DNA from: Spirosoma lacussanchae | GTDB lineage: Bacteria > Bacteroidota > Bacteroidia > Cytophagales > Spirosomataceae | Length of the DNA stretch: 64,000 nt | Direction: 5' to 3' | Assembly: GCF_005870035.1 (NCBI RefSeq) | Contig: NZ_SWJG01000007.1 | Coordinates: 1 to 64,000 of the forward strand | Shown here: positions 1-64,000 of the stretch, one piece after another | How the letters are laid out: each line of letters begins with the position of its first letter | Position numbering within the stretch: position 1 is the first letter of the stretch | Made by a program: the position numbers and the translations under genes | The notes under the pieces: model-generated | Seen by the model: only the letters and a program-made list of their open reading frames with translations | The model's database searches: none | Told to the model about the DNA's origin: nothing

Positions 1-70
1 CTTTAGCTAGGGAGAGCTCGACGGCCATCCGTTTGAACTCCTCGTCGTACTGTCTTCTGCTGGTTTTCAT
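1..70 (-). CDS. IS3-family transposase OrfA, N-terminal fragment cut by window edge
   Basis: Read on the minus strand from the ATG at 70, the first 23 codons give MKTSRRQYDEEFKRMAVELS and then LAK. This is the typical start of the small HTH protein OrfA (transposase_8/IS3-IS911 type), which binds the terminal repeats and is normally followed by a frameshifted catalytic OrfB. The rest of the element lies outside the window, so whether it is intact cannot be judged. The element's outer end should fall somewhere in 71-135, but its terminal inverted repeat cannot be fixed without the other end. The fragment is short; the family call rests on the characteristic residues RRxYDEEFKRxAVEL. Confidence 0.75.
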   Translation of the reverse strand, partial: MKTSRRQYDEEFKRMAVELSLAK

Positions 71-296
71 GGTTCACTAAGTTAGATCACACTTAACTTA
101 ATGTCCAGTCAAATGTAGCAGGTCCAATAAAACCTGAACATTGGTTAGTTTCTCTTGAAGCAAGTACTTGCTCAGTAGAGTAAAGTTAATTTACAGATAG
201 ATAAACGTACAAAACTCAAACGCATTCTGGGAGTTATTTTCTTCAATACAATCAATTCCTTTACTATTAATAAGCAAACATTAAATAGTTTACTTT
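71..296. other. AT-rich leader between IS3 fragment and first precursor gene
   Basis: No gene is seen here. The stretch should contain the outer end of the IS element and the promoter of the precursor genes. No clean Bacteroidota TAnnTTTG box was recognised close to the ATG at 297. The last 50 bases are very AT-rich, as is usual for Bacteroidota translation starts. Confidence 0.4.
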
Positions 297-647
297 ATGG
301 AATTCAATCTAACAGAAAAGCATTTCGCCGAAATCGTACAGAAAGCATGGGACGACGCTGGTTTCAAAAATGCACTAGTAGCAAATCCTGAGAAAACGAT
401 AGAAGACTACACAGGTGTTAAGATGAACCTGCCCTCAGGTTTGTCGTTTGTAGCGGTAGATCAGAGTGATGAATCAAAAATCTACTTCAACATTCCGCGC
501 AAACAAGATGAATCCAGCATCGAACTGACCGACGAACAGCTAGAAATGGTTGCCGGGGGCGATTTTGTAATTGTTCCTGCTGCTGTTGGCTGCGGCATTG
601 CCACAGTTGCTTTGTGCGTCGCAGCTTATGCTATGTTTACTCGATAA
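297..647 (+). CDS. NHLP-type RiPP precursor peptide, copy 1
   Basis: This is a 116-residue precursor made of a long nitrile-hydratase-alpha-like leader (residues 1-88) that ends in the processing motif VAGG, and a 28-residue hydrophobic core (89-116) beginning DFVIVP. The core has Cys99 and Cys107 and ends in FTR. Leaders of this type (NHLP/TIGR03793) are exported by dedicated HlyD plus C39-ABC systems, and exactly that system lies at 7.1-13.5 kb. The core has almost no Ser or Thr, so lanthionine or azoline rings are unlikely; a disulfide or a linear membrane-active peptide is more plausible (inference). The gene is the first of a tandem pair with copy 2. The start at 297 is supported by an AT-rich stretch upstream and by the same start in copy 2. 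Confidence 0.88.
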   Translation: MEFNLTEKHFAEIVQKAWDDAGFKNALVANPEKTIEDYTGVKMNLPSGLSFVAVDQSDESKIYFNIPRKQDESSIELTDEQLEMVAGGDFVIVPAAVGCGIATVALCVAAYAMFTR

Positions 648-682
648 TAAAATATTTATTTAACATCAAATAATTTAACTTT

Positions 683-1033
683 ATGGAATTCAATCTAACA
701 GAAAAGCATTTCGCCGAAATCGTACAGAAAGCATGGGACGACGCTGGTTTTAAAAATGCACTAGTAGCAAATCCTGAGAAAACGATAGAAGACTACACAG
801 GTGTTAAGATGAACCTGCCCTCAGGTTTGTCGTTTGTAGCGGTAGATCAGAGTGATGAATCAAAAATCTACTTCAACATTCCGCGCAAACAAGATGAATC
901 CAGCATCGAACTGACCGACGAACAGCTAGAAATGGTTGCCGGGGGCGATTTTGTAATTGTTCCTGGTGCAGTTGCTTGCGGCATTGCCACAGTTGCTTTG
1001 TGCGTTACAGCATATGCTTTATTCACCCGATAA
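683..1033 (+). CDS. NHLP-type RiPP precursor peptide, copy 2
   Basis: This 116-residue precursor has a leader identical in protein sequence to copy 1, ending in the Gly-Gly site at residues 87-88. By eye, codons 1-94 differ from copy 1 at only one silent base, whereas codons 95-116 carry 11 base changes. The core therefore reads DFVIVPGAVACGIATVALC followed by VTAYALFTR. Both cysteines and the terminal FTR are kept. The pattern points to a recent duplication followed by diversification, or gene conversion, limited to the mature peptide. Only 35 bases separate the copies, so they are probably co-transcribed. Confidence 0.88.
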   Translation: MEFNLTEKHFAEIVQKAWDDAGFKNALVANPEKTIEDYTGVKMNLPSGLSFVAVDQSDESKIYFNIPRKQDESSIELTDEQLEMVAGGDFVIVPGAVACGIATVALCVTAYALFTR

Positions 1034-1072
1034 TGCTTGAGATCTCTTTTTATATAAAACGATATTAAAAAA

Positions 1073-1447
1073 ATGGAAGCAACATTAGAACAAAAAGAAG
1101 TAGGTAAAAAACTATTGAGCAGCTTAGTCACTAAAGCTCAAGACGATAAAGAATTCAGGTATGAGTTGGTCACGAACCCCTATCAGGTACTTGAGAAAAT
1201 AGGATGTCCTGAAAGTAATCTTCCTAAAGATGTAAAAATTAAATTTGAAGATCAGACGGACGAAACTGTTGTATATTTAAATATTCCAAGAAAAGTTGAT
1301 ACTGAAAGTATAGAACTCACTGATGAACAACTGGAATTAGTTGCCGGGGGTGAGTTCCTAGTAAGTTTTGGTATTGGCGTTGGCATTGGTGTTTGCGCAG
1401 TTGGAGTAGCATATGTAGCATCTCATGTTCATATTTCCTGGAATTAA
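1073..1447 (+). CDS. NHLP-type RiPP precursor peptide, divergent third copy
   Basis: This 124-residue precursor shares the leader architecture of copies 1 and 2: a helical N-terminus, an NPxxxLE-like turn, the block IPRKxDxxSIELTDEQLE and a VAGG site at residues 90-93. Overall it is well diverged. The core (94-124, 31 residues) is rich in Gly and Val, with a GIGVGIGVC stretch and a His-rich, Trp-containing tail (SHVHISWN). It has one Cys in the core (Cys108) instead of two, and one in the leader. Its base composition is lower in GC than copies 1 and 2, suggesting an older split. It may work together with the other two as a multi-peptide bacteriocin (inference). Confidence 0.86.
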   Translation: MEATLEQKEVGKKLLSSLVTKAQDDKEFRYELVTNPYQVLEKIGCPESNLPKDVKIKFEDQTDETVVYLNIPRKVDTESIELTDEQLELVAGGEFLVSFGIGVGIGVCAVGVAYVASHVHISWN

Positions 1448-1835
1448 CTGGTAAAACTCGCTTATTAACCAGGTATGTTAAATTAAAGAAGCCGTTTGTG
1501 TTGATTTATTTGATTGCTAAATAAAAATCTGAGGCACAAATATTAATACAAGTGGCTTCTTTTCTCATACTTGAAGAAAAAAAAGTATATTCATTACACC
1601 AAAACTTGTATTTTTATTTAGTATAACAATGATTTGTTTTTTATGTGCATTTTTTATAAGGATTTAAATTTGGATATAACACAGTTTAATAGATTTGTCA
1701 CATTTAATTTAATTGTATTTTTTTATAGGAATAATTATAATGAGGATCTAGATAAGGTATTTAAAATCAACTGAACTCTGTTAATGTTGATTATTTTAGT
1801 GGTCAGTTCATAGTAATATAAAATTTCATTTCAAG
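1448..1835. other. AT-rich gap with a possible terminator hairpin
   Basis: No convincing gene was found here. AAAGAAGCC at 1485-1493 can pair with GGCTTCTTT at 1554-1562, and inside it TTTGTG (1495-1500) with CACAAA (1535-1540). The right arm runs into T-rich sequence, so this may end transcription of the precursor genes. The loop is long, so the call is weak. The rest is very AT-rich sequence without recognised motifs. Confidence 0.35.
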
Positions 1836-2015
1836 ATGGAAAAAAATAAAATAGTTGAACTATCATCATTAACTTTTTTGGGTTTGATCATAGTGTTTCT
1901 AGGTAGTATACTGCCCAGTAGTAATAATCAGCTAAATCTTAGCAAGGTGGTAGTTGGGTTAGGCATATTAATTTTGCTAATCGCAATCTTTTCTTTTTTC
2001 AGGAGACGATCATAA
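1836..2015 (+). CDS. Small two-helix membrane protein, candidate immunity protein
   Basis: This is a 59-codon open frame from the ATG at 1836 to TAA at 2013-2015, starting MEKNKIVELSSLTFLG. It is predicted by eye to hold two transmembrane helices, at about residues 11-26 and 38-55, and it ends in the positive tail RRRS, which would face the cytoplasm. No family is recognised. Small two-helix proteins encoded beside bacteriocin genes are often immunity proteins, and this one sits between the precursors and the oxygenase gene; that role is inference. The strongly hydrophobic, non-random composition and clean start and stop support a real gene, but there is no homology evidence. Confidence 0.5.
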   Translation: MEKNKIVELSSLTFLGLIIVFLGSILPSSNNQLNLSKVVVGLGILILLIAIFSFFRRRS

Positions 2016-2236
2016 CAACATAAATATTCAGGTACATATTACATGCAGTTGTTGTATCATTTTTATCTCAGTAAAATTGTGTCTATATTACTTATAATAA
2101 TTGATCCGCTGTAAATTGTTGCCTGTTTTCAAAACCAACTTGACAATAGCTTTAAGATATACTCATCGCTCAGACGCATACAATAATAAATTATAAGAGT
2201 CAGTATCAGCCAACGATACCTTAAAATAACAACAAT

Positions 2237-3448
2237 ATGAAGACGTATATAGAAGAAAATGTTCAGCTAAAGGATTTCGCAGATTTAATCAGTCCAATTA
2301 ATATTATTGATTTTGAAGCTAATTATTGGGAAAAGCAAGTTGTACATATCAAACGGGATAATCCATCATTTTTTGAATCGTTATTCTCCGTTGAAGTACT
2401 AGATAAGCTTTTAGCCTATAACCGTCCTAGAGGTGGCGGCCTGCGAGTCGTGAAGAGTCAGCAACCACTAAATCCTACTATTTATGAAAATCAGGATGGG
2501 AGTCTAAATTTAAATCAACTTTATGCTGCCTACGCCGATGGCCATACCATAGTTATTAATGAGATTCAACGGTATTGGGACCCGATCAAAATGCTGGTGG
2601 AGAATATTCATCAATATATGAGCCATCATGTGGTGGCAAATCTCTACTTAACTCCTGAAAATGAGAAGGCACTTTCGCCCCATTATGACTCTCATGATGT
2701 ATTCGCTTTACAAATTTCGGGAGAAAAGCACTGGATCGTCTATGACGATACGTATTGTAAAACGCCATTGGTACATAGTTTTCAGCCCGTTTTTCAACGT
2801 GAGCAACTTAGTGGTGCGAAACAGATTACTTTGAAAGCCGGAGATGTTATGTATATGCCACGGGGAGTGCCTCACGAAGCTTATACCACTGATCAGTCGT
2901 CGATGCACATCACCATTGGCGTTCACTCGACACAATGGATCGACTTTATCACGAAATCCTTGGCAAGTCTGGCTCAAAATCATATCGAATTACGCCAGGC
3001 CTTACCCATTGGATTTTTGAATTCTGATAACGAAGATTTATTATCGCCGAATGCTGAATTAAACTTCATTACTATTCTTCAGCAGATCTTTCAAAAAGAC
3101 ACTCTTAACGGTTGCCTGTCAATTCTGCAAGAAGAGTTTCGGACGAAAGAACAGCCAAGACCTGATGGCCACTTCGCTAGCCTGGATAAACTTAATCACA
3201 TTGGACTGGACTCGCTTTTGATCAAACGGGACGGATTAACATCTAAAGTTACTAACCATATTACTGGAGCCCGGATCTCATTCCAGGGCAACGTAGTGAA
3301 AGGTCCTTCTCAGATCGCTCCATCACTGGAGTTTATCTCCCAACAGGAAGGCGCTTTCTGCGTGCGAGAAATTCCTTTCCTGAACGACGAAAACAAACTA
3401 AAAGTGGCAAAACGACTGATTAGAGGTGGATTGCTGAAAGTGGCTTAA
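2237..3448 (+). CDS. JmjC/cupin-4 family Fe(II)/2-oxoglutarate oxygenase, probable peptide hydroxylase
   Basis: This 403-residue protein resembles the bacterial RIOX/ROXA (YcfD/cupin_4) family, which hydroxylates side chains of ribosomal proteins. The double-stranded beta-helix core spans about residues 120-240. A His-x-Asp...His iron triad is visible: His149 and Asp151 in SPHYDSHD, and His213 in MPRGVPHEA. A C-terminal winged-helix-like region follows. Classical family members act on ribosomal proteins, but this gene sits in an AT-rich island directly after three RiPP precursor genes and is the only recognisable modifying enzyme there. Hydroxylation of the exported peptide or its leader is therefore the leading idea (inference). 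A ribosomal substrate remains possible. Confidence 0.82.
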   Translation: MKTYIEENVQLKDFADLISPINIIDFEANYWEKQVVHIKRDNPSFFESLFSVEVLDKLLAYNRPRGGGLRVVKSQQPLNPTIYENQDGSLNLNQLYAAYADGHTIVINEIQRYWDPIKMLVENIHQYMSHHVVANLYLTPENEKALSPHYDSHDVFALQISGEKHWIVYDDTYCKTPLVHSFQPVFQREQLSGAKQITLKAGDVMYMPRGVPHEAYTTDQSSMHITIGVHSTQWIDFITKSLASLAQNHIELRQALPIGFLNSDNEDLLSPNAELNFITILQQIFQKDTLNGCLSILQEEFRTKEQPRPDGHFASLDKLNHIGLDSLLIKRDGLTSKVTNHITGARISFQGNVVKGPSQIAPSLEFISQQEGAFCVREIPFLNDENKLKVAKRLIRGGLLKVA

Positions 3449-3761
3449 TACGGTGGCTAAGAGGCTACGATGATTAACCCAATTTATTGATTTTACTTTC
3501 TGTCATTCCGGCGAAGAAAACATTTTGCCTTCGCCGGAATGACAAACTTACCTATACAAGACTTACAAACTTCTTTTGTTCCTTATACCTAGTCAGTATC
3601 CAAAACGGATTAGGCTAAACTTAACTGACAGACGAAATTGCTCGAAAATATTTGGTAATGTAATAGCTAGTATTCACTAATCTGATACACTGATAATCCC
3701 TAAAAACACTTTACAGAGGTACATGCATAAAGGAATGAATTAGTTTATTATACGTGTCATT
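3449..3761. other. Gap with REP-like inverted repeat
   Basis: No gene is seen. The gap holds a perfect 15-bp inverted repeat, GTCATTCCGGCGAAG (3502-3516) with its complement at 3529-3543, separated by 12 bases. It could end transcription of the oxygenase gene, although there is no T-run. Its GTCATTCCGGCGAA arm resembles repetitive extragenic elements, so it may be a REP copy. The remaining 200 bases are AT-rich and unassigned. Confidence 0.5.
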
Positions 3762-4013
3762 ATGAAAGCTAATACCTATAAAGATAAGAGCACGGAGAGC
3801 CTAAGCAAGCTGGAAAAGACAACTGTAGCAGTAATAGGTCTATTTGCAGGCATACTCACTGTACTGTTTGTTGTAACAATACTACTAACGTTTAAACAAG
3901 GATTTACCACCTTCCTCATCGTTCCCTTCTCCCTGTTGCCGCTACTTGGCTTAAATATGGCTAGTCTGAAAAAAATCAGACAGGAGCTTCGTGCCCGGGA
4001 AACAGTATTTTAA
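3762..4013 (+). CDS. Small membrane protein with two predicted helices
   Basis: This 83-residue protein has a hydrophilic N-terminus (about 1-18), two hydrophobic segments at about 22-44 and 50-67 (around AVIGLFAGILTVLF and FLIVPFSLLPLLG), and a basic cytoplasmic-type tail (KKIRQELRARE). No family is recognised. It stands alone between the oxygenase and the AraC-type regulator of the bacteriocin island. By position it could be a second immunity or accessory membrane protein, but the sequence itself does not show this. Confidence 0.55.
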   Translation: MKANTYKDKSTESLSKLEKTTVAVIGLFAGILTVLFVVTILLTFKQGFTTFLIVPFSLLPLLGLNMASLKKIRQELRARETVF

Positions 4014-4226
4014 AGCGTTCGCTGCAGGGAGTTTTGCTCTGTAGGCTCATCCTGAACGAGGGTACTGAAACCATAAAATAGGACAGTCAGCTATACACTG
4101 GAATGAATTTCGGTGTAATCAATGTTTCGCGCACCACTTACGACGGATTTTGGGCCGACGATTCAGAAGGTGGTCGGTATGGATCGCTGTTCTTGATTTT
4201 TTCTCCCAATAATTATTCTATCAACG

Positions 4227-4880
4227 ATGCATACAGCAAAGAAAAATACCATAGACTGGAATTCGCCTAATGCATTGGAACAACTTGCTCAGCACATCAG
4301 ACACCCTCTGCAGAGTATCATGAATGTGGGCAAAAATAGGGGTACATATGATACGCAGCATATTGAGCAGATTCTTTTTTCCAGTAGTAAAGAAATCAGT
4401 GATATAGTAGAAGATATTCTGACTAAAGCCAGAGCCAATACATTAAGCCTGACCTACCACGACCGCCCGGATATATTTCACATTTATGAATCGAATGAAA
4501 ATGTCAGGAAGATGTGCCAGGGTGAGTTACAACCCCAGAAGATAGCAAAAACAGACCAGGACTGGCTCGTAAACCTGGAGCGGGAGGTATACGGCAACAT
4601 AAGCCAGGAATATTTGGATATTAACGAGTTGTCGTACAAAATGGCAGTCAGTGAACGACAGCTACACCGCAAAGTAGTAAACCTGGTTTTTTTAACTCCT
4701 AATAAATACGTTAGAGTTCTTCGGCTACATAAAGCCCGGCAGTTGATCGAGAGATATGTACAGCAGTCTGTTTCACAAATTGCCTACACGGTTGGCTATA
4801 AAGACGTGCACTACTTTTCAAAGCTTTTTGCAGAACAATATAGCATTTCACCAAAGCAGCTATTGTGCTCGTTTCGGTGA
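4227..4880 (+). CDS. AraC-type transcription regulator with a histidine-kinase-like N-terminal helix pair
   Basis: This 217-residue protein ends in an AraC/XylS DNA-binding domain (about 120-215): a first HTH around LDINELSYKMAVSERQLHR and a second around SVSQIAYTVGYKDVHYFSK, followed by the usual KLFAEQYSISPKQL. The N-terminus (about 13-75) contains LAQHIRHPLQSI, which resembles the H-box of histidine-kinase dimerisation domains, and a second helix IEQILFSSSKEISDIVEDIL. No ATPase or receiver domain is present. It may be a stripped-down relative of the hybrid two-component regulators common in Bacteroidota, using the DHp-like part to dimerise (inference). It is placed to regulate the bacteriocin genes on either side. 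Confidence 0.7.
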   Translation: MHTAKKNTIDWNSPNALEQLAQHIRHPLQSIMNVGKNRGTYDTQHIEQILFSSSKEISDIVEDILTKARANTLSLTYHDRPDIFHIYESNENVRKMCQGELQPQKIAKTDQDWLVNLEREVYGNISQEYLDINELSYKMAVSERQLHRKVVNLVFLTPNKYVRVLRLHKARQLIERYVQQSVSQIAYTVGYKDVHYFSKLFAEQYSISPKQLLCSFR

Positions 4881-5001
4881 ATTTATTGAATGTCGGAGTT
4901 ACATCGTGGCAGATATGACAAGCTTTCTGACGAGATAGTTTGCGTCGAGGATCAGCCATCTTTTCATACACAATAGTCTATTTTATAAATCAATAAATTC
5001 T

Positions 5002-5523
5002 ATGAAACGTGTACTGTATTTCTTAGGCCATCTTAATGATAGAGATGTAGAATGGATGCTTCAGAATGGCAATAAACTGATGCTGGAAACAGGCGATAGG
5101 CTGATCAACAAAGGGCAGGCTATCGACAGTTTGTATATCGTTTTGTCGGGTCAGTTAGCCGTCTGCGCTAATAACAATTTCAACGAGTGCATCGCCAAGC
5201 TCGAAAGCGGGGAGGTAGTGGGGGAAATGTCGTTTCTCGAATCGACTCCGCCGTCGGTTTCGGTCATCGTTACGGCCCCGTCGGTCATCTACCAGATCTC
5301 CCGCGAAAAGATCAATCTACGGCTGTTGACCAACTCCGAATTCAGAGCCAATTTTTATTACGCTCTGGCCCTGTTCCTCTCGAACCGGCTTCGCAAAACC
5401 ACGGATCAACTGGGCTTTGGTAACCCCGATGACGAGGACCTGGTAGACGCGAATGTTCTTGACGGCGTGGCCCAGGCCGGATCGCGCTTCGTCAAGCTGT
5501 TGCATAGATTCTCGGAGGTTTAA
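5002..5523 (+). CDS. Cyclic-nucleotide-binding-like domain protein without a DNA-binding domain
   Basis: This 173-residue protein consists of one cNMP-binding (CRP/PKA-type) beta-barrel fold, about residues 20-135, with the phosphate-cassette-like GEVVGEMSFLE (70-80). The Arg that grips the cyclic phosphate in classical members is replaced: PPSVSV has Ser85 where PRxA is usual. No C-terminal helix-turn-helix follows, so it is unlikely to be a CRP-type transcription factor. It is the first gene of a six-gene operon, with 20 bases to the TolC gene. Cyclic-nucleotide-binding-like domains are known in NHLP-type export systems, so it may gate or dock on the exporter (inference). Confidence 0.72.
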   Translation: MKRVLYFLGHLNDRDVEWMLQNGNKLMLETGDRLINKGQAIDSLYIVLSGQLAVCANNNFNECIAKLESGEVVGEMSFLESTPPSVSVIVTAPSVIYQISREKINLRLLTNSEFRANFYYALALFLSNRLRKTTDQLGFGNPDDEDLVDANVLDGVAQAGSRFVKLLHRFSEV

Positions 5524-5543
5524 CACTGAAAATCTACCGGCAC

Positions 5544-7115
5544 ATGAGACACTGTCTATATGGCATTCTGATAGGCGTAATGGCGCTGACCAGCAACGTA
5601 CGCGCCCAGGTCAGGTGCGACTTACTCGAAATTTCCAGGAAGGCCTTCGATAAGAACCCCACGCTCGTACGGAGTGGACTGGCTATCCGGAGCGCCGAAG
5701 CGGACCTGCAGATTCAACGGAGCACGTTTGACCTCAACTCGTTTTCCGAGTTGCTGTTTCAGAACAACCAATACCGGCTGCCTGGGGCTGATCCCCGAAA
5801 CGCCCTGCTGGAGAACAGCATCTTACGAAACAACGCGCTGAATCTGTCGGGGGGGCTACGTAAACGGCTGCGGACCGGCCAGTTGACCGAGTTTAGTCTC
5901 AACTACGGATTTGCTAACAACAATTATCCGGTCAACAGCTTCAACCAGCCCATTGGTCTTTACCTGGGCAACAACACCAGCACGATCAATTTCTCGCTGA
6001 CCCAACCGTTGCTTCGGGGCAAAGGACGAGTCATTACCACTGCCCTGGAGCGGGCTAATTCCCTCTATGTGCTGAATGCAAAGAGTGGTAATGAGTATAC
6101 GACCTCGTACGAGATCTGGCAAATCGGGCTGGCCTACTGGAACTACTATACCGCGTTCAAGAGCCTGGAAATCTACAAGCAGAGCGAAAACCGGATTCGG
6201 AATGTGCTGGCGGTAACAGAAGAGCTGGTAAAAGGCGATAAAAAACCGGCTGGCGACCTGATACAGGTCAAGTCGGACCTGGCCAACCAGGAGAAGCTGA
6301 CCATCATGGCTCAGCAGGATCTGTATAGCGCCAGAATACAGCTAGGTAAAGTAATCGGTCTAAGTACGGAAGAAAGCCTGTTGATCGACGTTCCCGAGAA
6401 TGACTTCCCGACCATTGCCGAATCAGCGTTCAAAAAAGGGTTCGACAAAGCTGATTATATCCGGATTGCCAAAGAACGACGCGCCGATCTGATGGCCGCC
6501 CGGCATGGTCATGAGGCTCTGCAGCAGCAGTTTATACTGGCCCAGAACAACACAAAACCTCAGCTCGACCTGACCGGGTTTCTGGCCTACGGGAGCGCCA
6601 GTACGGGCAACCGGATGGGTGATGTGATGGCAGCCTTCTCGAACAACGAAGGCCGCAACATCGGAACCGGCGCCAGACTAACCTTCACCTTTCCGGTCAA
6701 TAACAACTGGGCGAGAGGAAGCCTGGCCAAAAGCCAAATGGCCCTCAGCGATCAGAACGTAGTGGTCAATAATATTCAGCGAGTAATTGAGCTGGACGTC
6801 AATAACGACCTGAACTACCTCGATAACAGCGTTATAAATCTCCAGAAGGCCGAAGAGGTCCTCAACTACACGCAGGACGTATTCAAAGACGAGCAGGTCA
6901 AATTCCAGTCGGGCCTGACCACCATCCTGAGTCTGATCCTGTTTCAGGAGCGGCTTACGGCTGCTCAGCTTCGGTATCTGCAGGCTTACCAGCAATTTGC
7001 CCGAGCCATCATCAACCTCAGACACGACACCGGAACACTCGTAGCCCCCGATAACAAAGGCTTTGTGATCGACAGAAACGCATTTTATACCATCCCTGAT
7101 ACAAACAACAACTAA
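5544..7115 (+). CDS. TolC-family outer-membrane efflux protein of the bacteriocin exporter
   Basis: This 523-residue protein has an N-terminal signal peptide (about 1-21, hydrophobic LYGILIGVMALTS ending in VRA) followed by the repeated long coiled-coil segments of outer-membrane efflux proteins. The motif NFSLTQPLLRGKG and a C-terminal KFQSGLTTILSLILFQERL block are typical. It would form the outer-membrane and periplasmic channel of a type I secretion route. It lies 4 bases from the HlyD-like adaptor and upstream of two ABC exporters, so peptide export across both membranes is the most likely role. The length is in the usual range. Confidence 0.88.
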   Translation: MRHCLYGILIGVMALTSNVRAQVRCDLLEISRKAFDKNPTLVRSGLAIRSAEADLQIQRSTFDLNSFSELLFQNNQYRLPGADPRNALLENSILRNNALNLSGGLRKRLRTGQLTEFSLNYGFANNNYPVNSFNQPIGLYLGNNTSTINFSLTQPLLRGKGRVITTALERANSLYVLNAKSGNEYTTSYEIWQIGLAYWNYYTAFKSLEIYKQSENRIRNVLAVTEELVKGDKKPAGDLIQVKSDLANQEKLTIMAQQDLYSARIQLGKVIGLSTEESLLIDVPENDFPTIAESAFKKGFDKADYIRIAKERRADLMAARHGHEALQQQFILAQNNTKPQLDLTGFLAYGSASTGNRMGDVMAAFSNNEGRNIGTGARLTFTFPVNNNWARGSLAKSQMALSDQNVVVNNIQRVIELDVNNDLNYLDNSVINLQKAEEVLNYTQDVFKDEQVKFQSGLTTILSLILFQERLTAAQLRYLQAYQQFARAIINLRHDTGTLVAPDNKGFVIDRNAFYTIPDTNNN

Positions 7116-7119
7116 CGTC

Positions 7120-8382
7120 ATGGCAGCAGGATTTTTTAGACAGTCAGCCTTGGAAAAGCTGTCGACCCCCGAGAAGCTCGATCAATTGATAAAAGTGACC
7201 AGCCCCAAGGCCTGGATTACGCTGTCGGTGGTGTTTGCCGCGCTCGCTACGGGTATTGGCTGGTCGGTTTTCGGGCGGGTCAGTACCAAACTGAACGTAA
7301 CCGGGGTGGTGCTGGGTGGCGAAGTGCACGAAGTCGTAGCCACCTCGCAGGGGCAACTGGTAAAACTGCAGGTCCGGATCGGTGATAAAGTACAGAAGGG
7401 GGCCGTCATCGCCACGGTGCAGCAGCCGGAGCTGGTTCAACAGATCGAAAACGCCAAAGCCACCCTGTCGGAGCGCAACTACGAACTGACCAAACTAATC
7501 TCGTATGGTAACAAAGGCACCCTGCTGGAAGGGGAGCTGATGAGCCAGAACCGGGTTAGTATTCAGGGCGAAATTGAAGCCGAGAAAAAGAAGCTGGCTT
7601 TTCTGGCTAACCAGCTCGAGTCGGAGGTGGGCCTGTTCGAAAAAGGGTTGATCGTGAAAGCGCAGGTAGCCGGCACCAAACAACAGATCGATGCGTCGAA
7701 GAACACCATCGAGCGGCTGAAAGTGCAGCTGGCCGAAGTCTCTAACCGGCAGCACGACGCGGGCTATTCGCTGCAGCAACGCGTGGCGACCCAGAAGCAG
7801 CAGATTGCCGAGGCCGAGCGGAGCCTTCAGTTCCTGACCGAGCGCTACGATACGCAGTCGAACATCAAAAGCCCCTACGATGGCGAAGTGGTTGAAGTAC
7901 TCACCGACGCGGGTGTGATGGTTGGGCCGGGTACCCCGCTGTTCAAGCTGAAAAACCAGAAAGAAGGCCAGCTGGCCAGCCTGAAGGGGGTTCTTTACAT
8001 TCCGTCGCAGGATGGCAAGAAGATCAAACGCGACATGGAAGCGTTTGTGGTGCCATCGACTGTGCAGCCGCAGGAGTACGGGTTCATCAAAGGCAAGGTT
8101 ACTTACGTGTCGGACTTCCCAATCACCCAGCAGGGCATGATGACCTCGGTTAAGAACGACCAGCTGGCCAAAGGCTTGTTATCCATGGGTCCGCTCTTCG
8201 AAGTCCATGTCGTTTTTGAGAAAGACAATGAGTCGTACAGTGGCTTCAAATGGACGTCGGCCAAAGGACCGGACATCGCTATCAAGGAAGGAACTTCCTG
8301 CATGGGTCAGATTACCGTAAAGCAGGAGAACCCGATTGCGATCGTTGTGCCGGCATTTAAGAAATTCTTCAATCTATACTGA
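7120..8382 (+). CDS. HlyD-type periplasmic adaptor of NHLP bacteriocin secretion system
   Basis: This 420-residue membrane-fusion protein has a short cytoplasmic N-terminus, one transmembrane helix at about 31-50 (AWITLSVVFAALATGIGWSV), a biotinyl-lipoyl-like half near 65-105, a long coiled-coil hairpin (about 110-235), the second lipoyl half (around SPYDGEVVEVLTDAGVMV) and a beta-barrel C-terminus. It matches the NHLM/NHLP bacteriocin secretion adaptor family (TIGR03794-type) in order and length. It would link the inner-membrane ABC exporters downstream to the TolC protein upstream; spacing is 4 and 14 bases. Confidence 0.9.
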   Translation: MAAGFFRQSALEKLSTPEKLDQLIKVTSPKAWITLSVVFAALATGIGWSVFGRVSTKLNVTGVVLGGEVHEVVATSQGQLVKLQVRIGDKVQKGAVIATVQQPELVQQIENAKATLSERNYELTKLISYGNKGTLLEGELMSQNRVSIQGEIEAEKKKLAFLANQLESEVGLFEKGLIVKAQVAGTKQQIDASKNTIERLKVQLAEVSNRQHDAGYSLQQRVATQKQQIAEAERSLQFLTERYDTQSNIKSPYDGEVVEVLTDAGVMVGPGTPLFKLKNQKEGQLASLKGVLYIPSQDGKKIKRDMEAFVVPSTVQPQEYGFIKGKVTYVSDFPITQQGMMTSVKNDQLAKGLLSMGPLFEVHVVFEKDNESYSGFKWTSAKGPDIAIKEGTSCMGQITVKQENPIAIVVPAFKKFFNLY

Positions 8383-8396
8383 TACCGATTTTCGAG

Positions 8397-10589
8397 ATGG
8401 CAACCAATACAACTTTTCCCATTGGGAAACAGGCGCGGCCTGTTAAGGTGCCCACCGTTCTGCAGATGGAGAGTGTGGAGTGTGGCGCAGCTGCTTTGAG
8501 CATTATTTTGGGCCATTTCGGCAAATTTGTACCCCTCGAAAAGTTGCGGATTGCCTGTGGCGTATCCCGAGATGGCCTCAAAGCAACCAATATCATCAAG
8601 GCCGCCCGCGAGTTTGGGCTAGATGCCAAAGGCTACGCCAAGTCGGTCGAGAAGCTGATGCAGGTCGAAATGCCGGCCATCATCTTCTGGAACTTCAACC
8701 ACTTTCTGGTGCTGGAGGGCTTCTCAAAAGACAAAGTCTACCTCAGCGATCCGGCTCAGGGGCGGTACGCGGTTACCTACGACGAGTTCGACGAAGCCTA
8801 TACCGGCGTGGTGCTTACGTTTAAGCCGAACGAACGCTTCGAAAAAGGCAACGAAAAACGGGGGCTGGCTGCGTCGCTGGCTTCCCGGATCTCCAACTCG
8901 AAGCTGAGTATCACCTACATTCTGCTGGCGAGCCTGTTTCTGGTCATTCCCGGTCTGGTGATTCCGTCGTTCATCAAAGTATTTATCGACAAATACCTGG
9001 TCAACGGCCATGCCGACTTTGTAATGCCCCTGCTGCTGATCATGGGCGGGGTACTAGCGATCAACGGGGTTCTGGTGTACCTCCAGCAGTATTACCTACT
9101 GAAGCTGGAAACCAAACTTGCCCTGACTACCTCCAGTAAATTCCTCTGGCACGTTTTTCACCTGCCTATTTCGTTTTTCACGCAGCGATACAGCGGGGAG
9201 ATCGGTAACCGGGTTTCGCTCAACGACAAAGTGGCCCGGCTACTCAGTGGCGATCTGGCCAACGCGGCTCTGAACGTCATTATCGTGATTTTCTACGCCT
9301 TTCTGATGTTTTCGTATGACGTACCGCTGACCCTGATCGGCATTTTCATGGCGGGGCTGAACGTGGTGGCGCTGCGGTATGTATCCAGAGCCCGGAAAGA
9401 CGGAAGCCGTACGTTAAGCAACGAAACGGGCAAGTTGCTCGGAACCACCACCTCGGGCATCAGCATGATCGAAACGCTGAAAGCATCGGGTCGCGAAAAC
9501 GACTTCTTCACGAACTGGATTGGCTACCTGGCCAAGGTGATGAATTCGCAGCAGCAACTAGGCTGGCTCACCACCCGGCTCAACGTGCTGCCCCCGCTGA
9601 TTACGTCGCTGACCACCACATTCATCCTGGGGCTGGGGGCGTTGCGGATTATGGACGGCGAAATGACGCTCGGCGCGCTGGTATCGTTCACCTATCTGAT
9701 GGGTAACTTCATTGGGCCCGTAAACCAGCTTATTGCCGTCGGAACGATGCTGCACGAAACGGAGAGCGACATGGGCCGCATCGACGACGTGTTGAACTAC
9801 GAGCTGGACGAGCAGTTCAGGCCGGGCGCTGGTGCGGCTGAGACCCAGCCAGATGGCATTCATACCAAGCTGACCGGTTATTTCGAGCTGAAAAACGTCA
9901 CGTTCGGGTATAACACAACCATGGCCCCGCTCATCGAAAACTTCAGCCTGAAAGTGAAGCCCGGTAGCCGGGTGGCGCTGGTGGGTGGATCGGGGAGTGG
10001 CAAATCGACCGTGGCTAAAATCGCGTCCGGTTTATACCCGATCTGGAGCGGTGAGGTGTTGTTCGATGGTAAACCGAAAAATACAATTCCGCGGCATATC
10101 ATCACCAATTCTCTGGCCGTCATCGATCAGGAGGTGCTGGTCTTCAACGGGACCGTGAAAGAAAATATCAGCTTCTGGGATTCGGCCATTACCGACAAAC
10201 ACATCATTCAGTCGGCCCGCGACGCAGCTATTCACGATATCATATCGGTCCGGAAAGACGGCTACGACAGCGCCGTTTCAGAAGGCGGAACCAACTTCAG
10301 TGGCGGGCAGCGGCAACGGCTCGAAATAGCGCGGGCCCTGGCTACCAACCCCTCTATCCTGATCATGGACGAAGCCACCAGCGCGCTTGATCCTACGGCC
10401 GAAAAGATCGTCATGGATAACATTAAAAAGCGGGGTTGTACCTGCCTGATCGTGGCGCACCGGCTCAGCACCATCATCGACTGCGATGAGATTATTGTGA
10501 TGGAATATGGCAAAGTAGTAGAGCGGGGCACCCATCAGGAGCTGATCAAGAAAAATGGAGTATACGCCCACCTGATCGAAACGAAATAA
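8397..10589 (+). CDS. NHLP bacteriocin exporter: C39 peptidase/permease/ATPase
   Basis: This 730-residue protein cleaves Gly-Gly leaders and exports the peptide. The N-terminal C39 peptidase (about 15-135) has the catalytic set Gln23, Cys29 (QMESVECG), His102 (NFNHFLVLEG) and Asp118 (LSDPAQG). Six transmembrane segments follow (about 165-440), then a nucleotide-binding domain with Walker A GGSGSGKST near 530, signature FSGGQRQRL near 634 and Walker B ILIMDEATSALD near 652. The domain order matches TIGR03796. Its natural substrates here are the VAGG-ending precursors at 0.3-1.4 kb and perhaps the SGG peptide at 14.8 kb. All catalytic residues are present, so it should be active. Confidence 0.93.
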   Translation: MATNTTFPIGKQARPVKVPTVLQMESVECGAAALSIILGHFGKFVPLEKLRIACGVSRDGLKATNIIKAAREFGLDAKGYAKSVEKLMQVEMPAIIFWNFNHFLVLEGFSKDKVYLSDPAQGRYAVTYDEFDEAYTGVVLTFKPNERFEKGNEKRGLAASLASRISNSKLSITYILLASLFLVIPGLVIPSFIKVFIDKYLVNGHADFVMPLLLIMGGVLAINGVLVYLQQYYLLKLETKLALTTSSKFLWHVFHLPISFFTQRYSGEIGNRVSLNDKVARLLSGDLANAALNVIIVIFYAFLMFSYDVPLTLIGIFMAGLNVVALRYVSRARKDGSRTLSNETGKLLGTTTSGISMIETLKASGRENDFFTNWIGYLAKVMNSQQQLGWLTTRLNVLPPLITSLTTTFILGLGALRIMDGEMTLGALVSFTYLMGNFIGPVNQLIAVGTMLHETESDMGRIDDVLNYELDEQFRPGAGAAETQPDGIHTKLTGYFELKNVTFGYNTTMAPLIENFSLKVKPGSRVALVGGSGSGKSTVAKIASGLYPIWSGEVLFDGKPKNTIPRHIITNSLAVIDQEVLVFNGTVKENISFWDSAITDKHIIQSARDAAIHDIISVRKDGYDSAVSEGGTNFSGGQRQRLEIARALATNPSILIMDEATSALDPTAEKIVMDNIKKRGCTCLIVAHRLSTIIDCDEIIVMEYGKVVERGTHQELIKKNGVYAHLIETK

Positions 10590-10609
10590 ACGATACTACA
10601 TCTATATCT

Positions 10610-13525
10610 ATGTCAGCTATAAAAGAAAAACTATATATCTATGCCGAGAACCCGCTGGTGCTCGATAGCTCAGACCGGTTCTGGCTGGTGCTCTCCGGGG
10701 AGGTAAACGTTTTCTATACGAGAATCGATGAAGAGGGAAACTATACCAATCGACTAAAATTTCTGTATTCGGCCAAGAAAGGGGAAGTATTATTCAGCCT
10801 GTTAGCCCCCGAGGCTGCCGACACCACCCGCCTTATTGCGTTCTCGGCCGAGGCTACCTTACTCGCCATTGACAAAGCCGACCTGCTCAACGTCGATCAT
10901 TTCTTCCTGAAGAACATGATCGATAAATGGATCATAAAAACGTCTTCCGAGGTCAGCACTCTCAACGCACCCAGGGTCTATAAACCACTCGATGAGTACC
11001 AGGAAGTACCGCTGGAAGCCAACACCATGGCGTTCCCGTCTACGGGCATCAGCTGGATTCAGTTGCTGCGGGGCGAGGTCAGTCTGTTTGCCCAGACTAC
11101 AGAGGTGAGTTACGCACAGTACCCTGATTTTCTGGCGCCGACCTCCAATAAGCTGTGGATCAAATCATTGACGGATAACACCGCCGTACGCGTACTGAGC
11201 ACCCGCGAGATGCTCCTGCAGGAAGAGGTTTATTTTCTGCTGGCCCTGAGCAAGCTCGAAGCCTATTTCTACGCTCAGATCAATCAGATCATAGATGCGC
11301 AGCAGGTAGAAGAAATTACGTACCTGTCCGAAAAGCGGGTTACTGACCAGTTGGCTCTGGAAACGACCCTGGGCAAAATTAAGTCGGTCGTGGCGGGCAA
11401 CGGCAGCGGGCAGGGACCGGAGGTGACGGGCAAACGAAACCAGCAGAACCTTCTTTTTCAAACGTGTCAGCTCATCGGGAACCAGATCGGCTTTTCGCTG
11501 GAAGCCCCCAAATACGTTGAGTCGCACCAGAATAATGTCACGAATCAGCTTCATCTGATTGCCAAAAGCTCGAAGCTGCGCATCCGTAAAATCATTCTCC
11601 GGGACACCTGGTGGAAGGAAGAATGCGGGCCGTTGCTGGCGTTTACCAAAAAAGACAAAACCCCCGTTGCGCTCCTGCAGAAAACGCCCACCAGCTACCT
11701 GATCAGAGACCTGTCGACGGGTCAGGAAGCCGTTGTTAACCACGAGATTGCGCAGTCACTGGAACCCATCAGCTACATGTTTTTTCCGGGCTTCGATGGC
11801 AAAATGAGTTCCGTAAAAAAGGTACTCGCGTTTGCAGTCAAAGGCGTGGAAAAAGACGCAAAATGGCTGATGCTATCGGCTCTGGCGGGTAGTGTGATTG
11901 GGTTGCTGGTGCCGGTACTGTCGGGTACCATGTATGATGAGGTGGTGCCGACGGCGGATCGGTCGCTACACCTGGAGGTCTTTGTCATCCTGGTTATGAT
12001 TGCTTTGGTAAAGGCTGGTCTGCAGTTGGTTTCGGGCGCGCTGCAGCTACGGGTCGAATCGAAGTCGAGTATCAACTTACAGGCCGGCATGATGGATCAT
12101 ATGCTTCGCTTGCCAGTGACGTTTTATAAGAAATATACCGCTGGCGATCTGACCAACCGGGTACTGAGCGTCAATACCATCCGGCAAATCGTGTCCAGTA
12201 CCCTGATGACCGCCGTGTTGAGCGGGGCCTTTTCGTCGGTTAACCTGTTCCTGCTGTTCTACTACGACGCCAGCCTGGCCTGGGTGGGCGTTGGACTGGG
12301 TTTGCTGGCGGCTGCGTTTATGGTGACCATAGGCTGGCTCAAGCTGAAATACGACCGACAGGTATCGACCTACCAGGGCGAAATTCAGGGCTTTCTCTTC
12401 GAGTTTCTGTCGGGAATCACCAAAATTCGGATAACGGGTGGCGAACGGCGCGTCTTTGCGCTGTGGGCCGATAAGTTTTCGACCCTGAAGAAGCTAGGCT
12501 TCAACTCGGGCACCTACCAGAATTTTGTCGAAGTCTTCAATGCGTCGTACCCGCTGCTGACCAATATTTTCTTTTTCTCTTTTCTCTATTACACCGTCTC
12601 GAATGCCAATGCCGCAACGGGCATGCTGTCGGTAGGGGTGTTTATGGCCTTCATCACCTCCTTCAATCAGTTTCTGAACGACAGCCTGCGGCTAAGCATG
12701 GCAATGATTACGTCGCTGAATGTGGTTACGCTCTATGAACGGGTGAAGCCCATTTTGGAGGCAGAAACGGAGTCGGTCGATCAGAGTGTCGACCCCGGCG
12801 AGCTGGCGGGTGAGATCGAAGTGAACTCGGTTTCGTTCCGCTACCGCGACGATCAGCCGCTGGTTCTCAACAACGTTACCTTCAAGATAAAACCCGGCGA
12901 GATGGTCGCTTTTGTGGGCGCTTCGGGTTCGGGCAAGTCGACTATTATGCGGCTGCTGCTGGGCTTCGAGCAGGCCGAAGCGGGCTCTGTCTATTACGAT
13001 GGCAACTCGTTTGAGCTGATGAACAAAGAACTGGTTCGCCGGCAGATCGGGGTGGTGCTGCAAAACGGGGCGCTGATGTCGGGCAGTATTTTCCAGAACA
13101 TCATCGGCAACTCCGAACTTACCCTCGACGATGCCTGGGAAGCGGCCCGGATGGCGGGTATGGAAGAAGACATCAAGCACATGCCGATGGAAATGCATAC
13201 CGTCGTGAGCGAAGGCGCCGGTACGTTCTCGGGCGGGCAGCGGCAACGGCTTATGATTGCCCGGGCTATTGTTCATAAACCCCGACTGCTCTTTATGGAC
13301 GAAGCCACCAGCGCGCTCGACAACCGGACGCAGAGCCTGGTGTCGCAGAGTCTGGATAAACTCCAGGCCACCCGGATTATCATTGCTCACCGGCTGAGTA
13401 CGATCAAAAATGCCGATCGCATTTACGTCCTCGACAAGGGCACCATCGTTGAGTCCGGCACCTATGACGAACTCATGGAGAAAGACTCGCTATTTGCCCA
13501 GCTGGCTAAACGTCAAATCGCCTGA
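10610..13525 (+). CDS. NHLP bacteriocin exporter: second ABC permease/ATPase with regulatory-like N-terminus
   Basis: This 971-residue protein matches the second exporter family of NHLP systems (TIGR03797-type). The first 390 or so residues hold no peptidase; instead they have beta-rich segments resembling cyclic-nucleotide-binding folds (LSGEVNVFYTRI, LLRGEVSLFAQT) and a C39-like remnant region (about 310-390, TPTSYLIRDLSTGQEAVVN). The transmembrane part spans about 410-720 and the ATPase has Walker A GASGSGKST near 768, FSGGQRQRL near 872 and LLFMDEATSALD near 893. It probably pairs with the upstream C39-ABC protein as a heterodimer (inference). It follows that gene by 20 bases. Confidence 0.9.
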   Translation: MSAIKEKLYIYAENPLVLDSSDRFWLVLSGEVNVFYTRIDEEGNYTNRLKFLYSAKKGEVLFSLLAPEAADTTRLIAFSAEATLLAIDKADLLNVDHFFLKNMIDKWIIKTSSEVSTLNAPRVYKPLDEYQEVPLEANTMAFPSTGISWIQLLRGEVSLFAQTTEVSYAQYPDFLAPTSNKLWIKSLTDNTAVRVLSTREMLLQEEVYFLLALSKLEAYFYAQINQIIDAQQVEEITYLSEKRVTDQLALETTLGKIKSVVAGNGSGQGPEVTGKRNQQNLLFQTCQLIGNQIGFSLEAPKYVESHQNNVTNQLHLIAKSSKLRIRKIILRDTWWKEECGPLLAFTKKDKTPVALLQKTPTSYLIRDLSTGQEAVVNHEIAQSLEPISYMFFPGFDGKMSSVKKVLAFAVKGVEKDAKWLMLSALAGSVIGLLVPVLSGTMYDEVVPTADRSLHLEVFVILVMIALVKAGLQLVSGALQLRVESKSSINLQAGMMDHMLRLPVTFYKKYTAGDLTNRVLSVNTIRQIVSSTLMTAVLSGAFSSVNLFLLFYYDASLAWVGVGLGLLAAAFMVTIGWLKLKYDRQVSTYQGEIQGFLFEFLSGITKIRITGGERRVFALWADKFSTLKKLGFNSGTYQNFVEVFNASYPLLTNIFFFSFLYYTVSNANAATGMLSVGVFMAFITSFNQFLNDSLRLSMAMITSLNVVTLYERVKPILEAETESVDQSVDPGELAGEIEVNSVSFRYRDDQPLVLNNVTFKIKPGEMVAFVGASGSGKSTIMRLLLGFEQAEAGSVYYDGNSFELMNKELVRRQIGVVLQNGALMSGSIFQNIIGNSELTLDDAWEAARMAGMEEDIKHMPMEMHTVVSEGAGTFSGGQRQRLMIARAIVHKPRLLFMDEATSALDNRTQSLVSQSLDKLQATRIIIAHRLSTIKNADRIYVLDKGTIVESGTYDELMEKDSLFAQLAKRQIA

Positions 13526-13528
13526 TCC

Positions 13529-14665
13529 ATGACAGCGCCCTCGCCGAACCGGCTCCTGCGTAACAGCCACATCGCGTTGCCGGATGAGCTGGAAGCCTAT
13601 CTCCAGAACAACTTTAGCGGTAAAGAAATCAGCCACGAACCGGTTGCCGTCGACGAGCCATACGGGGCTGTCTGGGCCGCGCATCTGGCCAGCCAGGGCA
13701 ACGTATTTCAGCTCCTGCAAGCATGCTACCCCCAGCTCAACTTCCCGATACAGGACGGCATCAACAAAACGCAGGCGTATATAGATACCGTTCTGAAAGG
13801 GAAGCCCTGTACCGCCGGGTATACGCCTGTACTGAGCCAGCCCGAACGCCTTCGCCTGCACGTGCACACCAGCCTTGCCGGTAATGTGCCAGTGCTGATC
13901 GTTCCGGATCATGGGGATTTTGTCAGGCTTGTTCAGTGCTTTCTGCATAAAAACAACCCGATGCCGGTTCCGGCGTCGATGGGGGCTTCGCTGTTGAATG
14001 GCCTCAATAACTGGGAGCGCATCCATGCGCTGAAGAGAAGCTGGCTCCGTACCAACCCGGCCGAAACCTGGACTCAGGAGTTCTCGAAAAACGTGCTGCC
14101 CAATCCAGGCCTGTACAAGGACAAGCTGATTCTGCTCAGCACAAAGCCGTACAGCAACGTACCCGCCGATCGGCTGGGCCTTACCGAAGCGGCTTGGGCA
14201 GCCTACTCGCTTTCGATACGGCTTGAGCATGAGTGCACGCATCTCTATACCCTCCGCCGGTTCGGCTGTGCCACCAATAACCTGCACGACGAACTCATTG
14301 CCGATTACATGGGCATCAGCAAAGCCCTCGGTACATATCGCAAAGACTGGATGCTGGCGTTCATGGGGCTGGAGGCCTATCCGGCCTACCGAAAAGGCGC
14401 CCGACTGGAAAACTACCTGGGCGATACCAACCTGACACCCGAGGGGTTCAGCCAGCTAACTGCGATCATCAAACAGGCTATTGAGTCGATTGCCCGATTT
14501 GATACGGCACTGGGACCGATCCGGTCGGCGCAGGACCAGATGTGCCGGATGGATGCGCTCTGTACTACAGACTTGATAAACATTGCTTCGGTGAAAGGCG
14601 CAAACACCCTGTTGCAAACGTATCAGGAATTGGCTGAGGTTATGAAGTATAACCAAAATGACTGA
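13529..14665 (+). CDS. DUF7005-like protein with HExxH metal-binding motif
   Basis: This 378-residue protein starts 3 bases after the exporter gene and is the last gene of the operon. It has no signal peptide or clear membrane helix. The region RLEHECTHLYTLRRFG carries His234-Glu235-x-x-His238, and the following HDELIADYMG supplies Glu255 and Asp259. Together they look like a gluzincin-type zinc site. From memory it resembles an uncharacterised family found beside NHLP exporters (DUF7005); that label is recollection, not a search. It could be a peptidase that trims the leader or core, or a non-peptidase metalloenzyme acting on the peptide (inference). Confidence 0.7.
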   Translation: MTAPSPNRLLRNSHIALPDELEAYLQNNFSGKEISHEPVAVDEPYGAVWAAHLASQGNVFQLLQACYPQLNFPIQDGINKTQAYIDTVLKGKPCTAGYTPVLSQPERLRLHVHTSLAGNVPVLIVPDHGDFVRLVQCFLHKNNPMPVPASMGASLLNGLNNWERIHALKRSWLRTNPAETWTQEFSKNVLPNPGLYKDKLILLSTKPYSNVPADRLGLTEAAWAAYSLSIRLEHECTHLYTLRRFGCATNNLHDELIADYMGISKALGTYRKDWMLAFMGLEAYPAYRKGARLENYLGDTNLTPEGFSQLTAIIKQAIESIARFDTALGPIRSAQDQMCRMDALCTTDLINIASVKGANTLLQTYQELAEVMKYNQND

Positions 14666-14757
14666 ACTACAACCACTTATTATAGCTTTTCGGGTGCTAT
14701 CCAAAGACCTTTGAATCGAAATAAATCAACTATAACCTAGTAATCTACGTAGTAATC

Positions 14758-14994
14758 ATGGAAAAACCAATCAACGACAAGATTAACGACCTGCGCAACG
14801 AAGCCGCCAATCAGGAAGAACTGATGAAGTCGCTGGCACAAATTGACGAAGAAGGCCAACTGTCTGACGACGTACTGGATGCCGTAAGTGGCGGTGCGCT
14901 GTCGGGAGGCAAATTCATTATTGGCGAGCCTATCGGTCTTATGCCCATTGGTATTACGCCCATCGGTATCATGCCGCTCAATGAGCCTCAATAA
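14758..14994 (+). CDS. Small Gly-Gly leader peptide with PIG-repeat core, putative RiPP precursor
   Basis: This 78-residue peptide has an acidic helical leader ending LSDDVLDAVSGG (residues 35-46), the usual shape of a C39-cleaved double-glycine leader. A second Gly-Gly lies at 50-51. The C-terminus (about 56-74) is built from PIG-type steps: EPIGLMPIGITPIGIMPL, with no Cys, Ser or ring-forming residue apart from one Thr. Its leader is unrelated to the NHLP type at the left end. It lies 92 bases after the exporter operon and ends just before a strong hairpin at 15031-15077. It is probably exported by the same system. No family is recognised. Confidence 0.75.
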   Translation: MEKPINDKINDLRNEAANQEELMKSLAQIDEEGQLSDDVLDAVSGGALSGGKFIIGEPIGLMPIGITPIGIMPLNEPQ

Positions 14995-15030
14995 GCCGCA
15001 CCCTGGCTCAATCACACATTATAACTAACA

Positions 15031-15077
15031 CCAGATCGGGCACCAGCCGGAACGGATTTCGCTGGTGCCTGATCTGG
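15031..15077 (+). terminator. Strong hairpin terminator after PIG peptide gene
   Basis: CCAGATCGGGCACCAGC at 15031-15047 pairs with GCTGGTGCCTGATCTGG at 15061-15077 (one mismatch), followed by TTTGT. It closes the bacteriocin operon. It also shows that a GTG at 15065 inside the stem is not a sensible start for the next gene. Confidence 0.75.
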
Positions 15078-15097
15078 TTTGTCACTCACTCGGATCT

Positions 15098-15490
15098 ATG
15101 GCATCTCTTCTCTGCCCCAGCTCAATCGCGAAGCCCGGTGCTAAACTCTTCGGTATCCAGAATGCATCGGGCCACGTTGAATATCTCGACGAGCCGATTA
15201 CTGTCGATAAGACATTTGTAGAAACCGCGCGGCAGGGGCGCGCGCCCGAAGAGCGGTTTCGGTTCGCCACCAACTGCATCAAAACTGGCTGCGGCCACTG
15301 GACCGGCGAAGCCACGGGCTGCGGGCTGGTGAACAAGATTGTCGATGGCATGAACCGAAACGCCGAGGCCACGCTGGTGGCCTGCCCCATTCGCGACCGC
15401 TGCCGCTGGTATCACCAGCAGGGAGCAACGGCCTGCGCCAGTTGTGACGAAGTGGTTCGAAATGTTCGGGTAGCGGCTGTGCTGGCCTGA
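15098..15490 (+). CDS. Eight-cysteine protein of unknown function beside the NHLP operon
   Basis: This 130-residue soluble protein starts MASLLCPSS. The ATG at 15098 is preferred over an in-frame GTG at 15065 that lies inside the preceding hairpin. The eight Cys are at 6, 60, 65, 75, 96, 102, 113 and 116, in the blocks NCIKTGCGHWTG, TGCG, ACPIRDRCRWYH and ACASC. The spacing suggests two metal or Fe-S sites, or a disulfide-rich fold; with no signal peptide, metal binding is more likely. It resembles uncharacterised proteins I recall near cyanobacterial NHLP clusters (memory, not a search). A maturation or redox role in peptide modification is inference. Confidence 0.6.
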   Translation: MASLLCPSSIAKPGAKLFGIQNASGHVEYLDEPITVDKTFVETARQGRAPEERFRFATNCIKTGCGHWTGEATGCGLVNKIVDGMNRNAEATLVACPIRDRCRWYHQQGATACASCDEVVRNVRVAAVLA

Positions 15491-15516
15491 GCGGACAGGG
15501 GGCTGACAAACATACT

Positions 15517-15548
15517 CGCGGTGGCTCGGTTTTTGCCGAGCCACCGCG
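15517..15548 (+). terminator. Hairpin terminator after the eight-cysteine protein gene
   Basis: A perfect 13-bp stem, CGCGGTGGCTCGG (15517-15529) with its complement at 15536-15548, encloses a TTTTTG loop. It lies 26 bases after the stop codon. No long T-run follows, so termination efficiency is uncertain. Confidence 0.55.
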
Positions 15549-15685
15549 GGCGTTTAGGCGTGCTTCCGACCGGTAAGGTAACCTGAACGCCCACGCAGCT
15601 GTCATTCCTTATGGGTTCCCACACCCGAATGATAAAATAACTTTACTTTAGCCCTGATTATTCAGGACTTTGCCCGCATACTTCC

Positions 15686-16447
15686 GTGACATTTACCGAT
15701 CAGATTGTTTTTATTACCGGTGCCGGTTCGGGCATTGGCCGGGCCACGGCACTGGCGTTTACAAAAGCAGGCGCCCGGGTTGCGGTAGCCGACGTTAATG
15801 AAACCAGCGGCCGCGAAACCGTCGACCTGATTCAGCGGGCGGGGGGCGATGCGCTCTTCGTGGCGTGTAATGTGGCTGATCCGGTGCAGATCGAAGCGGC
15901 TATCCGGCAAACGGTAGCCACCTACGGCCGACTCGATGTCGGCATCAACAACGCCGGTATCGGCGGGGCGTTTGCCCGCTTCACCGACCAGACGCCCGAC
16001 GATTTCAACCAGATGATGGCTATAAATGTCGGTGGGGTATTTTATGGCATGCAGCACCAGATTCGGCAGATGCTGGCTCAGGACAGGCCCGGCGGTGCAA
16101 TCGTTAATGTGTCGAGCATTGCTGGTATACGGGGTATGCCGATGGGAGCGCCCTACAGCGCATCTAAACATGCCGTCATTGGCCTGACCAAAACCGCAGC
16201 GCTCGAATATGTCCGGCAGCGTATCCGCGTCAACGCCATCTGTCCCGTATACACCCACTCGGCCATGGTCGATGACCTGATCAATACGGCCCCCGGCATG
16301 GAAGAGCGTATGCGACGCATGATTCCGCTGGGTCGGTTTGGCCAGCCCGACGATATTGCGCAGGCTATTTTGTGGCTCTGCTCCGACGAAAACTCGTTTT
16401 ATACCGGCCAGGCCCTGCACCTGGATGGCGGGCTGACGGCGGGCTGA
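15686..16447 (+). CDS. SDR-family NAD(P)-dependent oxidoreductase
   Basis: This 253-residue classical short-chain dehydrogenase has the Rossmann cofactor motif TGAGSGIGR near the N-terminus, NNAG near 87-90, the catalytic Ser in NVSSIAG, YxxxK as YSASKHA, and a C-terminal HLDGGLTAG typical of glucose-1-dehydrogenase-like members. The start is a GTG at 15686, since no ATG fits before the glycine-rich loop. The substrate cannot be read from the sequence. It is a single gene following a terminator and appears unrelated to the bacteriocin island. Confidence 0.88.
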   Translation: MTFTDQIVFITGAGSGIGRATALAFTKAGARVAVADVNETSGRETVDLIQRAGGDALFVACNVADPVQIEAAIRQTVATYGRLDVGINNAGIGGAFARFTDQTPDDFNQMMAINVGGVFYGMQHQIRQMLAQDRPGGAIVNVSSIAGIRGMPMGAPYSASKHAVIGLTKTAALEYVRQRIRVNAICPVYTHSAMVDDLINTAPGMEERMRRMIPLGRFGQPDDIAQAILWLCSDENSFYTGQALHLDGGLTAG

Positions 16448-16533
16448 CGGGCCGCCTGGTTACAGAAAAACCGGCGAAACAGCCGGTCGGGTCGACACTG
16501 TGCTTCGCCGGTTTGGGCTGGGCTTGATGCGGG

Positions 16534-16866
16534 TTAAGCTGCTTCCTTCTCTACATCAGCATCCGGCGCGTTTTTCTTAACGGATTCGATGCCGTTATCC
16601 CGGCCGCTTTCGCTCTCGTACATTTCGCTGGAACCAATGACCTGACCATTGCCGGCTTTCAGCGTAAAGTAGAACTTGCCGTTGGTCGATGTCTTGCGCT
16701 CGTACCGGTCATCGTTGGGCGCATTCTTTTTAACCGACTCGATGCCGTTTTCGCAGGCGCTGGCCGAACTGTACCCTTCGCTCGCTAGAATGACCTGACC
16801 ATTACTGGCTTTCAGGTTAAACTGGAATTCCCCGTTTTTGCGGGTCGAAATAACAAATTTGCCCAT
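16534..16866 (-). CDS. YegP family (DUF1508) protein, two tandem repeats
   Basis: This 110-residue protein is made of two copies of the DUF1508 module. Each has FxFNLKAxNGQVI-type strands followed by a helix ending ENGIESVKKNAP (first copy) or DNGIESVKKNAP (second). The ATG at 16866 (MGKFVISTRKNGEF) is used because the in-frame extension to 16920 is not family-like. Proteins of this kind are small, cytosolic and of unknown role, often stress-associated in annotation. It lies downstream of ybeY on the same strand, with 57 bases between. Confidence 0.85.
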   Translation of the reverse strand: MGKFVISTRKNGEFQFNLKASNGQVILASEGYSSASACENGIESVKKNAPNDDRYERKTSTNGKFYFTLKAGNGQVIGSSEMYESESGRDNGIESVKKNAPDADVEKEAA

Positions 16867-16923
16867 GTTGATTATGAAGTTAGTGGGTGATACGGGTCTA
16901 TAGATCTGCTTAAGAAGCAAGTA

Positions 16924-17343
16924 TCACCACGTTTCTAACCAGCTGTCTTCTTTCGCGCGCATGGCAGCTACTTCGTCGTCGGTTTTGTCGCCATAGCCGC
17001 ACAGGTGCAGCAGTCCATGGGCCAGTACCCGTCGCATCTCGTGCTCCGTCGGAACGCCCAGCTGGCGGGCGTTATCGGCCACCCGCTCAACGCTGATGAA
17101 AATGTCGCCTTCTATTTTATCGTCCGACTCGCTCGTGTCGAAGGTAATGATATCGGTATAGTAATCGTGTTGCAGATACTCGCGGTTTACCTGTAGAACG
17201 TGTTCATCGGAGCAGAAGATGTAGTTCAGGTCGCCGAGCGCGTAGCCTTCCTGCTCGGCCTGCCGTTTCAGCCACTGGCGGGTTACCTGCTTCTTCGGCA
17301 GTGTATAGTCGACATCTTCGTTAAAAAATCGAATCATGCTCAT
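16924..17343 (-). CDS. ybeY: Endoribonuclease YbeY (rRNA maturation)
   Basis: This 139-residue protein acts in 16S rRNA maturation and ribosome quality control. The metal motif reads HGLLHLCGYGDKTDDE. The first two ligands are His, but the third, His in E. coli, is Asp here; I recall this as the usual Bacteroidota form. The N-terminal part (RFFNEDVDYTLPKKQ) and INREYL-like VNREYLQHDYYTDIITF block are typical. A promoter-like TATCTTTG lies upstream on the minus strand at about 17380-17387, divergent from the next gene. Confidence 0.92.
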   Translation of the reverse strand: MSMIRFFNEDVDYTLPKKQVTRQWLKRQAEQEGYALGDLNYIFCSDEHVLQVNREYLQHDYYTDIITFDTSESDDKIEGDIFISVERVADNARQLGVPTEHEMRRVLAHGLLHLCGYGDKTDDEVAAMRAKEDSWLETW

Positions 17344-17411
17344 CCAAGGTATGGGATGTATAGCATACCTTTCTGTTACAAAGATACGCCCGATCTAATC
17401 GCCCGACCCTC

Positions 17412-18443
17412 ATGAAAGCTCTTCAGCTAGCCGCTACTCACCAACCCATCCAGCTCATTGACGCGCCAACGCCTGCCCCCGGTCCTGGTGAGGTGCTGGT
17501 CCAGATCCGGGCCGCTGCTCTGAATCACCGCGACGTGTTTATCCAGCAGGGGTTGTACCCTGGTATTAAATTGCCCGCTATACTCGGCTCCGACGGGGCG
17601 GGCGTCGTTACCGAAGTCGGGGCGGGTGTCGATCCGGTCTGGCGCGGGCAGGCCGTGATCATCAACTGTTCGATGCACTGGGGCCCCAACCCGGCCTATT
17701 ACGGAGCCGATTTCCAGATTCTGGGTATGCCCGCCAACGGAACCTATGCCGAGTACGTTGCCATACCGGTCAGGTACATCCATCACAAACCGGCCCATCT
17801 GTCGTTCGAGCAGGCGGCTGCGCTCCCGCTGGCAGGGCTTACTGCCTGGCGGGCTCTGATGTCGAGGGCCGGTCTGCACGCCAGCGGGGCTCAAAGCCCG
17901 GAGAAAGTACTGATCACCGGAATTGGCGGAGGAGCCGCCCTCTTTGCGTTGCAGTTTGCCGTAGCGGCCGGCGCCGAAGTGTGGGTTACGTCGGGTGCAG
18001 ACGAGAAGATCGAGCGAGCCAAAGCCATGGGAGCGGTAGGCGGTGTCAACTACCGCGAACCCGACTGGGGCAAAACGCTCATGACCCGAACCGGCGGAGG
18101 GCGGGCCGGCTATTTCAACGTCATCATCGATAGCGCAGGCGGACCGGGCTTCGCCAAACTGATTGATGCCGCTGCGCCCGGTGGCCGAATTGCGATCTTC
18201 GGCGGCACTACCGGAACGATTACGGAGGTAGTGCCGCCCAAAGTATTTTTCAAGCAGCTGAACATCGCCGGAACCACGATGGGGACCGAAGCAGAGTTCG
18301 GTGCCATGGTCCGGTTTGTCTCGGAAAAAGGAATCGTGCCGGTGGTCGATGAGGTGTTTTCACTGACCGATGCCGCGGGAGCATTTCAGAAGATGAACGA
18401 CGGAAAACAGTTCGGAAAGCTGGTGCTGAAGGTGGGGGAGTAA
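17412..18443 (+). CDS. Zinc-type MDR alcohol dehydrogenase/quinone oxidoreductase-like protein
   Basis: This 343-residue medium-chain dehydrogenase has an N-terminal GroES-like domain (LNHRDVFIQQGLYPG, LGSDGAGVVTEVG) and a Rossmann domain with the nucleotide loop TGIGGGAALFALQFAVAAGAE rather than GxGxxG. The catalytic-zinc Cys/His ligands of true alcohol dehydrogenases are not evident (NHRD in place of CHTD), so it is closer to quinone oxidoreductases using NADPH. The substrate is unknown. It is divergent from ybeY and followed by a DnaA-box-bearing gap. Confidence 0.82.
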   Translation: MKALQLAATHQPIQLIDAPTPAPGPGEVLVQIRAAALNHRDVFIQQGLYPGIKLPAILGSDGAGVVTEVGAGVDPVWRGQAVIINCSMHWGPNPAYYGADFQILGMPANGTYAEYVAIPVRYIHHKPAHLSFEQAAALPLAGLTAWRALMSRAGLHASGAQSPEKVLITGIGGGAALFALQFAVAAGAEVWVTSGADEKIERAKAMGAVGGVNYREPDWGKTLMTRTGGGRAGYFNVIIDSAGGPGFAKLIDAAAPGGRIAIFGGTTGTITEVVPPKVFFKQLNIAGTTMGTEAEFGAMVRFVSEKGIVPVVDEVFSLTDAAGAFQKMNDGKQFGKLVLKVGE

Positions 18444-18518
18444 CTACTTGATCTGTAGAGTTGTTTCAGGTATAATGGCCCGTTAACTCCCTTTCTGGGG
18501 TAAATAAAATCCAGGTTT

Positions 18519-18565
18519 CCTACTTATCCACACGACTGCTGTGGATAAGTAGGGGGTTATGCACA
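18519..18565. promoter_or_regulatory. Cluster of three DnaA-box matches within an inverted repeat
   Basis: TTATCCACA at 18524-18532, its reverse complement at 18540-18548, and TTATGCACA at 18557-18565 all fit the DnaA-box consensus TTATNCACA. The first two lie within a perfect 14-bp inverted repeat (18519-18532 and 18540-18553). The cluster lies in a 183-base gap upstream of bioF. It could be a DnaA-titrating or regulatory site, a part of an origin, or DnaA control of bioF; which one cannot be told from this window. Confidence 0.55.
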
Positions 18566-18613
18566 TTATTGCGAAAACCCCTTGGTTTCGGGCGAAGAGC
18601 CGTCGGCCTGGTT

Positions 18614-18621
18614 TACCTTTG
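18614..18621 (+). promoter_or_regulatory. Possible -7 element TACCTTTG just before bioF
   Basis: TACCTTTG matches the Bacteroidota TAnnTTTG box and lies only 5 bases before the bioF ATG, which would give a nearly leaderless transcript. A TTG at a proper -33 distance is not obvious, so this is tentative. Confidence 0.3.
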
Positions 18622-18626
18622 TGGTC

Positions 18627-19790
18627 ATGATCGATTTGACACCGTCCGTACTGGATTTACTGGGTCGTCGGCTGGCCGAACGAACGCAGACCGGCTTACT
18701 TCGGCAGGTGCGCACCACCGATGGGCTGATCGACTTCTGCTCGAACGATTACCTGGGTTTTGCACGTCTGCCCAGCCTACGCGCGTCTATCCAACGGGTC
18801 GATGCCAGCTTCCCGGATCTGCGCACCGGCGCCACCGGCTCCCGGCTGCTGGCCGGGCAAACGGAGCTGGCCGATGCGCTCGAACAGGAGCTGGCCAGTT
18901 TCTACCGTACCGAGTCTAGCCTGGTCTTCAACTCGGGCTACGATGCCAACCTGGGCCTGATGGCCTGCCTGCCACAACGGGGCGATACCCTCCTGACCGA
19001 CGAGCTGATCCATGCCAGCATGATTGATGGGTCGCGGCTTAGCTACGCCACCCGCGATCGGTTTCGCCATAACGACCTGGCCGATCTGACCGAAAAATTA
19101 CGGGTGGCCCGTAGTCGGCCGGGGCAGGTTTTTGTAGCGGTCGAGTCGGTGTATTCGATGGATGGGGATCTGGCGCCACTGGCCGACCTCTGTGATCTCT
19201 GCGACCGCTACGGGGCGGCCCTGCTCGTTGACGAAGCCCATGCTACGGGTGTTTACGGACCTAATGGAGAAGGGCTGGTGGTGGCGCTCAACCTGCAGAG
19301 TCGGGTGCTGGCGCGGGTGCATACGTTCGGGAAGGCGCTCGGTGTCCACGGGGCAGCTGTGGTTGGTCCGCTGGTGCTGCGCAACTACCTGATCAACTTT
19401 GCCCGGTCGTTTATCTACACTACCGCGCTGCCGCCCCCCAGTCTGCTGGCTATTCAGCAAGCGCACCGGCACCTGCTGGCGTCGGCAGAACCGCGCGACC
19501 TGCTTCATAGCCGAATCCGGCATTTTCGGTCGGGCGTTGCGTCGGCGCTGTCGGGGGCCATCTGGACCAACAGCACATCGCCAATCCAGTGCCTGATTGT
19601 TCCCGGCAACGAAGCTGCCCGACATACCGCCCAGGCTGCTCAGGAAGCCGGTTTCGATGTGCGGGCCATTCTCAGTCCAACGGTTCCGGTAGGGCAGGAG
19701 CGGCTTCGTATCTGTATACACGCGTTTAACACAACGGCCGAAATAGATCGGCTCATTCGAATACTTCAATCAACCCAATTCTATGAGTAA
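18627..19790 (+). CDS. bioF: 8-amino-7-oxononanoate synthase (BioF), biotin synthesis
   Basis: This 387-residue alpha-oxoamine synthase joins pimeloyl-thioester and alanine to give KAPA using PLP. Motifs seen: FCSNDYLGF near 37-45, TGATGSRLLAG near 68-77, LLVDEAHATGVYG with Asp202 and His205, and the PLP lysine Lys236 in HTFGKALGVHG. The start at 18627 (MIDLTPSVLD) fits the family; the longer frame from 18582 is not family-like. Its last 8 bases overlap bioD. Serine palmitoyltransferase or KBL relatives are possible, but the bioD partner settles the call. Confidence 0.92.
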   Translation: MIDLTPSVLDLLGRRLAERTQTGLLRQVRTTDGLIDFCSNDYLGFARLPSLRASIQRVDASFPDLRTGATGSRLLAGQTELADALEQELASFYRTESSLVFNSGYDANLGLMACLPQRGDTLLTDELIHASMIDGSRLSYATRDRFRHNDLADLTEKLRVARSRPGQVFVAVESVYSMDGDLAPLADLCDLCDRYGAALLVDEAHATGVYGPNGEGLVVALNLQSRVLARVHTFGKALGVHGAAVVGPLVLRNYLINFARSFIYTTALPPPSLLAIQQAHRHLLASAEPRDLLHSRIRHFRSGVASALSGAIWTNSTSPIQCLIVPGNEAARHTAQAAQEAGFDVRAILSPTVPVGQERLRICIHAFNTTAEIDRLIRILQSTQFYE

Positions 19791-20421
19791 GTTCAGTCAG
19801 TTTATCGTGGCCGGTATCGGTACCGAAATTGGCAAAACCGTAGCGTCGGCCGTACTGGTCGAAGCCTTGCAGGCCGATTACTGGAAACCCGTACAATCGG
19901 GCGCGCTCGAAGACTCCGATACCGAAACCGTTCGGCGGCTCATCAGCAATTCGGTATCGCAGTTTCATCCGGAAGCCTACCGGCTGAAGGAGCCGCTGTC
20001 GCCCCATGCCGCTGCGGCTATTGACGGTGTAACCATCGATCTGGCCGCTATTCAGCTACCGCAAACCAATAATGCGCTGGTTGTCGAGCTGGCTGGCGGT
20101 CTGATGGTACCCCTCAACGATCACGACCTGACGATCGACTGGGTACAGCGATCGGGTTTGCCGGTGGCGCTGGTATCGCGGAATTATCTGGGAAGCATCA
20201 ACCATACCCTGCTCTCGGTCGAAGCATGCCGCAGCCGCCATATTCCGCTGCTGGGCATCTTGTTTAACGGACCGGCAACCCCCGCTACCGAAACCTTTAT
20301 TCTGAACTACACGGGCCTGGCCTGCCTGGGTCGCATCGGTCAGGAAGACGAGATCACCCCCGACGTAATAAAACGGTATGCGGCTTCGCTGAGGCTGAAC
20401 CAGGCGCTCGAAACCGCGTAG
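19783..20421 (+). CDS. bioD: Dethiobiotin synthase (BioD)
   Basis: This 212-residue enzyme closes the ureido ring of dethiobiotin with ATP and CO2. It has the P-loop GIGTEIGKT (residues 11-19), YWKPVQSG with the substrate Lys near 34, a VVELAGGLMVPL loop where GAGG is common, and ILFNG near the C-terminus. It overlaps bioF by 8 bases, indicating translational coupling. bioA, bioB and bioC are not in the window. It converges with the next gene at only 11 bases. Confidence 0.92.
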   Translation: MSKFSQFIVAGIGTEIGKTVASAVLVEALQADYWKPVQSGALEDSDTETVRRLISNSVSQFHPEAYRLKEPLSPHAAAAIDGVTIDLAAIQLPQTNNALVVELAGGLMVPLNDHDLTIDWVQRSGLPVALVSRNYLGSINHTLLSVEACRSRHIPLLGILFNGPATPATETFILNYTGLACLGRIGQEDEITPDVIKRYAASLRLNQALETA

Positions 20422-20432
20422 CCAGCGGGTGC

Positions 20433-21254
20433 TTACCAGCCCGCAATCAGCTCATCGAAGCGTTCGAGCAGAAATTTACTCTTCGGGCCGACCTTGCCAT
20501 CGCCAATGGTGAGGTCGCCGATCTGGGTAATGGGCAGTACCTTTTTGGTGGAGCTGGTCGTAAAGGCTTCTTCGGCATCGTAGAGTTCTGACAGCAGCAC
20601 CGGGCGCTCTTCGACCCTGAAATCGGCCTGTGCGATGCCGATAACGGTTCGGCGGGTGATGCCGTGCAGAATATGCCGGTTTGGCGTAATAATCTTTTCA
20701 CCTTTGACCAGAAAGAAATTGCTTCGGCTCAGTTCGCTGATTTCGCCCCCTTTCTGGTAAAGCAAATCCGACGCCCCCGCGGCCCGAATAGCTTCAGCCA
20801 TCAGAATCACGCGCTTGTAGTCGGTACTTTTCACCTCGGCCATCTCCCGCACGTACTCGTCCAGAATGACTTTGATCCCCTGCTCATACTGCACCGGCGG
20901 CACGGGATGAATGGCTTCTGTCAAGATCAGCAGGTTGGGTTGTTCGATGGAAATGCTATCGGCCGAGTAACCGCCTGTCATCACGAAACGCACCGCCACG
21001 TCGGCACCGCCGTTACGCTCGATCAGGTTCATCACGACGGCATAGGTTTCTTCTTTGCAGAGCGGTAGCGGCAGGTGCATCCGGCTGGCCGAGTTCTGAA
21101 AACGCTCCCAGTACCAGTCCCACTGGAAGGGCCGCCCGTTATACGTCAGAAAATAGTCGAAGAGGCCGTAGCCGCGCAGCAGGCTGAGGTCGGTGACGCC
21201 AATGGCGAGCTGATCGGTGGGGGCAACGGTGCCGTTGAAGTAGCCGTAATGCAT
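20433..21254 (-). CDS. Class IV PLP aminotransferase (branched-chain/D-amino-acid transaminase family)
   Basis: This 273-residue fold-type IV PLP enzyme has the early FDYFLTYNG strand, the PLP lysine in STDYKRVILMAEA, and the late FTTSSTKKVLPI that binds the phosphate. Family members include BCAT, D-amino-acid transaminase and aminodeoxychorismate lyase; the sequence alone does not choose among them. It sits tail to tail with bioD. A link to biotin synthesis (amino donor) is only speculation. TACTTTTG at 21282-21289 (minus) is a plausible -7 box. Confidence 0.83.
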   Translation of the reverse strand: MHYGYFNGTVAPTDQLAIGVTDLSLLRGYGLFDYFLTYNGRPFQWDWYWERFQNSASRMHLPLPLCKEETYAVVMNLIERNGGADVAVRFVMTGGYSADSISIEQPNLLILTEAIHPVPPVQYEQGIKVILDEYVREMAEVKSTDYKRVILMAEAIRAAGASDLLYQKGGEISELSRSNFFLVKGEKIITPNRHILHGITRRTVIGIAQADFRVEERPVLLSELYDAEEAFTTSSTKKVLPITQIGDLTIGDGKVGPKSKFLLERFDELIAGW

Positions 21255-21295
21255 AAGAAATCAATTATCTTTACCAGAAACCAAAAGTACGGCAA

Positions 21296-21913
21296 ATGAG
21301 CGTAACACCCCGGACAACGGCTCGTAATTCGTTGACTGACCGCAAGGTCCCTGCTTCGCTGATTTACGAAGAAATAAACGGTGTGCCCTACTATTATCGG
21401 GGCTACCGGGCCGTACTGTCGCGTCAAAAAACTACAGAAGAAGTTATGGGGGCCAGTGCACTGCAATCGGCAGTTGTTTCTTTACTAATTCATATTCTGT
21501 ACAAATACTTACCGTTCGATGACTACCTGATTGCGACCAACGAGCCGGGTCTTCACCTGGCACCGGGCAATAACCTCTCTAACGACATTGCCGTTTTCGA
21601 TCAGGCCAGTTTACCGACGCCTTTGGACGATAAATATTTTTCGGTTCCGCCCCGCCTTGTTATTGAAGTTGACGTAAAAATTGATCTTCCGAACAACGTC
21701 AGCGAAACCGAATATGTATACGATAAAACGCAAAAACTGCTCGATTTTGGTGTGCAGAAAGTGATCTGGATACTGACCAAAACCCGCCGAACCCTCATTG
21801 CACAACCCAACGAGCGCTGGATACTAACCAACTGGGACGATGCTGTTGAGATACTGCCGGGTTGTGCGTTTGAATTGAACCTCTTACTGCGGTCGAAAGG
21901 GGTGATTGTGTAA
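21296..21913 (+). CDS. Uma2 family putative restriction-like endonuclease (DUF820)
   Basis: This 205-residue protein of the PD-(D/E)xK superfamily has the usual pieces: an early YEEINGVPYYYRGY, GNNLSNDIAVFD with the first acidic residue, and PPRLVIEVDVK with the second acidic and basic residues, then a VIWILTKTRR strand. Uma2 proteins are widespread and of unclear role, often multicopy in Cytophagales and cyanobacteria. It is divergent from the aminotransferase, with 41 bases between. Confidence 0.85.
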   Translation: MSVTPRTTARNSLTDRKVPASLIYEEINGVPYYYRGYRAVLSRQKTTEEVMGASALQSAVVSLLIHILYKYLPFDDYLIATNEPGLHLAPGNNLSNDIAVFDQASLPTPLDDKYFSVPPRLVIEVDVKIDLPNNVSETEYVYDKTQKLLDFGVQKVIWILTKTRRTLIAQPNERWILTNWDDAVEILPGCAFELNLLLRSKGVIV

Positions 21914-21948
21914 ACACAGATTTAGCTATGTTACAACAACTTTTATTG

Positions 21949-22196
21949 TCATAGGAATAATAAGTTTTCCACCAAAATAGACAATACACCCAGCTCGTCA
22001 GCCTGTTCGCTGTCATCAGGGCAGTCAATCAGTGTATCAATCCAATCCTGATAATCAGATTCTGTTTGTAGTGGTCTGATGGCCACTCTTTGCTTGCTTT
22101 TTTTAGCTCGCTGTGCTAGGCCCGAAGTGTCCCTTCGGCGTCTGGGTGTTTCTCCCAGAACGCCTTTAGGGTGCTAACCGAAATGACGGGCGTGAC
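21949..22196 (-). pseudogene. Decayed higBA toxin-antitoxin locus
   Basis: On the minus strand downstream of ettA, the frame from 22196 reads VTPVISVSTLKAFWEKHPDAE then GTLRA and a TAG at 22118-22116. It resumes in frame as HSELKKASKEWP before a second stop. VIS...LKAFWEKHPDAExxLRA is the start of HigB-type mRNA interferases. In another frame, from GTG at 22086, a 45-codon piece begins VAIRPLQTESDYQDWIDTLI and ends at TGA 21951-21949; this resembles the N-terminus of the partner HigA antitoxin, which normally continues into an HTH domain that is missing here. Both genes are therefore broken, with a deletion joining them. Confidence 0.7.
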
Positions 22197-22202
22197 TGCC
22201 GC

Positions 22203-23870
<1,668 letters not shown>

Positions 23871-23905
23871 TAATTTCTAATAGATTTGTGGTTGGCAATT
23901 ACTCT

Positions 23906-23936
23906 CAAAATTAACCCACAGCGCAGCCTTAACCAA
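23906..23936 (-). promoter_or_regulatory. Bacteroidota-type promoter of ettA
   Basis: On the minus strand TTG (23936-23934), 20 bases, then TAATTTTG (23913-23906) fit the -33/-7 consensus. It lies about 36 bases before the ettA ATG. Confidence 0.65.
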
Positions 23937-23944
23937 GCATAGGA

Positions 23945-25222
23945 ATGGAAAACGCTTCACTGGTAGATGAATACGGTTACGTCAAAGACGGAAAGGTATT
24001 TTTAAAAGGCTACCTGAATTACGAAGACCGCCAGATCGGCGAAGTCAAACGAACCGAGCAGGAAGCGCTCGATTATTTCAAGAATCGCTTCATCATTGCT
24101 GAGAACAAAGTCAGTCAGTTAGAAAAAGACATTGAAGAGGCTCAGAACAAAGGGTCGTACCTGACAAAACTGGTTCAGCTTCGAAAAAAACTGATCAATT
24201 TCGATGCGCTCGGCGATTTTCCGCCCCTGCTCGACCGGCTCGACGCGCAGGAGGAGATTCTGAACGGATTGATTACGGTTAATCAGCTCAAAAACCTGGA
24301 GATTAAACGGGCGCTGATTGCCGAAGCCGAAGCCATCGTTGACAGCACCGACTGGCGCCCAACGGCCGATGCCCTGCAGGAAATAAAAACCAAATGGATC
24401 AAAACCGGTCCGGTCGACAAAGCCGTCGATGCCGATATCGAAGCCCAGTTTCAGGCGCTGCTCGATGGGTTCTTTACCCGTCGGCGCGAGTTCTTCAACG
24501 AACAGAACAAGATCATTCAGGAGCGGCTCGATAAGTACGACGAGCTGATCCGGCTGGCGTTCCGGGCCAACCGCCTGGGCGATCTGGATGCGGCTTTCCA
24601 GGAAGTACGACGGCTCAACAATGCCTGGAAACAGGTAGGAGAGGTGCCGATCAAGAAGAGCGGAAAGCTGTACAAGCAGTTTAAGAAGGCAACGACCATG
24701 TTCTACGCGAAGTATAACGACGCGAAGGGCATTGTGATCGAAAAGAAGATAGACCCCCGCATCGAGGCCCAGATGAAAATGGCCGACGAAGCCGAGAAGC
24801 TGTCGAAGCAGAGCGATATTTTTGCCGCTGCTGAGCGGGCTAAGGTGCTCCTCAATAGCTGGAAAGAAATTCGGGTGCCGTTTAAAATGCAGGATAAAGT
24901 TCTGAACGAACGCTTCCGGGCGGCCTGCGACAAAATCTTTGAGCTGAGCTATCTGGGGCGAGTGCTGGCCCGCAAGTACCCGGCTTTTGAACTCAAGAGC
25001 CAGGCCGAACAGATCCGGACCAAGATTCGGGAGATGGAATACCTGATCAAACGCGAAAAGAGCGATCTGCAATTCGCGCTTCAGGATGCCGACGGACTCG
25101 ACCCGAACAACGACGCCGACAAGCAGGTGCTCAACAAGATTAATACCCAGAAACGCAAGATTGCCATGAAGGAGACTATTCTAAAGGAGTTTCAGAAGCA
25201 GCTGGAATCCGTTGGTTATTGA
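23945..25222 (+). CDS. DUF349 domain-containing protein
   Basis: This 425-residue, highly charged, mostly helical protein has repeated DUF349 modules: each has a WxxxGxVxxxxxxxLxxxF pattern, seen at WIKTGPVDKAVDADIEAQF, WKQVGEVPIKKSGKLYKQF and WKEIRVPFKMQDKVLNERF. Coiled-coil segments lie at both ends (about 50-75 and 375-420). It is cytosolic with no known enzymatic activity. It is divergent from ettA and ends at a strong terminator. Confidence 0.85.
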   Translation: MENASLVDEYGYVKDGKVFLKGYLNYEDRQIGEVKRTEQEALDYFKNRFIIAENKVSQLEKDIEEAQNKGSYLTKLVQLRKKLINFDALGDFPPLLDRLDAQEEILNGLITVNQLKNLEIKRALIAEAEAIVDSTDWRPTADALQEIKTKWIKTGPVDKAVDADIEAQFQALLDGFFTRRREFFNEQNKIIQERLDKYDELIRLAFRANRLGDLDAAFQEVRRLNNAWKQVGEVPIKKSGKLYKQFKKATTMFYAKYNDAKGIVIEKKIDPRIEAQMKMADEAEKLSKQSDIFAAAERAKVLLNSWKEIRVPFKMQDKVLNERFRAACDKIFELSYLGRVLARKYPAFELKSQAEQIRTKIREMEYLIKREKSDLQFALQDADGLDPNNDADKQVLNKINTQKRKIAMKETILKEFQKQLESVGY

Positions 25223-25239
25223 TTGATGACACGTGTTTG

Positions 25240-25279
25240 AACGAAACGTGCCCCGCCATTTGACGGGGCACGTTTCGTT
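25240..25279 (+). terminator. Strong terminator after DUF349 gene
   Basis: A perfect 16-bp stem (25240-25255 with 25264-25279) holding AACGAAACGTGCCCCG and its complement, with an 8-base loop and a short T run inside and after the right arm. Confidence 0.8.
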
Positions 25280-25300
25280 TAGGTGTATTGTTGTAAGGGT

Positions 25301-25576
25301 ATGGAAACGATACTGAATCAATCCGACACTACGCTGACCGACGCTGACTTTCGGGCGTTGATCCCGCTCAACAAATTTGTTCGGCTCGACTACTTCACCG
25401 AACTCCGCGAATTTATCCGCACCGATGCCATGACCAAAGCCATCGTGCCGATCGATGGTAACGATCACCTTGAACTGGCTACCGGCGAGCAAATTCCGCT
25501 CGACCGCGTTATTCGCATTGATGGACATCTATCCCCCAGGTACCCGGGCTACGACGATTACTCGTGTAGCTGTTAA
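25301..25576 (+). CDS. Hypothetical small protein, possibly Rho-binding-antiterminator-like
   Basis: This 91-residue soluble protein starts METILNQSD; the frame opens 18 bases earlier, but the ATG at 25301 is better spaced after the preceding terminator. The centre reads LDYFTELREFIRTDAMTKAIV and HLELATGEQIPLDRVIRIDG. The last part resembles the LxxGxxIRLDRLVSVDG strand pair of small Rof-like (Rho-binding antiterminator) proteins, but the resemblance is partial and the function is unproven. It ends in YDDYSCSC. It is followed by a repeat region. Confidence 0.55.
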   Translation: METILNQSDTTLTDADFRALIPLNKFVRLDYFTELREFIRTDAMTKAIVPIDGNDHLELATGEQIPLDRVIRIDGHLSPRYPGYDDYSCSC

Positions 25577-25600
25577 GAGCCCTGATATGTGATAGTTTGC

Positions 25601-25870
25601 TCCGCGCGTTGCCCTGGCATGAATGCCAGGGCTATTCATTGGTGGTGTTGGGCGAATTTCTGCATGGAGTTAGGTTCATGACTAGCGTCGGCATTCATGC
25701 CAGTGTGTTCTGAATTCCTTCCGCGCGTTACCCCCAGCACAAAGGCCGGGGCTATTCATTGGTGGTGTTGGGCGAATTTCTGCATGGAGTTAGGTTCATG
25801 ACTAGCGCCGGCATTCATGCCGGTGTGTTCTGAATTCCCTCCGCGCGTTACCCCCAGCACAAAGGCCGGG
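25601..25870. repeat. About 120-bp tandem repeat, two full copies plus a partial third
   Basis: Units begin TCCGCGCGTT at 25601, 25720 and 25840; the third stops after about 31 bases. Copies 1 and 2 are nearly identical over the stretch starting GCTATTCATTGGTGGTGTTG (25631 and 25751). Each holds short palindromes built on GGCATnnATGCC (25613-25631 in copy 1; the same core recurs at about 25690-25701 and 25810-25821). No gene is seen. The rest of the 25577-25959 gap holds only the serS terminator. Confidence 0.85.
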
Positions 25871-25903
25871 TGACCATTCCCAACCAACGCATCATTCCCC
25901 CCA

Positions 25904-25933
25904 TAAAAAATCCCCGACATTGATGCCGGGGAT
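25904..25933 (-). terminator. Terminator after serS
   Basis: On the minus strand ATCCCCG (25933-25927) pairs with CGGGGAT (25916-25910) and is followed by a T run (25909-25904). It lies just past the serS stop at 25960. Confidence 0.7.
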
Positions 25934-25959
25934 GGGTAGTCGTTCGGAACGGGGGCTAT

Positions 25960-27231
25960 TTAGTCGATCACGTCAAAACCGCAATACGGTACCAGCGCCT
26001 GCGGAATCCGGATGCCGTCGGGAGTCTGGTTGTTCTCCAGAATCGAAGCCAGAATACGGGGTAGCGCCAGCGCCGACCCGTTCAGGGTGTGCATCAGCTG
26101 CATTTTGCCATCCAGTTTGGAGCGAAGCTTGAGCCGGTTAGCCTGATAGGTTTCGAAGTTAGAAACCGAACTGACCTCCAGCCACCGCTGCTGAGCTGCC
26201 GACCACACTTCCATATCATACGTGAGCGCCGACGTAAAGCCCATATCGCCCCCGCAGAGCCGGAGAACCCGGTAGGGCAGTTCGAGCTTCTGAAGCAGTG
26301 ACTGTACGTGCAGGCTCATCTCTTCCAGGGCGGCATACGACTGGTCGGGCCGTTCGATCCGGACAATCTCTACTTTGTCGAACTGGTGCAGGCGATTCAG
26401 GCCCCGCACGTGAGCGCCCCATGACCCCGCTTCGCGCCGGAAACAGGGCGTATACCCTACGTTCCGAACCGGTAGCTGGCTCTCGGGCAGAATAACATCG
26501 CGGTAGAGATTGGTGATCGGCACTTCGGCCGTCGGAATCAGATACAGCTTATCTTCAGTAACGTAGTACATCTGCCCTTCCTTGTCGGGTAGCTGCCCCG
26601 TACCGAAGCCCGAGTCTTCGTTAACTACAATGGGGGGCTGAACTTCTACATAGCCCGCTTTCAGTGCTTCGTCGAGGAAGAAGTTAATCAGCGCCCGCTG
26701 AATACGGGCACCTTTTCCCTTGTAAACCGGGAAACCTGCCCCGGCAATCTTGACGCCCAGTTCGAAGTCAATGATATCGTACTTCCTGACCAACTCCCAG
26801 TGGGGCTGCGCATCGGCAGGCAGGTCGGGCTTATTGCCATGCTCGAGCACGACCTCGTTATCGTCGGGGGTGCGGCCTTCGGGAACGCTGCTGTGGGGAA
26901 TGTTCGGAATGGTAACCAGCACTTCCTGTAGCTGCTGTTCGGCCGTCCGTAAAACCTCCTCCAGATCTTTAGAGCGTACTTTCAGTTCAGCCGTTTCGGC
27001 TTTGGCCGCGTCGGCAGCCGCTTTGTCGCCCGTTTTCATGAGCGCCCCGATTTCTTTGGCTTTGGCATTCGACCGGGCCAGCGTATCGTCGAGATCGCGC
27101 TGGGTATCCCGCCGTTTCTGATCCAGGCTCAGCACCTGCTCAATGATGGCGTCGGCATTGGTAAAGTGACGCTTGCGCAGGCCTGCCAGGGTCAGGTCCT
27201 TGTTTTCGCGGATGAAGGTGAGTTGAAGCAT
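25960..27231 (-). CDS. serS: Seryl-tRNA synthetase
   Basis: This 423-residue class II synthetase charges tRNA-Ser. The N-terminal long coiled-coil arm (about 30-105) binds the tRNA extra arm. Motif 2 is seen as YTPCFRREAGSWGAHVRGLNRLHQF, and motif 3 near the C-terminus as NGSALALPRILASILENNQ. The TAEVPITNLYRD block binds Ser. The start MLQLTFIRENKDLTL is family-typical. It is transcribed alone, between its own terminator and that of the aspartate kinase gene. Confidence 0.96.
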   Translation of the reverse strand: MLQLTFIRENKDLTLAGLRKRHFTNADAIIEQVLSLDQKRRDTQRDLDDTLARSNAKAKEIGALMKTGDKAAADAAKAETAELKVRSKDLEEVLRTAEQQLQEVLVTIPNIPHSSVPEGRTPDDNEVVLEHGNKPDLPADAQPHWELVRKYDIIDFELGVKIAGAGFPVYKGKGARIQRALINFFLDEALKAGYVEVQPPIVVNEDSGFGTGQLPDKEGQMYYVTEDKLYLIPTAEVPITNLYRDVILPESQLPVRNVGYTPCFRREAGSWGAHVRGLNRLHQFDKVEIVRIERPDQSYAALEEMSLHVQSLLQKLELPYRVLRLCGGDMGFTSALTYDMEVWSAAQQRWLEVSSVSNFETYQANRLKLRSKLDGKMQLMHTLNGSALALPRILASILENNQTPDGIRIPQALVPYCGFDVID

Positions 27232-27252
27232 TGGTTCGTGTTAGTCTGGTGC

Positions 27253-27290
27253 AAACTCAACCGATCTCTGCAAGATCGGTTGAGTTTTTT
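27253..27290. terminator. Hairpin between aspartate kinase gene and serS
   Basis: A perfect 15-bp stem (27253-27267 with 27273-27287, AAACTCAACCGATCT and its complement) followed on the plus side by T6. The minus-strand side has only TTT. It most likely ends the aspartate kinase transcript despite the weaker tail on that strand. Confidence 0.6.
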
Positions 27291-27350
27291 ATAGTATCGC
27301 GGGTCAGTACGCACCCTCAACCAATCGTTGGGCAACTGGTCCGGGGATAC

Positions 27351-28688
27351 CTATACTGAGAATAACCCTTCGTTTAGGGCGTTGAGGGCCTGGGCTTTGT
27401 AGCGGCCATGCACCAGCATCGACAGATTACTTTCGGTGCCGCCGTAGGAGATCATCCGGATAGGAATGTTCTGCATCGCGTTAAACACCCGAACCGCTAC
27501 GCCTTCGTTGTCGGCGCTGAAGTTACCAACAATACAGATGATAGTCTGGTCGTAATCAGGCTCTTCCAGGTCGCAGAAGGTGCTTAGCTCGGCCTTGATC
27601 TCATCAATCCGATCCGTATTATCGATCGTGACCGATACCGATACTTCGGAAGTCGCCAGCATGTCGACGGGCGTTTTGTACTTCTCGAAGATCTCGAAAA
27701 TCCGGCGCAGGAAGCCGTAGGCGTTGAGCATACGGGTCGAGTGGATGTACAGCGCCGTGATACCATCTTTGGCCGCAATAGCCTTGAAGACCTGCTGCTG
27801 AGCGGCTCCATCGGCCCGGTCGGCAATAAGGGTACCGGGGGCCGCTGGGTCCATGGTATTCTTCAGCCGGACCGGCACGCCGAACATCCGGGCTGGCGTG
27901 ATGGTAGACGGGTGCAGAATTTTAGCCCCGAAATAGGCCAGCTCGGCGGCTTCGTCGAAGGTTAGCTCCCGAACCGGGAAGGTGTTCTTGACGATACGCG
28001 GGTCGTTGTTGTGCATCCCGTCAATGTCGGTCCAGATCTGAATCTCTTCGGCACGGATAGCCCCCCCGATCAACGACGCGGTATAGTCGGAACCCCCACG
28101 TTTTAGGTTATCGACTTCGCCCCGTGGGTTTCGGCAGATGAACCCCTGCGTAACGATGATCTGTTTATCGGCATGAGCGGGCAGCATGTCGGCCAGGCGC
28201 TGCTCGGTATACTGAATTTCGGGCTCGTTGTCGGCGTCGATGCGCATGAATTCGAGGGCGGGCAGTAAGGTCGAGGCTACGCCTTCTTCGTCCAGGTAAG
28301 CCTGAAACAGCTGCGTACTCAACAGCTCACCTTCGGCCACCAGCTCTTTTTCCTGCTTCAGCGTAAACGGTTTGATGCGCGTCAACGACCGGATAAACGA
28401 AAACTCCGTCTCGATCACCTGCTGCCCGGCGGCCCGACCGGCTTCGGTCTTGTACAACTCGCCCACAAACGCATCATAATGCTGTTTGAGCGTGTCAATC
28501 TGAGCGTTGGCTTCGGTGTCGTTGTTCGCCTTGAGCGATTCGCCGATGGCCAGCAGGGCGTTGGTAGAACCGGACAGAGCCGACAGAACGACGATTTTTC
28601 GGGTATCGTCAGCGGTGATCAGGTGGCGGATCGATTGCATACGGTCGGGCTTCCCCACCGACGTCCCGCCGAATTTCCAGACGTGCAT
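27351..28688 (-). CDS. lysC: Aspartate kinase
   Basis: This 445-residue kinase starts the aspartate pathway to Lys, Thr and Met. It begins with the motif KFGGTSVG (residues 5-12), has GGSDYTASLIGGAIRAEEIQIWTDIDG in the catalytic domain and two C-terminal ACT-like regulatory segments (about 310-440). There is no homoserine dehydrogenase domain, so it is a monofunctional enzyme, probably feedback-regulated through the ACT part. The symbol lysC is by general family use; which effector it senses is unknown. Confidence 0.9.
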   Translation of the reverse strand: MHVWKFGGTSVGKPDRMQSIRHLITADDTRKIVVLSALSGSTNALLAIGESLKANNDTEANAQIDTLKQHYDAFVGELYKTEAGRAAGQQVIETEFSFIRSLTRIKPFTLKQEKELVAEGELLSTQLFQAYLDEEGVASTLLPALEFMRIDADNEPEIQYTEQRLADMLPAHADKQIIVTQGFICRNPRGEVDNLKRGGSDYTASLIGGAIRAEEIQIWTDIDGMHNNDPRIVKNTFPVRELTFDEAAELAYFGAKILHPSTITPARMFGVPVRLKNTMDPAAPGTLIADRADGAAQQQVFKAIAAKDGITALYIHSTRMLNAYGFLRRIFEIFEKYKTPVDMLATSEVSVSVTIDNTDRIDEIKAELSTFCDLEEPDYDQTIICIVGNFSADNEGVAVRVFNAMQNIPIRMISYGGTESNLSMLVHGRYKAQALNALNEGLFSV

Positions 28689-28794
28689 TTGTTTGTTCAG
28701 GGATTAGTGAATTAGTGACGGAGTGATTGAGTGGGGGTAAGGCTAAATTCCCGGGCAGAGAAATCGCACAATCACTCAATCATGAATCGCTCAA

Positions 28795-29295
28795 TTAAAA
28801 CTTGGTGTACACTTGCTTTTGGAGGCCGAGCATTTTGATGGCGGTGATGGCGGCTTCGTCGCCTTTGTTACCGTGTTTACCACCCGCCCGGTCGAGGGCT
28901 TGTTGCTGATCGTTGGGCGTCAGTACGCCAAAGATGACCGGCTTGCTCGTTTTCAGGCTCACGGTGGTCAGGCCCTGGGCAACGGCGTGGTTGATGTAGT
29001 CATTGTGTTTGGTTTCGCCCTGAATGACGCAACCCAGGGCAATAACGGCATCAATATCGTCGCGGAGGGCAAACCACTGCGCGCCCAGCGTCAGTTCGTA
29101 GCTACCTGGCACGTTGCCGCGTACAATGTTTTCGGCTTTGGCGCCGTACTGGAGCAGCGTCTGGTAGGCGCCTTTGTAGAGGGCTTCGGTCACCTCGGTG
29201 TTCCACTCGGCTACCAGGATAGCAAACCGCCGGTGGCTTACATCCGGCAGTTCAGAGGTGGCGAATACGCTCAGGTTTTTATCGGCTGAAGACAT
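28795..29295 (-). CDS. ribH: 6,7-dimethyl-8-ribityllumazine synthase (RibH)
   Basis: This 166-residue enzyme makes lumazine, the penultimate step of riboflavin synthesis. Motifs seen: AEWNTEVTEALYKGA near the N-terminus, GNVPGSYELTLGAQWFA, ALGCVIQGETKHNDYINHAVAQGL, and FGVLTPNDQQQALDRAGGKHGNKG. His in KHND is the expected catalytic residue. It forms icosahedral or pentameric shells in bacteria. It lies downstream of the TPR gene but a terminator separates the two. Confidence 0.95.
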   Translation of the reverse strand: MSSADKNLSVFATSELPDVSHRRFAILVAEWNTEVTEALYKGAYQTLLQYGAKAENIVRGNVPGSYELTLGAQWFALRDDIDAVIALGCVIQGETKHNDYINHAVAQGLTTVSLKTSKPVIFGVLTPNDQQQALDRAGGKHGNKGDEAAITAIKMLGLQKQVYTKF

Positions 29296-29355
29296 GGATT
29301 AGGTGGCCCGGCAGGCCACGGCTGAATGAAAATCGGATGAAGAAATGGGGGCTAA

Positions 29356-29390
29356 TAAAAAAGGGACAAATCCGATTCGGCTTTGTCCCT
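29356..29390 (-). terminator. Terminator after the TPR-protein gene
   Basis: On the minus strand AGGGACAAA (29390-29382) pairs with TTTGTCCCT (29370-29362) and is followed by a T run (to 29356). It lies 26 bases beyond the TPR gene stop and upstream of ribH. Confidence 0.75.
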
Positions 29391-29416
29391 GGCAGTATTG
29401 ATTGATTCAGATACGC

Positions 29417-30112
29417 TTATGACTCGCCGACCGCTGCTTCGAGCACGGATTTATACTTCTTGGCACTAACGGCCTCGGCAGACTGTGCGTACTTGTCAAT
29501 AATTTCGTTATACACCTCGATGGCTTTATCGTTCTGTTTGGCCTGCTCATAGGCTACGGCCAGTTTCAGCAGATAACCCGCCGTGAAGAATTTGTTCGGC
29601 TTGTAGTCAGCAGCTTTCCGATAATGATCGGCGGCCTCGTCATAGCTTTTCTTCTCCATGTAAGCGTCGCCAATGAGGGCATAAGCGCGGGCCTGAACCA
29701 GCAGGTCAGACGAGCTGAAATCGTTCAGCCGCTCGATAGCCGCGTCATATTTGCCTTGCTTCAGAAGAGCCACACCGGCGTAGAAACTAGCCAGATCACC
29801 AGCTTTGGTTGAGCCATAGTTGTCGGCAACGGCCAGCAGCCCCGGCGTTTTACCATCGCCATTGAGAGCTTTGTTCAGCGAATCAGCTTCAAACTGGTAG
29901 ACCGAGGGGAACAGTTCAACCTGAGCGGTTTCATCCTGGCTGCTCTGGTAGTACCGATAGCCGAAGAAACCGACAATCAAGGCAACAACCACCCCAACCA
30001 CGCCCAGCACGATCGTACGATTCTGCTGAACGAAGTCGCCCACTTCCTCTAATTTGCCTTCTAATGCGTCCGGGTCTTCTAAAAAGTCCAATCCGGGATT
30101 CTTTTTGCTCAT
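29417..30112 (-). CDS. Membrane-anchored tetratricopeptide-repeat protein (YfgM-like)
   Basis: This 231-residue protein has a cytoplasmic N-terminus, one transmembrane helix at about 33-55 (IVLGVVGVVVALIVGFFGYRYY) and TPR-like helical repeats through the periplasmic part (ASFYAGVALLKQGKYDAAI, ALIGDAYMEKKSYDEAADHYRKAADYKPN, AVAYEQAKQNDKAIEVYNEI). The layout matches YfgM/BamD-like chaperone helpers of the inner membrane. TAATTTTG at 30139-30132 (minus) is a fitting -7 promoter box about 20 bases before the ATG. Confidence 0.83.
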   Translation of the reverse strand: MSKKNPGLDFLEDPDALEGKLEEVGDFVQQNRTIVLGVVGVVVALIVGFFGYRYYQSSQDETAQVELFPSVYQFEADSLNKALNGDGKTPGLLAVADNYGSTKAGDLASFYAGVALLKQGKYDAAIERLNDFSSSDLLVQARAYALIGDAYMEKKSYDEAADHYRKAADYKPNKFFTAGYLLKLAVAYEQAKQNDKAIEVYNEIIDKYAQSAEAVSAKKYKSVLEAAVGES

Positions 30113-30179
30113 GCTTTTGCAATTTGGATTGCAAAATTAGAAGTAATTGTGGTTACGGAAAAGGATAATGCTCAAAAGT

Positions 30180-30422
30180 TTACGAATTCAGGGCTACCTG
30201 ATTGGCCGTGTCGCGTACGCTCATGATTTCAGACGCCCGAACGGGCCGAATCTGATGCGGTAACAAAGTCTCTACAGCCACTGATTCGCCGGTTAAGGTT
30301 ACAAATTCAACCTCAAACGCTTTGCTTTCGCCATAGACCGTTACAATTGTACCTATGTCGCCCGCTTTCAGTCGCTTACCAGGTATATCTTCTTGTAAAA
30401 CTATCAAATCAAACTCAGTCAT
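30180..30422 (-). CDS. DUF4926 domain-containing small protein
   Basis: This 80-residue protein has the compact SH3-like pattern of DUF4926: DLIVLQEDIPGKRLKAGDIG, IVTVYGESKAFEVEFV and a strand VAVETLLPHQIRPV. Such proteins are widespread in cyanobacteria and Bacteroidota, often beside toxin-like genes, with unknown function. No toxin partner is seen here. It is divergent from the thiamine receptor promoter. Confidence 0.8.
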   Translation of the reverse strand: MTEFDLIVLQEDIPGKRLKAGDIGTIVTVYGESKAFEVEFVTLTGESVAVETLLPHQIRPVRASEIMSVRDTANQVALNS

Positions 30423-30468
30423 ATCAGTACAGGCATGGTTCTGAGAGTGAAACGACAGATTGGGCTGC

Positions 30469-30496
30469 TTGTTTTATAGAAATAGTTCTAACTTTG
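30469..30496 (+). promoter_or_regulatory. Promoter of the TPP-riboswitch-controlled receptor gene
   Basis: TTG (30469-30471), 17 bases, TAACTTTG (30489-30496) match the Bacteroidota -33/-7 consensus. Transcription would begin a few bases before the riboswitch. Confidence 0.75.
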
Positions 30497-30510
30497 CCGG
30501 TGCTAATCTT

Positions 30511-30597
30511 CTAAGGGGTGCCCTAAAACAACGGGCTGAGATTATACCCATTGAACCTGCGCAGGTAATGCTGCGAAGGGATGGTAACACCAGGCTG
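30511..30597 (+). ncRNA. TPP (THI-box) riboswitch
   Basis: The conserved parts of the thiamine pyrophosphate aptamer are in order: GGGGTGCC (30515-30522), GGGCTGAGAT (30533-30542), ACCCATTGAACCTG (30546-30559), AGGTAATGCTGCGAAGGGAT (30563-30582). It lies 85 bases before the receptor ATG. Binding of TPP would normally switch the downstream gene off; the expression platform (30600-30680) has GC-rich segments that may pair, but the mechanism is not certain. Confidence 0.95.
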
Positions 30598-30681
30598 GCT
30601 AGTCGGGCCTGACTTCAACTTAACACATACAACCTCACTACAGGTAGGTTCGGCCCCTTTGCCTATCGTCGCTTTTTCGCT

Positions 30682-33084
30682 ATGAAAAAACAGACGACCT
30701 CCTATCTCACCAGTACTCTCGCGGCTCTGCTGTGGCTGGTCAGCCTGCCCGCCTGGGCTCAGGTTTCTATTTCCGGTACGGTCAACGATGCAGAGGGCGG
30801 ACCGCTGCCCGGTGCGGCTCTGACCATCGAAGGTACCTATACCGGCACGTTTGCCGATGCGTCGGGAGCCTTTCGACTCACCAACCTCAAACCTGGCCCG
30901 GCCACCCTACGGATTTCGCTGCTGGGCTACGAAACCCAGACCCAGGTGCTGGACCTCAGCCAGAACGCTACCGTAACGGTCGCCCTTCGGAAAGCAGCCA
31001 TCGCAGTCGATGAGGTCGTGGTCAGCGCTACCCGGGCCAATCAGAAGTCGGCCATTGCCTATACGGACGTGACGCGCCGGGAGCTGAACAAACTCAACCT
31101 GGGGCAGGATATTCCGCAGCTGCTCAACTTCACCCCATCCATTGTCACGACTTCCGACGCGGGTGCTGGCGTTGGGTATACGGGTATCCGGATTCGCGGG
31201 TCTGACGCAACGCGGGTAAACGTGACGCTCAACGGCATACCGTATAACGACGCCGAATCGCAGGGTACCTTCTTCGTCAACATGCCCGACTTTGCCTCGT
31301 CGGTGAGTAGCATCCAGATCCAGCGCGGGGTGGGTACGTCGACCAACGGGGCCGGGGCGTTTGGGGCATCGGTGAACATCCAGACCAATTCGCTCGAGAA
31401 AAATCCGTATGCCGAGACCAATATCTCGGGCGGCTCATTCGGCACGCGAAAAGTAAACGTACTGGCCGGAACGGGCCTGCTCAAGGCGGGCGCGACCCCG
31501 GGCCACTTTGTACTCGATGCCCGGCTGTCACGCATCTACTCGGACGGGTATGTGGATCGGGCGTTTTCGGATCTGCGCTCGTTTTACCTGTCGGGTGGTT
31601 ACTATTCGAAGAAAAGCTTTGTACGGCTGAACATCTTCTCGGGTCAGGAGCAAACCTACCAGTCGTGGGGTGGGGTGCCGGAGAGTTTGCTCAAAACCAA
31701 CCGGACCTACAATCCCTATACTTACGACAACGAAACTGACAACTACCAGCAGGATAACTACCAGCTCATCAGCTCGCACGAGCTGAGCCGCAACTGGCGC
31801 GCCAACCTGTCGTTTTTCTACACAAAAGGACGTGGCTACTACGAACAGTACCGCGACGGCGAAGACTTCAGCGACTACGGACTGCCCAACGTGGTTATCG
31901 GCGACTCGACCATCACAACAACCGATTTCATTCGCCGGCGCTGGCTCGACAACGACTTCTACGGCACCGTTTTCTCGCTCGATTATAACAGTTTCGGGAA
32001 GCTGACAGCCAACATCGGTGGCGGCTGGAACCAGTACGAGGGGAAGCATTTCGGCGAAATCATCTGGGCACGGGTAGCGGGGGCTACCAACATCCGCGAC
32101 CGGTATTACGATAACGACGCCACTAAAAACGACGTCAACCTCTATGCGAAGGCGTTTTACCAGCTCAGCAACCGGCTCAACGGTTTTCTGGACATGCAGG
32201 TTCGTACGGTATCGTACTCATTTCTGGGCTTCAACAACCAGCTGGAAAACGTACAGCAGGACGATCGCCTGACGTTTTTCAACCCCAAAGGCGGGCTGAC
32301 CTACACGATCAACGACCGGAGCACGCTGTACGCATCGGTGGGCGTGGGCCACCGCGAACCCAACCGCGACGATTATACCCAGTCAACACCCGCCAGCCGG
32401 CCCCGCGCCGAACGCCTGATCGATTACGAAGCGGGGTACAAATGGCAAACGCAGCGGCTGGCGTTTACGGCCAATGCCTACTACATGAACTACCGCGATC
32501 AACTGGTGCTGTCGGGGCAGCTAAACGATGTGGGGGCCTACAACCGGGTCAACATACCGGTAAGTTACCGCGCGGGTATTGAGCTGGAAGCCGGTACGCA
32601 ACTGGCCAAAAACCTGCGCTGGAATGTAAACGCCACCTTTAGCCGCAACCGCGTGAAAGGCTTTACCGAGTACCTCGACAACTACGACACGGGCGAACAG
32701 GTTGCCAACCGCTACGGCGAAACCGATATTTCGTTCTCGCCTGCCGTGATTGCCGGCTCGCAGCTGATGTTCACGCCCGCCAAACGACTGGAGTTGAGTC
32801 TGCTGTCGAAATACGTCGGGAAGCAGTATCTGGACAATACCTCGACCGAGAGCCGGAGTCTGAACCCGTACTTTACGAACGACATCCGGTTCATCTATAC
32901 CCTGAAGCCGAAGTTCGCGCAGGAAATTGCGTTTACGCTGCTGCTCAACAATGTGCTCAACGAGCTGTATGAGTCGAACGGCTATACCTACGCCTACGTG
33001 TCGGAAGGGCGTGTAGTGGCCGAGAATGGGTACTATCCGCAGGCTGGCCGTAATTTTCTGGCTGGTATTCGGGTTCGTTTCTAG
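30682..33084 (+). CDS. TonB-dependent receptor, probable outer-membrane thiamine (or precursor) importer
   Basis: This 800-residue protein has a signal peptide (about 1-26, ending in AWAQ), a carboxypeptidase-regulatory-like domain (about 27-110), a plug domain (about 125-240, RIRGSDATRVNVTLNGIPYNDAESQG) and a 22-strand barrel ending in a terminal Phe (FLAGIRVRF). The TPP riboswitch upstream is strong evidence that its substrate is thiamine, a phosphorylated form or a precursor. Related riboswitch-linked receptors are known in Bacteroides (OMPthi). No inner-membrane thiamine transporter is seen beside it. Its end overlaps the convergent sugar-dehydrogenase gene by 4 bases. Confidence 0.88.
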   Translation: MKKQTTSYLTSTLAALLWLVSLPAWAQVSISGTVNDAEGGPLPGAALTIEGTYTGTFADASGAFRLTNLKPGPATLRISLLGYETQTQVLDLSQNATVTVALRKAAIAVDEVVVSATRANQKSAIAYTDVTRRELNKLNLGQDIPQLLNFTPSIVTTSDAGAGVGYTGIRIRGSDATRVNVTLNGIPYNDAESQGTFFVNMPDFASSVSSIQIQRGVGTSTNGAGAFGASVNIQTNSLEKNPYAETNISGGSFGTRKVNVLAGTGLLKAGATPGHFVLDARLSRIYSDGYVDRAFSDLRSFYLSGGYYSKKSFVRLNIFSGQEQTYQSWGGVPESLLKTNRTYNPYTYDNETDNYQQDNYQLISSHELSRNWRANLSFFYTKGRGYYEQYRDGEDFSDYGLPNVVIGDSTITTTDFIRRRWLDNDFYGTVFSLDYNSFGKLTANIGGGWNQYEGKHFGEIIWARVAGATNIRDRYYDNDATKNDVNLYAKAFYQLSNRLNGFLDMQVRTVSYSFLGFNNQLENVQQDDRLTFFNPKGGLTYTINDRSTLYASVGVGHREPNRDDYTQSTPASRPRAERLIDYEAGYKWQTQRLAFTANAYYMNYRDQLVLSGQLNDVGAYNRVNIPVSYRAGIELEAGTQLAKNLRWNVNATFSRNRVKGFTEYLDNYDTGEQVANRYGETDISFSPAVIAGSQLMFTPAKRLELSLLSKYVGKQYLDNTSTESRSLNPYFTNDIRFIYTLKPKFAQEIAFTLLLNNVLNELYESNGYTYAYVSEGRVVAENGYYPQAGRNFLAGIRVRF

Positions 33085-35756
33085 CGCACCAGTAACCGCC
33101 GGTACGTAGCTGGCTGGCCAGTGGGATGAACCGCAATCTGGTACAAACCCGCTGGCCAGTCGCCTACCGGAATCTGGTAGTCGTTCGGGCCGCTCACGAC
33201 GCGAACGGGGCGGGTGTAGGTTTGGCGGCCCAGCAGGTCTATCACATCAAGTTGGGCTGTTCCGGACTTCAGCGCTACATACCGAACCGTAACCTGCTCA
33301 CGGGCGGGTGACGGGAAAACGGTCAGTGCTCCGTCAGTTTCGGGCTGGCTGGCGGTTATGATGGGCGCGCTGAAGAGATAAGGCTTGCCGATCACAGCCC
33401 TGTCGAACTGGGCCGAACTCCACATCAGCCGGGCGTTGGCCACCCCTTCGTTTTCGAGGTAGTCCATACGAATGTCGTACTGCTGCCCCGCCATCAGCTC
33501 AATCTGACCTGTCCATTCGGTGTTGGGCTGAACGTCCCATTTGTCGATGAGCAGCTTGTTGTTTACCCAAAGCCGTACGCCATCGTCGGTTTCAGTATGG
33601 AAAGTATAGGTGCCAGTTAGTGGAGTCAGTACTTTCCCCATCCAGCGAACGGTAAAGTTGTTATTCCCAAGCGTGGGCGAGACCGGGTTGTCGCCCCAGT
33701 CGAAATCGACCTTATCGTCGATACGAACAAAGGCGGGTGTGCCCGTCACGTCGGTACTGTTGCGGAAATATTCGCCCCGTAGCCCGTTTCCGCCCGGTAC
33801 GGCCAGCGCCTGGTAGTTCATGGTAATTCGGGAATTACCATCGGGAACCTCGAACGAAATCGCCGTGGCTGACTGCCCGGTACTCCAGCCCGTGAACCGG
33901 AAAAGCCCGGTCGGGGTGGCCCGGTACGGTTTGGTATCCAGGCTACGCAGCGTTCCGACTACAGCCTCAAAGGCGTAGCCCGATTCACGGGGCGACCCAT
34001 CCAGATAAAACGGGACGGCGCTCAGGCTGCTGGCAATGGTAACGGTAGCCAGTTCGGGTTTCACGTCGACCGATGTTTCGCTGGTCAGGCCAGACACGTC
34101 CGTTACGCGCAGGTGAATACGATACCAGACATCGGTAGAGGTTTCCCCCACGCGGGGTACGCGGTAAATGCCATTGGAGGGGCCCGTTACGGGGTCGAGG
34201 GCGGGGTGAACGTGATCTTCATGGTGAAAGTTGATCCACCAGGTCAGTTTCGCGTTGGCGAGCGGCTGTTGGCTGGCCGTCAATGCACTGCCCGCGAAGG
34301 CAATCACATCGCCCGCTTTGTAGGTGGCGTTGGTTGCAGGAACCCGGATCTGAGCGATCGGCCGCTGTCCCTGAACCACCCGTAACGACATCTGCTCCGA
34401 GGTGTCGGTGCCCAGTCCGTTGGTAACGACGCAGCGAAACGTAGCGCCATCGTCGGCCAGTGTAGGGCTGGATATAGTGTATTTGTCCTGCGTGGCGCCG
34501 GGCAGGATCTTGCCGTTGCGGTACCACTGATAGGTGAGGGGCTTCTGCCCAACGGCGCTGACCTCAAAGGCGACCGTTTCGCCAACGGCCACGAAGGCGT
34601 TGGCCGACTGGCGGGTGATATAAGGCAGGCCCGAGTCGAAAAACGATATTTTGTGCAGCGTGCCATTGCCCGTAGCGGTATTGTCCTGCTGCGTACCTCC
34701 GCCAATGCCGGCCCGGGCCAGGTAGTACAGATAGCCGTCGGGGCTGGTTGCCAGCGCAATGGGCCGGTCAATGCCGGTGGTAAATGTACCGATCAGCCGA
34801 CCTGTTTCGGGGTCGAGGGTCTGAATCGAGCCAGCGCAATAGTCGGCAAAAAAGACGCGGCTGCGGTACTCGGCCGGAAACCGGATCGTAGGCGGGTTAT
34901 ACACCGCTACCCCGGTTACTGCGCAGGCGGGATCATGGCCGTAGGCGTAGAGCGGATCGCTATAGTTGGCGGGGGCTTCCTGATTGGTCCGGCGCCCTTC
35001 GACCAGGGGCCAGCCGTAGTTTCGCCCCGCCCTGACGTCGTTGAGTTCTTCAAACGCATCGCCCCCCACATCGCCCACGATTATCCGTCCCGATACCGGA
35101 TCGATATCCATCGAGAACGGATTCCGGAAGCCGAGGGCGTAAATGGCCCGGTACGAGCCGGTTGTCTGGCCCACGAACGGATTGTCGGCCGGGATGCTGC
35201 CGTCGTCGTTCAGCCGGAGTACTTTGCCCAGCAGGCTACTCATACTCTGGGCCATGGGTGCGTTGGAGCCTTCGCCGGTGGCCACGTAGAGCTTCCGGTC
35301 GGGGCCAAACCGCAGTACGCCCGCGTTGTGGATGGTGCCAGCCAGCTTGTCGAACTCGAGTAGTATGGTTTCGCTTTTCGGATCGGCCACGACCCCGTTG
35401 GCCCGGAATCGGCTGAGTCGATTCCGATCCTGGTCTTTTACCGTGTAATAGACGTAGATAAACGGCGTTCGCGGAAAGTCGGGATGAAAGCACAGGCCCG
35501 ACAGGCCGCGCTCGTTGGTGATGTCGACGTTGGGAATGGTGATGTATGGATCAGGAGCCAGCGCATCGGCGATGACTTCCCGAATCCGGCCGTCTTTTTC
35601 AACAACGAACAGCCGCCCGTCGGGCGAAAAGGTGAGCGTGGTTGGGTTTAGGTTACGACCGATCTGCCGTTGAACAAAGCCAGCTGGTAGCTGGGCTGAC
35701 GCCGATGTTAACGTAATGCAGGCTAGAATGAGTACAAGTAGACGGAGTAGCATCAA
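33081..35756 (-). CDS. Secreted PQQ-type sugar dehydrogenase with Ig-like, PA14 and T9SS sorting domains
   Basis: This 891-residue protein has a signal peptide (about 1-22), a six-bladed glucose/sorbosone dehydrogenase propeller (about 25-370, with LSGLCFHPDFPR and ALGFRNPFSMDIDPVSG), an Ig-like domain (about 385-460), a further beta domain, a PA14 carbohydrate-binding module (about 655-785, GLRGEYFRN to ARLMWSS) and a C-terminal Por-type sorting domain (about 820-891, around LDVIDLLGRQTYTRPV and WPAGLYQIAV). The tail implies export through the type IX system and cell-surface attachment. Oxidation of an extracellular sugar is the likely role; the PA14 part would hold it on polysaccharide (inference). 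Confidence 0.87.
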   Translation of the reverse strand: MMLLRLLVLILACITLTSASAQLPAGFVQRQIGRNLNPTTLTFSPDGRLFVVEKDGRIREVIADALAPDPYITIPNVDITNERGLSGLCFHPDFPRTPFIYVYYTVKDQDRNRLSRFRANGVVADPKSETILLEFDKLAGTIHNAGVLRFGPDRKLYVATGEGSNAPMAQSMSSLLGKVLRLNDDGSIPADNPFVGQTTGSYRAIYALGFRNPFSMDIDPVSGRIIVGDVGGDAFEELNDVRAGRNYGWPLVEGRRTNQEAPANYSDPLYAYGHDPACAVTGVAVYNPPTIRFPAEYRSRVFFADYCAGSIQTLDPETGRLIGTFTTGIDRPIALATSPDGYLYYLARAGIGGGTQQDNTATGNGTLHKISFFDSGLPYITRQSANAFVAVGETVAFEVSAVGQKPLTYQWYRNGKILPGATQDKYTISSPTLADDGATFRCVVTNGLGTDTSEQMSLRVVQGQRPIAQIRVPATNATYKAGDVIAFAGSALTASQQPLANAKLTWWINFHHEDHVHPALDPVTGPSNGIYRVPRVGETSTDVWYRIHLRVTDVSGLTSETSVDVKPELATVTIASSLSAVPFYLDGSPRESGYAFEAVVGTLRSLDTKPYRATPTGLFRFTGWSTGQSATAISFEVPDGNSRITMNYQALAVPGGNGLRGEYFRNSTDVTGTPAFVRIDDKVDFDWGDNPVSPTLGNNNFTVRWMGKVLTPLTGTYTFHTETDDGVRLWVNNKLLIDKWDVQPNTEWTGQIELMAGQQYDIRMDYLENEGVANARLMWSSAQFDRAVIGKPYLFSAPIITASQPETDGALTVFPSPAREQVTVRYVALKSGTAQLDVIDLLGRQTYTRPVRVVSGPNDYQIPVGDWPAGLYQIAVHPTGQPATYRRLLVR

Positions 35757-35808
35757 ATGAACGAATCATAATCAGGCATCTAAAGTACGCATTAAGTCTA
35801 TATAATTG

Positions 35809-36948
35809 CTAACCAATGGCCTGCGCCAGATCCTGAATCAGATCGTCAACGTCTTCTATGCCGACGCTTAGTCGAATAAGCGTGTCTTTCAGCCCATTTT
35901 TTTCGCGCTCTTCTTTCGGGATACTGGCATGGGTCATGCTGGCCGGATGCGTACATAGCGACTCCACGCCCCCCAGCGATTCGCCCAGCGAAAAGACCCC
36001 GAAACTCTCCATGACGTGAACAGCCTCATCCATCCGGTCGCCCGCCAGCTCGAACGAAAGCATACCGCCAAAGCCGCGCATCTGCCGTTTGGCCAGCTCA
36101 TGGCCGGGGTGGTCGGGCAGGCCGGGGTAGTGGACGCGGCTGACTTTCGGGTGCTGCTGCAGGTATTCGGCCACGCGCTGGGCATTTTCGCAGTGGCGCT
36201 GCATCCGTACGTGCAGGGTTTTGATGCCACGCAGCACCAGGAAGCAATCCTGCGGACCCGGCACCGCTCCACACGCATTCTGAATAAACGCCAGTTGCTG
36301 AGCCGTGTCGTCGTCGTTGAGAATAATAGCACCCATAACCGTATCGGAGTGGCCGCCGAGGTATTTGGTGACGGAGTGCACCACGATATCGGCACCCAGA
36401 TCGAGCGGGTTTTGCAGATAGGGCGACGCAAATGTATTGTCGACCACCAGCCGGATGCCACGCGCCCGGGTCAGGGCCGCAATGGCGGTAATATCGACCA
36501 GGCGCAGCAGCGGGTTGGTTGGTGTTTCGATCCACACCATTTTGGTGGCGGGTGTAATAGCCGCTTCGAGGGCTGCGGGGTCGGCCAGGTTGACGAACGA
36601 GAACTTGAGCCCGAACTCCTGGTACACCCGCACCATGATGCGGTACGTGCCGCCGTAGAGGTCGTTGCTGGCAATGATTTCATCGCCGGGACGGAACAGC
36701 TTCAGGATGGCGTCGGTAGCGCCCAGGCCCGAGGCATAACAGATGCCGTGTTTGCCGTTTTCGAGAGCTGCGAGGTTATTTTGCAGCACCGTTCGGGTGG
36801 GGTTCTGGGTACGGGCGTATTCGTAGCCTTTGTGTTTACCGGGCGACTCCTGCACATAGGTTGACGTCTGGTAGATGGGCGTCATGATAGCGCCCGTGGT
36901 CGGGTCCGGCTCAATACCGGCATGTATGGCTTTGGTTGCGAAGTTCAT
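35809..36948 (-). CDS. PLP-dependent trans-sulfuration enzyme (cystathionine gamma-synthase/lyase type)
   Basis: This 379-residue Cys/Met-metabolism PLP enzyme has an early [31 protein letters not shown], the PLP lysine in [12 protein letters not shown] and the C-terminal [17 protein letters not shown], which binds substrate. Gamma-synthase, gamma-lyase and O-acetylhomoserine enzymes share these motifs, so the exact reaction is open; the SLGGVESL form is common in synthase/lyase members. It is transcribed alone, divergent from the VTT gene, with 70 bases between. Confidence 0.9.
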
Positions 36949-37018
36949 AGGACGAAGGTAACACAGACTTTAGGTCGGTTGTACACAAAACCTACCCCCT
37001 GGTCGTTAACCCTGTATA

Positions 37019-37690
37019 GTGAAACAAGCCATCCTCCAAAAAATCACCGGTCCAGCCCTGGCCGGGGTGCTGATGTCGGTAACGCCCATCGTGTTTACGT
37101 CGGTGCTTAGTTATTATGCCGTTGTGTATGAATCCTACATCGCCGGTCTGACCGCCTGGCAGTGGGCGGGGCTTACACTGCTTTTTTCGATTACATCGGC
37201 TGCGCTTACGCCACCAACCATGCTGGCGCTGCTGTTCGGTTATTTTCTGGGTTGGCAGGCGGTATTGCCTATTTTTATAGTCAACCTGGGCGGTATTCTG
37301 TTCATCAACCAGCTCGTTCACTGGATCGACCATGACCGGTTCATCCGGTTTCTGCGCCGAAATCCCAAAGCGCAGTCGGTGCTGGATCGTATTCTGGACA
37401 AAGAGCTGGAAGTAATTTTCTTCGCCAAGTTATCGCCCATTCTTCCGTTCGGGCTGACCAATCTGCTTTTTGCCTTGTCGGGGGCCCGGCTCCGGAACAT
37501 TTTGCTGGGCGGTTTTCTGGGCATGACGCCCCGAACGCTGCTGGCCGTCTGGTCGGGCCGTGAAGCCCACGAAATCCGGGCCCTGCTCGACAACCCGAAT
37601 CAAAGCCTCTGGGGAGAGGTCGTCATTGCCGCACTGATCCTGGTCTCGATCGCTGGCCTCTGGCAAGTCCTGCGCCGGGCGCTGGCCTAA
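37019..37690 (+). CDS. VTT-domain (TVP38/TMEM64/DedA-like) membrane protein
   Basis: This 223-residue inner-membrane protein has five or so hydrophobic segments and the VTT signature: ALLFGYFLGWQAVLPIFIVNLGG in the first half and FFAKLSPILPFGLTNLLFALSG in the second, where the F/ARLxPxxPF motif matches scramblase-type DedA proteins. The start is a GTG at 37019; an ATG at 37072 is possible but would lose part of the first helix. Lipid transport across the membrane is the family's known activity; the substrate here is unknown. Confidence 0.8.
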   Translation: MKQAILQKITGPALAGVLMSVTPIVFTSVLSYYAVVYESYIAGLTAWQWAGLTLLFSITSAALTPPTMLALLFGYFLGWQAVLPIFIVNLGGILFINQLVHWIDHDRFIRFLRRNPKAQSVLDRILDKELEVIFFAKLSPILPFGLTNLLFALSGARLRNILLGGFLGMTPRTLLAVWSGREAHEIRALLDNPNQSLWGEVVIAALILVSIAGLWQVLRRALA

Positions 37691-37853
37691 GCCTGGCCCG
37701 CATTCATCCCTTCACTCACCGTGTTTCGTCTGGATGGTGTTGCTACGCGTCCCGGACTACGCGTCCCGGACTACGATGATGCAATAATCAACTTACCCAG
37801 CAGGCAGCAGGTTGCTGAACGACCGGGCGCAGCGGTCAACGGAATGCGGTTCG

Positions 37854-38654
37854 TTACACCCGCTCGGCGGTTAGCTCGATGAGGTGGTTATGGCCGGTTC
37901 GGAAAACGGTTAGCTCAAACCGGTGAAGCCGGTCGGAGAGAGGGAGCAGATAGCGACCCGGTACGATCCGATCAAACGCCCCCGCAAACAACCGAACCCG
38001 CACCGGATGCGTGTTGAGCAACTGCGCGATGGCCGGAATCCGGGGACTGATGAGCCGAAACTGGGTCCAGCTCCGGTATACCAGGTCGCGCTGCGCGGGC
38101 GTACTGAGCGACAGTTCGGCAAACCGCATGGCCGTGCGGTTCAGAAGGCCGAGCTGCACCAGCGCATGGCCCACATCGGTCAGGATAGGCAAATGGTGGA
38201 GCATGTAGCGGAACAGGGCACGACCGGCGCGGGTGCTGGTGGCCAGCTGATACCAGAAACTGCGGGTAATGCCGTCGGGCGCAATCAGTAGTAGCTCATC
38301 GACCCGGCTGGCAAAGGCTTCGGTGGTGGCCAGAGCAAACCGCCCGCCCAGGCTAAACCCCATCAGCGAAAACCGCTCGATACCGTGCGTTTCCAGAAAC
38401 GCGTCGAGTAACTTTTGCCAACTGGTTTTGGTTAGTAGTGGGTTGCCGGTATGCAGGCTTTGCCCGTGTAAAAACAAATCGATTGCAAACACCGTGAAAC
38501 GGCTGCCAATGGCCCGTTGCAGGTGCTCAAAAACGACACTACTTTGCCCAAACCCGTGAAACGCGAGCAGGACCGCCGGGCCGCTGCCAAACACCCGAAA
38601 CGCGATTCGAGTGTCCTGTACGTCGAAAAACTGGATGCGGGTAGCGTGGGGCAT
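37854..38654 (-). CDS. Alpha/beta-hydrolase fold protein
   Basis: This 266-residue hydrolase has the oxyanion strand LLAFHGFGQSS, the nucleophile elbow GFSLGGRFALA (Ser), an acid near LFAGAFDRIVP (Asp) and the His in TGHNHLI. The ATG at 38654 (MPHATRIQFF) is chosen because the frame upstream to 38798 runs into the divergent MaoC gene and is not family-like. The substrate is unknown. A TACCTTTG box at 38667-38660 lies 5 bases before the ATG, suggesting a very short leader. Confidence 0.85.
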   Translation of the reverse strand: MPHATRIQFFDVQDTRIAFRVFGSGPAVLLAFHGFGQSSVVFEHLQRAIGSRFTVFAIDLFLHGQSLHTGNPLLTKTSWQKLLDAFLETHGIERFSLMGFSLGGRFALATTEAFASRVDELLLIAPDGITRSFWYQLATSTRAGRALFRYMLHHLPILTDVGHALVQLGLLNRTAMRFAELSLSTPAQRDLVYRSWTQFRLISPRIPAIAQLLNTHPVRVRLFAGAFDRIVPGRYLLPLSDRLHRFELTVFRTGHNHLIELTAERV

Positions 38655-38659
38655 ACCTA

Positions 38660-38667
38660 CAAAGGTA
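38660..38667 (-). promoter_or_regulatory. Possible -7 box TACCTTTG of the hydrolase gene
   Basis: TACCTTTG on the minus strand matches TAnnTTTG and lies 5 bases before the ATG, as with bioF. A TTG at the right -33 distance is not clear. Confidence 0.35.
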
Positions 38668-38727
38668 ACGGATGATACCACAAAGGGTATCCGTTCACTA
38701 ACTAACCAGTCATTAGCCTCATTTCTT

Positions 38728-39228
38728 ATGCGCTTATTTGCCAACCTCGATGAATTTTCGGCCCATGCCGGCCAGTCGCTCGGCGAAACCGAGTACATGA
38801 CCGTTACCCAGGATATGGTCGACCAGTTTGCCCGGGCTACCGGCGATCAGCAGTGGATTCATACCGACCCTGAGCGGGCGGCTCGCGAATCGCCATACAA
38901 AACCTCCATTGCCCACGGTTTTCTGACGCTTTCGCTGGCGCCGAAACTGATGGCCGAAATCTATCGGGTCGAGTCGGTGAAAATGGGCATCAACTACGGG
39001 GCTAACAAGATCCGGTTTACCAATGCCGTTCCGGTTGGGAGTCGGCTGCGTATGAAAGCCTGGCTTCACCACGCCGAACCCGATCAGCGAAGCACGCAAA
39101 CGAATCCAAACCCCGAAGAAGGACCGGCAGCCACCGCCGTTCGAGCCATCGTAGAATGTGTTTTTGAAGTAGAAGGAGCGCATAAACCCGCCTGTGTGGC
39201 AGAACTGATTACGTTACTGGTAGCGTAG
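38728..39228 (+). CDS. MaoC-family (R)-hydratase-like dehydratase
   Basis: This 166-residue single hot-dog protein has the hydratase motif: DQFARATGDQQWIHTDPERA (catalytic Asp and His) and IAHGFLTLSLAP (Ser/Gly motif). It would hydrate an enoyl-CoA in beta-oxidation or polyhydroxyalkanoate-type metabolism. The start at 38728 (MRLFANLDEF) is preferred, the frame opening 117 bases earlier in the divergent gene. It is followed by an acyl-CoA dehydrogenase gene, supporting a role in acyl-CoA metabolism. Confidence 0.88.
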   Translation: MRLFANLDEFSAHAGQSLGETEYMTVTQDMVDQFARATGDQQWIHTDPERAARESPYKTSIAHGFLTLSLAPKLMAEIYRVESVKMGINYGANKIRFTNAVPVGSRLRMKAWLHHAEPDQRSTQTNPNPEEGPAATAVRAIVECVFEVEGAHKPACVAELITLLVA

Positions 39229-39320
39229 TAAAGTTGTAGAGTAGTATGCAAGCATACTACTTGTACGGCAAATTATATACCTTTACATCAAAATCAACAA
39301 ACACGAAACGCACAATTCAG

Positions 39321-40490
39321 ATGGCAACGGCAATGCTGGAGTTACAGGGATTGAATTTTAATTTAACGGAAGAACACCTTGCCGTACAGGAAGCCGCCCG
39401 CGATTTCGCCCAGAGTGAATTGCTGCCGGGCGTCATCGAGCGCGACAACGAGCAGAAATTTCCGATCGAGCTGATCCGGCGCATGGGCGAGCTGGGCTTT
39501 TTGGGTATGATGGCTTCGCCCGATTACGGCGGGGGCGGCATGGATACGGTCTCGTACGTGATCGCGATGGAAGAACTGTCCAAAGTCGATGCATCGGCCT
39601 CGGTTATCGTTTCGGTCAACAACTCACTGGTCTGCTATGGCCTCGAAGCTTACGGCACCGAAGAGCAGAAACAGAAGTATCTGACCCGACTCACATCCGG
39701 CGAAACCGTTGGCGCGTTCTGCCTGTCGGAACCCGAAGCTGGCTCCGATGCTACCTCCCAGCAGACAACCGCCGAGGATAAGGGCGATTATTATTTGCTG
39801 AACGGTACGAAGAACTGGATCACCAACGGTAACTCGTCCGGCATCTGCCTGGTAATTGCCCAGACCGACCGCGAAAAGAAACATAAAGGCATCAACTGCC
39901 TCATCGTGGAGAAAGGAACGCCGGGCTTCGTAGTCGGTAAGAAAGAAGATAAAATGGGCATCCGGGCGTCTGATACGCACTCGCTGCTGTTCACCGACGT
40001 AAAAGTGCCCAAGGAAGACCGGATCGGCGAAGATGGCTTCGGCTTTAAATTTGCCATGTCAACCCTCAACGGCGGTCGGATCGGTATTGCGGCTCAGGCA
40101 CTGGGTATTGCGGCAGGGGCTTATGAACTGGCCCTCAAATACAGTCAGGAGCGTCGGGCATTTGGCAAGCAAATATTTGATCATCAGGCTATTCAGTTTA
40201 AACTCGCTGAGATGGCCACGAAAATTGAAGCAGCCCGGCTGCTGGTTTACAAAGCCGCTCGGCTCAAGGACGAGCGTAAAGATTACGTTCAGGCCGCTGC
40301 GATGGCCAAGCTGTTTGCCTCTGATGTGGCGATGTGGGCCACTACCGAAGCCGTACAGATTCACGGGGGCTACGGCTATGTGAAAGAGTTTCACGTTGAA
40401 CGGCTCATGCGCGACGCTAAAATCACGCAGATCTACGAGGGTACATCGGAAATCCAAAAATTAGTGATTGCCCGGGAGCTCATCCGGTAG
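39321..40490 (+). CDS. Acyl-CoA dehydrogenase
   Basis: This 389-residue FAD enzyme has the family blocks AFCLSEPEAGSDATSQQTTA, NGTKNWITNGN, QERRAFGKQIFDHQAIQF and the C-terminal QIHGGYGYVKEFHVERLMRDAKITQIYEGTSEIQ; the Glu of YEGTSE is the catalytic base. The short-chain/butyryl-type is most likely from overall form. The start at 39321 (MATAMLELQG) is used; the upstream extension is AT-rich and not family-like. It probably acts with the MaoC protein in fatty-acid or branched-chain acyl-CoA breakdown. Confidence 0.93.
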   Translation: MATAMLELQGLNFNLTEEHLAVQEAARDFAQSELLPGVIERDNEQKFPIELIRRMGELGFLGMMASPDYGGGGMDTVSYVIAMEELSKVDASASVIVSVNNSLVCYGLEAYGTEEQKQKYLTRLTSGETVGAFCLSEPEAGSDATSQQTTAEDKGDYYLLNGTKNWITNGNSSGICLVIAQTDREKKHKGINCLIVEKGTPGFVVGKKEDKMGIRASDTHSLLFTDVKVPKEDRIGEDGFGFKFAMSTLNGGRIGIAAQALGIAAGAYELALKYSQERRAFGKQIFDHQAIQFKLAEMATKIEAARLLVYKAARLKDERKDYVQAAAMAKLFASDVAMWATTEAVQIHGGYGYVKEFHVERLMRDAKITQIYEGTSEIQKLVIARELIR

Positions 40491-40527
40491 CTTTTCGGCC
40501 GGTTAAATAGAATTATTCCGTACTTAA

Positions 40528-40562
40528 AATGCGTGTTCATATCGAATACGCATTTTTTTTTT
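40528..40562 (+). terminator. Terminator after acyl-CoA dehydrogenase gene
   Basis: AATGCGT (40528-40534) pairs with ACGCATT (40548-40554), followed by T8-T10, a clear intrinsic terminator. Confidence 0.8.
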
Positions 40563-40589
40563 ATCATCCGGAAACTTTTATACTTGTAT

Positions 40590-40620
40590 TAGTTTTGTAC
40601 AAATTATTAGTTTTGTGCAA
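40590..40620 (+). promoter_or_regulatory. Tandem TAGTTTTGTrCAAA elements upstream of AraC gene
   Basis: TAGTTTTG occurs at 40590-40597 and 40608-40615, each followed by a TTTGTACAAA/TTTGTGCAAA palindrome or near-palindrome, 18 bases apart. Each fits the -7 box, but as a pair they also look like an operator for a dimeric regulator, possibly the gene's own product. Confidence 0.45.
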
Positions 40621-40662
40621 ATTTACGCGAAATAAGGATCGGCACGCACCCCCCTTTCAACT

Positions 40663-41589
40663 ATGGAAGACTATAATAAAATTATCGAGTCGCTGGGCGT
40701 AAAGTTTATCAAGGCCCGCAACATCCGGATTTTACAGCCCATCACCATCAAGAATTTTTATGATGTTGAGAACACACTATTGATTTTATACAATGGTGAT
40801 GTGTGCATTGGCGATGAGAAGACAAAGGTCGAAGCTGGGGATATGCTGTTTATTCCGGGAGGAAAACACGTCACCGTCACCTACGGCGATCCGTCGAATC
40901 CCAAATCGGTATCGAACGAAGAGTTCATGACCCATCGGGAGATGTACTTCGAAGGGAACCATGATCCCAAGCTGATCGGGCATCTGCCCAACTCGTTCGG
41001 CTACGTGTCGTTCGAAGCGAAAGTGTTTGACTCGGTCAACTTCTTCAACTCGCTCGACGTACCGCCGTTCATCATCAAACGCGAAGACCACCTGGCCAAC
41101 ACGATCAACCAGATTCTGGCCGAAGACATGACCGATCTGGCCGGCAAGGGACGGATCATCAAGATAAAGACGGAGGAGATCGTAATCGAAGTGGTTCGGT
41201 ACATCCTCAAGAACCGCCTGTTCGTTGAGCAGCTGGTTACCAATAGCACCTACTTCAAGGACCCCCGCCTGATCGATATCTTTGCCTACATCAAGGATAA
41301 CCTCGGTGGCGACCTGTCGAACAAGGTCCTCGCTAACGTAGCTAACGTGTCAGAAGATTACGTTGGTCAATACTTCAAGATGCTTACGGGAATTAACCCG
41401 CAGGATTATATCGAATACCAGCGCATGGAGTCGGCGGTAGGCCTGCTCCGGACCAGCAAGAAGAGCATTCGGGCCATCGGTGCCGAGGTCGGCTACAAAG
41501 ATACGGCTTACTTCTGCCGCCGGTTCAAGATGATGTTCGGGATTCCGGCCGGTAAAATGCGCCGGCGGGAGTCGCTAATGAACGTATAA
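40663..41589 (+). CDS. AraC-family transcription regulator with cupin sensor domain
   Basis: This 308-residue regulator has an N-terminal cupin-like sensing barrel (about 25-120, with VEAGDMLFIPGGKHVTV) and a C-terminal AraC DNA-binding domain (about 205-300: VLANVANVSEDYVGQYFKM and IGAEVGYKDTAYFCRRFKMMFG). A conserved relative seems common in Bacteroidota. Whether it controls the neighbouring acyl-CoA dehydrogenase is unknown. The tandem palindromes just upstream suggest autoregulation (inference). It ends at a bidirectional terminator. Confidence 0.88.
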   Translation: MEDYNKIIESLGVKFIKARNIRILQPITIKNFYDVENTLLILYNGDVCIGDEKTKVEAGDMLFIPGGKHVTVTYGDPSNPKSVSNEEFMTHREMYFEGNHDPKLIGHLPNSFGYVSFEAKVFDSVNFFNSLDVPPFIIKREDHLANTINQILAEDMTDLAGKGRIIKIKTEEIVIEVVRYILKNRLFVEQLVTNSTYFKDPRLIDIFAYIKDNLGGDLSNKVLANVANVSEDYVGQYFKMLTGINPQDYIEYQRMESAVGLLRTSKKSIRAIGAEVGYKDTAYFCRRFKMMFGIPAGKMRRRESLMNV

Positions 41590-41590
41590 C

Positions 41591-41622
41591 AAAAAAGGCG
41601 GGCCGCAAAGCCCGCCTTTTTT
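41591..41622. terminator. Bidirectional terminator between AraC and TonB-domain genes
   Basis: AAAAAAGGCGGG (41591-41602) pairs with CCCGCCTTTTTT (41611-41622), giving T-runs on both strands. It serves the convergent genes on each side. Confidence 0.9.
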
Positions 41623-42058
41623 ATTGCATGTTTACCTCAATGGGCAGGGTATAAAAAACCGCCACCGGTCGGCCACCCACTTCGCCGGGGCGCCAGCGGG
41701 GCATTTTTTCGACGGCCGTAACAATAGATGCCATGAACTCCTGCATGCCTTTCTTATTCTCTCGGGTAAGCGGCTTGGTCGTAATCCGTACATCGTGGAC
41801 CGAACCATCAACGTCGACGATAAACTTGGCTGCTACGGGCCCCGTGTCGGCGTTTTGCCGCATCAGCGAGCTCGGAAACTTGATGTTCGTAGCCAGATAA
41901 CGGCTGAGAGCGGCTTTACCACCCGGAAATTCGGGCTGGCGTTCGGCCACGGTATATACCTTCCCGGCGGACTGTTGCGCCCGGGCTGTAGGCATGGGTA
42001 ACTGGCTCAAAACAACGGTGCCCAGCAGACACAGCGTAGCTTTCAGAATGGCTTTCAT
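41621..42058 (-). CDS. Secreted TonB C-terminal-domain-like protein
   Basis: This 145-residue protein has a signal peptide (about 1-27, LLGTVVLSQLPMPTARAQ) and one TonB_C-type domain (about 40-143): PEFPGGKAALSRYLATNIKFP, VAAKFIVDVDGSVHDVRITT and MPRWRPGEVGGRPVAVFYTLPI. There is no membrane anchor and no proline-rich linker, so it is not a complete TonB. Single-domain proteins of this form are common in Bacteroidota and unassigned. Confidence 0.83.
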   Translation of the reverse strand: MKAILKATLCLLGTVVLSQLPMPTARAQQSAGKVYTVAERQPEFPGGKAALSRYLATNIKFPSSLMRQNADTGPVAAKFIVDVDGSVHDVRITTKPLTRENKKGMQEFMASIVTAVEKMPRWRPGEVGGRPVAVFYTLPIEVNMQ

Positions 42059-42061
42059 AGA

Positions 42062-42871
42062 TTAAGCTTGTAAGACCGACTGATTAATTTCCCGCACAAC
42101 GGCCGACAGTTGAGGTAACAGGTCGGGGTCCTGTTCTATCCCGTTGCCGACAACGATCAGATCGGCTCCGGCTTTGAGGGCGTTATAGGCTTTCTCGCCC
42201 GAGTTGATACCTCCTCCCACAATAATCGGCACATCAACAACGGACCGAACGGCCGCAATCATATCGGGCGAGACGGGTCGGCGTGCGCCACTACCCGCGT
42301 CCAGATACATCAGTTGAAGCCCCAGCATCTCGCCGGCCATAGCTGTACAGGCAGCCACGCCGGGTTTATCGGCAGGAAGCGGCATGGTACCGCTGATGTA
42401 GGAAACCGTGGTCTGTGCTCCGCTGTCGACTAGCATATAGCCCGTTGGCAGTACTTCGAGACCGCTCTTTCTGAGCAGTGGGGCCGCAATGACGTGCTGA
42501 CCAATCAGAAACTCGGGATTACGCCCGGAGATGAGCGAGAGAAACAGGATGGCGTCGGCGGTGGGCTCGATATGCAGCGAGTTGCCCGGAAACAGCACCA
42601 CAGGAACAGGCGAGTAAGCCCGCAAGGTGCTGATCACTTCGGCATGTCGGTAATCGGTTACCAGACTGCCCCCAACCAGAAAGAAATCGATGGGATAAGT
42701 GCCCGCCCGCTGGAGCAGGGCTATAAGCGCGTCCTGCTCGACCTTATCGGGGTCGAGCAGGACGGCCAGCGACTTTTGTCCCGACGTTTTATGACGCCGG
42801 AGTGTATCTAGCAGGCTGACTGGTTGCCTTTTCGTGGTATTGCGTTGGATCGGCGGTGGGGTTGATGGCAT
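42062..42871 (-). CDS. Geranylgeranylglyceryl/heptaprenylglyceryl phosphate synthase family (PcrB-like)
   Basis: This 269-residue TIM-barrel enzyme of the GGGP synthase family has KSLAVLLDPDKV at the start of the barrel, FFLVGGSLVTD, LFPGNSLHIEPTADAIL, YLDAGSGARRPVS and the phosphate-binding VGGGINSGEKA and VVGNGIEQ loops. It makes an ether link between sn-glycerol-1-phosphate and an isoprenoid diphosphate. Bacteroidota members are known, and the ether lipid's role is unclear. No start codon exists between the ATG at 42871 and the conserved core, so the first 83 bases overlap the 3' end of the upstream gene in another frame. Confidence 0.87.
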   Translation of the reverse strand: MPSTPPPIQRNTTKRQPVSLLDTLRRHKTSGQKSLAVLLDPDKVEQDALIALLQRAGTYPIDFFLVGGSLVTDYRHAEVISTLRAYSPVPVVLFPGNSLHIEPTADAILFLSLISGRNPEFLIGQHVIAAPLLRKSGLEVLPTGYMLVDSGAQTTVSYISGTMPLPADKPGVAACTAMAGEMLGLQLMYLDAGSGARRPVSPDMIAAVRSVVDVPIIVGGGINSGEKAYNALKAGADLIVVGNGIEQDPDLLPQLSAVVREINQSVLQA

Positions 42872-43322
42872 TATTCTGACGGATGCGGGCTAAAAAACCC
42901 ATTAACTGCTCGCGGGCAATGTTGGTCAGTACCGACGTTACCAGACCTCCGATCAATCCGCTTGCGGCCGCTGCTTTTTGCGTTTCTTTTGCGTGTTTTT
43001 TTACTGCCTTCCGCGTTGACGGCGCAGCTGCCTCCAAGTCCTCGCCGTATGAATCGTCCTCATCGTCATAATCGCGATCTTCCGGCTCACCGTATTTCTC
43101 GGCATACCGGTATTCGTCCGACTTAGGCAGTACCGCATTAACAACCAAATATACGGCTAAAGCGGCACCTGCAACAAATGCAGCCGTCCGGCCCAGCTCG
43201 GTTGCGTCGCCTTTGATGGAGTCAACGCTATCAGTGATTGAATCTTTGAACCGCTCGGTAGCAGCCATCAGTTGGGCCCGGCGGGCGGTTGTGTCGGCAA
43301 ATGGTACTTTAGGATCTTCCAT
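42789..43322 (-). CDS. Hypothetical membrane protein, helical, with charged linker
   Basis: This 177-residue protein has a charged N-terminus (about 1-40), a hydrophobic helix (about 45-64, AAFVAGAALAVYLVVNAVLP), an acidic DDEDD-type linker, and a second weakly hydrophobic segment (about 119-138, AAASGLIGGLVTSVLTN). No family is recognised; the layout recalls small membrane-stress proteins such as YtxH-like ones. It lies between the holin-like gene and the GGGP synthase gene on the same strand and may share a transcript with them. Confidence 0.65.
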   Translation of the reverse strand: MEDPKVPFADTTARRAQLMAATERFKDSITDSVDSIKGDATELGRTAAFVAGAALAVYLVVNAVLPKSDEYRYAEKYGEPEDRDYDDEDDSYGEDLEAAAPSTRKAVKKHAKETQKAAAASGLIGGLVTSVLTNIAREQLMGFLARIRQNNAINPTADPTQYHEKATSQPARYTPAS

Positions 43323-43354
43323 TAGTTTACGCTTGAGTTATTGTATTAATCTGT

Positions 43355-43378
43355 AAAAAACAACAGGCTAAACGCCTG
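43355..43378 (-). terminator. Possible terminator after holin-like gene
   Basis: On the minus strand CAGGC (43378-43374) pairs with GCCTG (43368-43364), followed by a T run (43360-43355). The stem is short, so the call is modest. Confidence 0.4.
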
Positions 43379-43382
43379 CCTG

Positions 43383-43832
43383 TCAGTAGGCTCGGGGTGA
43401 CGACTGATTTTCGCCAAGGCTACCGCCACCGCCAATCGCTGTGCGCGTCTGCGCCATCAGCTCTTCAACCGCTTCTGACTTTTCTTCTTTCTTTTTCTCC
43501 TGGCTTTTCTTGATGGCGCTATAAGCGGCCACCCGGATTTTCGACTTAAAAAAGTCTTTAGCGGCCAGCCAGATAATCGTCATCAGCAGGAAGAAGCCAG
43601 CAACAATCAAAAAGCCCAGGTACCGGCTGTTGGTTACCTCATTGAGGTAGGCAGCCAGCAGACTGAACAAAAAGATGGTTGTCATAGTGGCCAGCAGGGC
43701 TAGTACGATGCCGTGAATACCCACCACAACTCCCTCCTCCACTTTACTGCGCGTTTCAAGTGTAAATAACTCAATACGAGCTTCCAGGTAGCGGAATATA
43801 TTCTCCCGAATTTCCTCTAAGCGCTCCAGCAT
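43383..43832 (-). CDS. Phage-holin-superfamily (Holin-X/DUF1469-like) membrane protein
   Basis: This 149-residue protein has a helical N-terminus (ENIFRYLEARIELFTLETRS), two transmembrane helices at about 38-62 (GIVLALLATMTTIFLFSLLAAYL) and 70-90 (YLGFLIVAGFFLLMTIIWLA), and a Lys/Glu-rich coiled-coil tail. The form is that of the chromosomal Holin-X family, which is not a phage holin in function but a common membrane protein in stress-related operons. It is first in a probable three-gene run with the two downstream genes. Confidence 0.78.
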   Translation of the reverse strand: MLERLEEIRENIFRYLEARIELFTLETRSKVEEGVVVGIHGIVLALLATMTTIFLFSLLAAYLNEVTNSRYLGFLIVAGFFLLMTIIWLAAKDFFKSKIRVAAYSAIKKSQEKKKEEKSEAVEELMAQTRTAIGGGGSLGENQSSPRAY

Positions 43833-44203
43833 GATCTTGTTTATTAGTTTTCACTATGGGGTATCTACAAAAAAGCGTCCATTTTGTTTAAAAAACAGAG
43901 GGTCTGAACAGTCAACTATGAATGTGGCTGCAAAGGGGCTTCATTTGCCGGAAGCTGGGCTGATTTTAGCGGTAGTAGGTGCTGAAGAAATCCGACTCGC
44001 TGCGCGCTGCCCGGGCCGGAGCTTACGAACGGGTTTGGTAAACTGGGTTGCCAAATGGACACAGGATTGTAGAAAAAATACCCATACCGGCTGATCTACG
44101 TTGAGTCATAAACGCAAACAGCCCCGGAGACTCACCTCCGGGGCTGTTTGCGTTGAAGTCGTTGATGCGAATGACTAGAAACGGCATATCGGCGACTGAG
44201 CCG
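43833..44203. other. Gap between holin-like and TraR/DksA genes
   Basis: No gene is supported; an 87-codon open frame on the plus strand has no family resemblance and a random-looking composition. The only clear element is the terminator at 44111-44154. Confidence 0.5.
44111..44154. terminator. Strong hairpin after TraR/DksA gene
   Basis: A perfect 18-bp stem (44111-44128 with 44137-44154, AACGCAAACAGCCCCGGA and its complement) with an 8-base loop. It lies downstream of the minus-strand gene ending at 44204. Confidence 0.8.
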
Positions 44204-44590
44204 TTAGTTCGATTGCCGTAGCTTGGCTTCAATCGTTTGTTGGGTGTGCGGAACGGCCCGCAGCCGCTCCTTAGGAATCAGCTTGCCCGTGTCTTTGCAG
44301 ATGCCATACGTGCCGTTTTTAATCCGGACCATAGCGGCCTCGAGCTGCTGGATGAATTTCTGCAAACGGGCGGCCAGCTGGCTGAGGTTTTCGCGTTCGC
44401 TGGTGTCAGCACCATCTTCAAGCAGTTTTGAGTTGCCAGATGTATTGTCGGTGCCGCTGTCGTTCCGTTTGCTGAGCGTTTCCTTGATGTAATTTAACTC
44501 GCTACGGGTGGCGTCCAGCTTCTGACCAATGAGTTCCTCAAACTCCTTCAGATCTTCTTCCGAATATCGTTTTTTCTCTTCTTGAACCAT
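44204..44590 (-). CDS. TraR/DksA-family protein, zinc finger reduced
   Basis: This 128-residue protein has a long coiled coil (about 10-90) and a C-terminal zinc-finger-like part GICKDTGKLIPKERLRAVPHTQQTIE. Only one of the four DksA Cys ligands remains, as I recall is usual for Bacteroidota members, so zinc is probably not bound. DksA proteins act in the secondary channel of RNA polymerase, often with ppGpp; the same is likely here but not shown. The ATG at 44590 (MVQEEKKRYS) is used since the upstream extension is not family-like. Confidence 0.85.
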   Translation of the reverse strand: MVQEEKKRYSEEDLKEFEELIGQKLDATRSELNYIKETLSKRNDSGTDNTSGNSKLLEDGADTSERENLSQLAARLQKFIQQLEAAMVRIKNGTYGICKDTGKLIPKERLRAVPHTQQTIEAKLRQSN

Positions 44591-44905
44591 AGTAAGGACT
44601 ATGTTAGATGGGGCACGTGCAACTGACTGCAAAATTAACGCTTTGCGGCCGTTTTTTCAATATGAGACTTATATTACGGTCGTTTTTTTGGAAAATTAGT
44701 AAACTGGAAATTGACAAAATTTCGAATGAATCTTTGGTGGTGATTGCGTTCATTAAAAAAGAATTTGGCCCCTATTCAAGAACGAACCTGTTTATGTGGA
44801 TTGTGATTTTTAGACTAATTTGGGAAAAAATATACTTTTGATAATGTAATCGCCTATTTATTAAGTTTGCGCGACACTTCATTGTATTTTTCGTTTAAAG
44901 ACAGA
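44591..44905. other. AT-rich gap upstream of glutamate dehydrogenase gene
   Basis: No gene is supported; a short plus-strand frame (44608-44841) has no family resemblance. The gap ends with the gdh promoter at 44838-44869. Confidence 0.5.
44838..44869 (+). promoter_or_regulatory. Promoter of glutamate dehydrogenase gene
   Basis: TTG (44838-44840), 21 bases, TAAGTTTG (44862-44869) fit the Bacteroidota consensus. Transcription would begin about 44876, so an ATG at 44867 is unlikely to be the start. A second TACTTTTG lies at 44833-44840. Confidence 0.7.
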
Positions 44906-46195
44906 ATGAACCGCATGGCCATGGCATATATTGAACCAGCACCGATAAAAGATAAAGAGAATCCACTGGAGTCCATGATGTCCCGCTTCGACGCTGCCGC
45001 GCGAATGCTGGGTATATCAGACGAGATGTACGATATTCTTAAAGTGCCTGCCCGTCAGGTAATTGTAGGGCTGCCCGTTACGATGGATAACGGGAGCATC
45101 AAAGTGTTTGAAGGATACCGCGTTATTCACTCCAACATCCTCGGTCCGGCCAAGGGTGGTATCCGGCTCGACCCCGGCGTTCACCTCGATGAGGTAAGGG
45201 CGCTGGCGGCCTGGATGACCTGGAAATGTGCCGTTGTTGACATTCCCTACGGTGGGGGCAAGGGCGGTATCGCCTGCAACCCTCGCGAGATGTCGGCGGG
45301 CGAGATCGAACGCCTGATCCGGCAGTATACCGTAGCGATGCTCGACGTAATCGGACCCGACCGCGATATTCCGGCGCCCGACATGGGTACCGGCCCCCGC
45401 GAAATGGCCTGGATGGTGGACGAATACTCGAAAGCCAAGGGTATGACCGTAAACAGCGTCGTGACGGGTAAGCCACTCGTACTGGGCGGCTCGCTGGGGC
45501 GCACCGAAGCAACGGGCCGTGGGGTCACCGTAGCCGCGCTGTCGGCCATGGATAAACTGCGGATGAATCCCTACCGGACAACGGCCGCCATCCAGGGTTT
45601 TGGAAACGTAGGCTCGTTTGCGGCCGAACTGCTCCACGAGCGGGGCGTTACGGTGGTGGCTGTCAGCGATATTTCGGGTGGCTATTACAACGCGTCGGGT
45701 ATCGACATTACGGCGGCTGTGACGTACCGCAATGCCAACAAGGGTACGCTCGACGGATTCAGCGGAGCCGAAAAGATCACCAACGAAGAATTGCTCTCGC
45801 TGCCCGTCGATGTTCTGGTGCCGGCCGCTAAAGAAGACGTCATCACCGACGATAATGCCGGGTCAATTCAGGCCAAAATGATCGTAGAAGGCGCCAATGG
45901 CCCAACTTCCGCTTCGGCCGACGAGATTATCAACAGCAAGGGTATTCTGGTTGTGCCCGATATTCTGGCCAATGCCGGGGGCGTAACGGTATCCTATTTC
46001 GAATGGGTGCAGAACCGCATCGGCTACAAATGGACCCTGGACCGCATCAACCGCCGGGCCGACCGCGTCATGAAAGATGCGTTTGACCGGGTGTTCGAAA
46101 CGTCGCAGAAATACCAGGTGCCTATGCGGCTGGCCGCCTACATCGTAGCCATCGATAAAGTGGCGAGTACCTATAAGTTCCGGGGAGGATATTAA
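44906..46195 (+). CDS. Glu/Leu/Phe/Val dehydrogenase, probable NAD(P)-glutamate dehydrogenase
   Basis: This 429-residue enzyme has the family blocks ILGPAKGGIRLDPGVHLDEV, WKCAVVDIPYGGGKGGI (catalytic Lys), DIPAPDMGTGPREMAWM and a Rossmann domain with AAIQGFGNVGSFAA. It deaminates glutamate to 2-oxoglutarate or the reverse. Start choice among ATG at 44906, 44915 and 44921 is uncertain; 44906 is the first after the promoter, and 44921 (MAYIEPAPIKDKE) also fits. No regulator is seen nearby. Confidence 0.92.
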   Translation: MNRMAMAYIEPAPIKDKENPLESMMSRFDAAARMLGISDEMYDILKVPARQVIVGLPVTMDNGSIKVFEGYRVIHSNILGPAKGGIRLDPGVHLDEVRALAAWMTWKCAVVDIPYGGGKGGIACNPREMSAGEIERLIRQYTVAMLDVIGPDRDIPAPDMGTGPREMAWMVDEYSKAKGMTVNSVVTGKPLVLGGSLGRTEATGRGVTVAALSAMDKLRMNPYRTTAAIQGFGNVGSFAAELLHERGVTVVAVSDISGGYYNASGIDITAAVTYRNANKGTLDGFSGAEKITNEELLSLPVDVLVPAAKEDVITDDNAGSIQAKMIVEGANGPTSASADEIINSKGILVVPDILANAGGVTVSYFEWVQNRIGYKWTLDRINRRADRVMKDAFDRVFETSQKYQVPMRLAAYIVAIDKVASTYKFRGGY

Positions 46196-46287
46196 TTCGG
46201 AACAGCATGTATACGGCATAATGCCTAATTTTGCCCGTTGTTACAGGGGGCTGATCCATTATTCAGTATACATTACACACGTTAACG

Positions 46288-46953
46288 ATGCGTTTACACC
46301 GGGAAGGGTACACCATAATGCTGACAACGGGGCTGGTTTTGCTGGCCCTGAATTTGCTGGCTTACTTTTATCTGTTTTCTGACAACAGCCTGGCCATCGT
46401 GCTGCTGGCGGTAGCCAGCCTGATCCTGTTTGGGCTGATTGTCCAGTTCTTCCGGGTGCCCAACCGTACGCTGACGCTGCACGACGCCCAGATCATCGCT
46501 CCGGCCGATGGGACAATCGTCGTTATTGAGGAAACCGAAGAAAGCGAGTATTTCAAGGAGCGCCGGCGGCAGATTTCCATTTTTATGTCGCCCCTGAACG
46601 TACACGTCAACCGTAATCCGGTGTCGGGCGTTGTGCGGTACTTCAAATACTATCCTGGTAAATACCTGGTGGCCTGGCATCCAAAGTCCAGTACGGAAAA
46701 CGAACGCACAACCATTGTCATTCAGGCTAAAAACGGCGTCGAGGTGCTGTTTCGGCAGATTGCCGGTGCGGTGGCTCGTCGTATCCGGTGGTACGTAAAA
46801 GAAGGTCAGCCCGTTGAGCAGGGCCAGGAAATGGGCTTTATCAAATTCGGATCGCGGGTCGATGTGTTTCTTCCGCTCGATGCCGATGTTAAAGTCAGCA
46901 TTGGCGAACGTACCAAAGGGGGCGTTACCGTTCTGGCAGAACTGAAGGATTAA
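46288..46953 (+). CDS. Phosphatidylserine decarboxylase family protein
   Basis: This 221-residue pyruvoyl enzyme has two hydrophobic segments near the N-terminus (about 10-55), the active-site region APADGTIVVIEE, IFMSPLNVHVNRNPVSG (catalytic His) and the self-cleavage site FIKFGSRVDVFLP, where the Ser of GSR becomes the pyruvoyl group. This matches the short PSD type (about 215-220 residues) common in Bacteroidota. It makes phosphatidylethanolamine at the inner membrane. It ends at a very long perfect hairpin. Confidence 0.9.
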   Translation: MRLHREGYTIMLTTGLVLLALNLLAYFYLFSDNSLAIVLLAVASLILFGLIVQFFRVPNRTLTLHDAQIIAPADGTIVVIEETEESEYFKERRRQISIFMSPLNVHVNRNPVSGVVRYFKYYPGKYLVAWHPKSSTENERTTIVIQAKNGVEVLFRQIAGAVARRIRWYVKEGQPVEQGQEMGFIKFGSRVDVFLPLDADVKVSIGERTKGGVTVLAELKD

Positions 46954-46974
46954 CAGTCAGCCTACCAATTAGGC

Positions 46975-47027
46975 AGGGTCAGCAAAAGCGGGAAAGCCAT
47001 TATGGCTTTCCCGCTTTTGCTGACCCT
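46975..47027. terminator. 26-bp perfect hairpin between convergent genes
   Basis: AGGGTCAGCAAAAGCGGGAA and on to 47000 pairs perfectly with 47002-47027 around a one-base centre, followed by GTTTT. It lies between convergent psd-like and SMP-30 genes and probably works on both strands; its length is unusual for a plain terminator. Confidence 0.8.
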
Positions 47028-47038
47028 GTTTTATGTTC

Positions 47039-47848
47039 TCAGATTTGTACGCTGAGTAACTCGCCCCGCTCGCTTTCGGTCACGATCAGGCCCAGCTCGC
47101 CCGAGGGGTCGAAGGTGCAGTTGGTTGGGTTGGCGCCGGGCAACTGGAGATCGCGAATAAACTCGCCCTCGGACGAAAAGACCCGGATAAGTCCCGAGCC
47201 GAACACGGCCGTGTAGATGAAACCATCGGGCCCCAGCGTCATCCCGTCGGGACCGGGAATCGGTTCGTCAGCAGGAGCCTCCGTAACGACGGCCCATACC
47301 CGGATTGTTTCCCAGCTTAGGCCGATAGGGTCCCAGAAGCCGCTCCAGATGCGGTGGCGGTGGGTCTCGGCAATGAGCAGGGTAGGTATGCTGGTGTTGA
47401 GCAGCGCCAGCCCGTTCGGATACATCAGCCCATCGGTAATTACTTCGGCATGACCCCTGGGGTCCAGCACCGCCACGTAACCAAGCTGCTCATCGTCTGG
47501 CGGACCCGGGCAGGAGAAAATCAAATTGCCCTGCGCGTCGAACAGCAGATCGTTGGGCATGTTGAGCGGCTTTCCGTCAAGCTCGCTCAGGGCAGTATCA
47601 ATCAGTTTGGTGTCGACGTTCATTCGTCGGATGGCCTGCTGACCGGAATCGCAGAACCAGATGAAACCATCCCGGAAAACAGCGCCATTGGGGCGCCCGC
47701 CGGTATGAACACGCATGGTACTGCCGTCTTTATCACGGCAAAACAACCCTTCACCCGCCTGTTCTACGCACCAGAGACATCCCGAATCGTCGAAAGTTGG
47801 CCCTTCCGGAAACCGTAATCCTGTTGCTAATACTCGTACACTGTCCAT
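47039..47848 (-). CDS. SMP-30/gluconolactonase-like protein
   Basis: This 269-residue six-bladed propeller of the SMP-30/LRE family has the metal-site pieces: FPEGPTFDDSGCLWCVE (Glu), NMPNDLLFDAQGNLIFSC (Asn), YPNGLALLNT (Asn) and PDGMTLGPDGFIYTAV (Asp). It is likely a lactonase acting on a sugar or similar lactone. The ATG at 47848 (MDSVRVLATG) is chosen over the frame's opening at 47890. It is divergent from the GMC oxidoreductase. Confidence 0.86.
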   Translation of the reverse strand: MDSVRVLATGLRFPEGPTFDDSGCLWCVEQAGEGLFCRDKDGSTMRVHTGGRPNGAVFRDGFIWFCDSGQQAIRRMNVDTKLIDTALSELDGKPLNMPNDLLFDAQGNLIFSCPGPPDDEQLGYVAVLDPRGHAEVITDGLMYPNGLALLNTSIPTLLIAETHRHRIWSGFWDPIGLSWETIRVWAVVTEAPADEPIPGPDGMTLGPDGFIYTAVFGSGLIRVFSSEGEFIRDLQLPGANPTNCTFDPSGELGLIVTESERGELLSVQI

Positions 47849-48086
47849 GTCATCGGTTGTTGAGTAGGAGTAAAGTTGTGGCCGACCCAATAGCGTCGGT
47901 GTCTGGTATAGACAATGTTCATATAATACACTGGCTGCTATTTTGTTTTCATATTCTATTTATTTGATAGACCAATAAGTAAGTAGCCCCTTTTGCTAGA
48001 TTGTATTCACCGTACAATGGCAAGCTTTGTCTGTATTATTCGTTGAAATACTTGTATCTTTATGGTATTATGAAGACGTTCTTGCC

Positions 48087-49757
48087 ATGACATACGACTA
48101 TATTATTGTGGGAGCCGGTTCGGCAGGCTGCGTGCTGGCCAATCGGCTATCGGCCGACCCGACGGTGTCGGTGCTACTGCTGGAAGCTGGCGGGCCCGAC
48201 ACTAAATTTGAGTTACAGATTCCGGCTGCGTACTCCAAACTGCATGGTACTGCCGTTGACTGGGGCTTCTGGACCGAGCCTCAGTCGGCGCTGAACGGAC
48301 GGCGCATGTACCAGCCTCGCGGAAAGACCCTGGGTGGCTGCTCATCGACCAACGCCATGGCCTACGTACGGGGCAACCGACGCGATTACGACGACTGGGC
48401 GGCACTGGGCAATACGGGCTGGGGGTATGAAAACGTGCTGCCGTATTTCATCCGCTCCGAATTCAATGAACAGATTGATCAGCTCGACGAGCGGTATCAC
48501 GGCGCGCACGGCCCTCTCAATGTTACTTTTGCGACTGGCTTTCAGACCCCGCTAGCCCGGGCATTCGTAGACGCCTGTGGGCAGGTCGGTATCCGGGCCA
48601 ATCCCGACTGTAATGGGGCCGAGCAGGAAGGAGCGGGCCTGCTGCAGTTTACGATCAAAAACGGGAAGCGCCATAGTGCCGCAACGGCGTTTCTGAAACC
48701 CGTAATGAGCCGACCCAACCTCACGGTTATTACCAGGGCCCACACAAAACAGGTACTGATCACCAACGACCGCGCCACGGGTGTCGAGTTTATTACGGGA
48801 AAAAACAGGACACAGACCGCAATGGCCCGGCAGGAGGTTATTCTGTCGGCTGGCGCATATCAATCGCCCCAGCTGCTGATGCTGTCGGGAATCGGGCCTG
48901 CCGACGCGCTGCGGCAGGCGGGGGTGGCGTTGAAGAAAGAGCTGCCCGGAGTTGGGCAAAACCTGCAGGATCATTTATTTACGGGGGTGAGCAGCCTGGC
49001 GTCGCAGCGGGGCGTTTCGTCCAATTTTCACCTCAAACCGCTCAACCAGCTCAAGGCGCTGGGAACCTGGCTCCTGTCGAAGAAGGGCCCGCTCAGTATT
49101 AGCCCGCTCGAAGCGGTGGCGTTTGTCCGGACTGAGCCAACGCTTGACCGGGTTAATATGCAATTTCATTTTGCGCCCGTACACATGGGCGATTCGTACA
49201 CGGCCGATATGTATGATCTGTCAACCTGGCCTACCACCGACGGGTATATCGTTCTGCCAACGCTGCTGCTGCCCAAAAGCCGGGGCTATATCGGCCTGCG
49301 CTCGGCTAACCCGCTCGACGCGCCCGTGATTCAGCCGAACTACCTGACCCACGAAGACGACCGGCGTGTACTGATCCAGGGCGTTCGGCAGGCGCTGGAG
49401 ATCAAACAGGCCGATGCGTTCGGGCCTTTTCGGCAGCGGGTACATCTGACGGCCGGCAGCTCAGACGATGTGATCTGGGCGCATATCCTACAGCAGCTCG
49501 AAACGGTATATCACCCGGTGGGTACGTGCCGGATGGGAACCGACGAGATGGCCGTTGTCGACGCCGATCTTCAGGTTCGGGGTATTGGCGGGCTGCGCGT
49601 CATCGATGCATCGGTTATGCCAACCATTGTGTCGGGCAATACCAACGCCCCCACGATTATGATTGCCGAGAAAGGGGCTGATCTGATCCTGGGATACGAG
49701 CCCGACGCGCTGTCGGCTATCCACAGCCGGGCCGCGATGCCCACAGACCGGCTGTAG
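48087..49757 (+). CDS. GMC-family FAD oxidoreductase (choline-dehydrogenase-like)
   Basis: This 556-residue flavoenzyme has the N-terminal FAD loop IIVGAGSAGCVLANRLS, GMC signature PRGKTLGGCSSTNAMAYVRG, second signature GAYQSPQLLMLSGIG, and the C-terminal catalytic HPVGTCRMG with NTNAPTIMIAEKGADLI. It oxidises an alcohol, perhaps a polyol or sugar alcohol; the substrate is unknown. The ATG at 48087 (MTYDYIIVG) is typical. The SMP-30 lactonase-like gene beside it makes a sugar-oxidation pairing plausible (inference). Confidence 0.9.
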   Translation: MTYDYIIVGAGSAGCVLANRLSADPTVSVLLLEAGGPDTKFELQIPAAYSKLHGTAVDWGFWTEPQSALNGRRMYQPRGKTLGGCSSTNAMAYVRGNRRDYDDWAALGNTGWGYENVLPYFIRSEFNEQIDQLDERYHGAHGPLNVTFATGFQTPLARAFVDACGQVGIRANPDCNGAEQEGAGLLQFTIKNGKRHSAATAFLKPVMSRPNLTVITRAHTKQVLITNDRATGVEFITGKNRTQTAMARQEVILSAGAYQSPQLLMLSGIGPADALRQAGVALKKELPGVGQNLQDHLFTGVSSLASQRGVSSNFHLKPLNQLKALGTWLLSKKGPLSISPLEAVAFVRTEPTLDRVNMQFHFAPVHMGDSYTADMYDLSTWPTTDGYIVLPTLLLPKSRGYIGLRSANPLDAPVIQPNYLTHEDDRRVLIQGVRQALEIKQADAFGPFRQRVHLTAGSSDDVIWAHILQQLETVYHPVGTCRMGTDEMAVVDADLQVRGIGGLRVIDASVMPTIVSGNTNAPTIMIAEKGADLILGYEPDALSAIHSRAAMPTDRL

Positions 49758-49813
49758 CGGTGCGTTAGGGGCTAGCGCGTATGAAACGCGAAGGCCGGTG
49801 CGCGATCGCGTCT

Positions 49814-50911
49814 CTACAAGTTGGCCAGGTTGCTGATGTTGCGCTCCACGACTTCGACGACTACGATGTCGGGGCGCTCTGCGCTAACGAGGCTGGTGTC
49901 CAGCTTCTTGTCGCGTACGAAAAACGATTCCTGAAAGTAAGCGGCCATAAACGGCATCATGCTGTGGCTGAACGAGTCGCCAATGAACAGCAACCGGCCA
50001 ACACCCGGCCCGGTGAAGCGCGTAGACGGGAAACCAGACGCCGGGTTTGGTACGGTGGCCGTCTGACGGGCTACCCGGTTGGCGTTCGGCTGAATGTAAT
50101 AAAAGACTTCGTCTTTCCGCTCGTTCTGTACCGTCATCATCGTTACCAGATCACCACCCCCTCCGCGTTGTTTCTCGATGCGGAAATCGCTCAGTAGAAT
50201 AGGGGGGCGGGTCGGCTGATCCTGCCGGATGCGGTTGAGCAGGGCCGCGCTGCCAATCAGGGTGCCGTAGTCGTTCCAGTGCGTATCGGTCTGGTAATAC
50301 ACAACGTGTCGGCCTTTCTCGGCCCGCAGCGTATCGCGAATATCGACAAAGGGAACGCTGGTTGCCGAAACGGCCTCCCGCAATACGTCCAGACGGGTTG
50401 GGCCGGGGGCGGGTTGCAGGTGATCGGGCAGGTTTTCCGGGTAAATCGAATGAGAATCGGGTGCGATGAGTACGTACAGCCGGATGCCCTGCCGGGCCAG
50501 TTCCTGCTGGCGCTGTGCGAGGTGACGGGCCATGTAGCGGGCCGAGTCGGGCGAGAGCGGCTGCAGGCCCCGGTGCTGATCAACCACGCGGTTGTAGCTA
50601 TTGCCGAGAAAAAACCAGCCATTTTTGCCGACAACCACTTTTTCGGGCAGGGGCGATTGACCCAGCAGGTTTAGCTTCCAGCGGCTGTAACCATAGAACA
50701 GCGCATTCCGCCAGCCGAAATTCTCTTTGTAATAGCGGTCAAACTGGCGCACAAAACTCCGGACGTGCGGAAAGTTGAGCGGGGGGATACCACTGATTGC
50801 CCGATTTTCGGTACTGCTAAAGCGGGAAGACAACCCCAGCACCTGATCGAGCGAGGGGAGCAGCAGCAGGCCGGCAAAAACAAAACAAAGTAGTCTGAAA
50901 CGGGCGTTCAT
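49814..50911 (-). CDS. AlgJ/AlgX-like SGNH O-acetylation protein, paralogue A
   Basis: This 365-residue protein has an N-terminal anchor or signal helix (about 5-24, LLCFVFAGLLLLPSLDQV) and an SGNH-type acetyl-handling domain: FLGNSYNRVVDQHRG, LIAPDSHSIYPENLP, YYQTDTHWNDYG (Asp-His of the catalytic set) and LLFIGDSFSHSMMP with the nucleophile Ser. Such proteins take acetyl groups from an MBOAT partner and put them on an exported polysaccharide. The MBOAT gene lies 37 bases upstream, and a paralogue lies on its other side. Confidence 0.84.
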   Translation of the reverse strand: MNARFRLLCFVFAGLLLLPSLDQVLGLSSRFSSTENRAISGIPPLNFPHVRSFVRQFDRYYKENFGWRNALFYGYSRWKLNLLGQSPLPEKVVVGKNGWFFLGNSYNRVVDQHRGLQPLSPDSARYMARHLAQRQQELARQGIRLYVLIAPDSHSIYPENLPDHLQPAPGPTRLDVLREAVSATSVPFVDIRDTLRAEKGRHVVYYQTDTHWNDYGTLIGSAALLNRIRQDQPTRPPILLSDFRIEKQRGGGGDLVTMMTVQNERKDEVFYYIQPNANRVARQTATVPNPASGFPSTRFTGPGVGRLLFIGDSFSHSMMPFMAAYFQESFFVRDKKLDTSLVSAERPDIVVVEVVERNISNLANL

Positions 50912-50948
50912 ACGAGCGATACTGGTTCCTGGAGTCTCGGCAAATGGC

Positions 50949-52391
50949 CTAGAACCTGAAATAAATAAATGGATTATAGGTGTCGGCAGCCAGATATGCT
51001 ACTGCCATAACGAACAGACCGACCAGTCCCAGTACATAGGCCGTATCCAGGGTCAGGCGCGCCCAGTTTGTAGCCAGCCGCGTCAGAAGCCGTCGCCATA
51101 CGTTCTGGAAACTATGATAGACCGGCGTGGCCAGGATGAACCCCAGCCCCAGCGACACCAGCAGTTCGGCGTTGATGAAATAGCTGAGCGGATAAGCCAC
51201 CGACTTAGCCGCCGGTACCAGCCCCAGCATCTTGCCCAGATACGCCATGGCCGAGTTCAGGTCAGCCGCCCGGAAGAAAACCCAGCCTACCAGCACCACC
51301 ATCAGCGTGTAGACATGACCCACCAGCGCCGGCGCGCGATCGAGTCGCCGGGCCAGACCAGCCCGCTCGATGAGCAGAAAAAGGCCGTGGTACAGACCCC
51401 AGATAATGAAGTTCATACTGGCGCCGTGCCACAAACCCGTCACGAAGAACACAATCAGCAGGTTACGGTACGTACGGGCTTTACTGCCCCGGTTCCCGCC
51501 CAGCGGAATATACAGGTAATCGCGGAACCAGCTCGACAGCGAGATATGCCAGCGACGCCAGAAATCCTGAATGGAACGCGCAATGTATGGGTAGTTGAAG
51601 TTCTCCTTAAAATCGAAACCGACCATCTTGCCGAGTCCGATGGCCATGTCCGAATAGCCCGAAAAGTCGAAATAGATCTGCAGCGAATAGGCCACGATGC
51701 CGAGCCAGGCCGTTGCGGCCGGGTAACTGTCGGGGGGCGCGTTGAAGATGGTGTCGGCCAGGCTGGCGAACGTGTTGGCCAGCAGCACTTTCTTGGCCAG
51801 CCCGATAATGAATCGTTCGGCACCGACCCCGAACTTTTCGAGCGTCACGCTGCGGTCGGTCAACTCGGGGGCTATATCGGCATAGCGAACGATGGGCCCC
51901 GCAATCTGGTGCGGAAACATGGCTACGTAGGTACCGTAATCGAGAAAGCTGCGGTTGGCCCGAATACGACCCCAGTAGATATCGAGCGTGTAGGAAATGC
52001 CCTGAAAGGTATAAAAGCTGATGCCGATCGGCAGCGCAATCTGAGCCAGGGTGAGGCTGTCCGAAACCGGCATGGCAAACGCTTCGGCGAAACCCCGGAC
52101 CGAATCGACCAGAAAGTTGGTGTACTTGTAATAAAACAGCAGCGACAGGCTTCCTGCCAGCGAGAGCAGCAGCCCCGCCCGGCGCTGGCCGGCTTCGATC
52201 AGCCGGCCAGCCAGAAAGTTGATAGCCGCCGACACCAGCAGTACCAGCACCACCGGTCCTTCGCCCCAGGCATAGAACAGCAGACTAGCCCCAAACAACA
52301 ACGCATTTTTCCAACGGCGGGGCGTCAGGTAATAGGCGATGAGGAAAAAAGGAAGGTACAGAAACAGAAAAATCGCGGAACTGAACAGCAT
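50949..52391 (-). CDS. MBOAT-family O-acyltransferase (AlgI-like)
   Basis: This 480-residue multi-pass inner-membrane protein has about ten hydrophobic segments, the HISLSSWFRDYLYIPLGGNRG motif and the catalytic His in FVTGLWHGASMNFIIWG. It resembles AlgI, which passes acetyl groups across the membrane to periplasmic AlgJ/AlgX-type proteins. It is flanked on both sides by such proteins. The target polysaccharide is not known; no synthesis genes lie in the window. Confidence 0.92.
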   Translation of the reverse strand: MLFSSAIFLFLYLPFFLIAYYLTPRRWKNALLFGASLLFYAWGEGPVVLVLLVSAAINFLAGRLIEAGQRRAGLLLSLAGSLSLLFYYKYTNFLVDSVRGFAEAFAMPVSDSLTLAQIALPIGISFYTFQGISYTLDIYWGRIRANRSFLDYGTYVAMFPHQIAGPIVRYADIAPELTDRSVTLEKFGVGAERFIIGLAKKVLLANTFASLADTIFNAPPDSYPAATAWLGIVAYSLQIYFDFSGYSDMAIGLGKMVGFDFKENFNYPYIARSIQDFWRRWHISLSSWFRDYLYIPLGGNRGSKARTYRNLLIVFFVTGLWHGASMNFIIWGLYHGLFLLIERAGLARRLDRAPALVGHVYTLMVVLVGWVFFRAADLNSAMAYLGKMLGLVPAAKSVAYPLSYFINAELLVSLGLGFILATPVYHSFQNVWRRLLTRLATNWARLTLDTAYVLGLVGLFVMAVAYLAADTYNPFIYFRF

Positions 52392-52411
52392 CAGGCGAAT
52401 ATAATTTGTGG

Positions 52412-52443
52412 CAAAGGTAGACTATTGGGTAGCGTCTTGCCAA
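52412..52443 (-). promoter_or_regulatory. Promoter of the MBOAT gene
   Basis: On the minus strand TTG (52443-52441), 21 bases, TACCTTTG (52419-52412) fit the -33/-7 consensus, 20 bases before the ATG at 52391. Confidence 0.7.
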
Positions 52444-52468
52444 AACTAGGCCCGAAAGGCGTAGGTAG

Positions 52469-53584
52469 CTAGAGCTGCGACAGCAAATTAATGTTTCGTT
52501 CTACGACTTCAAATACCACAATATCAGGCTTCACCGCATTGAGCAAACGGGCGTCGAGCCGACAGTCGCGTACAAAAATTGACTCACCAAAATAGTGGGG
52601 TAAGTATTGCATGACAAACAAACTGAACGAGTCGCCAACGAAGAGCAGCCGCGGCTGGCTACAGTCCGTTCCGGTAAACCGCAGAATGGGGTAGGGCGAT
52701 CCGTAGCGTTGGGATAAGGTATCGGGGGGCGGCAGGCTGCGGCCGTCGGTGCGCTGCACGTTATAATACAACGGATCTTTAATGCGCTGCTGCAACCCGA
52801 TCATACGCACCAGATCGCCCCCAAAACCGGGCGATGGCGTGATGGTATAGGTTGACGAGTCCACGACAGGCAGCCGCGCGTTCAGGCGGTGCAGATGTTT
52901 CATCAGAGCCGCACAGCTAACCAGCGAACCGACGTTGTTCCAGTGCGTATCAGTCTGGTAGTACAGCTGATAGCGTCGCTTGGCGGCTTGCAGGGTATCG
53001 CGCAGGTCAATGAAGTGAATACCCGGCAAACGGCTGATGTGGCGGTGCAACACATCCAGACGGGACGGTCGGTGGGTATTGACCAGTTGCTCGGGCAGGT
53101 ACTCGCTGTAAACAGACTGGGCATCGGGCGGAATAACAACAATCAGCTGGCTGTGATAGCGGCCCAGTTCGGCTTGCCGATGGTTCAGGTGGGTCAGCAG
53201 GTTCGTCAGCGAATCGGCGGGCCAGGGAAGCAGGCCCCGGTGCTGATCCATGATTCTGTTTTCGCTGTTCCCCAGAAAAAACCAGCCTTGTCGGCCGATG
53301 ACTACTTTTTCGGGCAGGGGCGACTGGCCCAGCACAAACAGTTTCCAGCGGCTGTATAGCTGAAACAGGGCATCGCGCCAGCCGAAGGTTTGTTTGTAAT
53401 AAGCCTCGAAGTCGCGCTTGTACCGCATGACGTGCGGAAACTCAAAAACGGGTCTGCGAAGCCGTTGTCGGTTTTCGGTGTTTTCGAACGAAACCGATAG
53501 CCCCAGCAGGTAATCAGCGGTGGGCAGAATGAGCAACAGGGCAAACAACAGAGCGATTAACTTGTGCGTAAACGGATGCCTCAT
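52469..53584 (-). CDS. AlgJ/AlgX-like SGNH O-acetylation protein, paralogue B
   Basis: This 371-residue protein is a paralogue of the one at 49.8 kb, with the same layout: a membrane helix near the N-terminus, FLGNSENRIMDQHRGLLP, VIPPDAQSVYSEYLPEQL, YYQTDTHWNNVGS and LLFVGDSFSLFVMQYLP. Both end in PDIVVxEVVERNI. The duplication flanking the MBOAT gene suggests that the two handle different positions or substrates, or act as a pair (inference). It has its own upstream region, separate from the MBOAT promoter. Confidence 0.84.
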   Translation of the reverse strand: MRHPFTHKLIALLFALLLILPTADYLLGLSVSFENTENRQRLRRPVFEFPHVMRYKRDFEAYYKQTFGWRDALFQLYSRWKLFVLGQSPLPEKVVIGRQGWFFLGNSENRIMDQHRGLLPWPADSLTNLLTHLNHRQAELGRYHSQLIVVIPPDAQSVYSEYLPEQLVNTHRPSRLDVLHRHISRLPGIHFIDLRDTLQAAKRRYQLYYQTDTHWNNVGSLVSCAALMKHLHRLNARLPVVDSSTYTITPSPGFGGDLVRMIGLQQRIKDPLYYNVQRTDGRSLPPPDTLSQRYGSPYPILRFTGTDCSQPRLLFVGDSFSLFVMQYLPHYFGESIFVRDCRLDARLLNAVKPDIVVFEVVERNINLLSQL

Positions 53585-53862
53585 ACCAGCCTGGATGAAG
53601 AAAGTAAGTGTGGACCTATTCCCTAAAGACGGGATGATTACAAACTTAATTTATTGATGCTATAGCGGTAACGTAGAGCGACCCGGTAATGGACTACGGC
53701 AATTCATGTAGCTGACCGAGAGCGACTCATGTAGATTCGATTGTGTCAATAACTTTGCCATTCCTGACTAAGCGGCTAGGTATGAAAAGTTGCTTATTTT
53801 AGTGAGCGGTAGATAGACGTTGAGGAATATGGCTTGTAAGTCAGTAGGTTAGCCCGGCTTAT

Positions 53863-54915
53863 ATGAATCGAAGCACGCATAAATACCAGCTCAGACTGCT
53901 GCCAATGCACCCGAAGCAATACGTGCTTGGGGTGTTGATGCTTGTTGGTATGGCCCGCTGTACGGCCGATTATCCGGCTACGAACACGACCGTGCCGCCA
54001 CAATCGACAGGACCCGTATCGACCACGCCCGCTCCGGCGACGACTACGCCCGGCTCGACCACCCCGACTAGCCCAGCGGCTTCGGTAGACACGCTGACGG
54101 CGCTACCGCCCCCCCGTTTCGAGCCTGACGGGGGCAATCTGTACGTAGGCACGCCCGTACGACTGGTGGCCGACTCGCTACCGCCCCAGTCCGTTGTCGA
54201 GTATTCCGTTGATCAGGGAGCGAACTGGAAAGCCGGTGACCGGTTTCCGCTGATGGATGGGGGCGCACTGCTGGCCCGGATCCGGGTGGGTACGAAAGCC
54301 GCGCAGCGTCGTAGCCGGCCCTTTTTGGTGCACTTCAACCGGGTACTGATAATCGGCAACAGCATCATGGAGCATTTGCCGGTGCCGTCGTTGGGTTGGT
54401 TCAATAGTAACGGAATGGCCGCTTCGTCTCCGCAGCACGATTTTGTCTATCTACTGACGCAGCGGCTCAAAGCCCTACAGCCAAGTGTGGTGGTCAGGCT
54501 ACAGAATGGAGGCAGCTTTGAACGGAATTACGCACAGATGAACCTGGCCGACTGGGATGAGTCGCTGCGGTTTGCGCCTGATCTGGTTGTCGTGCGGATT
54601 GCCGAGAATGTAGCCGAAGACCAGGTAGACCGGCTCCGTTTCGAAACGTACTACCGCAACCTGCTAACCCGCTTCGCGACCAGCGCCGGGCCGGTGAAGA
54701 TTGTCTGCTCAACGAGTTTCTGGAACCAGCCGCGTACCGACGCCATCATCCGCAGCGTGGCCGCTGAAAAAGGCTACCCGGTGGCGGACCTGAGCGCGCT
54801 GGTCGATAAACCGGACTATATGGCCAGTCAGTATAAAAACCCCGATGTGGCCCGGCACCCTAACGATCGCGGCATGCAGCAGATAGCCAGTCTGTTATGG
54901 GCCAGCATCCAGTAA
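53863..54915 (+). CDS. Secreted SGNH/GDSL-hydrolase-like protein, possible lipoprotein
   Basis: This 350-residue protein has a hydrophobic leader with a possible lipobox (LVGMARC, Cys at about 33 from the first ATG; starting at 53905 is equally likely), then a Thr/Pro-rich linker (about 40-75), a small beta domain, and an SGNH domain: VLIIGNSIMEHLP (GNS in place of GDS), RIAENVAEDQ with the Asn of block III, and ARHPNDRGMQQ with the Asp/His pair. It may remove or move acyl groups on the polysaccharide handled by the neighbouring AlgI/J set (inference). Confidence 0.78.
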   Translation: MNRSTHKYQLRLLPMHPKQYVLGVLMLVGMARCTADYPATNTTVPPQSTGPVSTTPAPATTTPGSTTPTSPAASVDTLTALPPPRFEPDGGNLYVGTPVRLVADSLPPQSVVEYSVDQGANWKAGDRFPLMDGGALLARIRVGTKAAQRRSRPFLVHFNRVLIIGNSIMEHLPVPSLGWFNSNGMAASSPQHDFVYLLTQRLKALQPSVVVRLQNGGSFERNYAQMNLADWDESLRFAPDLVVVRIAENVAEDQVDRLRFETYYRNLLTRFATSAGPVKIVCSTSFWNQPRTDAIIRSVAAEKGYPVADLSALVDKPDYMASQYKNPDVARHPNDRGMQQIASLLWASIQ

Positions 54916-54927
54916 CAGATCCCCCCA

Positions 54928-54975
54928 GTACGCCAGCAGCCGCTACTGACGGGTCAATAGCGGCTGCTGGCGTAC
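54928..54975. terminator. Hairpin between convergent SGNH and barrel genes
   Basis: An 18-bp perfect stem (54928-54945 with 54958-54975) with a 12-base loop lies between two convergent genes. Confidence 0.7.
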
Positions 54976-54988
54976 TGAAGAAGACGGA

Positions 54989-55621
54989 TCAGAAGAATGA
55001 CAATCGCAGAATGAAAGGACTGCTGCCGTAAATAGCCCGGGCCACGCTGCTGTTGGCATTCAGGTTATAAAGCGCCGTCAGGTTAACCCCAAACCGGCGG
55101 CTGATGGGCTGCATATAGGTCAGGCCCAGCAGGGGAGATGTAAGTCCAAGGCTGGCTTTCTGGTTGAGCTGGTCGTACCGCACCTGAATGGTCGTATTTT
55201 CTACTTCGCCATGCAGGTAGAGGTTAGGCAGAATGGACGGAATGGCTTCGTACATCACAAAACCGCGGCCACCGTACTGGTTGTAGGTCTCGACGGGTAC
55301 CGTTGCGCCGGTGTTGGTAATGCCTTTGTAACGCGTGTACGTATAGCTGGCCCCTACGCCGACCAGCACCCGCTCGGTCGCCTGATAGGCAATAACGGGC
55401 GATGCACCCAGGCTGAACGGATTGCCAAACCGGAAGCCATTGATGCCCCCCCCAAACCGAAGCCGCTGGCCGAACGGGAGAGGACGACCTTCGGGCGTCT
55501 GGGTGCGGAGCGGGTCTTTGCCCTGGTCGCGCCGATCTTCGGGGTCTTCGGTAAGCTGCCCGAAGGTTACGGTGCTGCTGAGCAGAGCCGCGATGACGAG
55601 TATTTTCTGGATATGATTCAT
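54989..55621 (-). CDS. Putative outer-membrane beta-barrel protein
   Basis: This 210-residue protein has a signal peptide (about 1-21, ILVIAALLSSTVTFGQ), a charged stretch (DPEDRRDQGKDP), then alternating strands (RFGGGINGFRFGNPFSLG, VLVGVGASYTYTRY, GFVMYEAIPS) ending in an aromatic C-terminus (FILRLSFF), as expected for an outer-membrane barrel. No family is recognised. It is a single gene, convergent with the SGNH gene. Confidence 0.72.
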   Translation of the reverse strand: MNHIQKILVIAALLSSTVTFGQLTEDPEDRRDQGKDPLRTQTPEGRPLPFGQRLRFGGGINGFRFGNPFSLGASPVIAYQATERVLVGVGASYTYTRYKGITNTGATVPVETYNQYGGRGFVMYEAIPSILPNLYLHGEVENTTIQVRYDQLNQKASLGLTSPLLGLTYMQPISRRFGVNLTALYNLNANSSVARAIYGSSPFILRLSFF

Positions 55622-55743
55622 GATGATGCGAAAGTGCTATTCAGCACGATTAGTAACGAAATCGGCCCGTTCAATAGTACGCAGGTGGGCCAGACCCTGT
55701 TGCATTCCCTCAGAATGACTCGTTTGCCGGCCTAACCGTTCGG

Positions 55744-56376
55744 TCAGAACGTAAATTCTTTTACTTCAGGGTCGTTCAGCAGCCGTTTGATGCATTTCTC
55801 GTGGTTTTTCTCCGACCCGCTCACCCGCCAGTATCCGATGATCTCGGTACCGATCCGCTGCTGGTGACTGCGCGTAGGCGAAAGCCCACACTCTTCAAAG
55901 AATTTCTCGTACTGGGCCAGCGTCCTGTTCCGGAACGGAGTCACAATCTTGTACTCTCGTAGCTGATTCCACTTACTGATGCGTCTGGACAGGCCCGACA
56001 GCAGCAGCAATGACCCCAGCACAAACCCGAAGCCCGTGAGCGCAATGTCGTACTGACCACTACCCAGACACATACCCAGCGCCGACACGACCCATACTAC
56101 CGCGGCTGTGGTCAGGCCCTTGACGCGGTTTTCTTCCCGGAAAATGATACCGGCGCCCAGAAATCCGATGCCGTTAACGATGTTAGCCGCAATACGATCG
56201 GTACTGTTGCCGCCAATCCGCACCGATACCATCGTAAACAGCGCCGAGCCAACGCAGATCATAATCATGGTCCGGAACCCGGCGGCCTTCCCGCGGTATT
56301 CACGCTCGGCCCCGATCAGCCCGCCAGCCAGCAGAGCCGCCACCAGACGGAGTATGTCTTCTTCAAAAAAAACCAT
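55744..56376 (-). CDS. MgtC/SapB-family membrane protein
   Basis: This 210-residue protein has four or five transmembrane helices in its first 135 residues with the MgtC block LLAGGLIGAEREYRGKAAGFRT, NIVNGIGFLGAGIIFREENRVKGLTTAA and a cytoplasmic C-terminal ACT-like domain (about 140-208). The family includes magnesium- or virulence-related MgtC, but most members, like this one, have unknown function. It is divergent from uvrA, with 170 bases between. Confidence 0.9.
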   Translation of the reverse strand: MVFFEEDILRLVAALLAGGLIGAEREYRGKAAGFRTMIMICVGSALFTMVSVRIGGNSTDRIAANIVNGIGFLGAGIIFREENRVKGLTTAAVVWVVSALGMCLGSGQYDIALTGFGFVLGSLLLLSGLSRRISKWNQLREYKIVTPFRNRTLAQYEKFFEECGLSPTRSHQQRIGTEIIGYWRVSGSEKNHEKCIKRLLNDPEVKEFTF

Positions 56377-56546
56377 CGAATCCCGTGAAAAATGTACGAA
56401 TACGCCTGCACGCTGAGTAACGATCGGCCGGGCCGCGTAAATGCCCCCGACTTATTCGGAATCCCCTATCCATTACTCGTTTTTGCCGAACCTAACCGAC
56501 CCTAAAACCGTTAAAACCTAGATAGAGTTTACCCTACTGACTCCGA

Positions 56547-59465
56547 ATGAATTCAACCACGGAAACCGAACCACTGCGTTCCGTTGACCACCTCGACCCC
56601 CGGCAGTTTATTATCATCAAAGGGGCGAAAGTACATAATCTGAAAGGAATTGACGTTGCCATTCCGCGCAACAAGTTGGTGGTGCTGACGGGCCTGTCGG
56701 GTTCCGGTAAGTCATCGCTGGCGTTTGATACGCTCTTTGCCGAAGGGCAGCGGATGTATGTCGAAAGCCTGAGCAGCTACGCCCGGCAGTTTCTGGGCCG
56801 GATGGAAAAACCCGAGGTCGAGTACATCAAAGGGGTGTCGCCGGCCATCGCCATCGAACAGAAAGTCTCGACCCGCAACCCGCGCTCTACCGTGGGCACC
56901 TCGACCGAGATTTACGACTACCTTAAGCTGTTGTTTGCGCGGGCCGGTGTTACCTATTCGCCCGTGTCGGGCCGGGAGGTGCGCCGGGATAGCGTTACCG
57001 ATGTGGTCAACTACATCTTCTCCTTCGGGGCTGGTCCGGATGGCGCAGCGCAGCGCGTCATGATCACGACGCCCCTGATCATTCACGAAGGCCGAACGCT
57101 CGACTACGAACTAAAAATCCTGCTGCAGAAAGGCTACACCCGTATTGTGGCCGATGGCGATTCGACGGGTCAGCAGGTGATTCAGATCGAAGACCTGCTC
57201 GAAGCCGATGGCACGATCGCGTCGGCGCTGCCGCCTTTTCTGGAAATCCTGATCGACCGGGGCACCGTAACGTTCGATGAGCAGGGTCAGCCCGACGAAG
57301 ATACGCAATACCGCTTTTCTGACTCGGTACAAACGGCTTTCAACGAGGGCGATGGCGTATGCCGGGTCGATGTGGTCGGTAAAGAGTCGCGCACCTTCTC
57401 CGACAAGTTTGAGCTGGACGGTATCGCCTTTGAGGAGCCGAGTGTAAACCTGTTTACGTTCAACAACCCCTACGGCGCCTGCCGCCGGTGCGACGGCTTC
57501 GGGAAGGTGCTCGGTATCGATCCCGACCTGGTCATTCCCGACAAAAACCTGTCGGTCTTTGAAGGGGCTATTATGCCGTGGCGGAGCGAAAAGATGAGCG
57601 AGGAGTTTCTGAAGCCGCTGCTGCGGAACGGGATTCGTTTTGACTTTCCCATCCATCGGCCCTACAAAGACCTGACCCCCGCCGAGCAGGAGTTGCTCTG
57701 GACGGGTAACAAATACTTCGACGGGCTCAACGCCTTTTTTCAGTACGTCGAAAGTCAGACCTTCAAGGTGCAGTACCGCGTGATGCTGTCGCGCTACCGG
57801 GGCAAAACAACCTGTCCCGAATGTCGGGGGTCGCGCCTGCGCCGGGATGCGAGCTATGTAAAAGTGGCGGGTAAATCGATTACGGATCTCGTACTCATGC
57901 CCATTACCCAAACGGCCGCTTTCTTCCGCGAGCTGGACCTGCCCGCTCACCAGCAGCAGGTTGCTAACCGAATCCTGATCGAAATTCGCAACCGGCTCGA
58001 TTATATGGAGCGCGTTGGGCTGGGTTACCTGACGCTCAACCGCCTGACTAACTCGCTCTCGGGGGGCGAGTACCAGCGGATCAAGCTGGCAACCTCGCTC
58101 GGCTCGGCTCTGGTCGGGTCGATGTACATTCTCGACGAACCCAGCATTGGGCTGCATCCCCGCGATACCAAACGGCTGGTCAGCGTGCTCGAATCGCTCC
58201 GCGATATGGGTAATACCGTCATCGTCGTTGAGCATGAAGAAGAAGTCATGCGGGCCGCCGACCAGCTCATCGACATCGGTCCCGATGCCGGTACGGGGGG
58301 CGGCCATCTGGTCTTTCAGGGTACGCTGAACGATGCCTTGCTGGAGACGGGGATTGACCATCTGCTTCCGGCCAACCCGGCTCTGCGGTCACATACGCTC
58401 GACTTCCTGACGGGCCGCGAAACGGTGCCGGTGCCGACCTTCCGGCGTAAGGCGACGAACTTTATCGAGCTGAAAGGCGCCCGGGAAAACAACCTGAAAG
58501 ACGTAGACATCCGGATTCCGCTCAACACGCTGACGGTCGTAACGGGTGTGTCGGGTTCGGGTAAGAGTACGCTGATTCGGAAGGTGCTGTACCCGGCGCT
58601 GATGCGTCACAAAGGCGACGCGGCCGAAGAAGCTGGCAAATACGCCGAGTTGAGCGGCTCACTCGATCGGGTGCAGGCCATCGAGATGATCGACCAGAAC
58701 CCCATTGGCAAGTCGAGCCGGTCTAACCCGGTTACGTATATCAAAGCCTACGACTACCTCCGGCAGGTCCTGGCCGAGCAGCCCGTATCGAAGTCGCGGG
58801 GATACAAGCCGAGCCATTTTTCGTTCAACGTCGACGGCGGTCGCTGTGAGGTTTGTCAGGGCGAGGGCGAGGTAAAGATTGAGATGCAGTTCATGGCCGA
58901 CATCTACCTCAAGTGTGAGGGCTGCGGAGGTCATCGGTTCAAGCAGGAAATCCTGGAGGTGACCCTGCGCGACAAAAACGTATCGGACATCCTGGACATG
59001 ACCGTCGACGAAGCGATCGAGTTTTTCCGGGAGGCCGAACCGAAAATGGCCGATAAACTCATGCCGTTGCAGGAGGTCGGGCTGGGCTACATTGGCCTGG
59101 GCCAGTCATCGAATACGCTCTCGGGGGGCGAGGCTCAGCGCGTGAAGCTGGCGTCGTTTCTGGGTAAAGGCAATCCCAACAAAGGCGGTACGCTGTTTAT
59201 CTTCGACGAACCAACAACGGGGCTGCACTTCCACGACATCCGCAAGCTGCTGTCGGCGATCAACGCGCTGGTCGACCAGGGGGATTCGGTCCTGATTATT
59301 GAGCACAACATGGAAGTTATCAAGAGTGCCGACCATATCATCGACTTGGGTCCGGAAGGGGGCGAAACGGGTGGCTATGTGACGTTTACGGGTACGCCCG
59401 AAGCCATGGTCGCCCTCCCCGAAGGCAAGAACTACACCGCCGATTTTCTGCGCGGTAAGGTCTAG
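56547..59465 (+). CDS. uvrA: UvrA, excinuclease ABC subunit A
   Basis: This 972-residue ATPase finds DNA damage for nucleotide-excision repair together with UvrB. It has two ABC modules: Walker A GLSGSGKSS near 50 and GVSGSGKST near 665, signature LSGGEYQRIKLATSLGS and LSGGEAQRVKLASFLG, and zinc fingers in CRRCDGFG with CPECRGSRLR, and CEVCQGEGEV with CEGCGGHRF. It is slightly longer than the E. coli protein (940 residues). The start at 56547 is supported by FIIIKGAKVHNLKGIDV following a short N-terminus. The gene ends at a clear terminator. Confidence 0.97.
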   Translation: MNSTTETEPLRSVDHLDPRQFIIIKGAKVHNLKGIDVAIPRNKLVVLTGLSGSGKSSLAFDTLFAEGQRMYVESLSSYARQFLGRMEKPEVEYIKGVSPAIAIEQKVSTRNPRSTVGTSTEIYDYLKLLFARAGVTYSPVSGREVRRDSVTDVVNYIFSFGAGPDGAAQRVMITTPLIIHEGRTLDYELKILLQKGYTRIVADGDSTGQQVIQIEDLLEADGTIASALPPFLEILIDRGTVTFDEQGQPDEDTQYRFSDSVQTAFNEGDGVCRVDVVGKESRTFSDKFELDGIAFEEPSVNLFTFNNPYGACRRCDGFGKVLGIDPDLVIPDKNLSVFEGAIMPWRSEKMSEEFLKPLLRNGIRFDFPIHRPYKDLTPAEQELLWTGNKYFDGLNAFFQYVESQTFKVQYRVMLSRYRGKTTCPECRGSRLRRDASYVKVAGKSITDLVLMPITQTAAFFRELDLPAHQQQVANRILIEIRNRLDYMERVGLGYLTLNRLTNSLSGGEYQRIKLATSLGSALVGSMYILDEPSIGLHPRDTKRLVSVLESLRDMGNTVIVVEHEEEVMRAADQLIDIGPDAGTGGGHLVFQGTLNDALLETGIDHLLPANPALRSHTLDFLTGRETVPVPTFRRKATNFIELKGARENNLKDVDIRIPLNTLTVVTGVSGSGKSTLIRKVLYPALMRHKGDAAEEAGKYAELSGSLDRVQAIEMIDQNPIGKSSRSNPVTYIKAYDYLRQVLAEQPVSKSRGYKPSHFSFNVDGGRCEVCQGEGEVKIEMQFMADIYLKCEGCGGHRFKQEILEVTLRDKNVSDILDMTVDEAIEFFREAEPKMADKLMPLQEVGLGYIGLGQSSNTLSGGEAQRVKLASFLGKGNPNKGGTLFIFDEPTTGLHFHDIRKLLSAINALVDQGDSVLIIEHNMEVIKSADHIIDLGPEGGETGGYVTFTGTPEAMVALPEGKNYTADFLRGKV

Positions 59466-59490
59466 ATCAGGCAGATTATTTCCCGGTAGA

Positions 59491-59520
59491 AAAGACGGAT
59501 GGTCTCATCCGTCTTTTTTT
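59491..59520 (+). terminator. Terminator after uvrA
   Basis: AAAGACGGATG (59491-59501) pairs with CATCCGTCTTT (59506-59516) followed by T4, an intrinsic terminator for uvrA. Confidence 0.85.
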
Positions 59521-60562
59521 ATGGGTGCATGGCCCGAATCCACTCGCGCACGAGTGCTACGCCTTCGCGGTGGGTGACTTTGCGGGCTACTTCGGGCATC
59601 ATCACGCCCGGGTCCGTCGACTCCATCCGATAGACAAGGATAGACTCGTCGGGTTTGCCGGGTACAATATCGAACTGACGCCCGCCCGAGCCGCGGCCGG
59701 CCGCCACCGGCGTTTTCTGCACTCCCCAGGCGGTTGGGTTCGTTTCAGTATGGCGCAGGTTCAGGCCCGAGGTGCTGGCCGGTCCGTCGGGGCGGTGGCA
59801 GTGGGCGCAGTTGATGTCGAGCCAGGCGCGGGCCCGCGCATCCAGGCTCCCCGTTGCAGGATCGTTCCAGACCGGCGTTTTCGGCACGCTGGCCAGCGCG
59901 GGCAGATTCGTCAGCAGGCCGTGTTGCTGCCAGTAGGTGAGCTGGTTGGCTTCTCCGTCGGCATAAGTCAGGTTGCCATTGAGCTGCCGCGCCGACGGGC
60001 CAATAGGCATGAGGGTTTCGTTACGGTTATGACAGCCTTTACACTGGTTCAGGTTGGGCATCACATAAAGCTGGCGGTGATTTTTGCCGCTGGCATCCGT
60101 ATAGGCTACGTTTGTCTGCTCGCCGGCTACTTCGAGGATGGCGTCGGTCTGCTCGGCGTTCCAGACGTATTCGAGGGCTTTCCAGCCCGCAGCTTCGTGG
60201 ACCAGCAACCGGGTCTCGAGCAAACGTCGGCCTTTGTCGGGCTGGCGAAAATCGGTCGGGAAATAAAACGTCTTGATCAGCACCGTACCGACCGGAAAAG
60301 CCAGCACGTCGTCGGGCGTATACGGCACCGACTGGCCGGCGGGTAGCCGAACGAACCGCAGTTTTTCGGCATAATCGGAAAACAGCGGGGTGTTGAGCCG
60401 ATAGGGAACAACCCCGGCCGCCGGTTGCTGATCAGCGATATTGCCCGTAAAAAAGCCCCAGGCCGAGAGGCTTTCCGGTGCTGCTACAGCCGGGTAATCC
60501 TGCCTGATGGTAAAGGCAACCGACAGCAAAAAAGCACCGATCGATAGGAGAAGACCTTTCAT
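59519..60562 (-). CDS. Diheme c-type cytochrome-like protein (TIGR03806/SO2930 type)
   Basis: This 347-residue protein has a signal peptide (about 1-19) and two CxxCH heme sites: Cys174/Cys177/His178 (NQCKGCHNRNE) and Cys252/Cys255/His256 (NCAHCHRPDG). The first half is beta-rich (LNTPLFSDYAEKLRFVRLP, FPVGTVLIKTFYF). From memory it matches TIGR03806, a family that occurs in two-gene pairs with a beta-helix protein (TIGR03805) of unknown function, and that beta-helix gene is directly upstream here. It probably acts in the periplasm or on the outer membrane in electron transfer. Confidence 0.85.
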   Translation of the reverse strand: MKGLLLSIGAFLLSVAFTIRQDYPAVAAPESLSAWGFFTGNIADQQPAAGVVPYRLNTPLFSDYAEKLRFVRLPAGQSVPYTPDDVLAFPVGTVLIKTFYFPTDFRQPDKGRRLLETRLLVHEAAGWKALEYVWNAEQTDAILEVAGEQTNVAYTDASGKNHRQLYVMPNLNQCKGCHNRNETLMPIGPSARQLNGNLTYADGEANQLTYWQQHGLLTNLPALASVPKTPVWNDPATGSLDARARAWLDINCAHCHRPDGPASTSGLNLRHTETNPTAWGVQKTPVAAGRGSGGRQFDIVPGKPDESILVYRMESTDPGVMMPEVARKVTHREGVALVREWIRAMHP

Positions 60563-60656
60563 AGCACGGAGGGTAAGTGTTTGTTGGTTTTGTCATCCCG
60601 ACCGGTACGCCGGTCGGGACTACAGAAAAGGCGACCTGGCGTCGTTCAGGTGGGGG

Positions 60657-61859
60657 TTACCGGCCCAGGCTTAGCTTCGCATCGGCGAGGGGCTTGAGTT
60701 CGCAGTTGTGCTTCGACAGATCGCGCGAAATGGTCCTGAAGTTATTGGCCACGTCCATATTGGCAAACGTGGCGCCTGTATTGTTGCGCAGGCAGATATC
60801 CATCGTGGCCGGTTGGGCGTAGCTGGTGTCGGTAATGCCATCCCACAAAATATCGGGTACGTCCTTGCCGAACTTGAGCTTGAACCGGAACATCATACCC
60901 ATACGGCCTTTGCGGGTGGGGTAGCCGCGTTCCCGCCGGTACAGGTTGTCGTGGATGCTGATACGGGTCGGGTAGGGGTAGTACGCTTTGTCGGCAATGG
61001 GGTTCTCGGTCATGTAGTAGCTGATAATACCCGTACCGATACTCTTGTTGTTGATAATCTGGTTCTCGAAAATCTCGACCTGATTCGTGGCCAGAATCAG
61101 CATACCCGTTCCGGCCGCCACCCGCGCCACGATGTTGCCTTTGGGCGCGAAATTGTCGAAGTTGTTGTTCTGAACCGTGTTTTTATAGACCCTCACGTTG
61201 CCGCCCCGTTTCTGTACCAGATCGGGCAGGTCGAAGACCAGAATGCCGCCCGTATTGTCGTGGGCGTTGTTTTCGTAGACGTCGGCCATCAGCGAGTTCT
61301 CGATCTCGATACCGGCTACGTTATGGTGGGCTTCGCACTGGCGCACCACGATGTTTTTCGACTGCCCTACGTAGATGCCCGCGTCTGAGGCTCCGATGGC
61401 CGTGCAGCGTTCGATCAGTACGTTCTGACACTGAACCGGATAAAGGCCATACGAGCCGTTGGTGGGGCCGGGTTTGCCCGTCCACTCAACCTTCACGTTT
61501 CGAAAGGTGATGCCGTTTACATTCATCGTTTTGATGCAGTCACCTTTGGTATCCTGAATCGTCAGGTCTTCGATAACGATGTTCTGCCCGTTGCTGACGC
61601 GTAAGCCCTCGGCCCCGTCGGTCTGCCCTTTAAACGACAGAATAGTTTTGTCCATACCCCGTCCGCGGATGACGATGTTTTTCTTGTCTTCGAGCGACAG
61701 GCTGCCGCTGAAGGTGAACCTACCCTCGTCGAGCTGAATCGTAGCGCCGTCGTCGCTCAGGATGAGCTGTTTCTGAATAGCCTTCTGGACCGCTGGCTGG
61801 GCCACTGCCGAAGTGGCCAGCAGGGCGTAAACGATCAGGATACCGAACAACGTTTTCAT
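60657..61859 (-). CDS. Secreted right-handed parallel beta-helix protein (TIGR03805 type)
   Basis: This 400-residue protein has a signal peptide (about 1-21, ILIVYALLATSAVAQ) and many short repeated strands of a right-handed beta-helix (NIVIEDLTIQDTKGDCIKTM, NVLIERCTAIGASDAGIYVG, NIVVRQCEAHHNVAGIEIEN, VRVYKNTVQNNNFDNF). It matches the TIGR03805 layout, as recalled. Such folds usually bind or cut polysaccharide, but no catalytic set is clear. The ATG at 61859 (MKTLFGILIV) is used. It lies 94 bases upstream of the diheme cytochrome gene on the same strand. Confidence 0.85.
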   Translation of the reverse strand: MKTLFGILIVYALLATSAVAQPAVQKAIQKQLILSDDGATIQLDEGRFTFSGSLSLEDKKNIVIRGRGMDKTILSFKGQTDGAEGLRVSNGQNIVIEDLTIQDTKGDCIKTMNVNGITFRNVKVEWTGKPGPTNGSYGLYPVQCQNVLIERCTAIGASDAGIYVGQSKNIVVRQCEAHHNVAGIEIENSLMADVYENNAHDNTGGILVFDLPDLVQKRGGNVRVYKNTVQNNNFDNFAPKGNIVARVAAGTGMLILATNQVEIFENQIINNKSIGTGIISYYMTENPIADKAYYPYPTRISIHDNLYRRERGYPTRKGRMGMMFRFKLKFGKDVPDILWDGITDTSYAQPATMDICLRNNTGATFANMDVANNFRTISRDLSKHNCELKPLADAKLSLGR

Positions 61860-61980
61860 AGAAGTAGTTGATATATGGTTGGTGGCAATCTGTTCCATGA
61901 CGTGAAAAAGCGTTACGCTATCCGAAGGGCGAATCTGCTACTTTTATACCCAATTGCATACGCTAACTATCAAGTAAATC

Positions 61981-64000
61981 ATGGCCGAACGCATTAGCTA
62001 CGGCAAGACGTGGTGGGGGCAGCAGTGGCTCAACGCCCTAACCCGGATTGACGACGCCAACCGGCTGCCACGGGGTAAAACCTATGCCAACAAAGGGGCG
62101 GTACAGGGGCTGAAAATAGATACCAATCAGATCAGCGCTTCCGTAAAGGGAACCAAGCCCCGGCCGTATAAAGTAAAACTGACTGTACCGCTGTTTACCG
62201 GGCAGGAGCGCGACTGGCTGCTGACCGAAATTGGCGATAACCCGGCTATTCTGGCGCAGCTGCTGAACCGGCAACTGCCCGAAGAGCTGGTGCAGTTTGC
62301 CCAGACGCGCCAGATTACCCTGTTTCCCGAATCGTTCGACGATCTGGGCATGGGTTGCTCGTGTCCCGACTACGCCATTCCCTGTAAGCACCTGGCAGCT
62401 GTGGTGTACGTCATTGCCAACGAGATTGACCGCAATCCGTTTCTGGTTTTTCAGCTGAAAGGGCTCGATATCCTGGCCGAACTGAAAGACCAGCAGGGCG
62501 ACGTGCTCAGCGGAGGTATGGAGACCGTGCTGCTGCTGCGCGACCTCGGCACCGACGACCTGCCCGACGATGAAGACTGGAAACCCGATGAAGCGACCCG
62601 GAGCCTGCTCGACTTCGGCACCATTCCGCCCCTGGCCGATCAGCTGCTCGATCTGCTGCAGCCCGAGGTTACCTTCACCAAAAGTGATTTTAAGAAGTCG
62701 CTCGCCAAAGCGTATACACTATTCAGTAAGCCCGCAGCCGACCAGCCGGGCCGGGGCCGCTCCGTTACCCGACACGCCCGCCCGAACGGTCAGGCCAGGC
62801 CAGCGCCCGACGCCGAGCATCCCGACCCCAGCGACAGCATCGAGCTGCAGCTCGATGAGCTGATGGAGATCAAAAAGATCGGCATCTTTACCGAGCATGG
62901 CGAGCAGCGGTCCTTTAGCGAGTATGACCTGGCCGACCTGACCAGCTGGCTCGATACGCTGACCGAAGCCGATTTTGCCGAGATGAGTGATTCGGTACGG
63001 GCGCTCTATCTGGCCCATCAGTTTTCGGCCGCGCTGCTGCGCCGGGGTGCCGTAGTGCCGCAGTTGCTGTGTCTGGGCGTCAAAGAAGATCAGTACCGGG
63101 TGCGATGGATGCCCGCTACACTCAACGAAGCCGTGCGGCAGCAGACCGATCTGCTGGCGGCTCAGCTGCCTCCGCTGCTGCTGACCATGCGCTGGCAGAA
63201 AGAATGGCTGGCGCTGCCCGGTCGCGAACAGGTACTGATGCTCTGTTCGCTGCTCATGCGCCCAAGCATCCATGCCTCAACCGTTGAGCTATGGGAACGC
63301 TGGCCGCTCGAAGACGCTGATCGCTTGTTCTTCGGCGTTGAAACGGTTCGGTTCGAAGGGTTCGGAAAACGCGAGATGCCGCTGGCCATGCAGTTGTGGC
63401 TGAACGATTTCTTTCTGACCCACAAGCGATTTGTGCCGATCCTGGCCGTAGAAGAGTCAGAACTCAGCGACGAGTTCCGCGTCAGCCTGCTCATCCGCGA
63501 TAACGAGGCCATTGCCGAAGCGCCCCCCGCCGATGTAGCCAAAAAACCGAGCCGATCCCCCAAAAAAGCCGCTGCGGCCCCGTCGGTCGTTCCGCCTATT
63601 CCGCTGCATGAGATTCTGAACGATCGTAAACACGCGGGAATTCGGATGGCCGTCTTGCAGGATTTGCTCGTTTTGTCGAGGCATTTTCCTGATCTGGCTC
63701 AGCTCACCAAATCCGACGGTGGGGCCCGGCCCGACGCGCTGTTCTACAAACCCGACGAGTTTGTGAAGGTGCTGCTCGAAGCCCTGCCCCGCATGCAGCT
63801 GCTCGGTATTTCGCTGCTGTTGCCAAAGTCGCTCCGGCATTGGGTGCGGCCCACGGCGGGCGGGCGGCTTCGTCCCAAAACCAAAGGGTCGGTGTCGAAC
63901 CCCTCGTTCATGCGCCTGGACGATATGCTGACCTTCGACTGGCAGGTAGCCCTGGGCAGCGAGATGGTCAGCGTGAAGGAGTTTCAGAAGCTGGTCAGCA
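61981..64000 (+). CDS. SWIM zinc-finger protein, N-terminal part of a probable SNF2-type helicase (runs off window)
   Basis: An open frame from the ATG at 61981 continues to the window end (673 codons). It starts MAERISYGKTWWGQQWLNAL. A SWIM zinc site is seen at Cys126-x-Cys128 ... Cys135-x-His137 (GCSCPDYAIPCKHLAAV). A basic, Ala/Pro-rich linker lies near residue 520-535. The last residues (DDMLTFDWQVALGSEMVSVKEFQKL) resemble the segment that precedes the SNF2 ATPase in bacterial SWIM-SNF2 proteins, so the ATPase probably lies just outside. Such proteins are thought to remodel DNA or protein-DNA complexes. Confidence 0.83.
   Translation, partial: MAERISYGKTWWGQQWLNALTRIDDANRLPRGKTYANKGAVQGLKIDTNQISASVKGTKPRPYKVKLTVPLFTGQERDWLLTEIGDNPAILAQLLNRQLPEELVQFAQTRQITLFPESFDDLGMGCSCPDYAIPCKHLAAVVYVIANEIDRNPFLVFQLKGLDILAELKDQQGDVLSGGMETVLLLRDLGTDDLPDDEDWKPDEATRSLLDFGTIPPLADQLLDLLQPEVTFTKSDFKKSLAKAYTLFSKPAADQPGRGRSVTRHARPNGQARPAPDAEHPDPSDSIELQLDELMEIKKIGIFTEHGEQRSFSEYDLADLTSWLDTLTEADFAEMSDSVRALYLAHQFSAALLRRGAVVPQLLCLGVKEDQYRVRWMPATLNEAVRQQTDLLAAQLPPLLLTMRWQKEWLALPGREQVLMLCSLLMRPSIHASTVELWERWPLEDADRLFFGVETVRFEGFGKREMPLAMQLWLNDFFLTHKRFVPILAVEESELSDEFRVSLLIRDNEAIAEAPPADVAKKPSRSPKKAAAAPSVVPPIPLHEILNDRKHAGIRMAVLQDLLVLSRHFPDLAQLTKSDGGARPDALFYKPDEFVKVLLEALPRMQLLGISLLLPKSLRHWVRPTAGGRLRPKTKGSVSNPSFMRLDDMLTFDWQVALGSEMVSVKEFQKLVS

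Follow-up and report, generated by a model that had tools for sequence, protein, structure and literature searches.

The window, a 64,000-nucleotide stretch of Spirosoma lacussanchae DNA, is best explained as carrying the greater part of a modular RiPP locus of the NHLP-leader (proteusin) type, in which a JmjC_2 oxygenase gene and its precursor genes sit in an exchangeable slot of a common export chassis. Because the slot is exchanged as a block and an acidic first core residue correlates with the oxygenase, the JmjC protein most likely oxidises the precursors of its own cassette, a reading to which we assign a probability of roughly 0.7. The genes concerned are the following.

297..647, + strand: NHLP precursor 1, core DFVIVPAAVGCGIATVALCVAAYAMFTR (TIGR03793, 58.2 bits; cut-off 50.9)
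683..1033, + strand: NHLP precursor 2, core DFVIVPGAVACGIATVALCVTAYALFTR (above the TIGR03793 cut-off)
1073..1447, + strand: NHLP precursor 3, core EFLVSFGIGVGIGVCAVGVAYVASHVHISWN (TIGR03793, 59.9 bits)
1836..2015, + strand: small hydrophobic ORF, 59 aa (ORF only)
2237..3448, + strand: JmjC_2 oxygenase, candidate modifier of the cassette (PF08007, 96.4 bits; cut-off 22)
3762..4013, + strand: orf83, small membrane-protein ORF (homologues at 74% in the locus of G013 and at 36% in that of G193)
4227..4880, + strand: AraC-type regulator, chassis (PF12833)
5002..5523, + strand: cyclic-nucleotide-binding protein, chassis (PF00027; TIGR03896, 112.1 bits, below the cut-off of 161.05)
5544..7115, + strand: TolC-like outer membrane protein, chassis (TIGR01844, E 1.1e-8, below cut-off)
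7120..8382, + strand: NHLP-type HlyD (TIGR03794, 299.2 bits; cut-off 156.2)
8397..10589, + strand: C39-peptidase ABC exporter (TIGR03796, 1046.9 bits; cut-off 853.3)
10610..13525, + strand: second NHLP ABC transporter (TIGR03797, 861.5 bits; cut-off 709.4)
13529..14665, + strand: DUF7005 HExxH protein, exporter companion (PF22541, 440 bits)
14758..14994, + strand: second GG-type peptide, containing PIG repeats (four further loci of the family have homologues following DUF7005)
15098..15490, + strand: 8-Cys protein (eight Cys; homologues in the same four loci as the GG-type peptide)

The precursors claimed by the first-pass annotation are real, all three exceeding the TIGR03793 cut-off in a whole-genome search, and so is its NHLP-type exporter, of which HlyD, C39-ABC and the second ABC protein exceed the TIGR03794, TIGR03796 and TIGR03797 cut-offs. 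The window cores are 28–31 residues long, hydrophobic and helix-like, and precursors 1 and 2 are near-copies of each other, sharing 339 of 351 bases. The JmjC oxygenase with a full H149/D151/H213 triad is likewise confirmed by the PF08007 match, with H, D and H at residues 149, 151 and 213 and the HxD...H iron triad retained in 6/6 aligned orthologues. Additionally, the ORF at 1836..2015 may encode an immunity or membrane protein, and orf83 possibly an immunity protein.

Comparison of 20 loci reveals a common chassis that differs at one slot. Specifically, the slot holds JmjC in 6 loci, DUF4135 in 12 others and glycosyltransferases without DUF4135 in 2; one of the six JmjC loci, G527, also has DUF4135, and the DUF4135 in the G193 slot was found by tblastn. 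DUF4135, the dehydratase domain of LanM-type enzymes, belongs to an established class of RiPP modifiers. Of the 20 loci, 13 show the full exporter; the other seven, all Flavobacterium, are covered on the slot side only. Left out of the comparison were the Flavobacterium stretches L075 and L078–L082 (6/14), which are without NHLP chassis genes where looked, six genomes for want of a readable slot and array (G162, G437, G468, G530, G592 and G604), one G013 precursor without GG and one partial G013 precursor at the edge of a stretch. At the DNA level, the genome analysed here (G000) and G020 are 92.4–92.5% identical up to L006:10976 and again from window position 4212, and the leader/core junction, at L006:10977, lies next to the breakpoint. 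The JmjC locus of G836 and the DUF4135 locus of G993 are 94.8–95.3% identical on both flanks, and between the flanks both pairs retain only short alignable stretches of 65–77%. In these alignments the slot is evidently swapped as a block between relatives. One arrangement counts against the reading that JmjC modifies the precursors: in G309 the NHLP array lies across the exporter from JmjC, which sits beside a split LanB.

The first core residue of the precursors follows the presence of JmjC. Among the last two precursors of each array, Asp or Glu is the first core residue (acid-1) in 12/12 from the six JmjC loci and 0/28 from the 14 others, or 6/6 against 0/14 per locus (Fisher p 2.6e-5, an optimistic value because the loci are related to each other), with loci divided by the presence of JmjC only, the last-two-precursors rule chosen after the data had been seen and array limits drawn by hand. 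G527, which carries both JmjC and DUF4135, obeys the rule of the JmjC loci. Among hydrophobic cores, at a cut-off of 1.6 that was picked after the cores had been seen, acid-1 occurs in 12/15 from JmjC loci against 0/13 from the others; the corresponding counts are 12/16 against 0/14 at 1.2 and at 1.4, 11/14 against 0/9 at 1.8 and 11/11 against 0/4 at 2.0. As a point against the reading, on a leader tree of 30 rows, comprising those above 1.6 in hydrophobicity and two added by name, the acid-1 label is clustered (15 of 500 shuffles gave a value as low), the inner branches of this tree being mostly weak. Also counting against it, 13 of the 100 remaining cores begin with an acid, and these belong to types that reappear irrespective of the slot enzyme. 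In the 13 acid-1 cores, namely window core 1 and the final two cores of every JmjC array, position 1 is the only one of core positions 1–12 that keeps a single residue class in 13/13.

We propose a model in which the fixed chassis would handle NHLP leaders, the C39-ABC protein would cleave after Gly-Gly, and HlyD, the second ABC protein and TolC would export the product. The exchangeable cassette, bounded by the constant precursor genes on one side and the AraC gene on the other, would carry its own precursors plus a matching modifying enzyme. In the JmjC cassette, the oxygenase would hydroxylate the hydrophobic, helix-like cores ahead of cleavage and export, and the product may act on membranes. 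Among single positions, the acidic first residue of the core is the strongest candidate for the site, which we put forward tentatively.

Alternatively, JmjC might oxidise inner core residues (Val/Ile/Leu or Asn/Thr/Tyr) in the manner of PoyI, acid 1 then serving only as a recognition or processing element. Ala, Gly, Ile, Leu and Val are the sole residues found in all 13 acid-1 cores, and every one of the six JmjC loci has Asn, Thr and Tyr in one or more of its acid-1 cores, so that other oxidation sites are possible; PoyI, in the portions of the accounts available, hydroxylates Val and Asn of the NHLP peptide polytheonamide (PMC9505594, PMC10373908). This alternative is doubtful, since the one position constant in class within core positions 1–12 is position 1, which varies with the slot enzyme. 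In its fullest form, our proposal is a Bacteroidota RiPP cassette system in which recombination into an NHLP chassis, with one breakpoint at the leader/core junction, would swap cores and modifier together, and in which the MINA/NO66-like oxygenase of the JmjC block would hydroxylate the first residue (Asp/Glu) of helical membrane peptides, leaving an N-terminal hydroxy-acid residue on the exported peptide. This chain as a whole is speculative and unlikely to hold in every part, and its end product is a chemistry that we did not meet in the literature examined.

Close JmjC orthologues, with at least 54.6% identity to the window protein, were found in NHLP loci in 6/6 cases, and these six loci share AraC, cNMP, TolC, exporter and DUF7005 genes. 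They occur in 2/222 family, 4/395 phylum-sample and 2/314 Flavobacterium genomes (overlapping samples), and a genus-level match in 1/36 genomes, the own one only. The first-pass annotation had suggested a check of NHLP/JmjC co-occurrence, which these orthologues bear out, and had named wide occurrence of the oxygenase in the genus without NHLP genes as contrary evidence; since the close orthologues all lie in NHLP loci and one genus genome matches, no such wide occurrence is seen. Weaker homologues without NHLP neighbours do occur, which counts against the modifier reading. Among proteins of solved structure, the JmjC profile best matches MINA53 (E 4.4e-32) and NO66 (E 1.9e-25), the bacterial L16 arginine hydroxylase being far more distant (E 2.8e-6); a structure model built from two sequences was unusable (pLDDT 34.8). 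Outside the orthologue group, weak homologues in G488, G480 and G466 show no NHLP match within the stretches covered, that at G496:C2 lies beside an NHLP-like 93-aa protein and DUF4135, and that in G138 neighbours Asn-synthase and HPr-kinase-like genes.

These relatives bear on a second alternative, in which the precursors would be exported unmodified in the manner of bacteriocins and JmjC, merely carried in the cassette, would target a ribosomal or immunity protein. In its favour, the short hydrophobic cores are rich in Gly, precursor 1 gives a weak, sub-threshold match to a model of class IIb bacteriocins (TIGR03949, E 5.7e-4), and MINA53 and NO66, the best solved relatives, are named histidyl-hydroxylases; the deposited names of JmjC_2 relatives with solved structures indicate ribosomal-protein targets, which counts against peptide modification. 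MINA53 and NO66 are, by name, eukaryotic ribosomal oxygenases and differ in this from the JmjC protein here. Close JmjC orthologues are rare and patchy, where a housekeeping role predicts a broader spread, and the cores vary together with the slot enzyme; we consider this alternative improbable.

Base 1 of the window is base 1 of contig C21, and window bases 1–120 have six matching places in the genome, their own included, the start of the window being repeated DNA at a contig end. At the end of contig C7, the whole-genome TIGR03793 search found two further NHLP precursor genes, adjoined by a full-length LanB dehydratase (PF04738, 533.9 bits; PF14028, 215.8 bits). In G020, counterparts of the C7 and C21 cluster genes all lie on one contig, and from this synteny we infer that the cluster runs on from C21 to C7 and that the LanB would belong to the window's locus. 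Adjacency of C7 and C21 as an established fact was rejected, the two ends bearing different repeats and G020 synteny being its sole basis. The earlier claim of a complete cluster with no lanthipeptide synthetase is not confirmed, as the window begins at a contig end; that lack is probably an assembly effect, because by G020 synteny the locus continues on C7 with LanB, and it was dropped as a defining trait. The accompanying claim that YcaO and radical SAM enzymes are missing holds for the window genes scanned, none of which belongs to either. Nor do the scanned window genes include the radical SAM epimerase or the methyltransferases known from polytheonamide, which the NHLP leader family does not require. 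The locus has NHLP precursors above the TIGR03793 cut-off with a Gly-Gly site, three in the window and two on C7, and of the class I lanthipeptide enzymes it has LanB (on C7, by synteny), LanC cyclase (PF05147) being absent from the own genome, the one searched (0/1). Viral contigs and PADLOC led to nothing. Least probable is a third alternative, in which the locus LanB would be the main enzyme behind a dehydrated peptide product and JmjC would add a minor tailoring step: a two-domain LanB does lie beside two NHLP precursors on C7 and in the G020 counterpart locus, but LanB occurs in 7/20 loci, within the stretches covered, with and without JmjC, a small GG peptide gene lies beside LanB in both G000 and G020, and the genome is without LanC.

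The HExxH protein of the first-pass annotation is real and equals DUF7005 (PF22541), and its Cys-rich protein indeed has eight Cys, with a better start at ATG 15098 (130 aa), as in its relatives. The idea that the two join the oxygenase did not survive: both are chassis genes that also occur beside other slot enzymes, and they were rejected as oxygenase partners. In 16 of 20 places with neighbours seen, DUF7005 comes immediately after the second ABC gene, with any slot enzyme, which argues against its being an oxygenase partner; the exceptions are G530, G468:C262, G604 and G592, an exporter lying about 3 kb away in G592 alone of these, and the exporter side of 13/16 Flavobacterium places lies outside this count. 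The HExxH and ExxxD (E255, D259) motifs are invariant in a 15-sequence alignment; gluzincin-type metallopeptidases likewise combine HExxH with a glutamate further downstream, a class to which DUF7005 may or may not belong. DUF7005 matches no RiPP HEXXH model in NCBIfam, its sole weak match being unrelated (E 0.016); the corresponding entry for 2-oxoglutarate HEXXH RiPP hydroxylases, IPR026337, we take to be TIGR04267. Its profile finds no solved relative in the PDB (best E 0.41), and its structure model is unusable (pLDDT 38.6). The GG-type peptide has no family match in Pfam and NCBIfam profile scans, and the 8-Cys protein none in Pfam.

Parts of this system have published precedents, cited here from the portions of the accounts available. 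Mix-and-match of biosynthesis and export genes was already proposed for NHLP systems by Haft et al. 2010 (PMC2887384), which share the leader, the Gly-Gly site and three exporter families; the present loci differ in DNA-level exchange with fixed flanks, a JmjC_2 modifier and DUF7005 beside the exporter. The proteusins polytheonamide and pythonamide have Fe/2-oxoglutarate hydroxylases, PoyI and EreI, and PoyF is a stand-alone LanM dehydratase domain (PMC9505594, PMC10373908); common to them and the loci here are an NHLP leader, a hydrophobic core rich in Val and such a hydroxylase (here predicted), and the loci here differ in bacterial hosts, chassis and acid-1 cores. BipG, BpmG and PbsQ are biphenomycin JmjC hydroxylases that target ornithine in a short aromatic motif (PMC12707348, PMC12257519); they too pair a JmjC or cupin-like 2-oxoglutarate oxygenase (here predicted) with a RiPP precursor, but the cores here share no ornithine-type target residue, and the available portions of those accounts mention no NHLP leader. 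ChlH, BpmH, PflC and PosC are 2-oxoglutarate HEXXH hydroxylases of RiPP loci (PMC12636437), which DUF7005 resembles as a HExxH protein in such a locus and from which it differs in having no NCBIfam RiPP HEXXH match and in lying after the exporter gene irrespective of the slot enzyme. Published work thus already includes both RiPP-directed JmjC hydroxylases (BipG/PbsQ) and NHLP peptides modified by oxygenases (PoyI, EreI), and the first-pass view of a hydroxylated hydrophobic core as unusual RiPP chemistry is overtaken by PoyI, EreI, BipG and PbsQ.

Taken together, these loci link a JmjC_2 subfamily to RiPP precursors, offer a testable substrate rule for it, namely an acid as core residue 1, and draw attention to DUF7005, an uncharacterised protein that accompanies the NHLP exporter. 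Close relatives that carry one export locus with different slot enzymes amount to natural swap experiments, and enzyme, precursors and chassis may be recombined in a laboratory host to reveal the roles of the modifiers.

Comparison of 20 loci, one each from 20 genomes, reveals a constant chassis of export genes around a slot, the region between the NHLP precursor array and the AraC gene, which differs among loci. The cyclase, the array and the AraC gene each occur in 20/20 loci (the cyclase of the S. lacussanchae genome, G000, lying on its contig C7), and the full exporter occurs in 13/20; for the remaining seven, only the slot side was retrieved. Slot families were assigned by hmmscan of representatives, to which the remaining members were matched by BLAST.

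Slot contents by genome
JmjC_2 oxygenase (JmjC): G000, G192, G558, G836
JmjC with the LanM-type dehydratase domain DUF4135: G527
DUF4135, with or without a glycosyltransferase, methyltransferase or C39-VKOR protein (12 loci): G020, G013, G193, G496, G242, G720, G907, G993, G620, G938, G699, G791
Glycosyltransferases alone: G562
Glycosyltransferase with LanC-like protein (19.4 bits, below the cut-off of 23.2): G075
JmjC between AraC and a split LanB, NHLP array beyond the exporter: G309

A zinc-ribbon-like protein of ~245 aa, starting MTKKCLSCNS or similar, adjoins JmjC and DUF4135 slots alike (L027:11247-11984, L055:14713-15453, L065:525-1265, L071:6295-7035, L072:6305-7042) and possibly has an immunity role. 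G309 also has, within a few kb of its split LanB and JmjC, a GG peptide whose core holds seven consecutive Asp (L053:19433-19606).

Two pairs of genomes show exchange of the slot at the DNA level. Specifically, G000 matches G020, a genome of the same genus, at 92.4% identity on C7 up to L006:10976, adjacent to the precursor leader/core junction at 10977, and at 92.5% on the window's contig, C21, where the match resumes at window 4212, with the AraC start 15 bases further on. Likewise, G836 (JmjC) matches G993 (DUF4135) at 94.8% up to position 5459 of the G836 stretch; the match resumes, at 95.3%, at 11426, where a constant precursor gene has its final base. Between these flanks, both pairs retain only short alignable stretches of ~65-77% identity, chiefly at NHLP genes.

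The window holds the following features, and the genes of the first-pass annotation are present where it had placed them.

1-70, minus strand: sequence that we take to resemble the beginning of a transposase gene of IS3 type
2237-3448: JmjC
13529-14665: HExxH protein, as first described, now placed in Pfam DUF7005
14758-15490: second GG peptide, which bears PIG repeats, together with the Cys-rich protein, whose eight Cys are borne out and whose better start is ATG 15098; both located after DUF7005

The window opens at the very first base of C21 in a 6.33-Mb assembly of 23 contigs. Its bases 1-120 have six matches in this genome, one of them being the stretch itself, and copies of the IS3-type-like sequence account for the contig break. 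The end of C7 carries two further NHLP precursors, a TPR-cyclase, a small GG peptide and a LanB with both domains. In G020, a single contig bears LanB, GG peptide, cyclase, NHLP array, slot, AraC, exporter, DUF7005, GG peptide and 8-Cys protein. The ends of C7 and C21 bear different repeats, so that their adjacency in G000 is an inference from synteny with G020. The earlier statement that no lanthipeptide synthetase is present probably gives way to the LanB on C7, placed in this locus by synteny with G020; LanC has no match in the S. lacussanchae genome. LanB is not a general part of these loci, being present in 7/20 within the stretches fetched (G000, G020, G013, G193, G192, G309, G496).

Close JmjC orthologues occur in 1/36 genus, 2/222 family, 4/395 phylum-sample and 2/314 Flavobacterium genomes, overlapping samples that together give six genomes, among them G558, which is Flavobacterium limicola DSM 15094. 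The proposed association of the oxygenase with NHLP precursors holds in all six loci, each of the chassis-and-slot type. JmjC looks like a maintained gene, because its identity to the G192 orthologue is 78.9% in protein versus 73.7% in DNA. Among five weaker homologues in the phylum and family samples (42 to 164 bits; G488, G480, G466, G496:C2, G138), an NHLP-like gene adjoins only that of G496:C2. There, two weak JmjC_2 proteins, an NHLP-leader-like protein of 93 aa that lacks GG, and a DUF4135 protein follow one another (L064:6349-10077). In G138:C1 (L089:5160-10287), a JmjC_2 protein (31% identical) has Asn-synthase, HPr-kinase-like and weak sulfotransferase-like genes as neighbours, and the group may be a further JmjC-bearing peptide cluster.

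When the last two precursors of each array are taken, a rule chosen after the data were seen, the first core residue is Asp or Glu in 12/12 cores of the six JmjC loci versus 0/28 of the 14 others; by locus, this is 6/6 versus 0/14 (Fisher p 2.6e-5, with loci that are not independent). The contrast weakens to 16/40 versus 10/73 when all 113 precursor rows are counted, because constant acid-first precursor types occur in both groups. In the first 12 positions of the 13 acid-first cores of JmjC cassettes, one residue class is kept at position 1 only, and this acidic residue is tentatively the best single candidate site of hydroxylation. Hydroxylation at residues within the core instead is a rival only slightly less probable; A, G, I, L and V are present in 13/13 of these cores, and Asn, Thr and Tyr each in at least one acid-first core of every JmjC locus. 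Single descent of one leader type does not explain the acidic residue, since the label needs 6-8 changes on the leader tree, at least two forced by supported branches, although it is clustered there (15/500 shuffles as low; 18/26 inner branches open).

Two further precursor types were observed. L006:10350-10679 and its relatives keep a similar core across loci (e.g. GHQIWGNFVVSLFPNLKDCITI) whatever the slot enzyme, and may serve as a signal or as a partner peptide common to these loci. In Flavobacterium loci, a precursor upstream of the cyclase has a near-constant core starting DGD(I/V)TPP or similar (L061:13066-13404, L069:11827-12153, L070:5476-5802 and others).

In DUF7005, HExxH, E255 and D259 are invariant in 15 sequences, and the gene directly follows the second ABC gene in 16/20 places seen, which suggests a putative exporter-linked metallopeptidase or helper. 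The second GG peptide and 8-Cys protein co-occur in five loci of the window's family; none was seen after DUF7005 in the Flavobacterium-side loci examined there.

A paper of 2010 (PMC2887384) described NHLP precursors with their exporter and put forward a mix-and-match idea. In later papers, the oxygenases PoyI, EreI and PhaI act on NHLP peptides, a likeness to the predicted Fe oxygenase here, and PoyF is a stand-alone LanM dehydratase domain (PMC9505594, PMC10373908); HEXXH 2-oxoglutarate enzymes are known in RiPPs (PMC12636437); and JmjC as a putative RiPP modifier resembles BipG and PbsQ, whose JmjC-type hydroxylation targets ornithine (PMC12707348, PMC12257519). Literature searches, with most subscription journals outside their scope, found no paper on NHLP with Bacteroidetes and JmjC, on NHLP with Flavobacterium, or on DUF7005.

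We propose that the slot enzyme most likely modifies the cores of its own cassette, guided by the NHLP leader, and that C39-ABC would cut after GG during export. In the JmjC cassette the modification would presumably be hydroxylation, and JmjC itself probably acts on the precursors beside it (probability about 0.72, judged from sequence).
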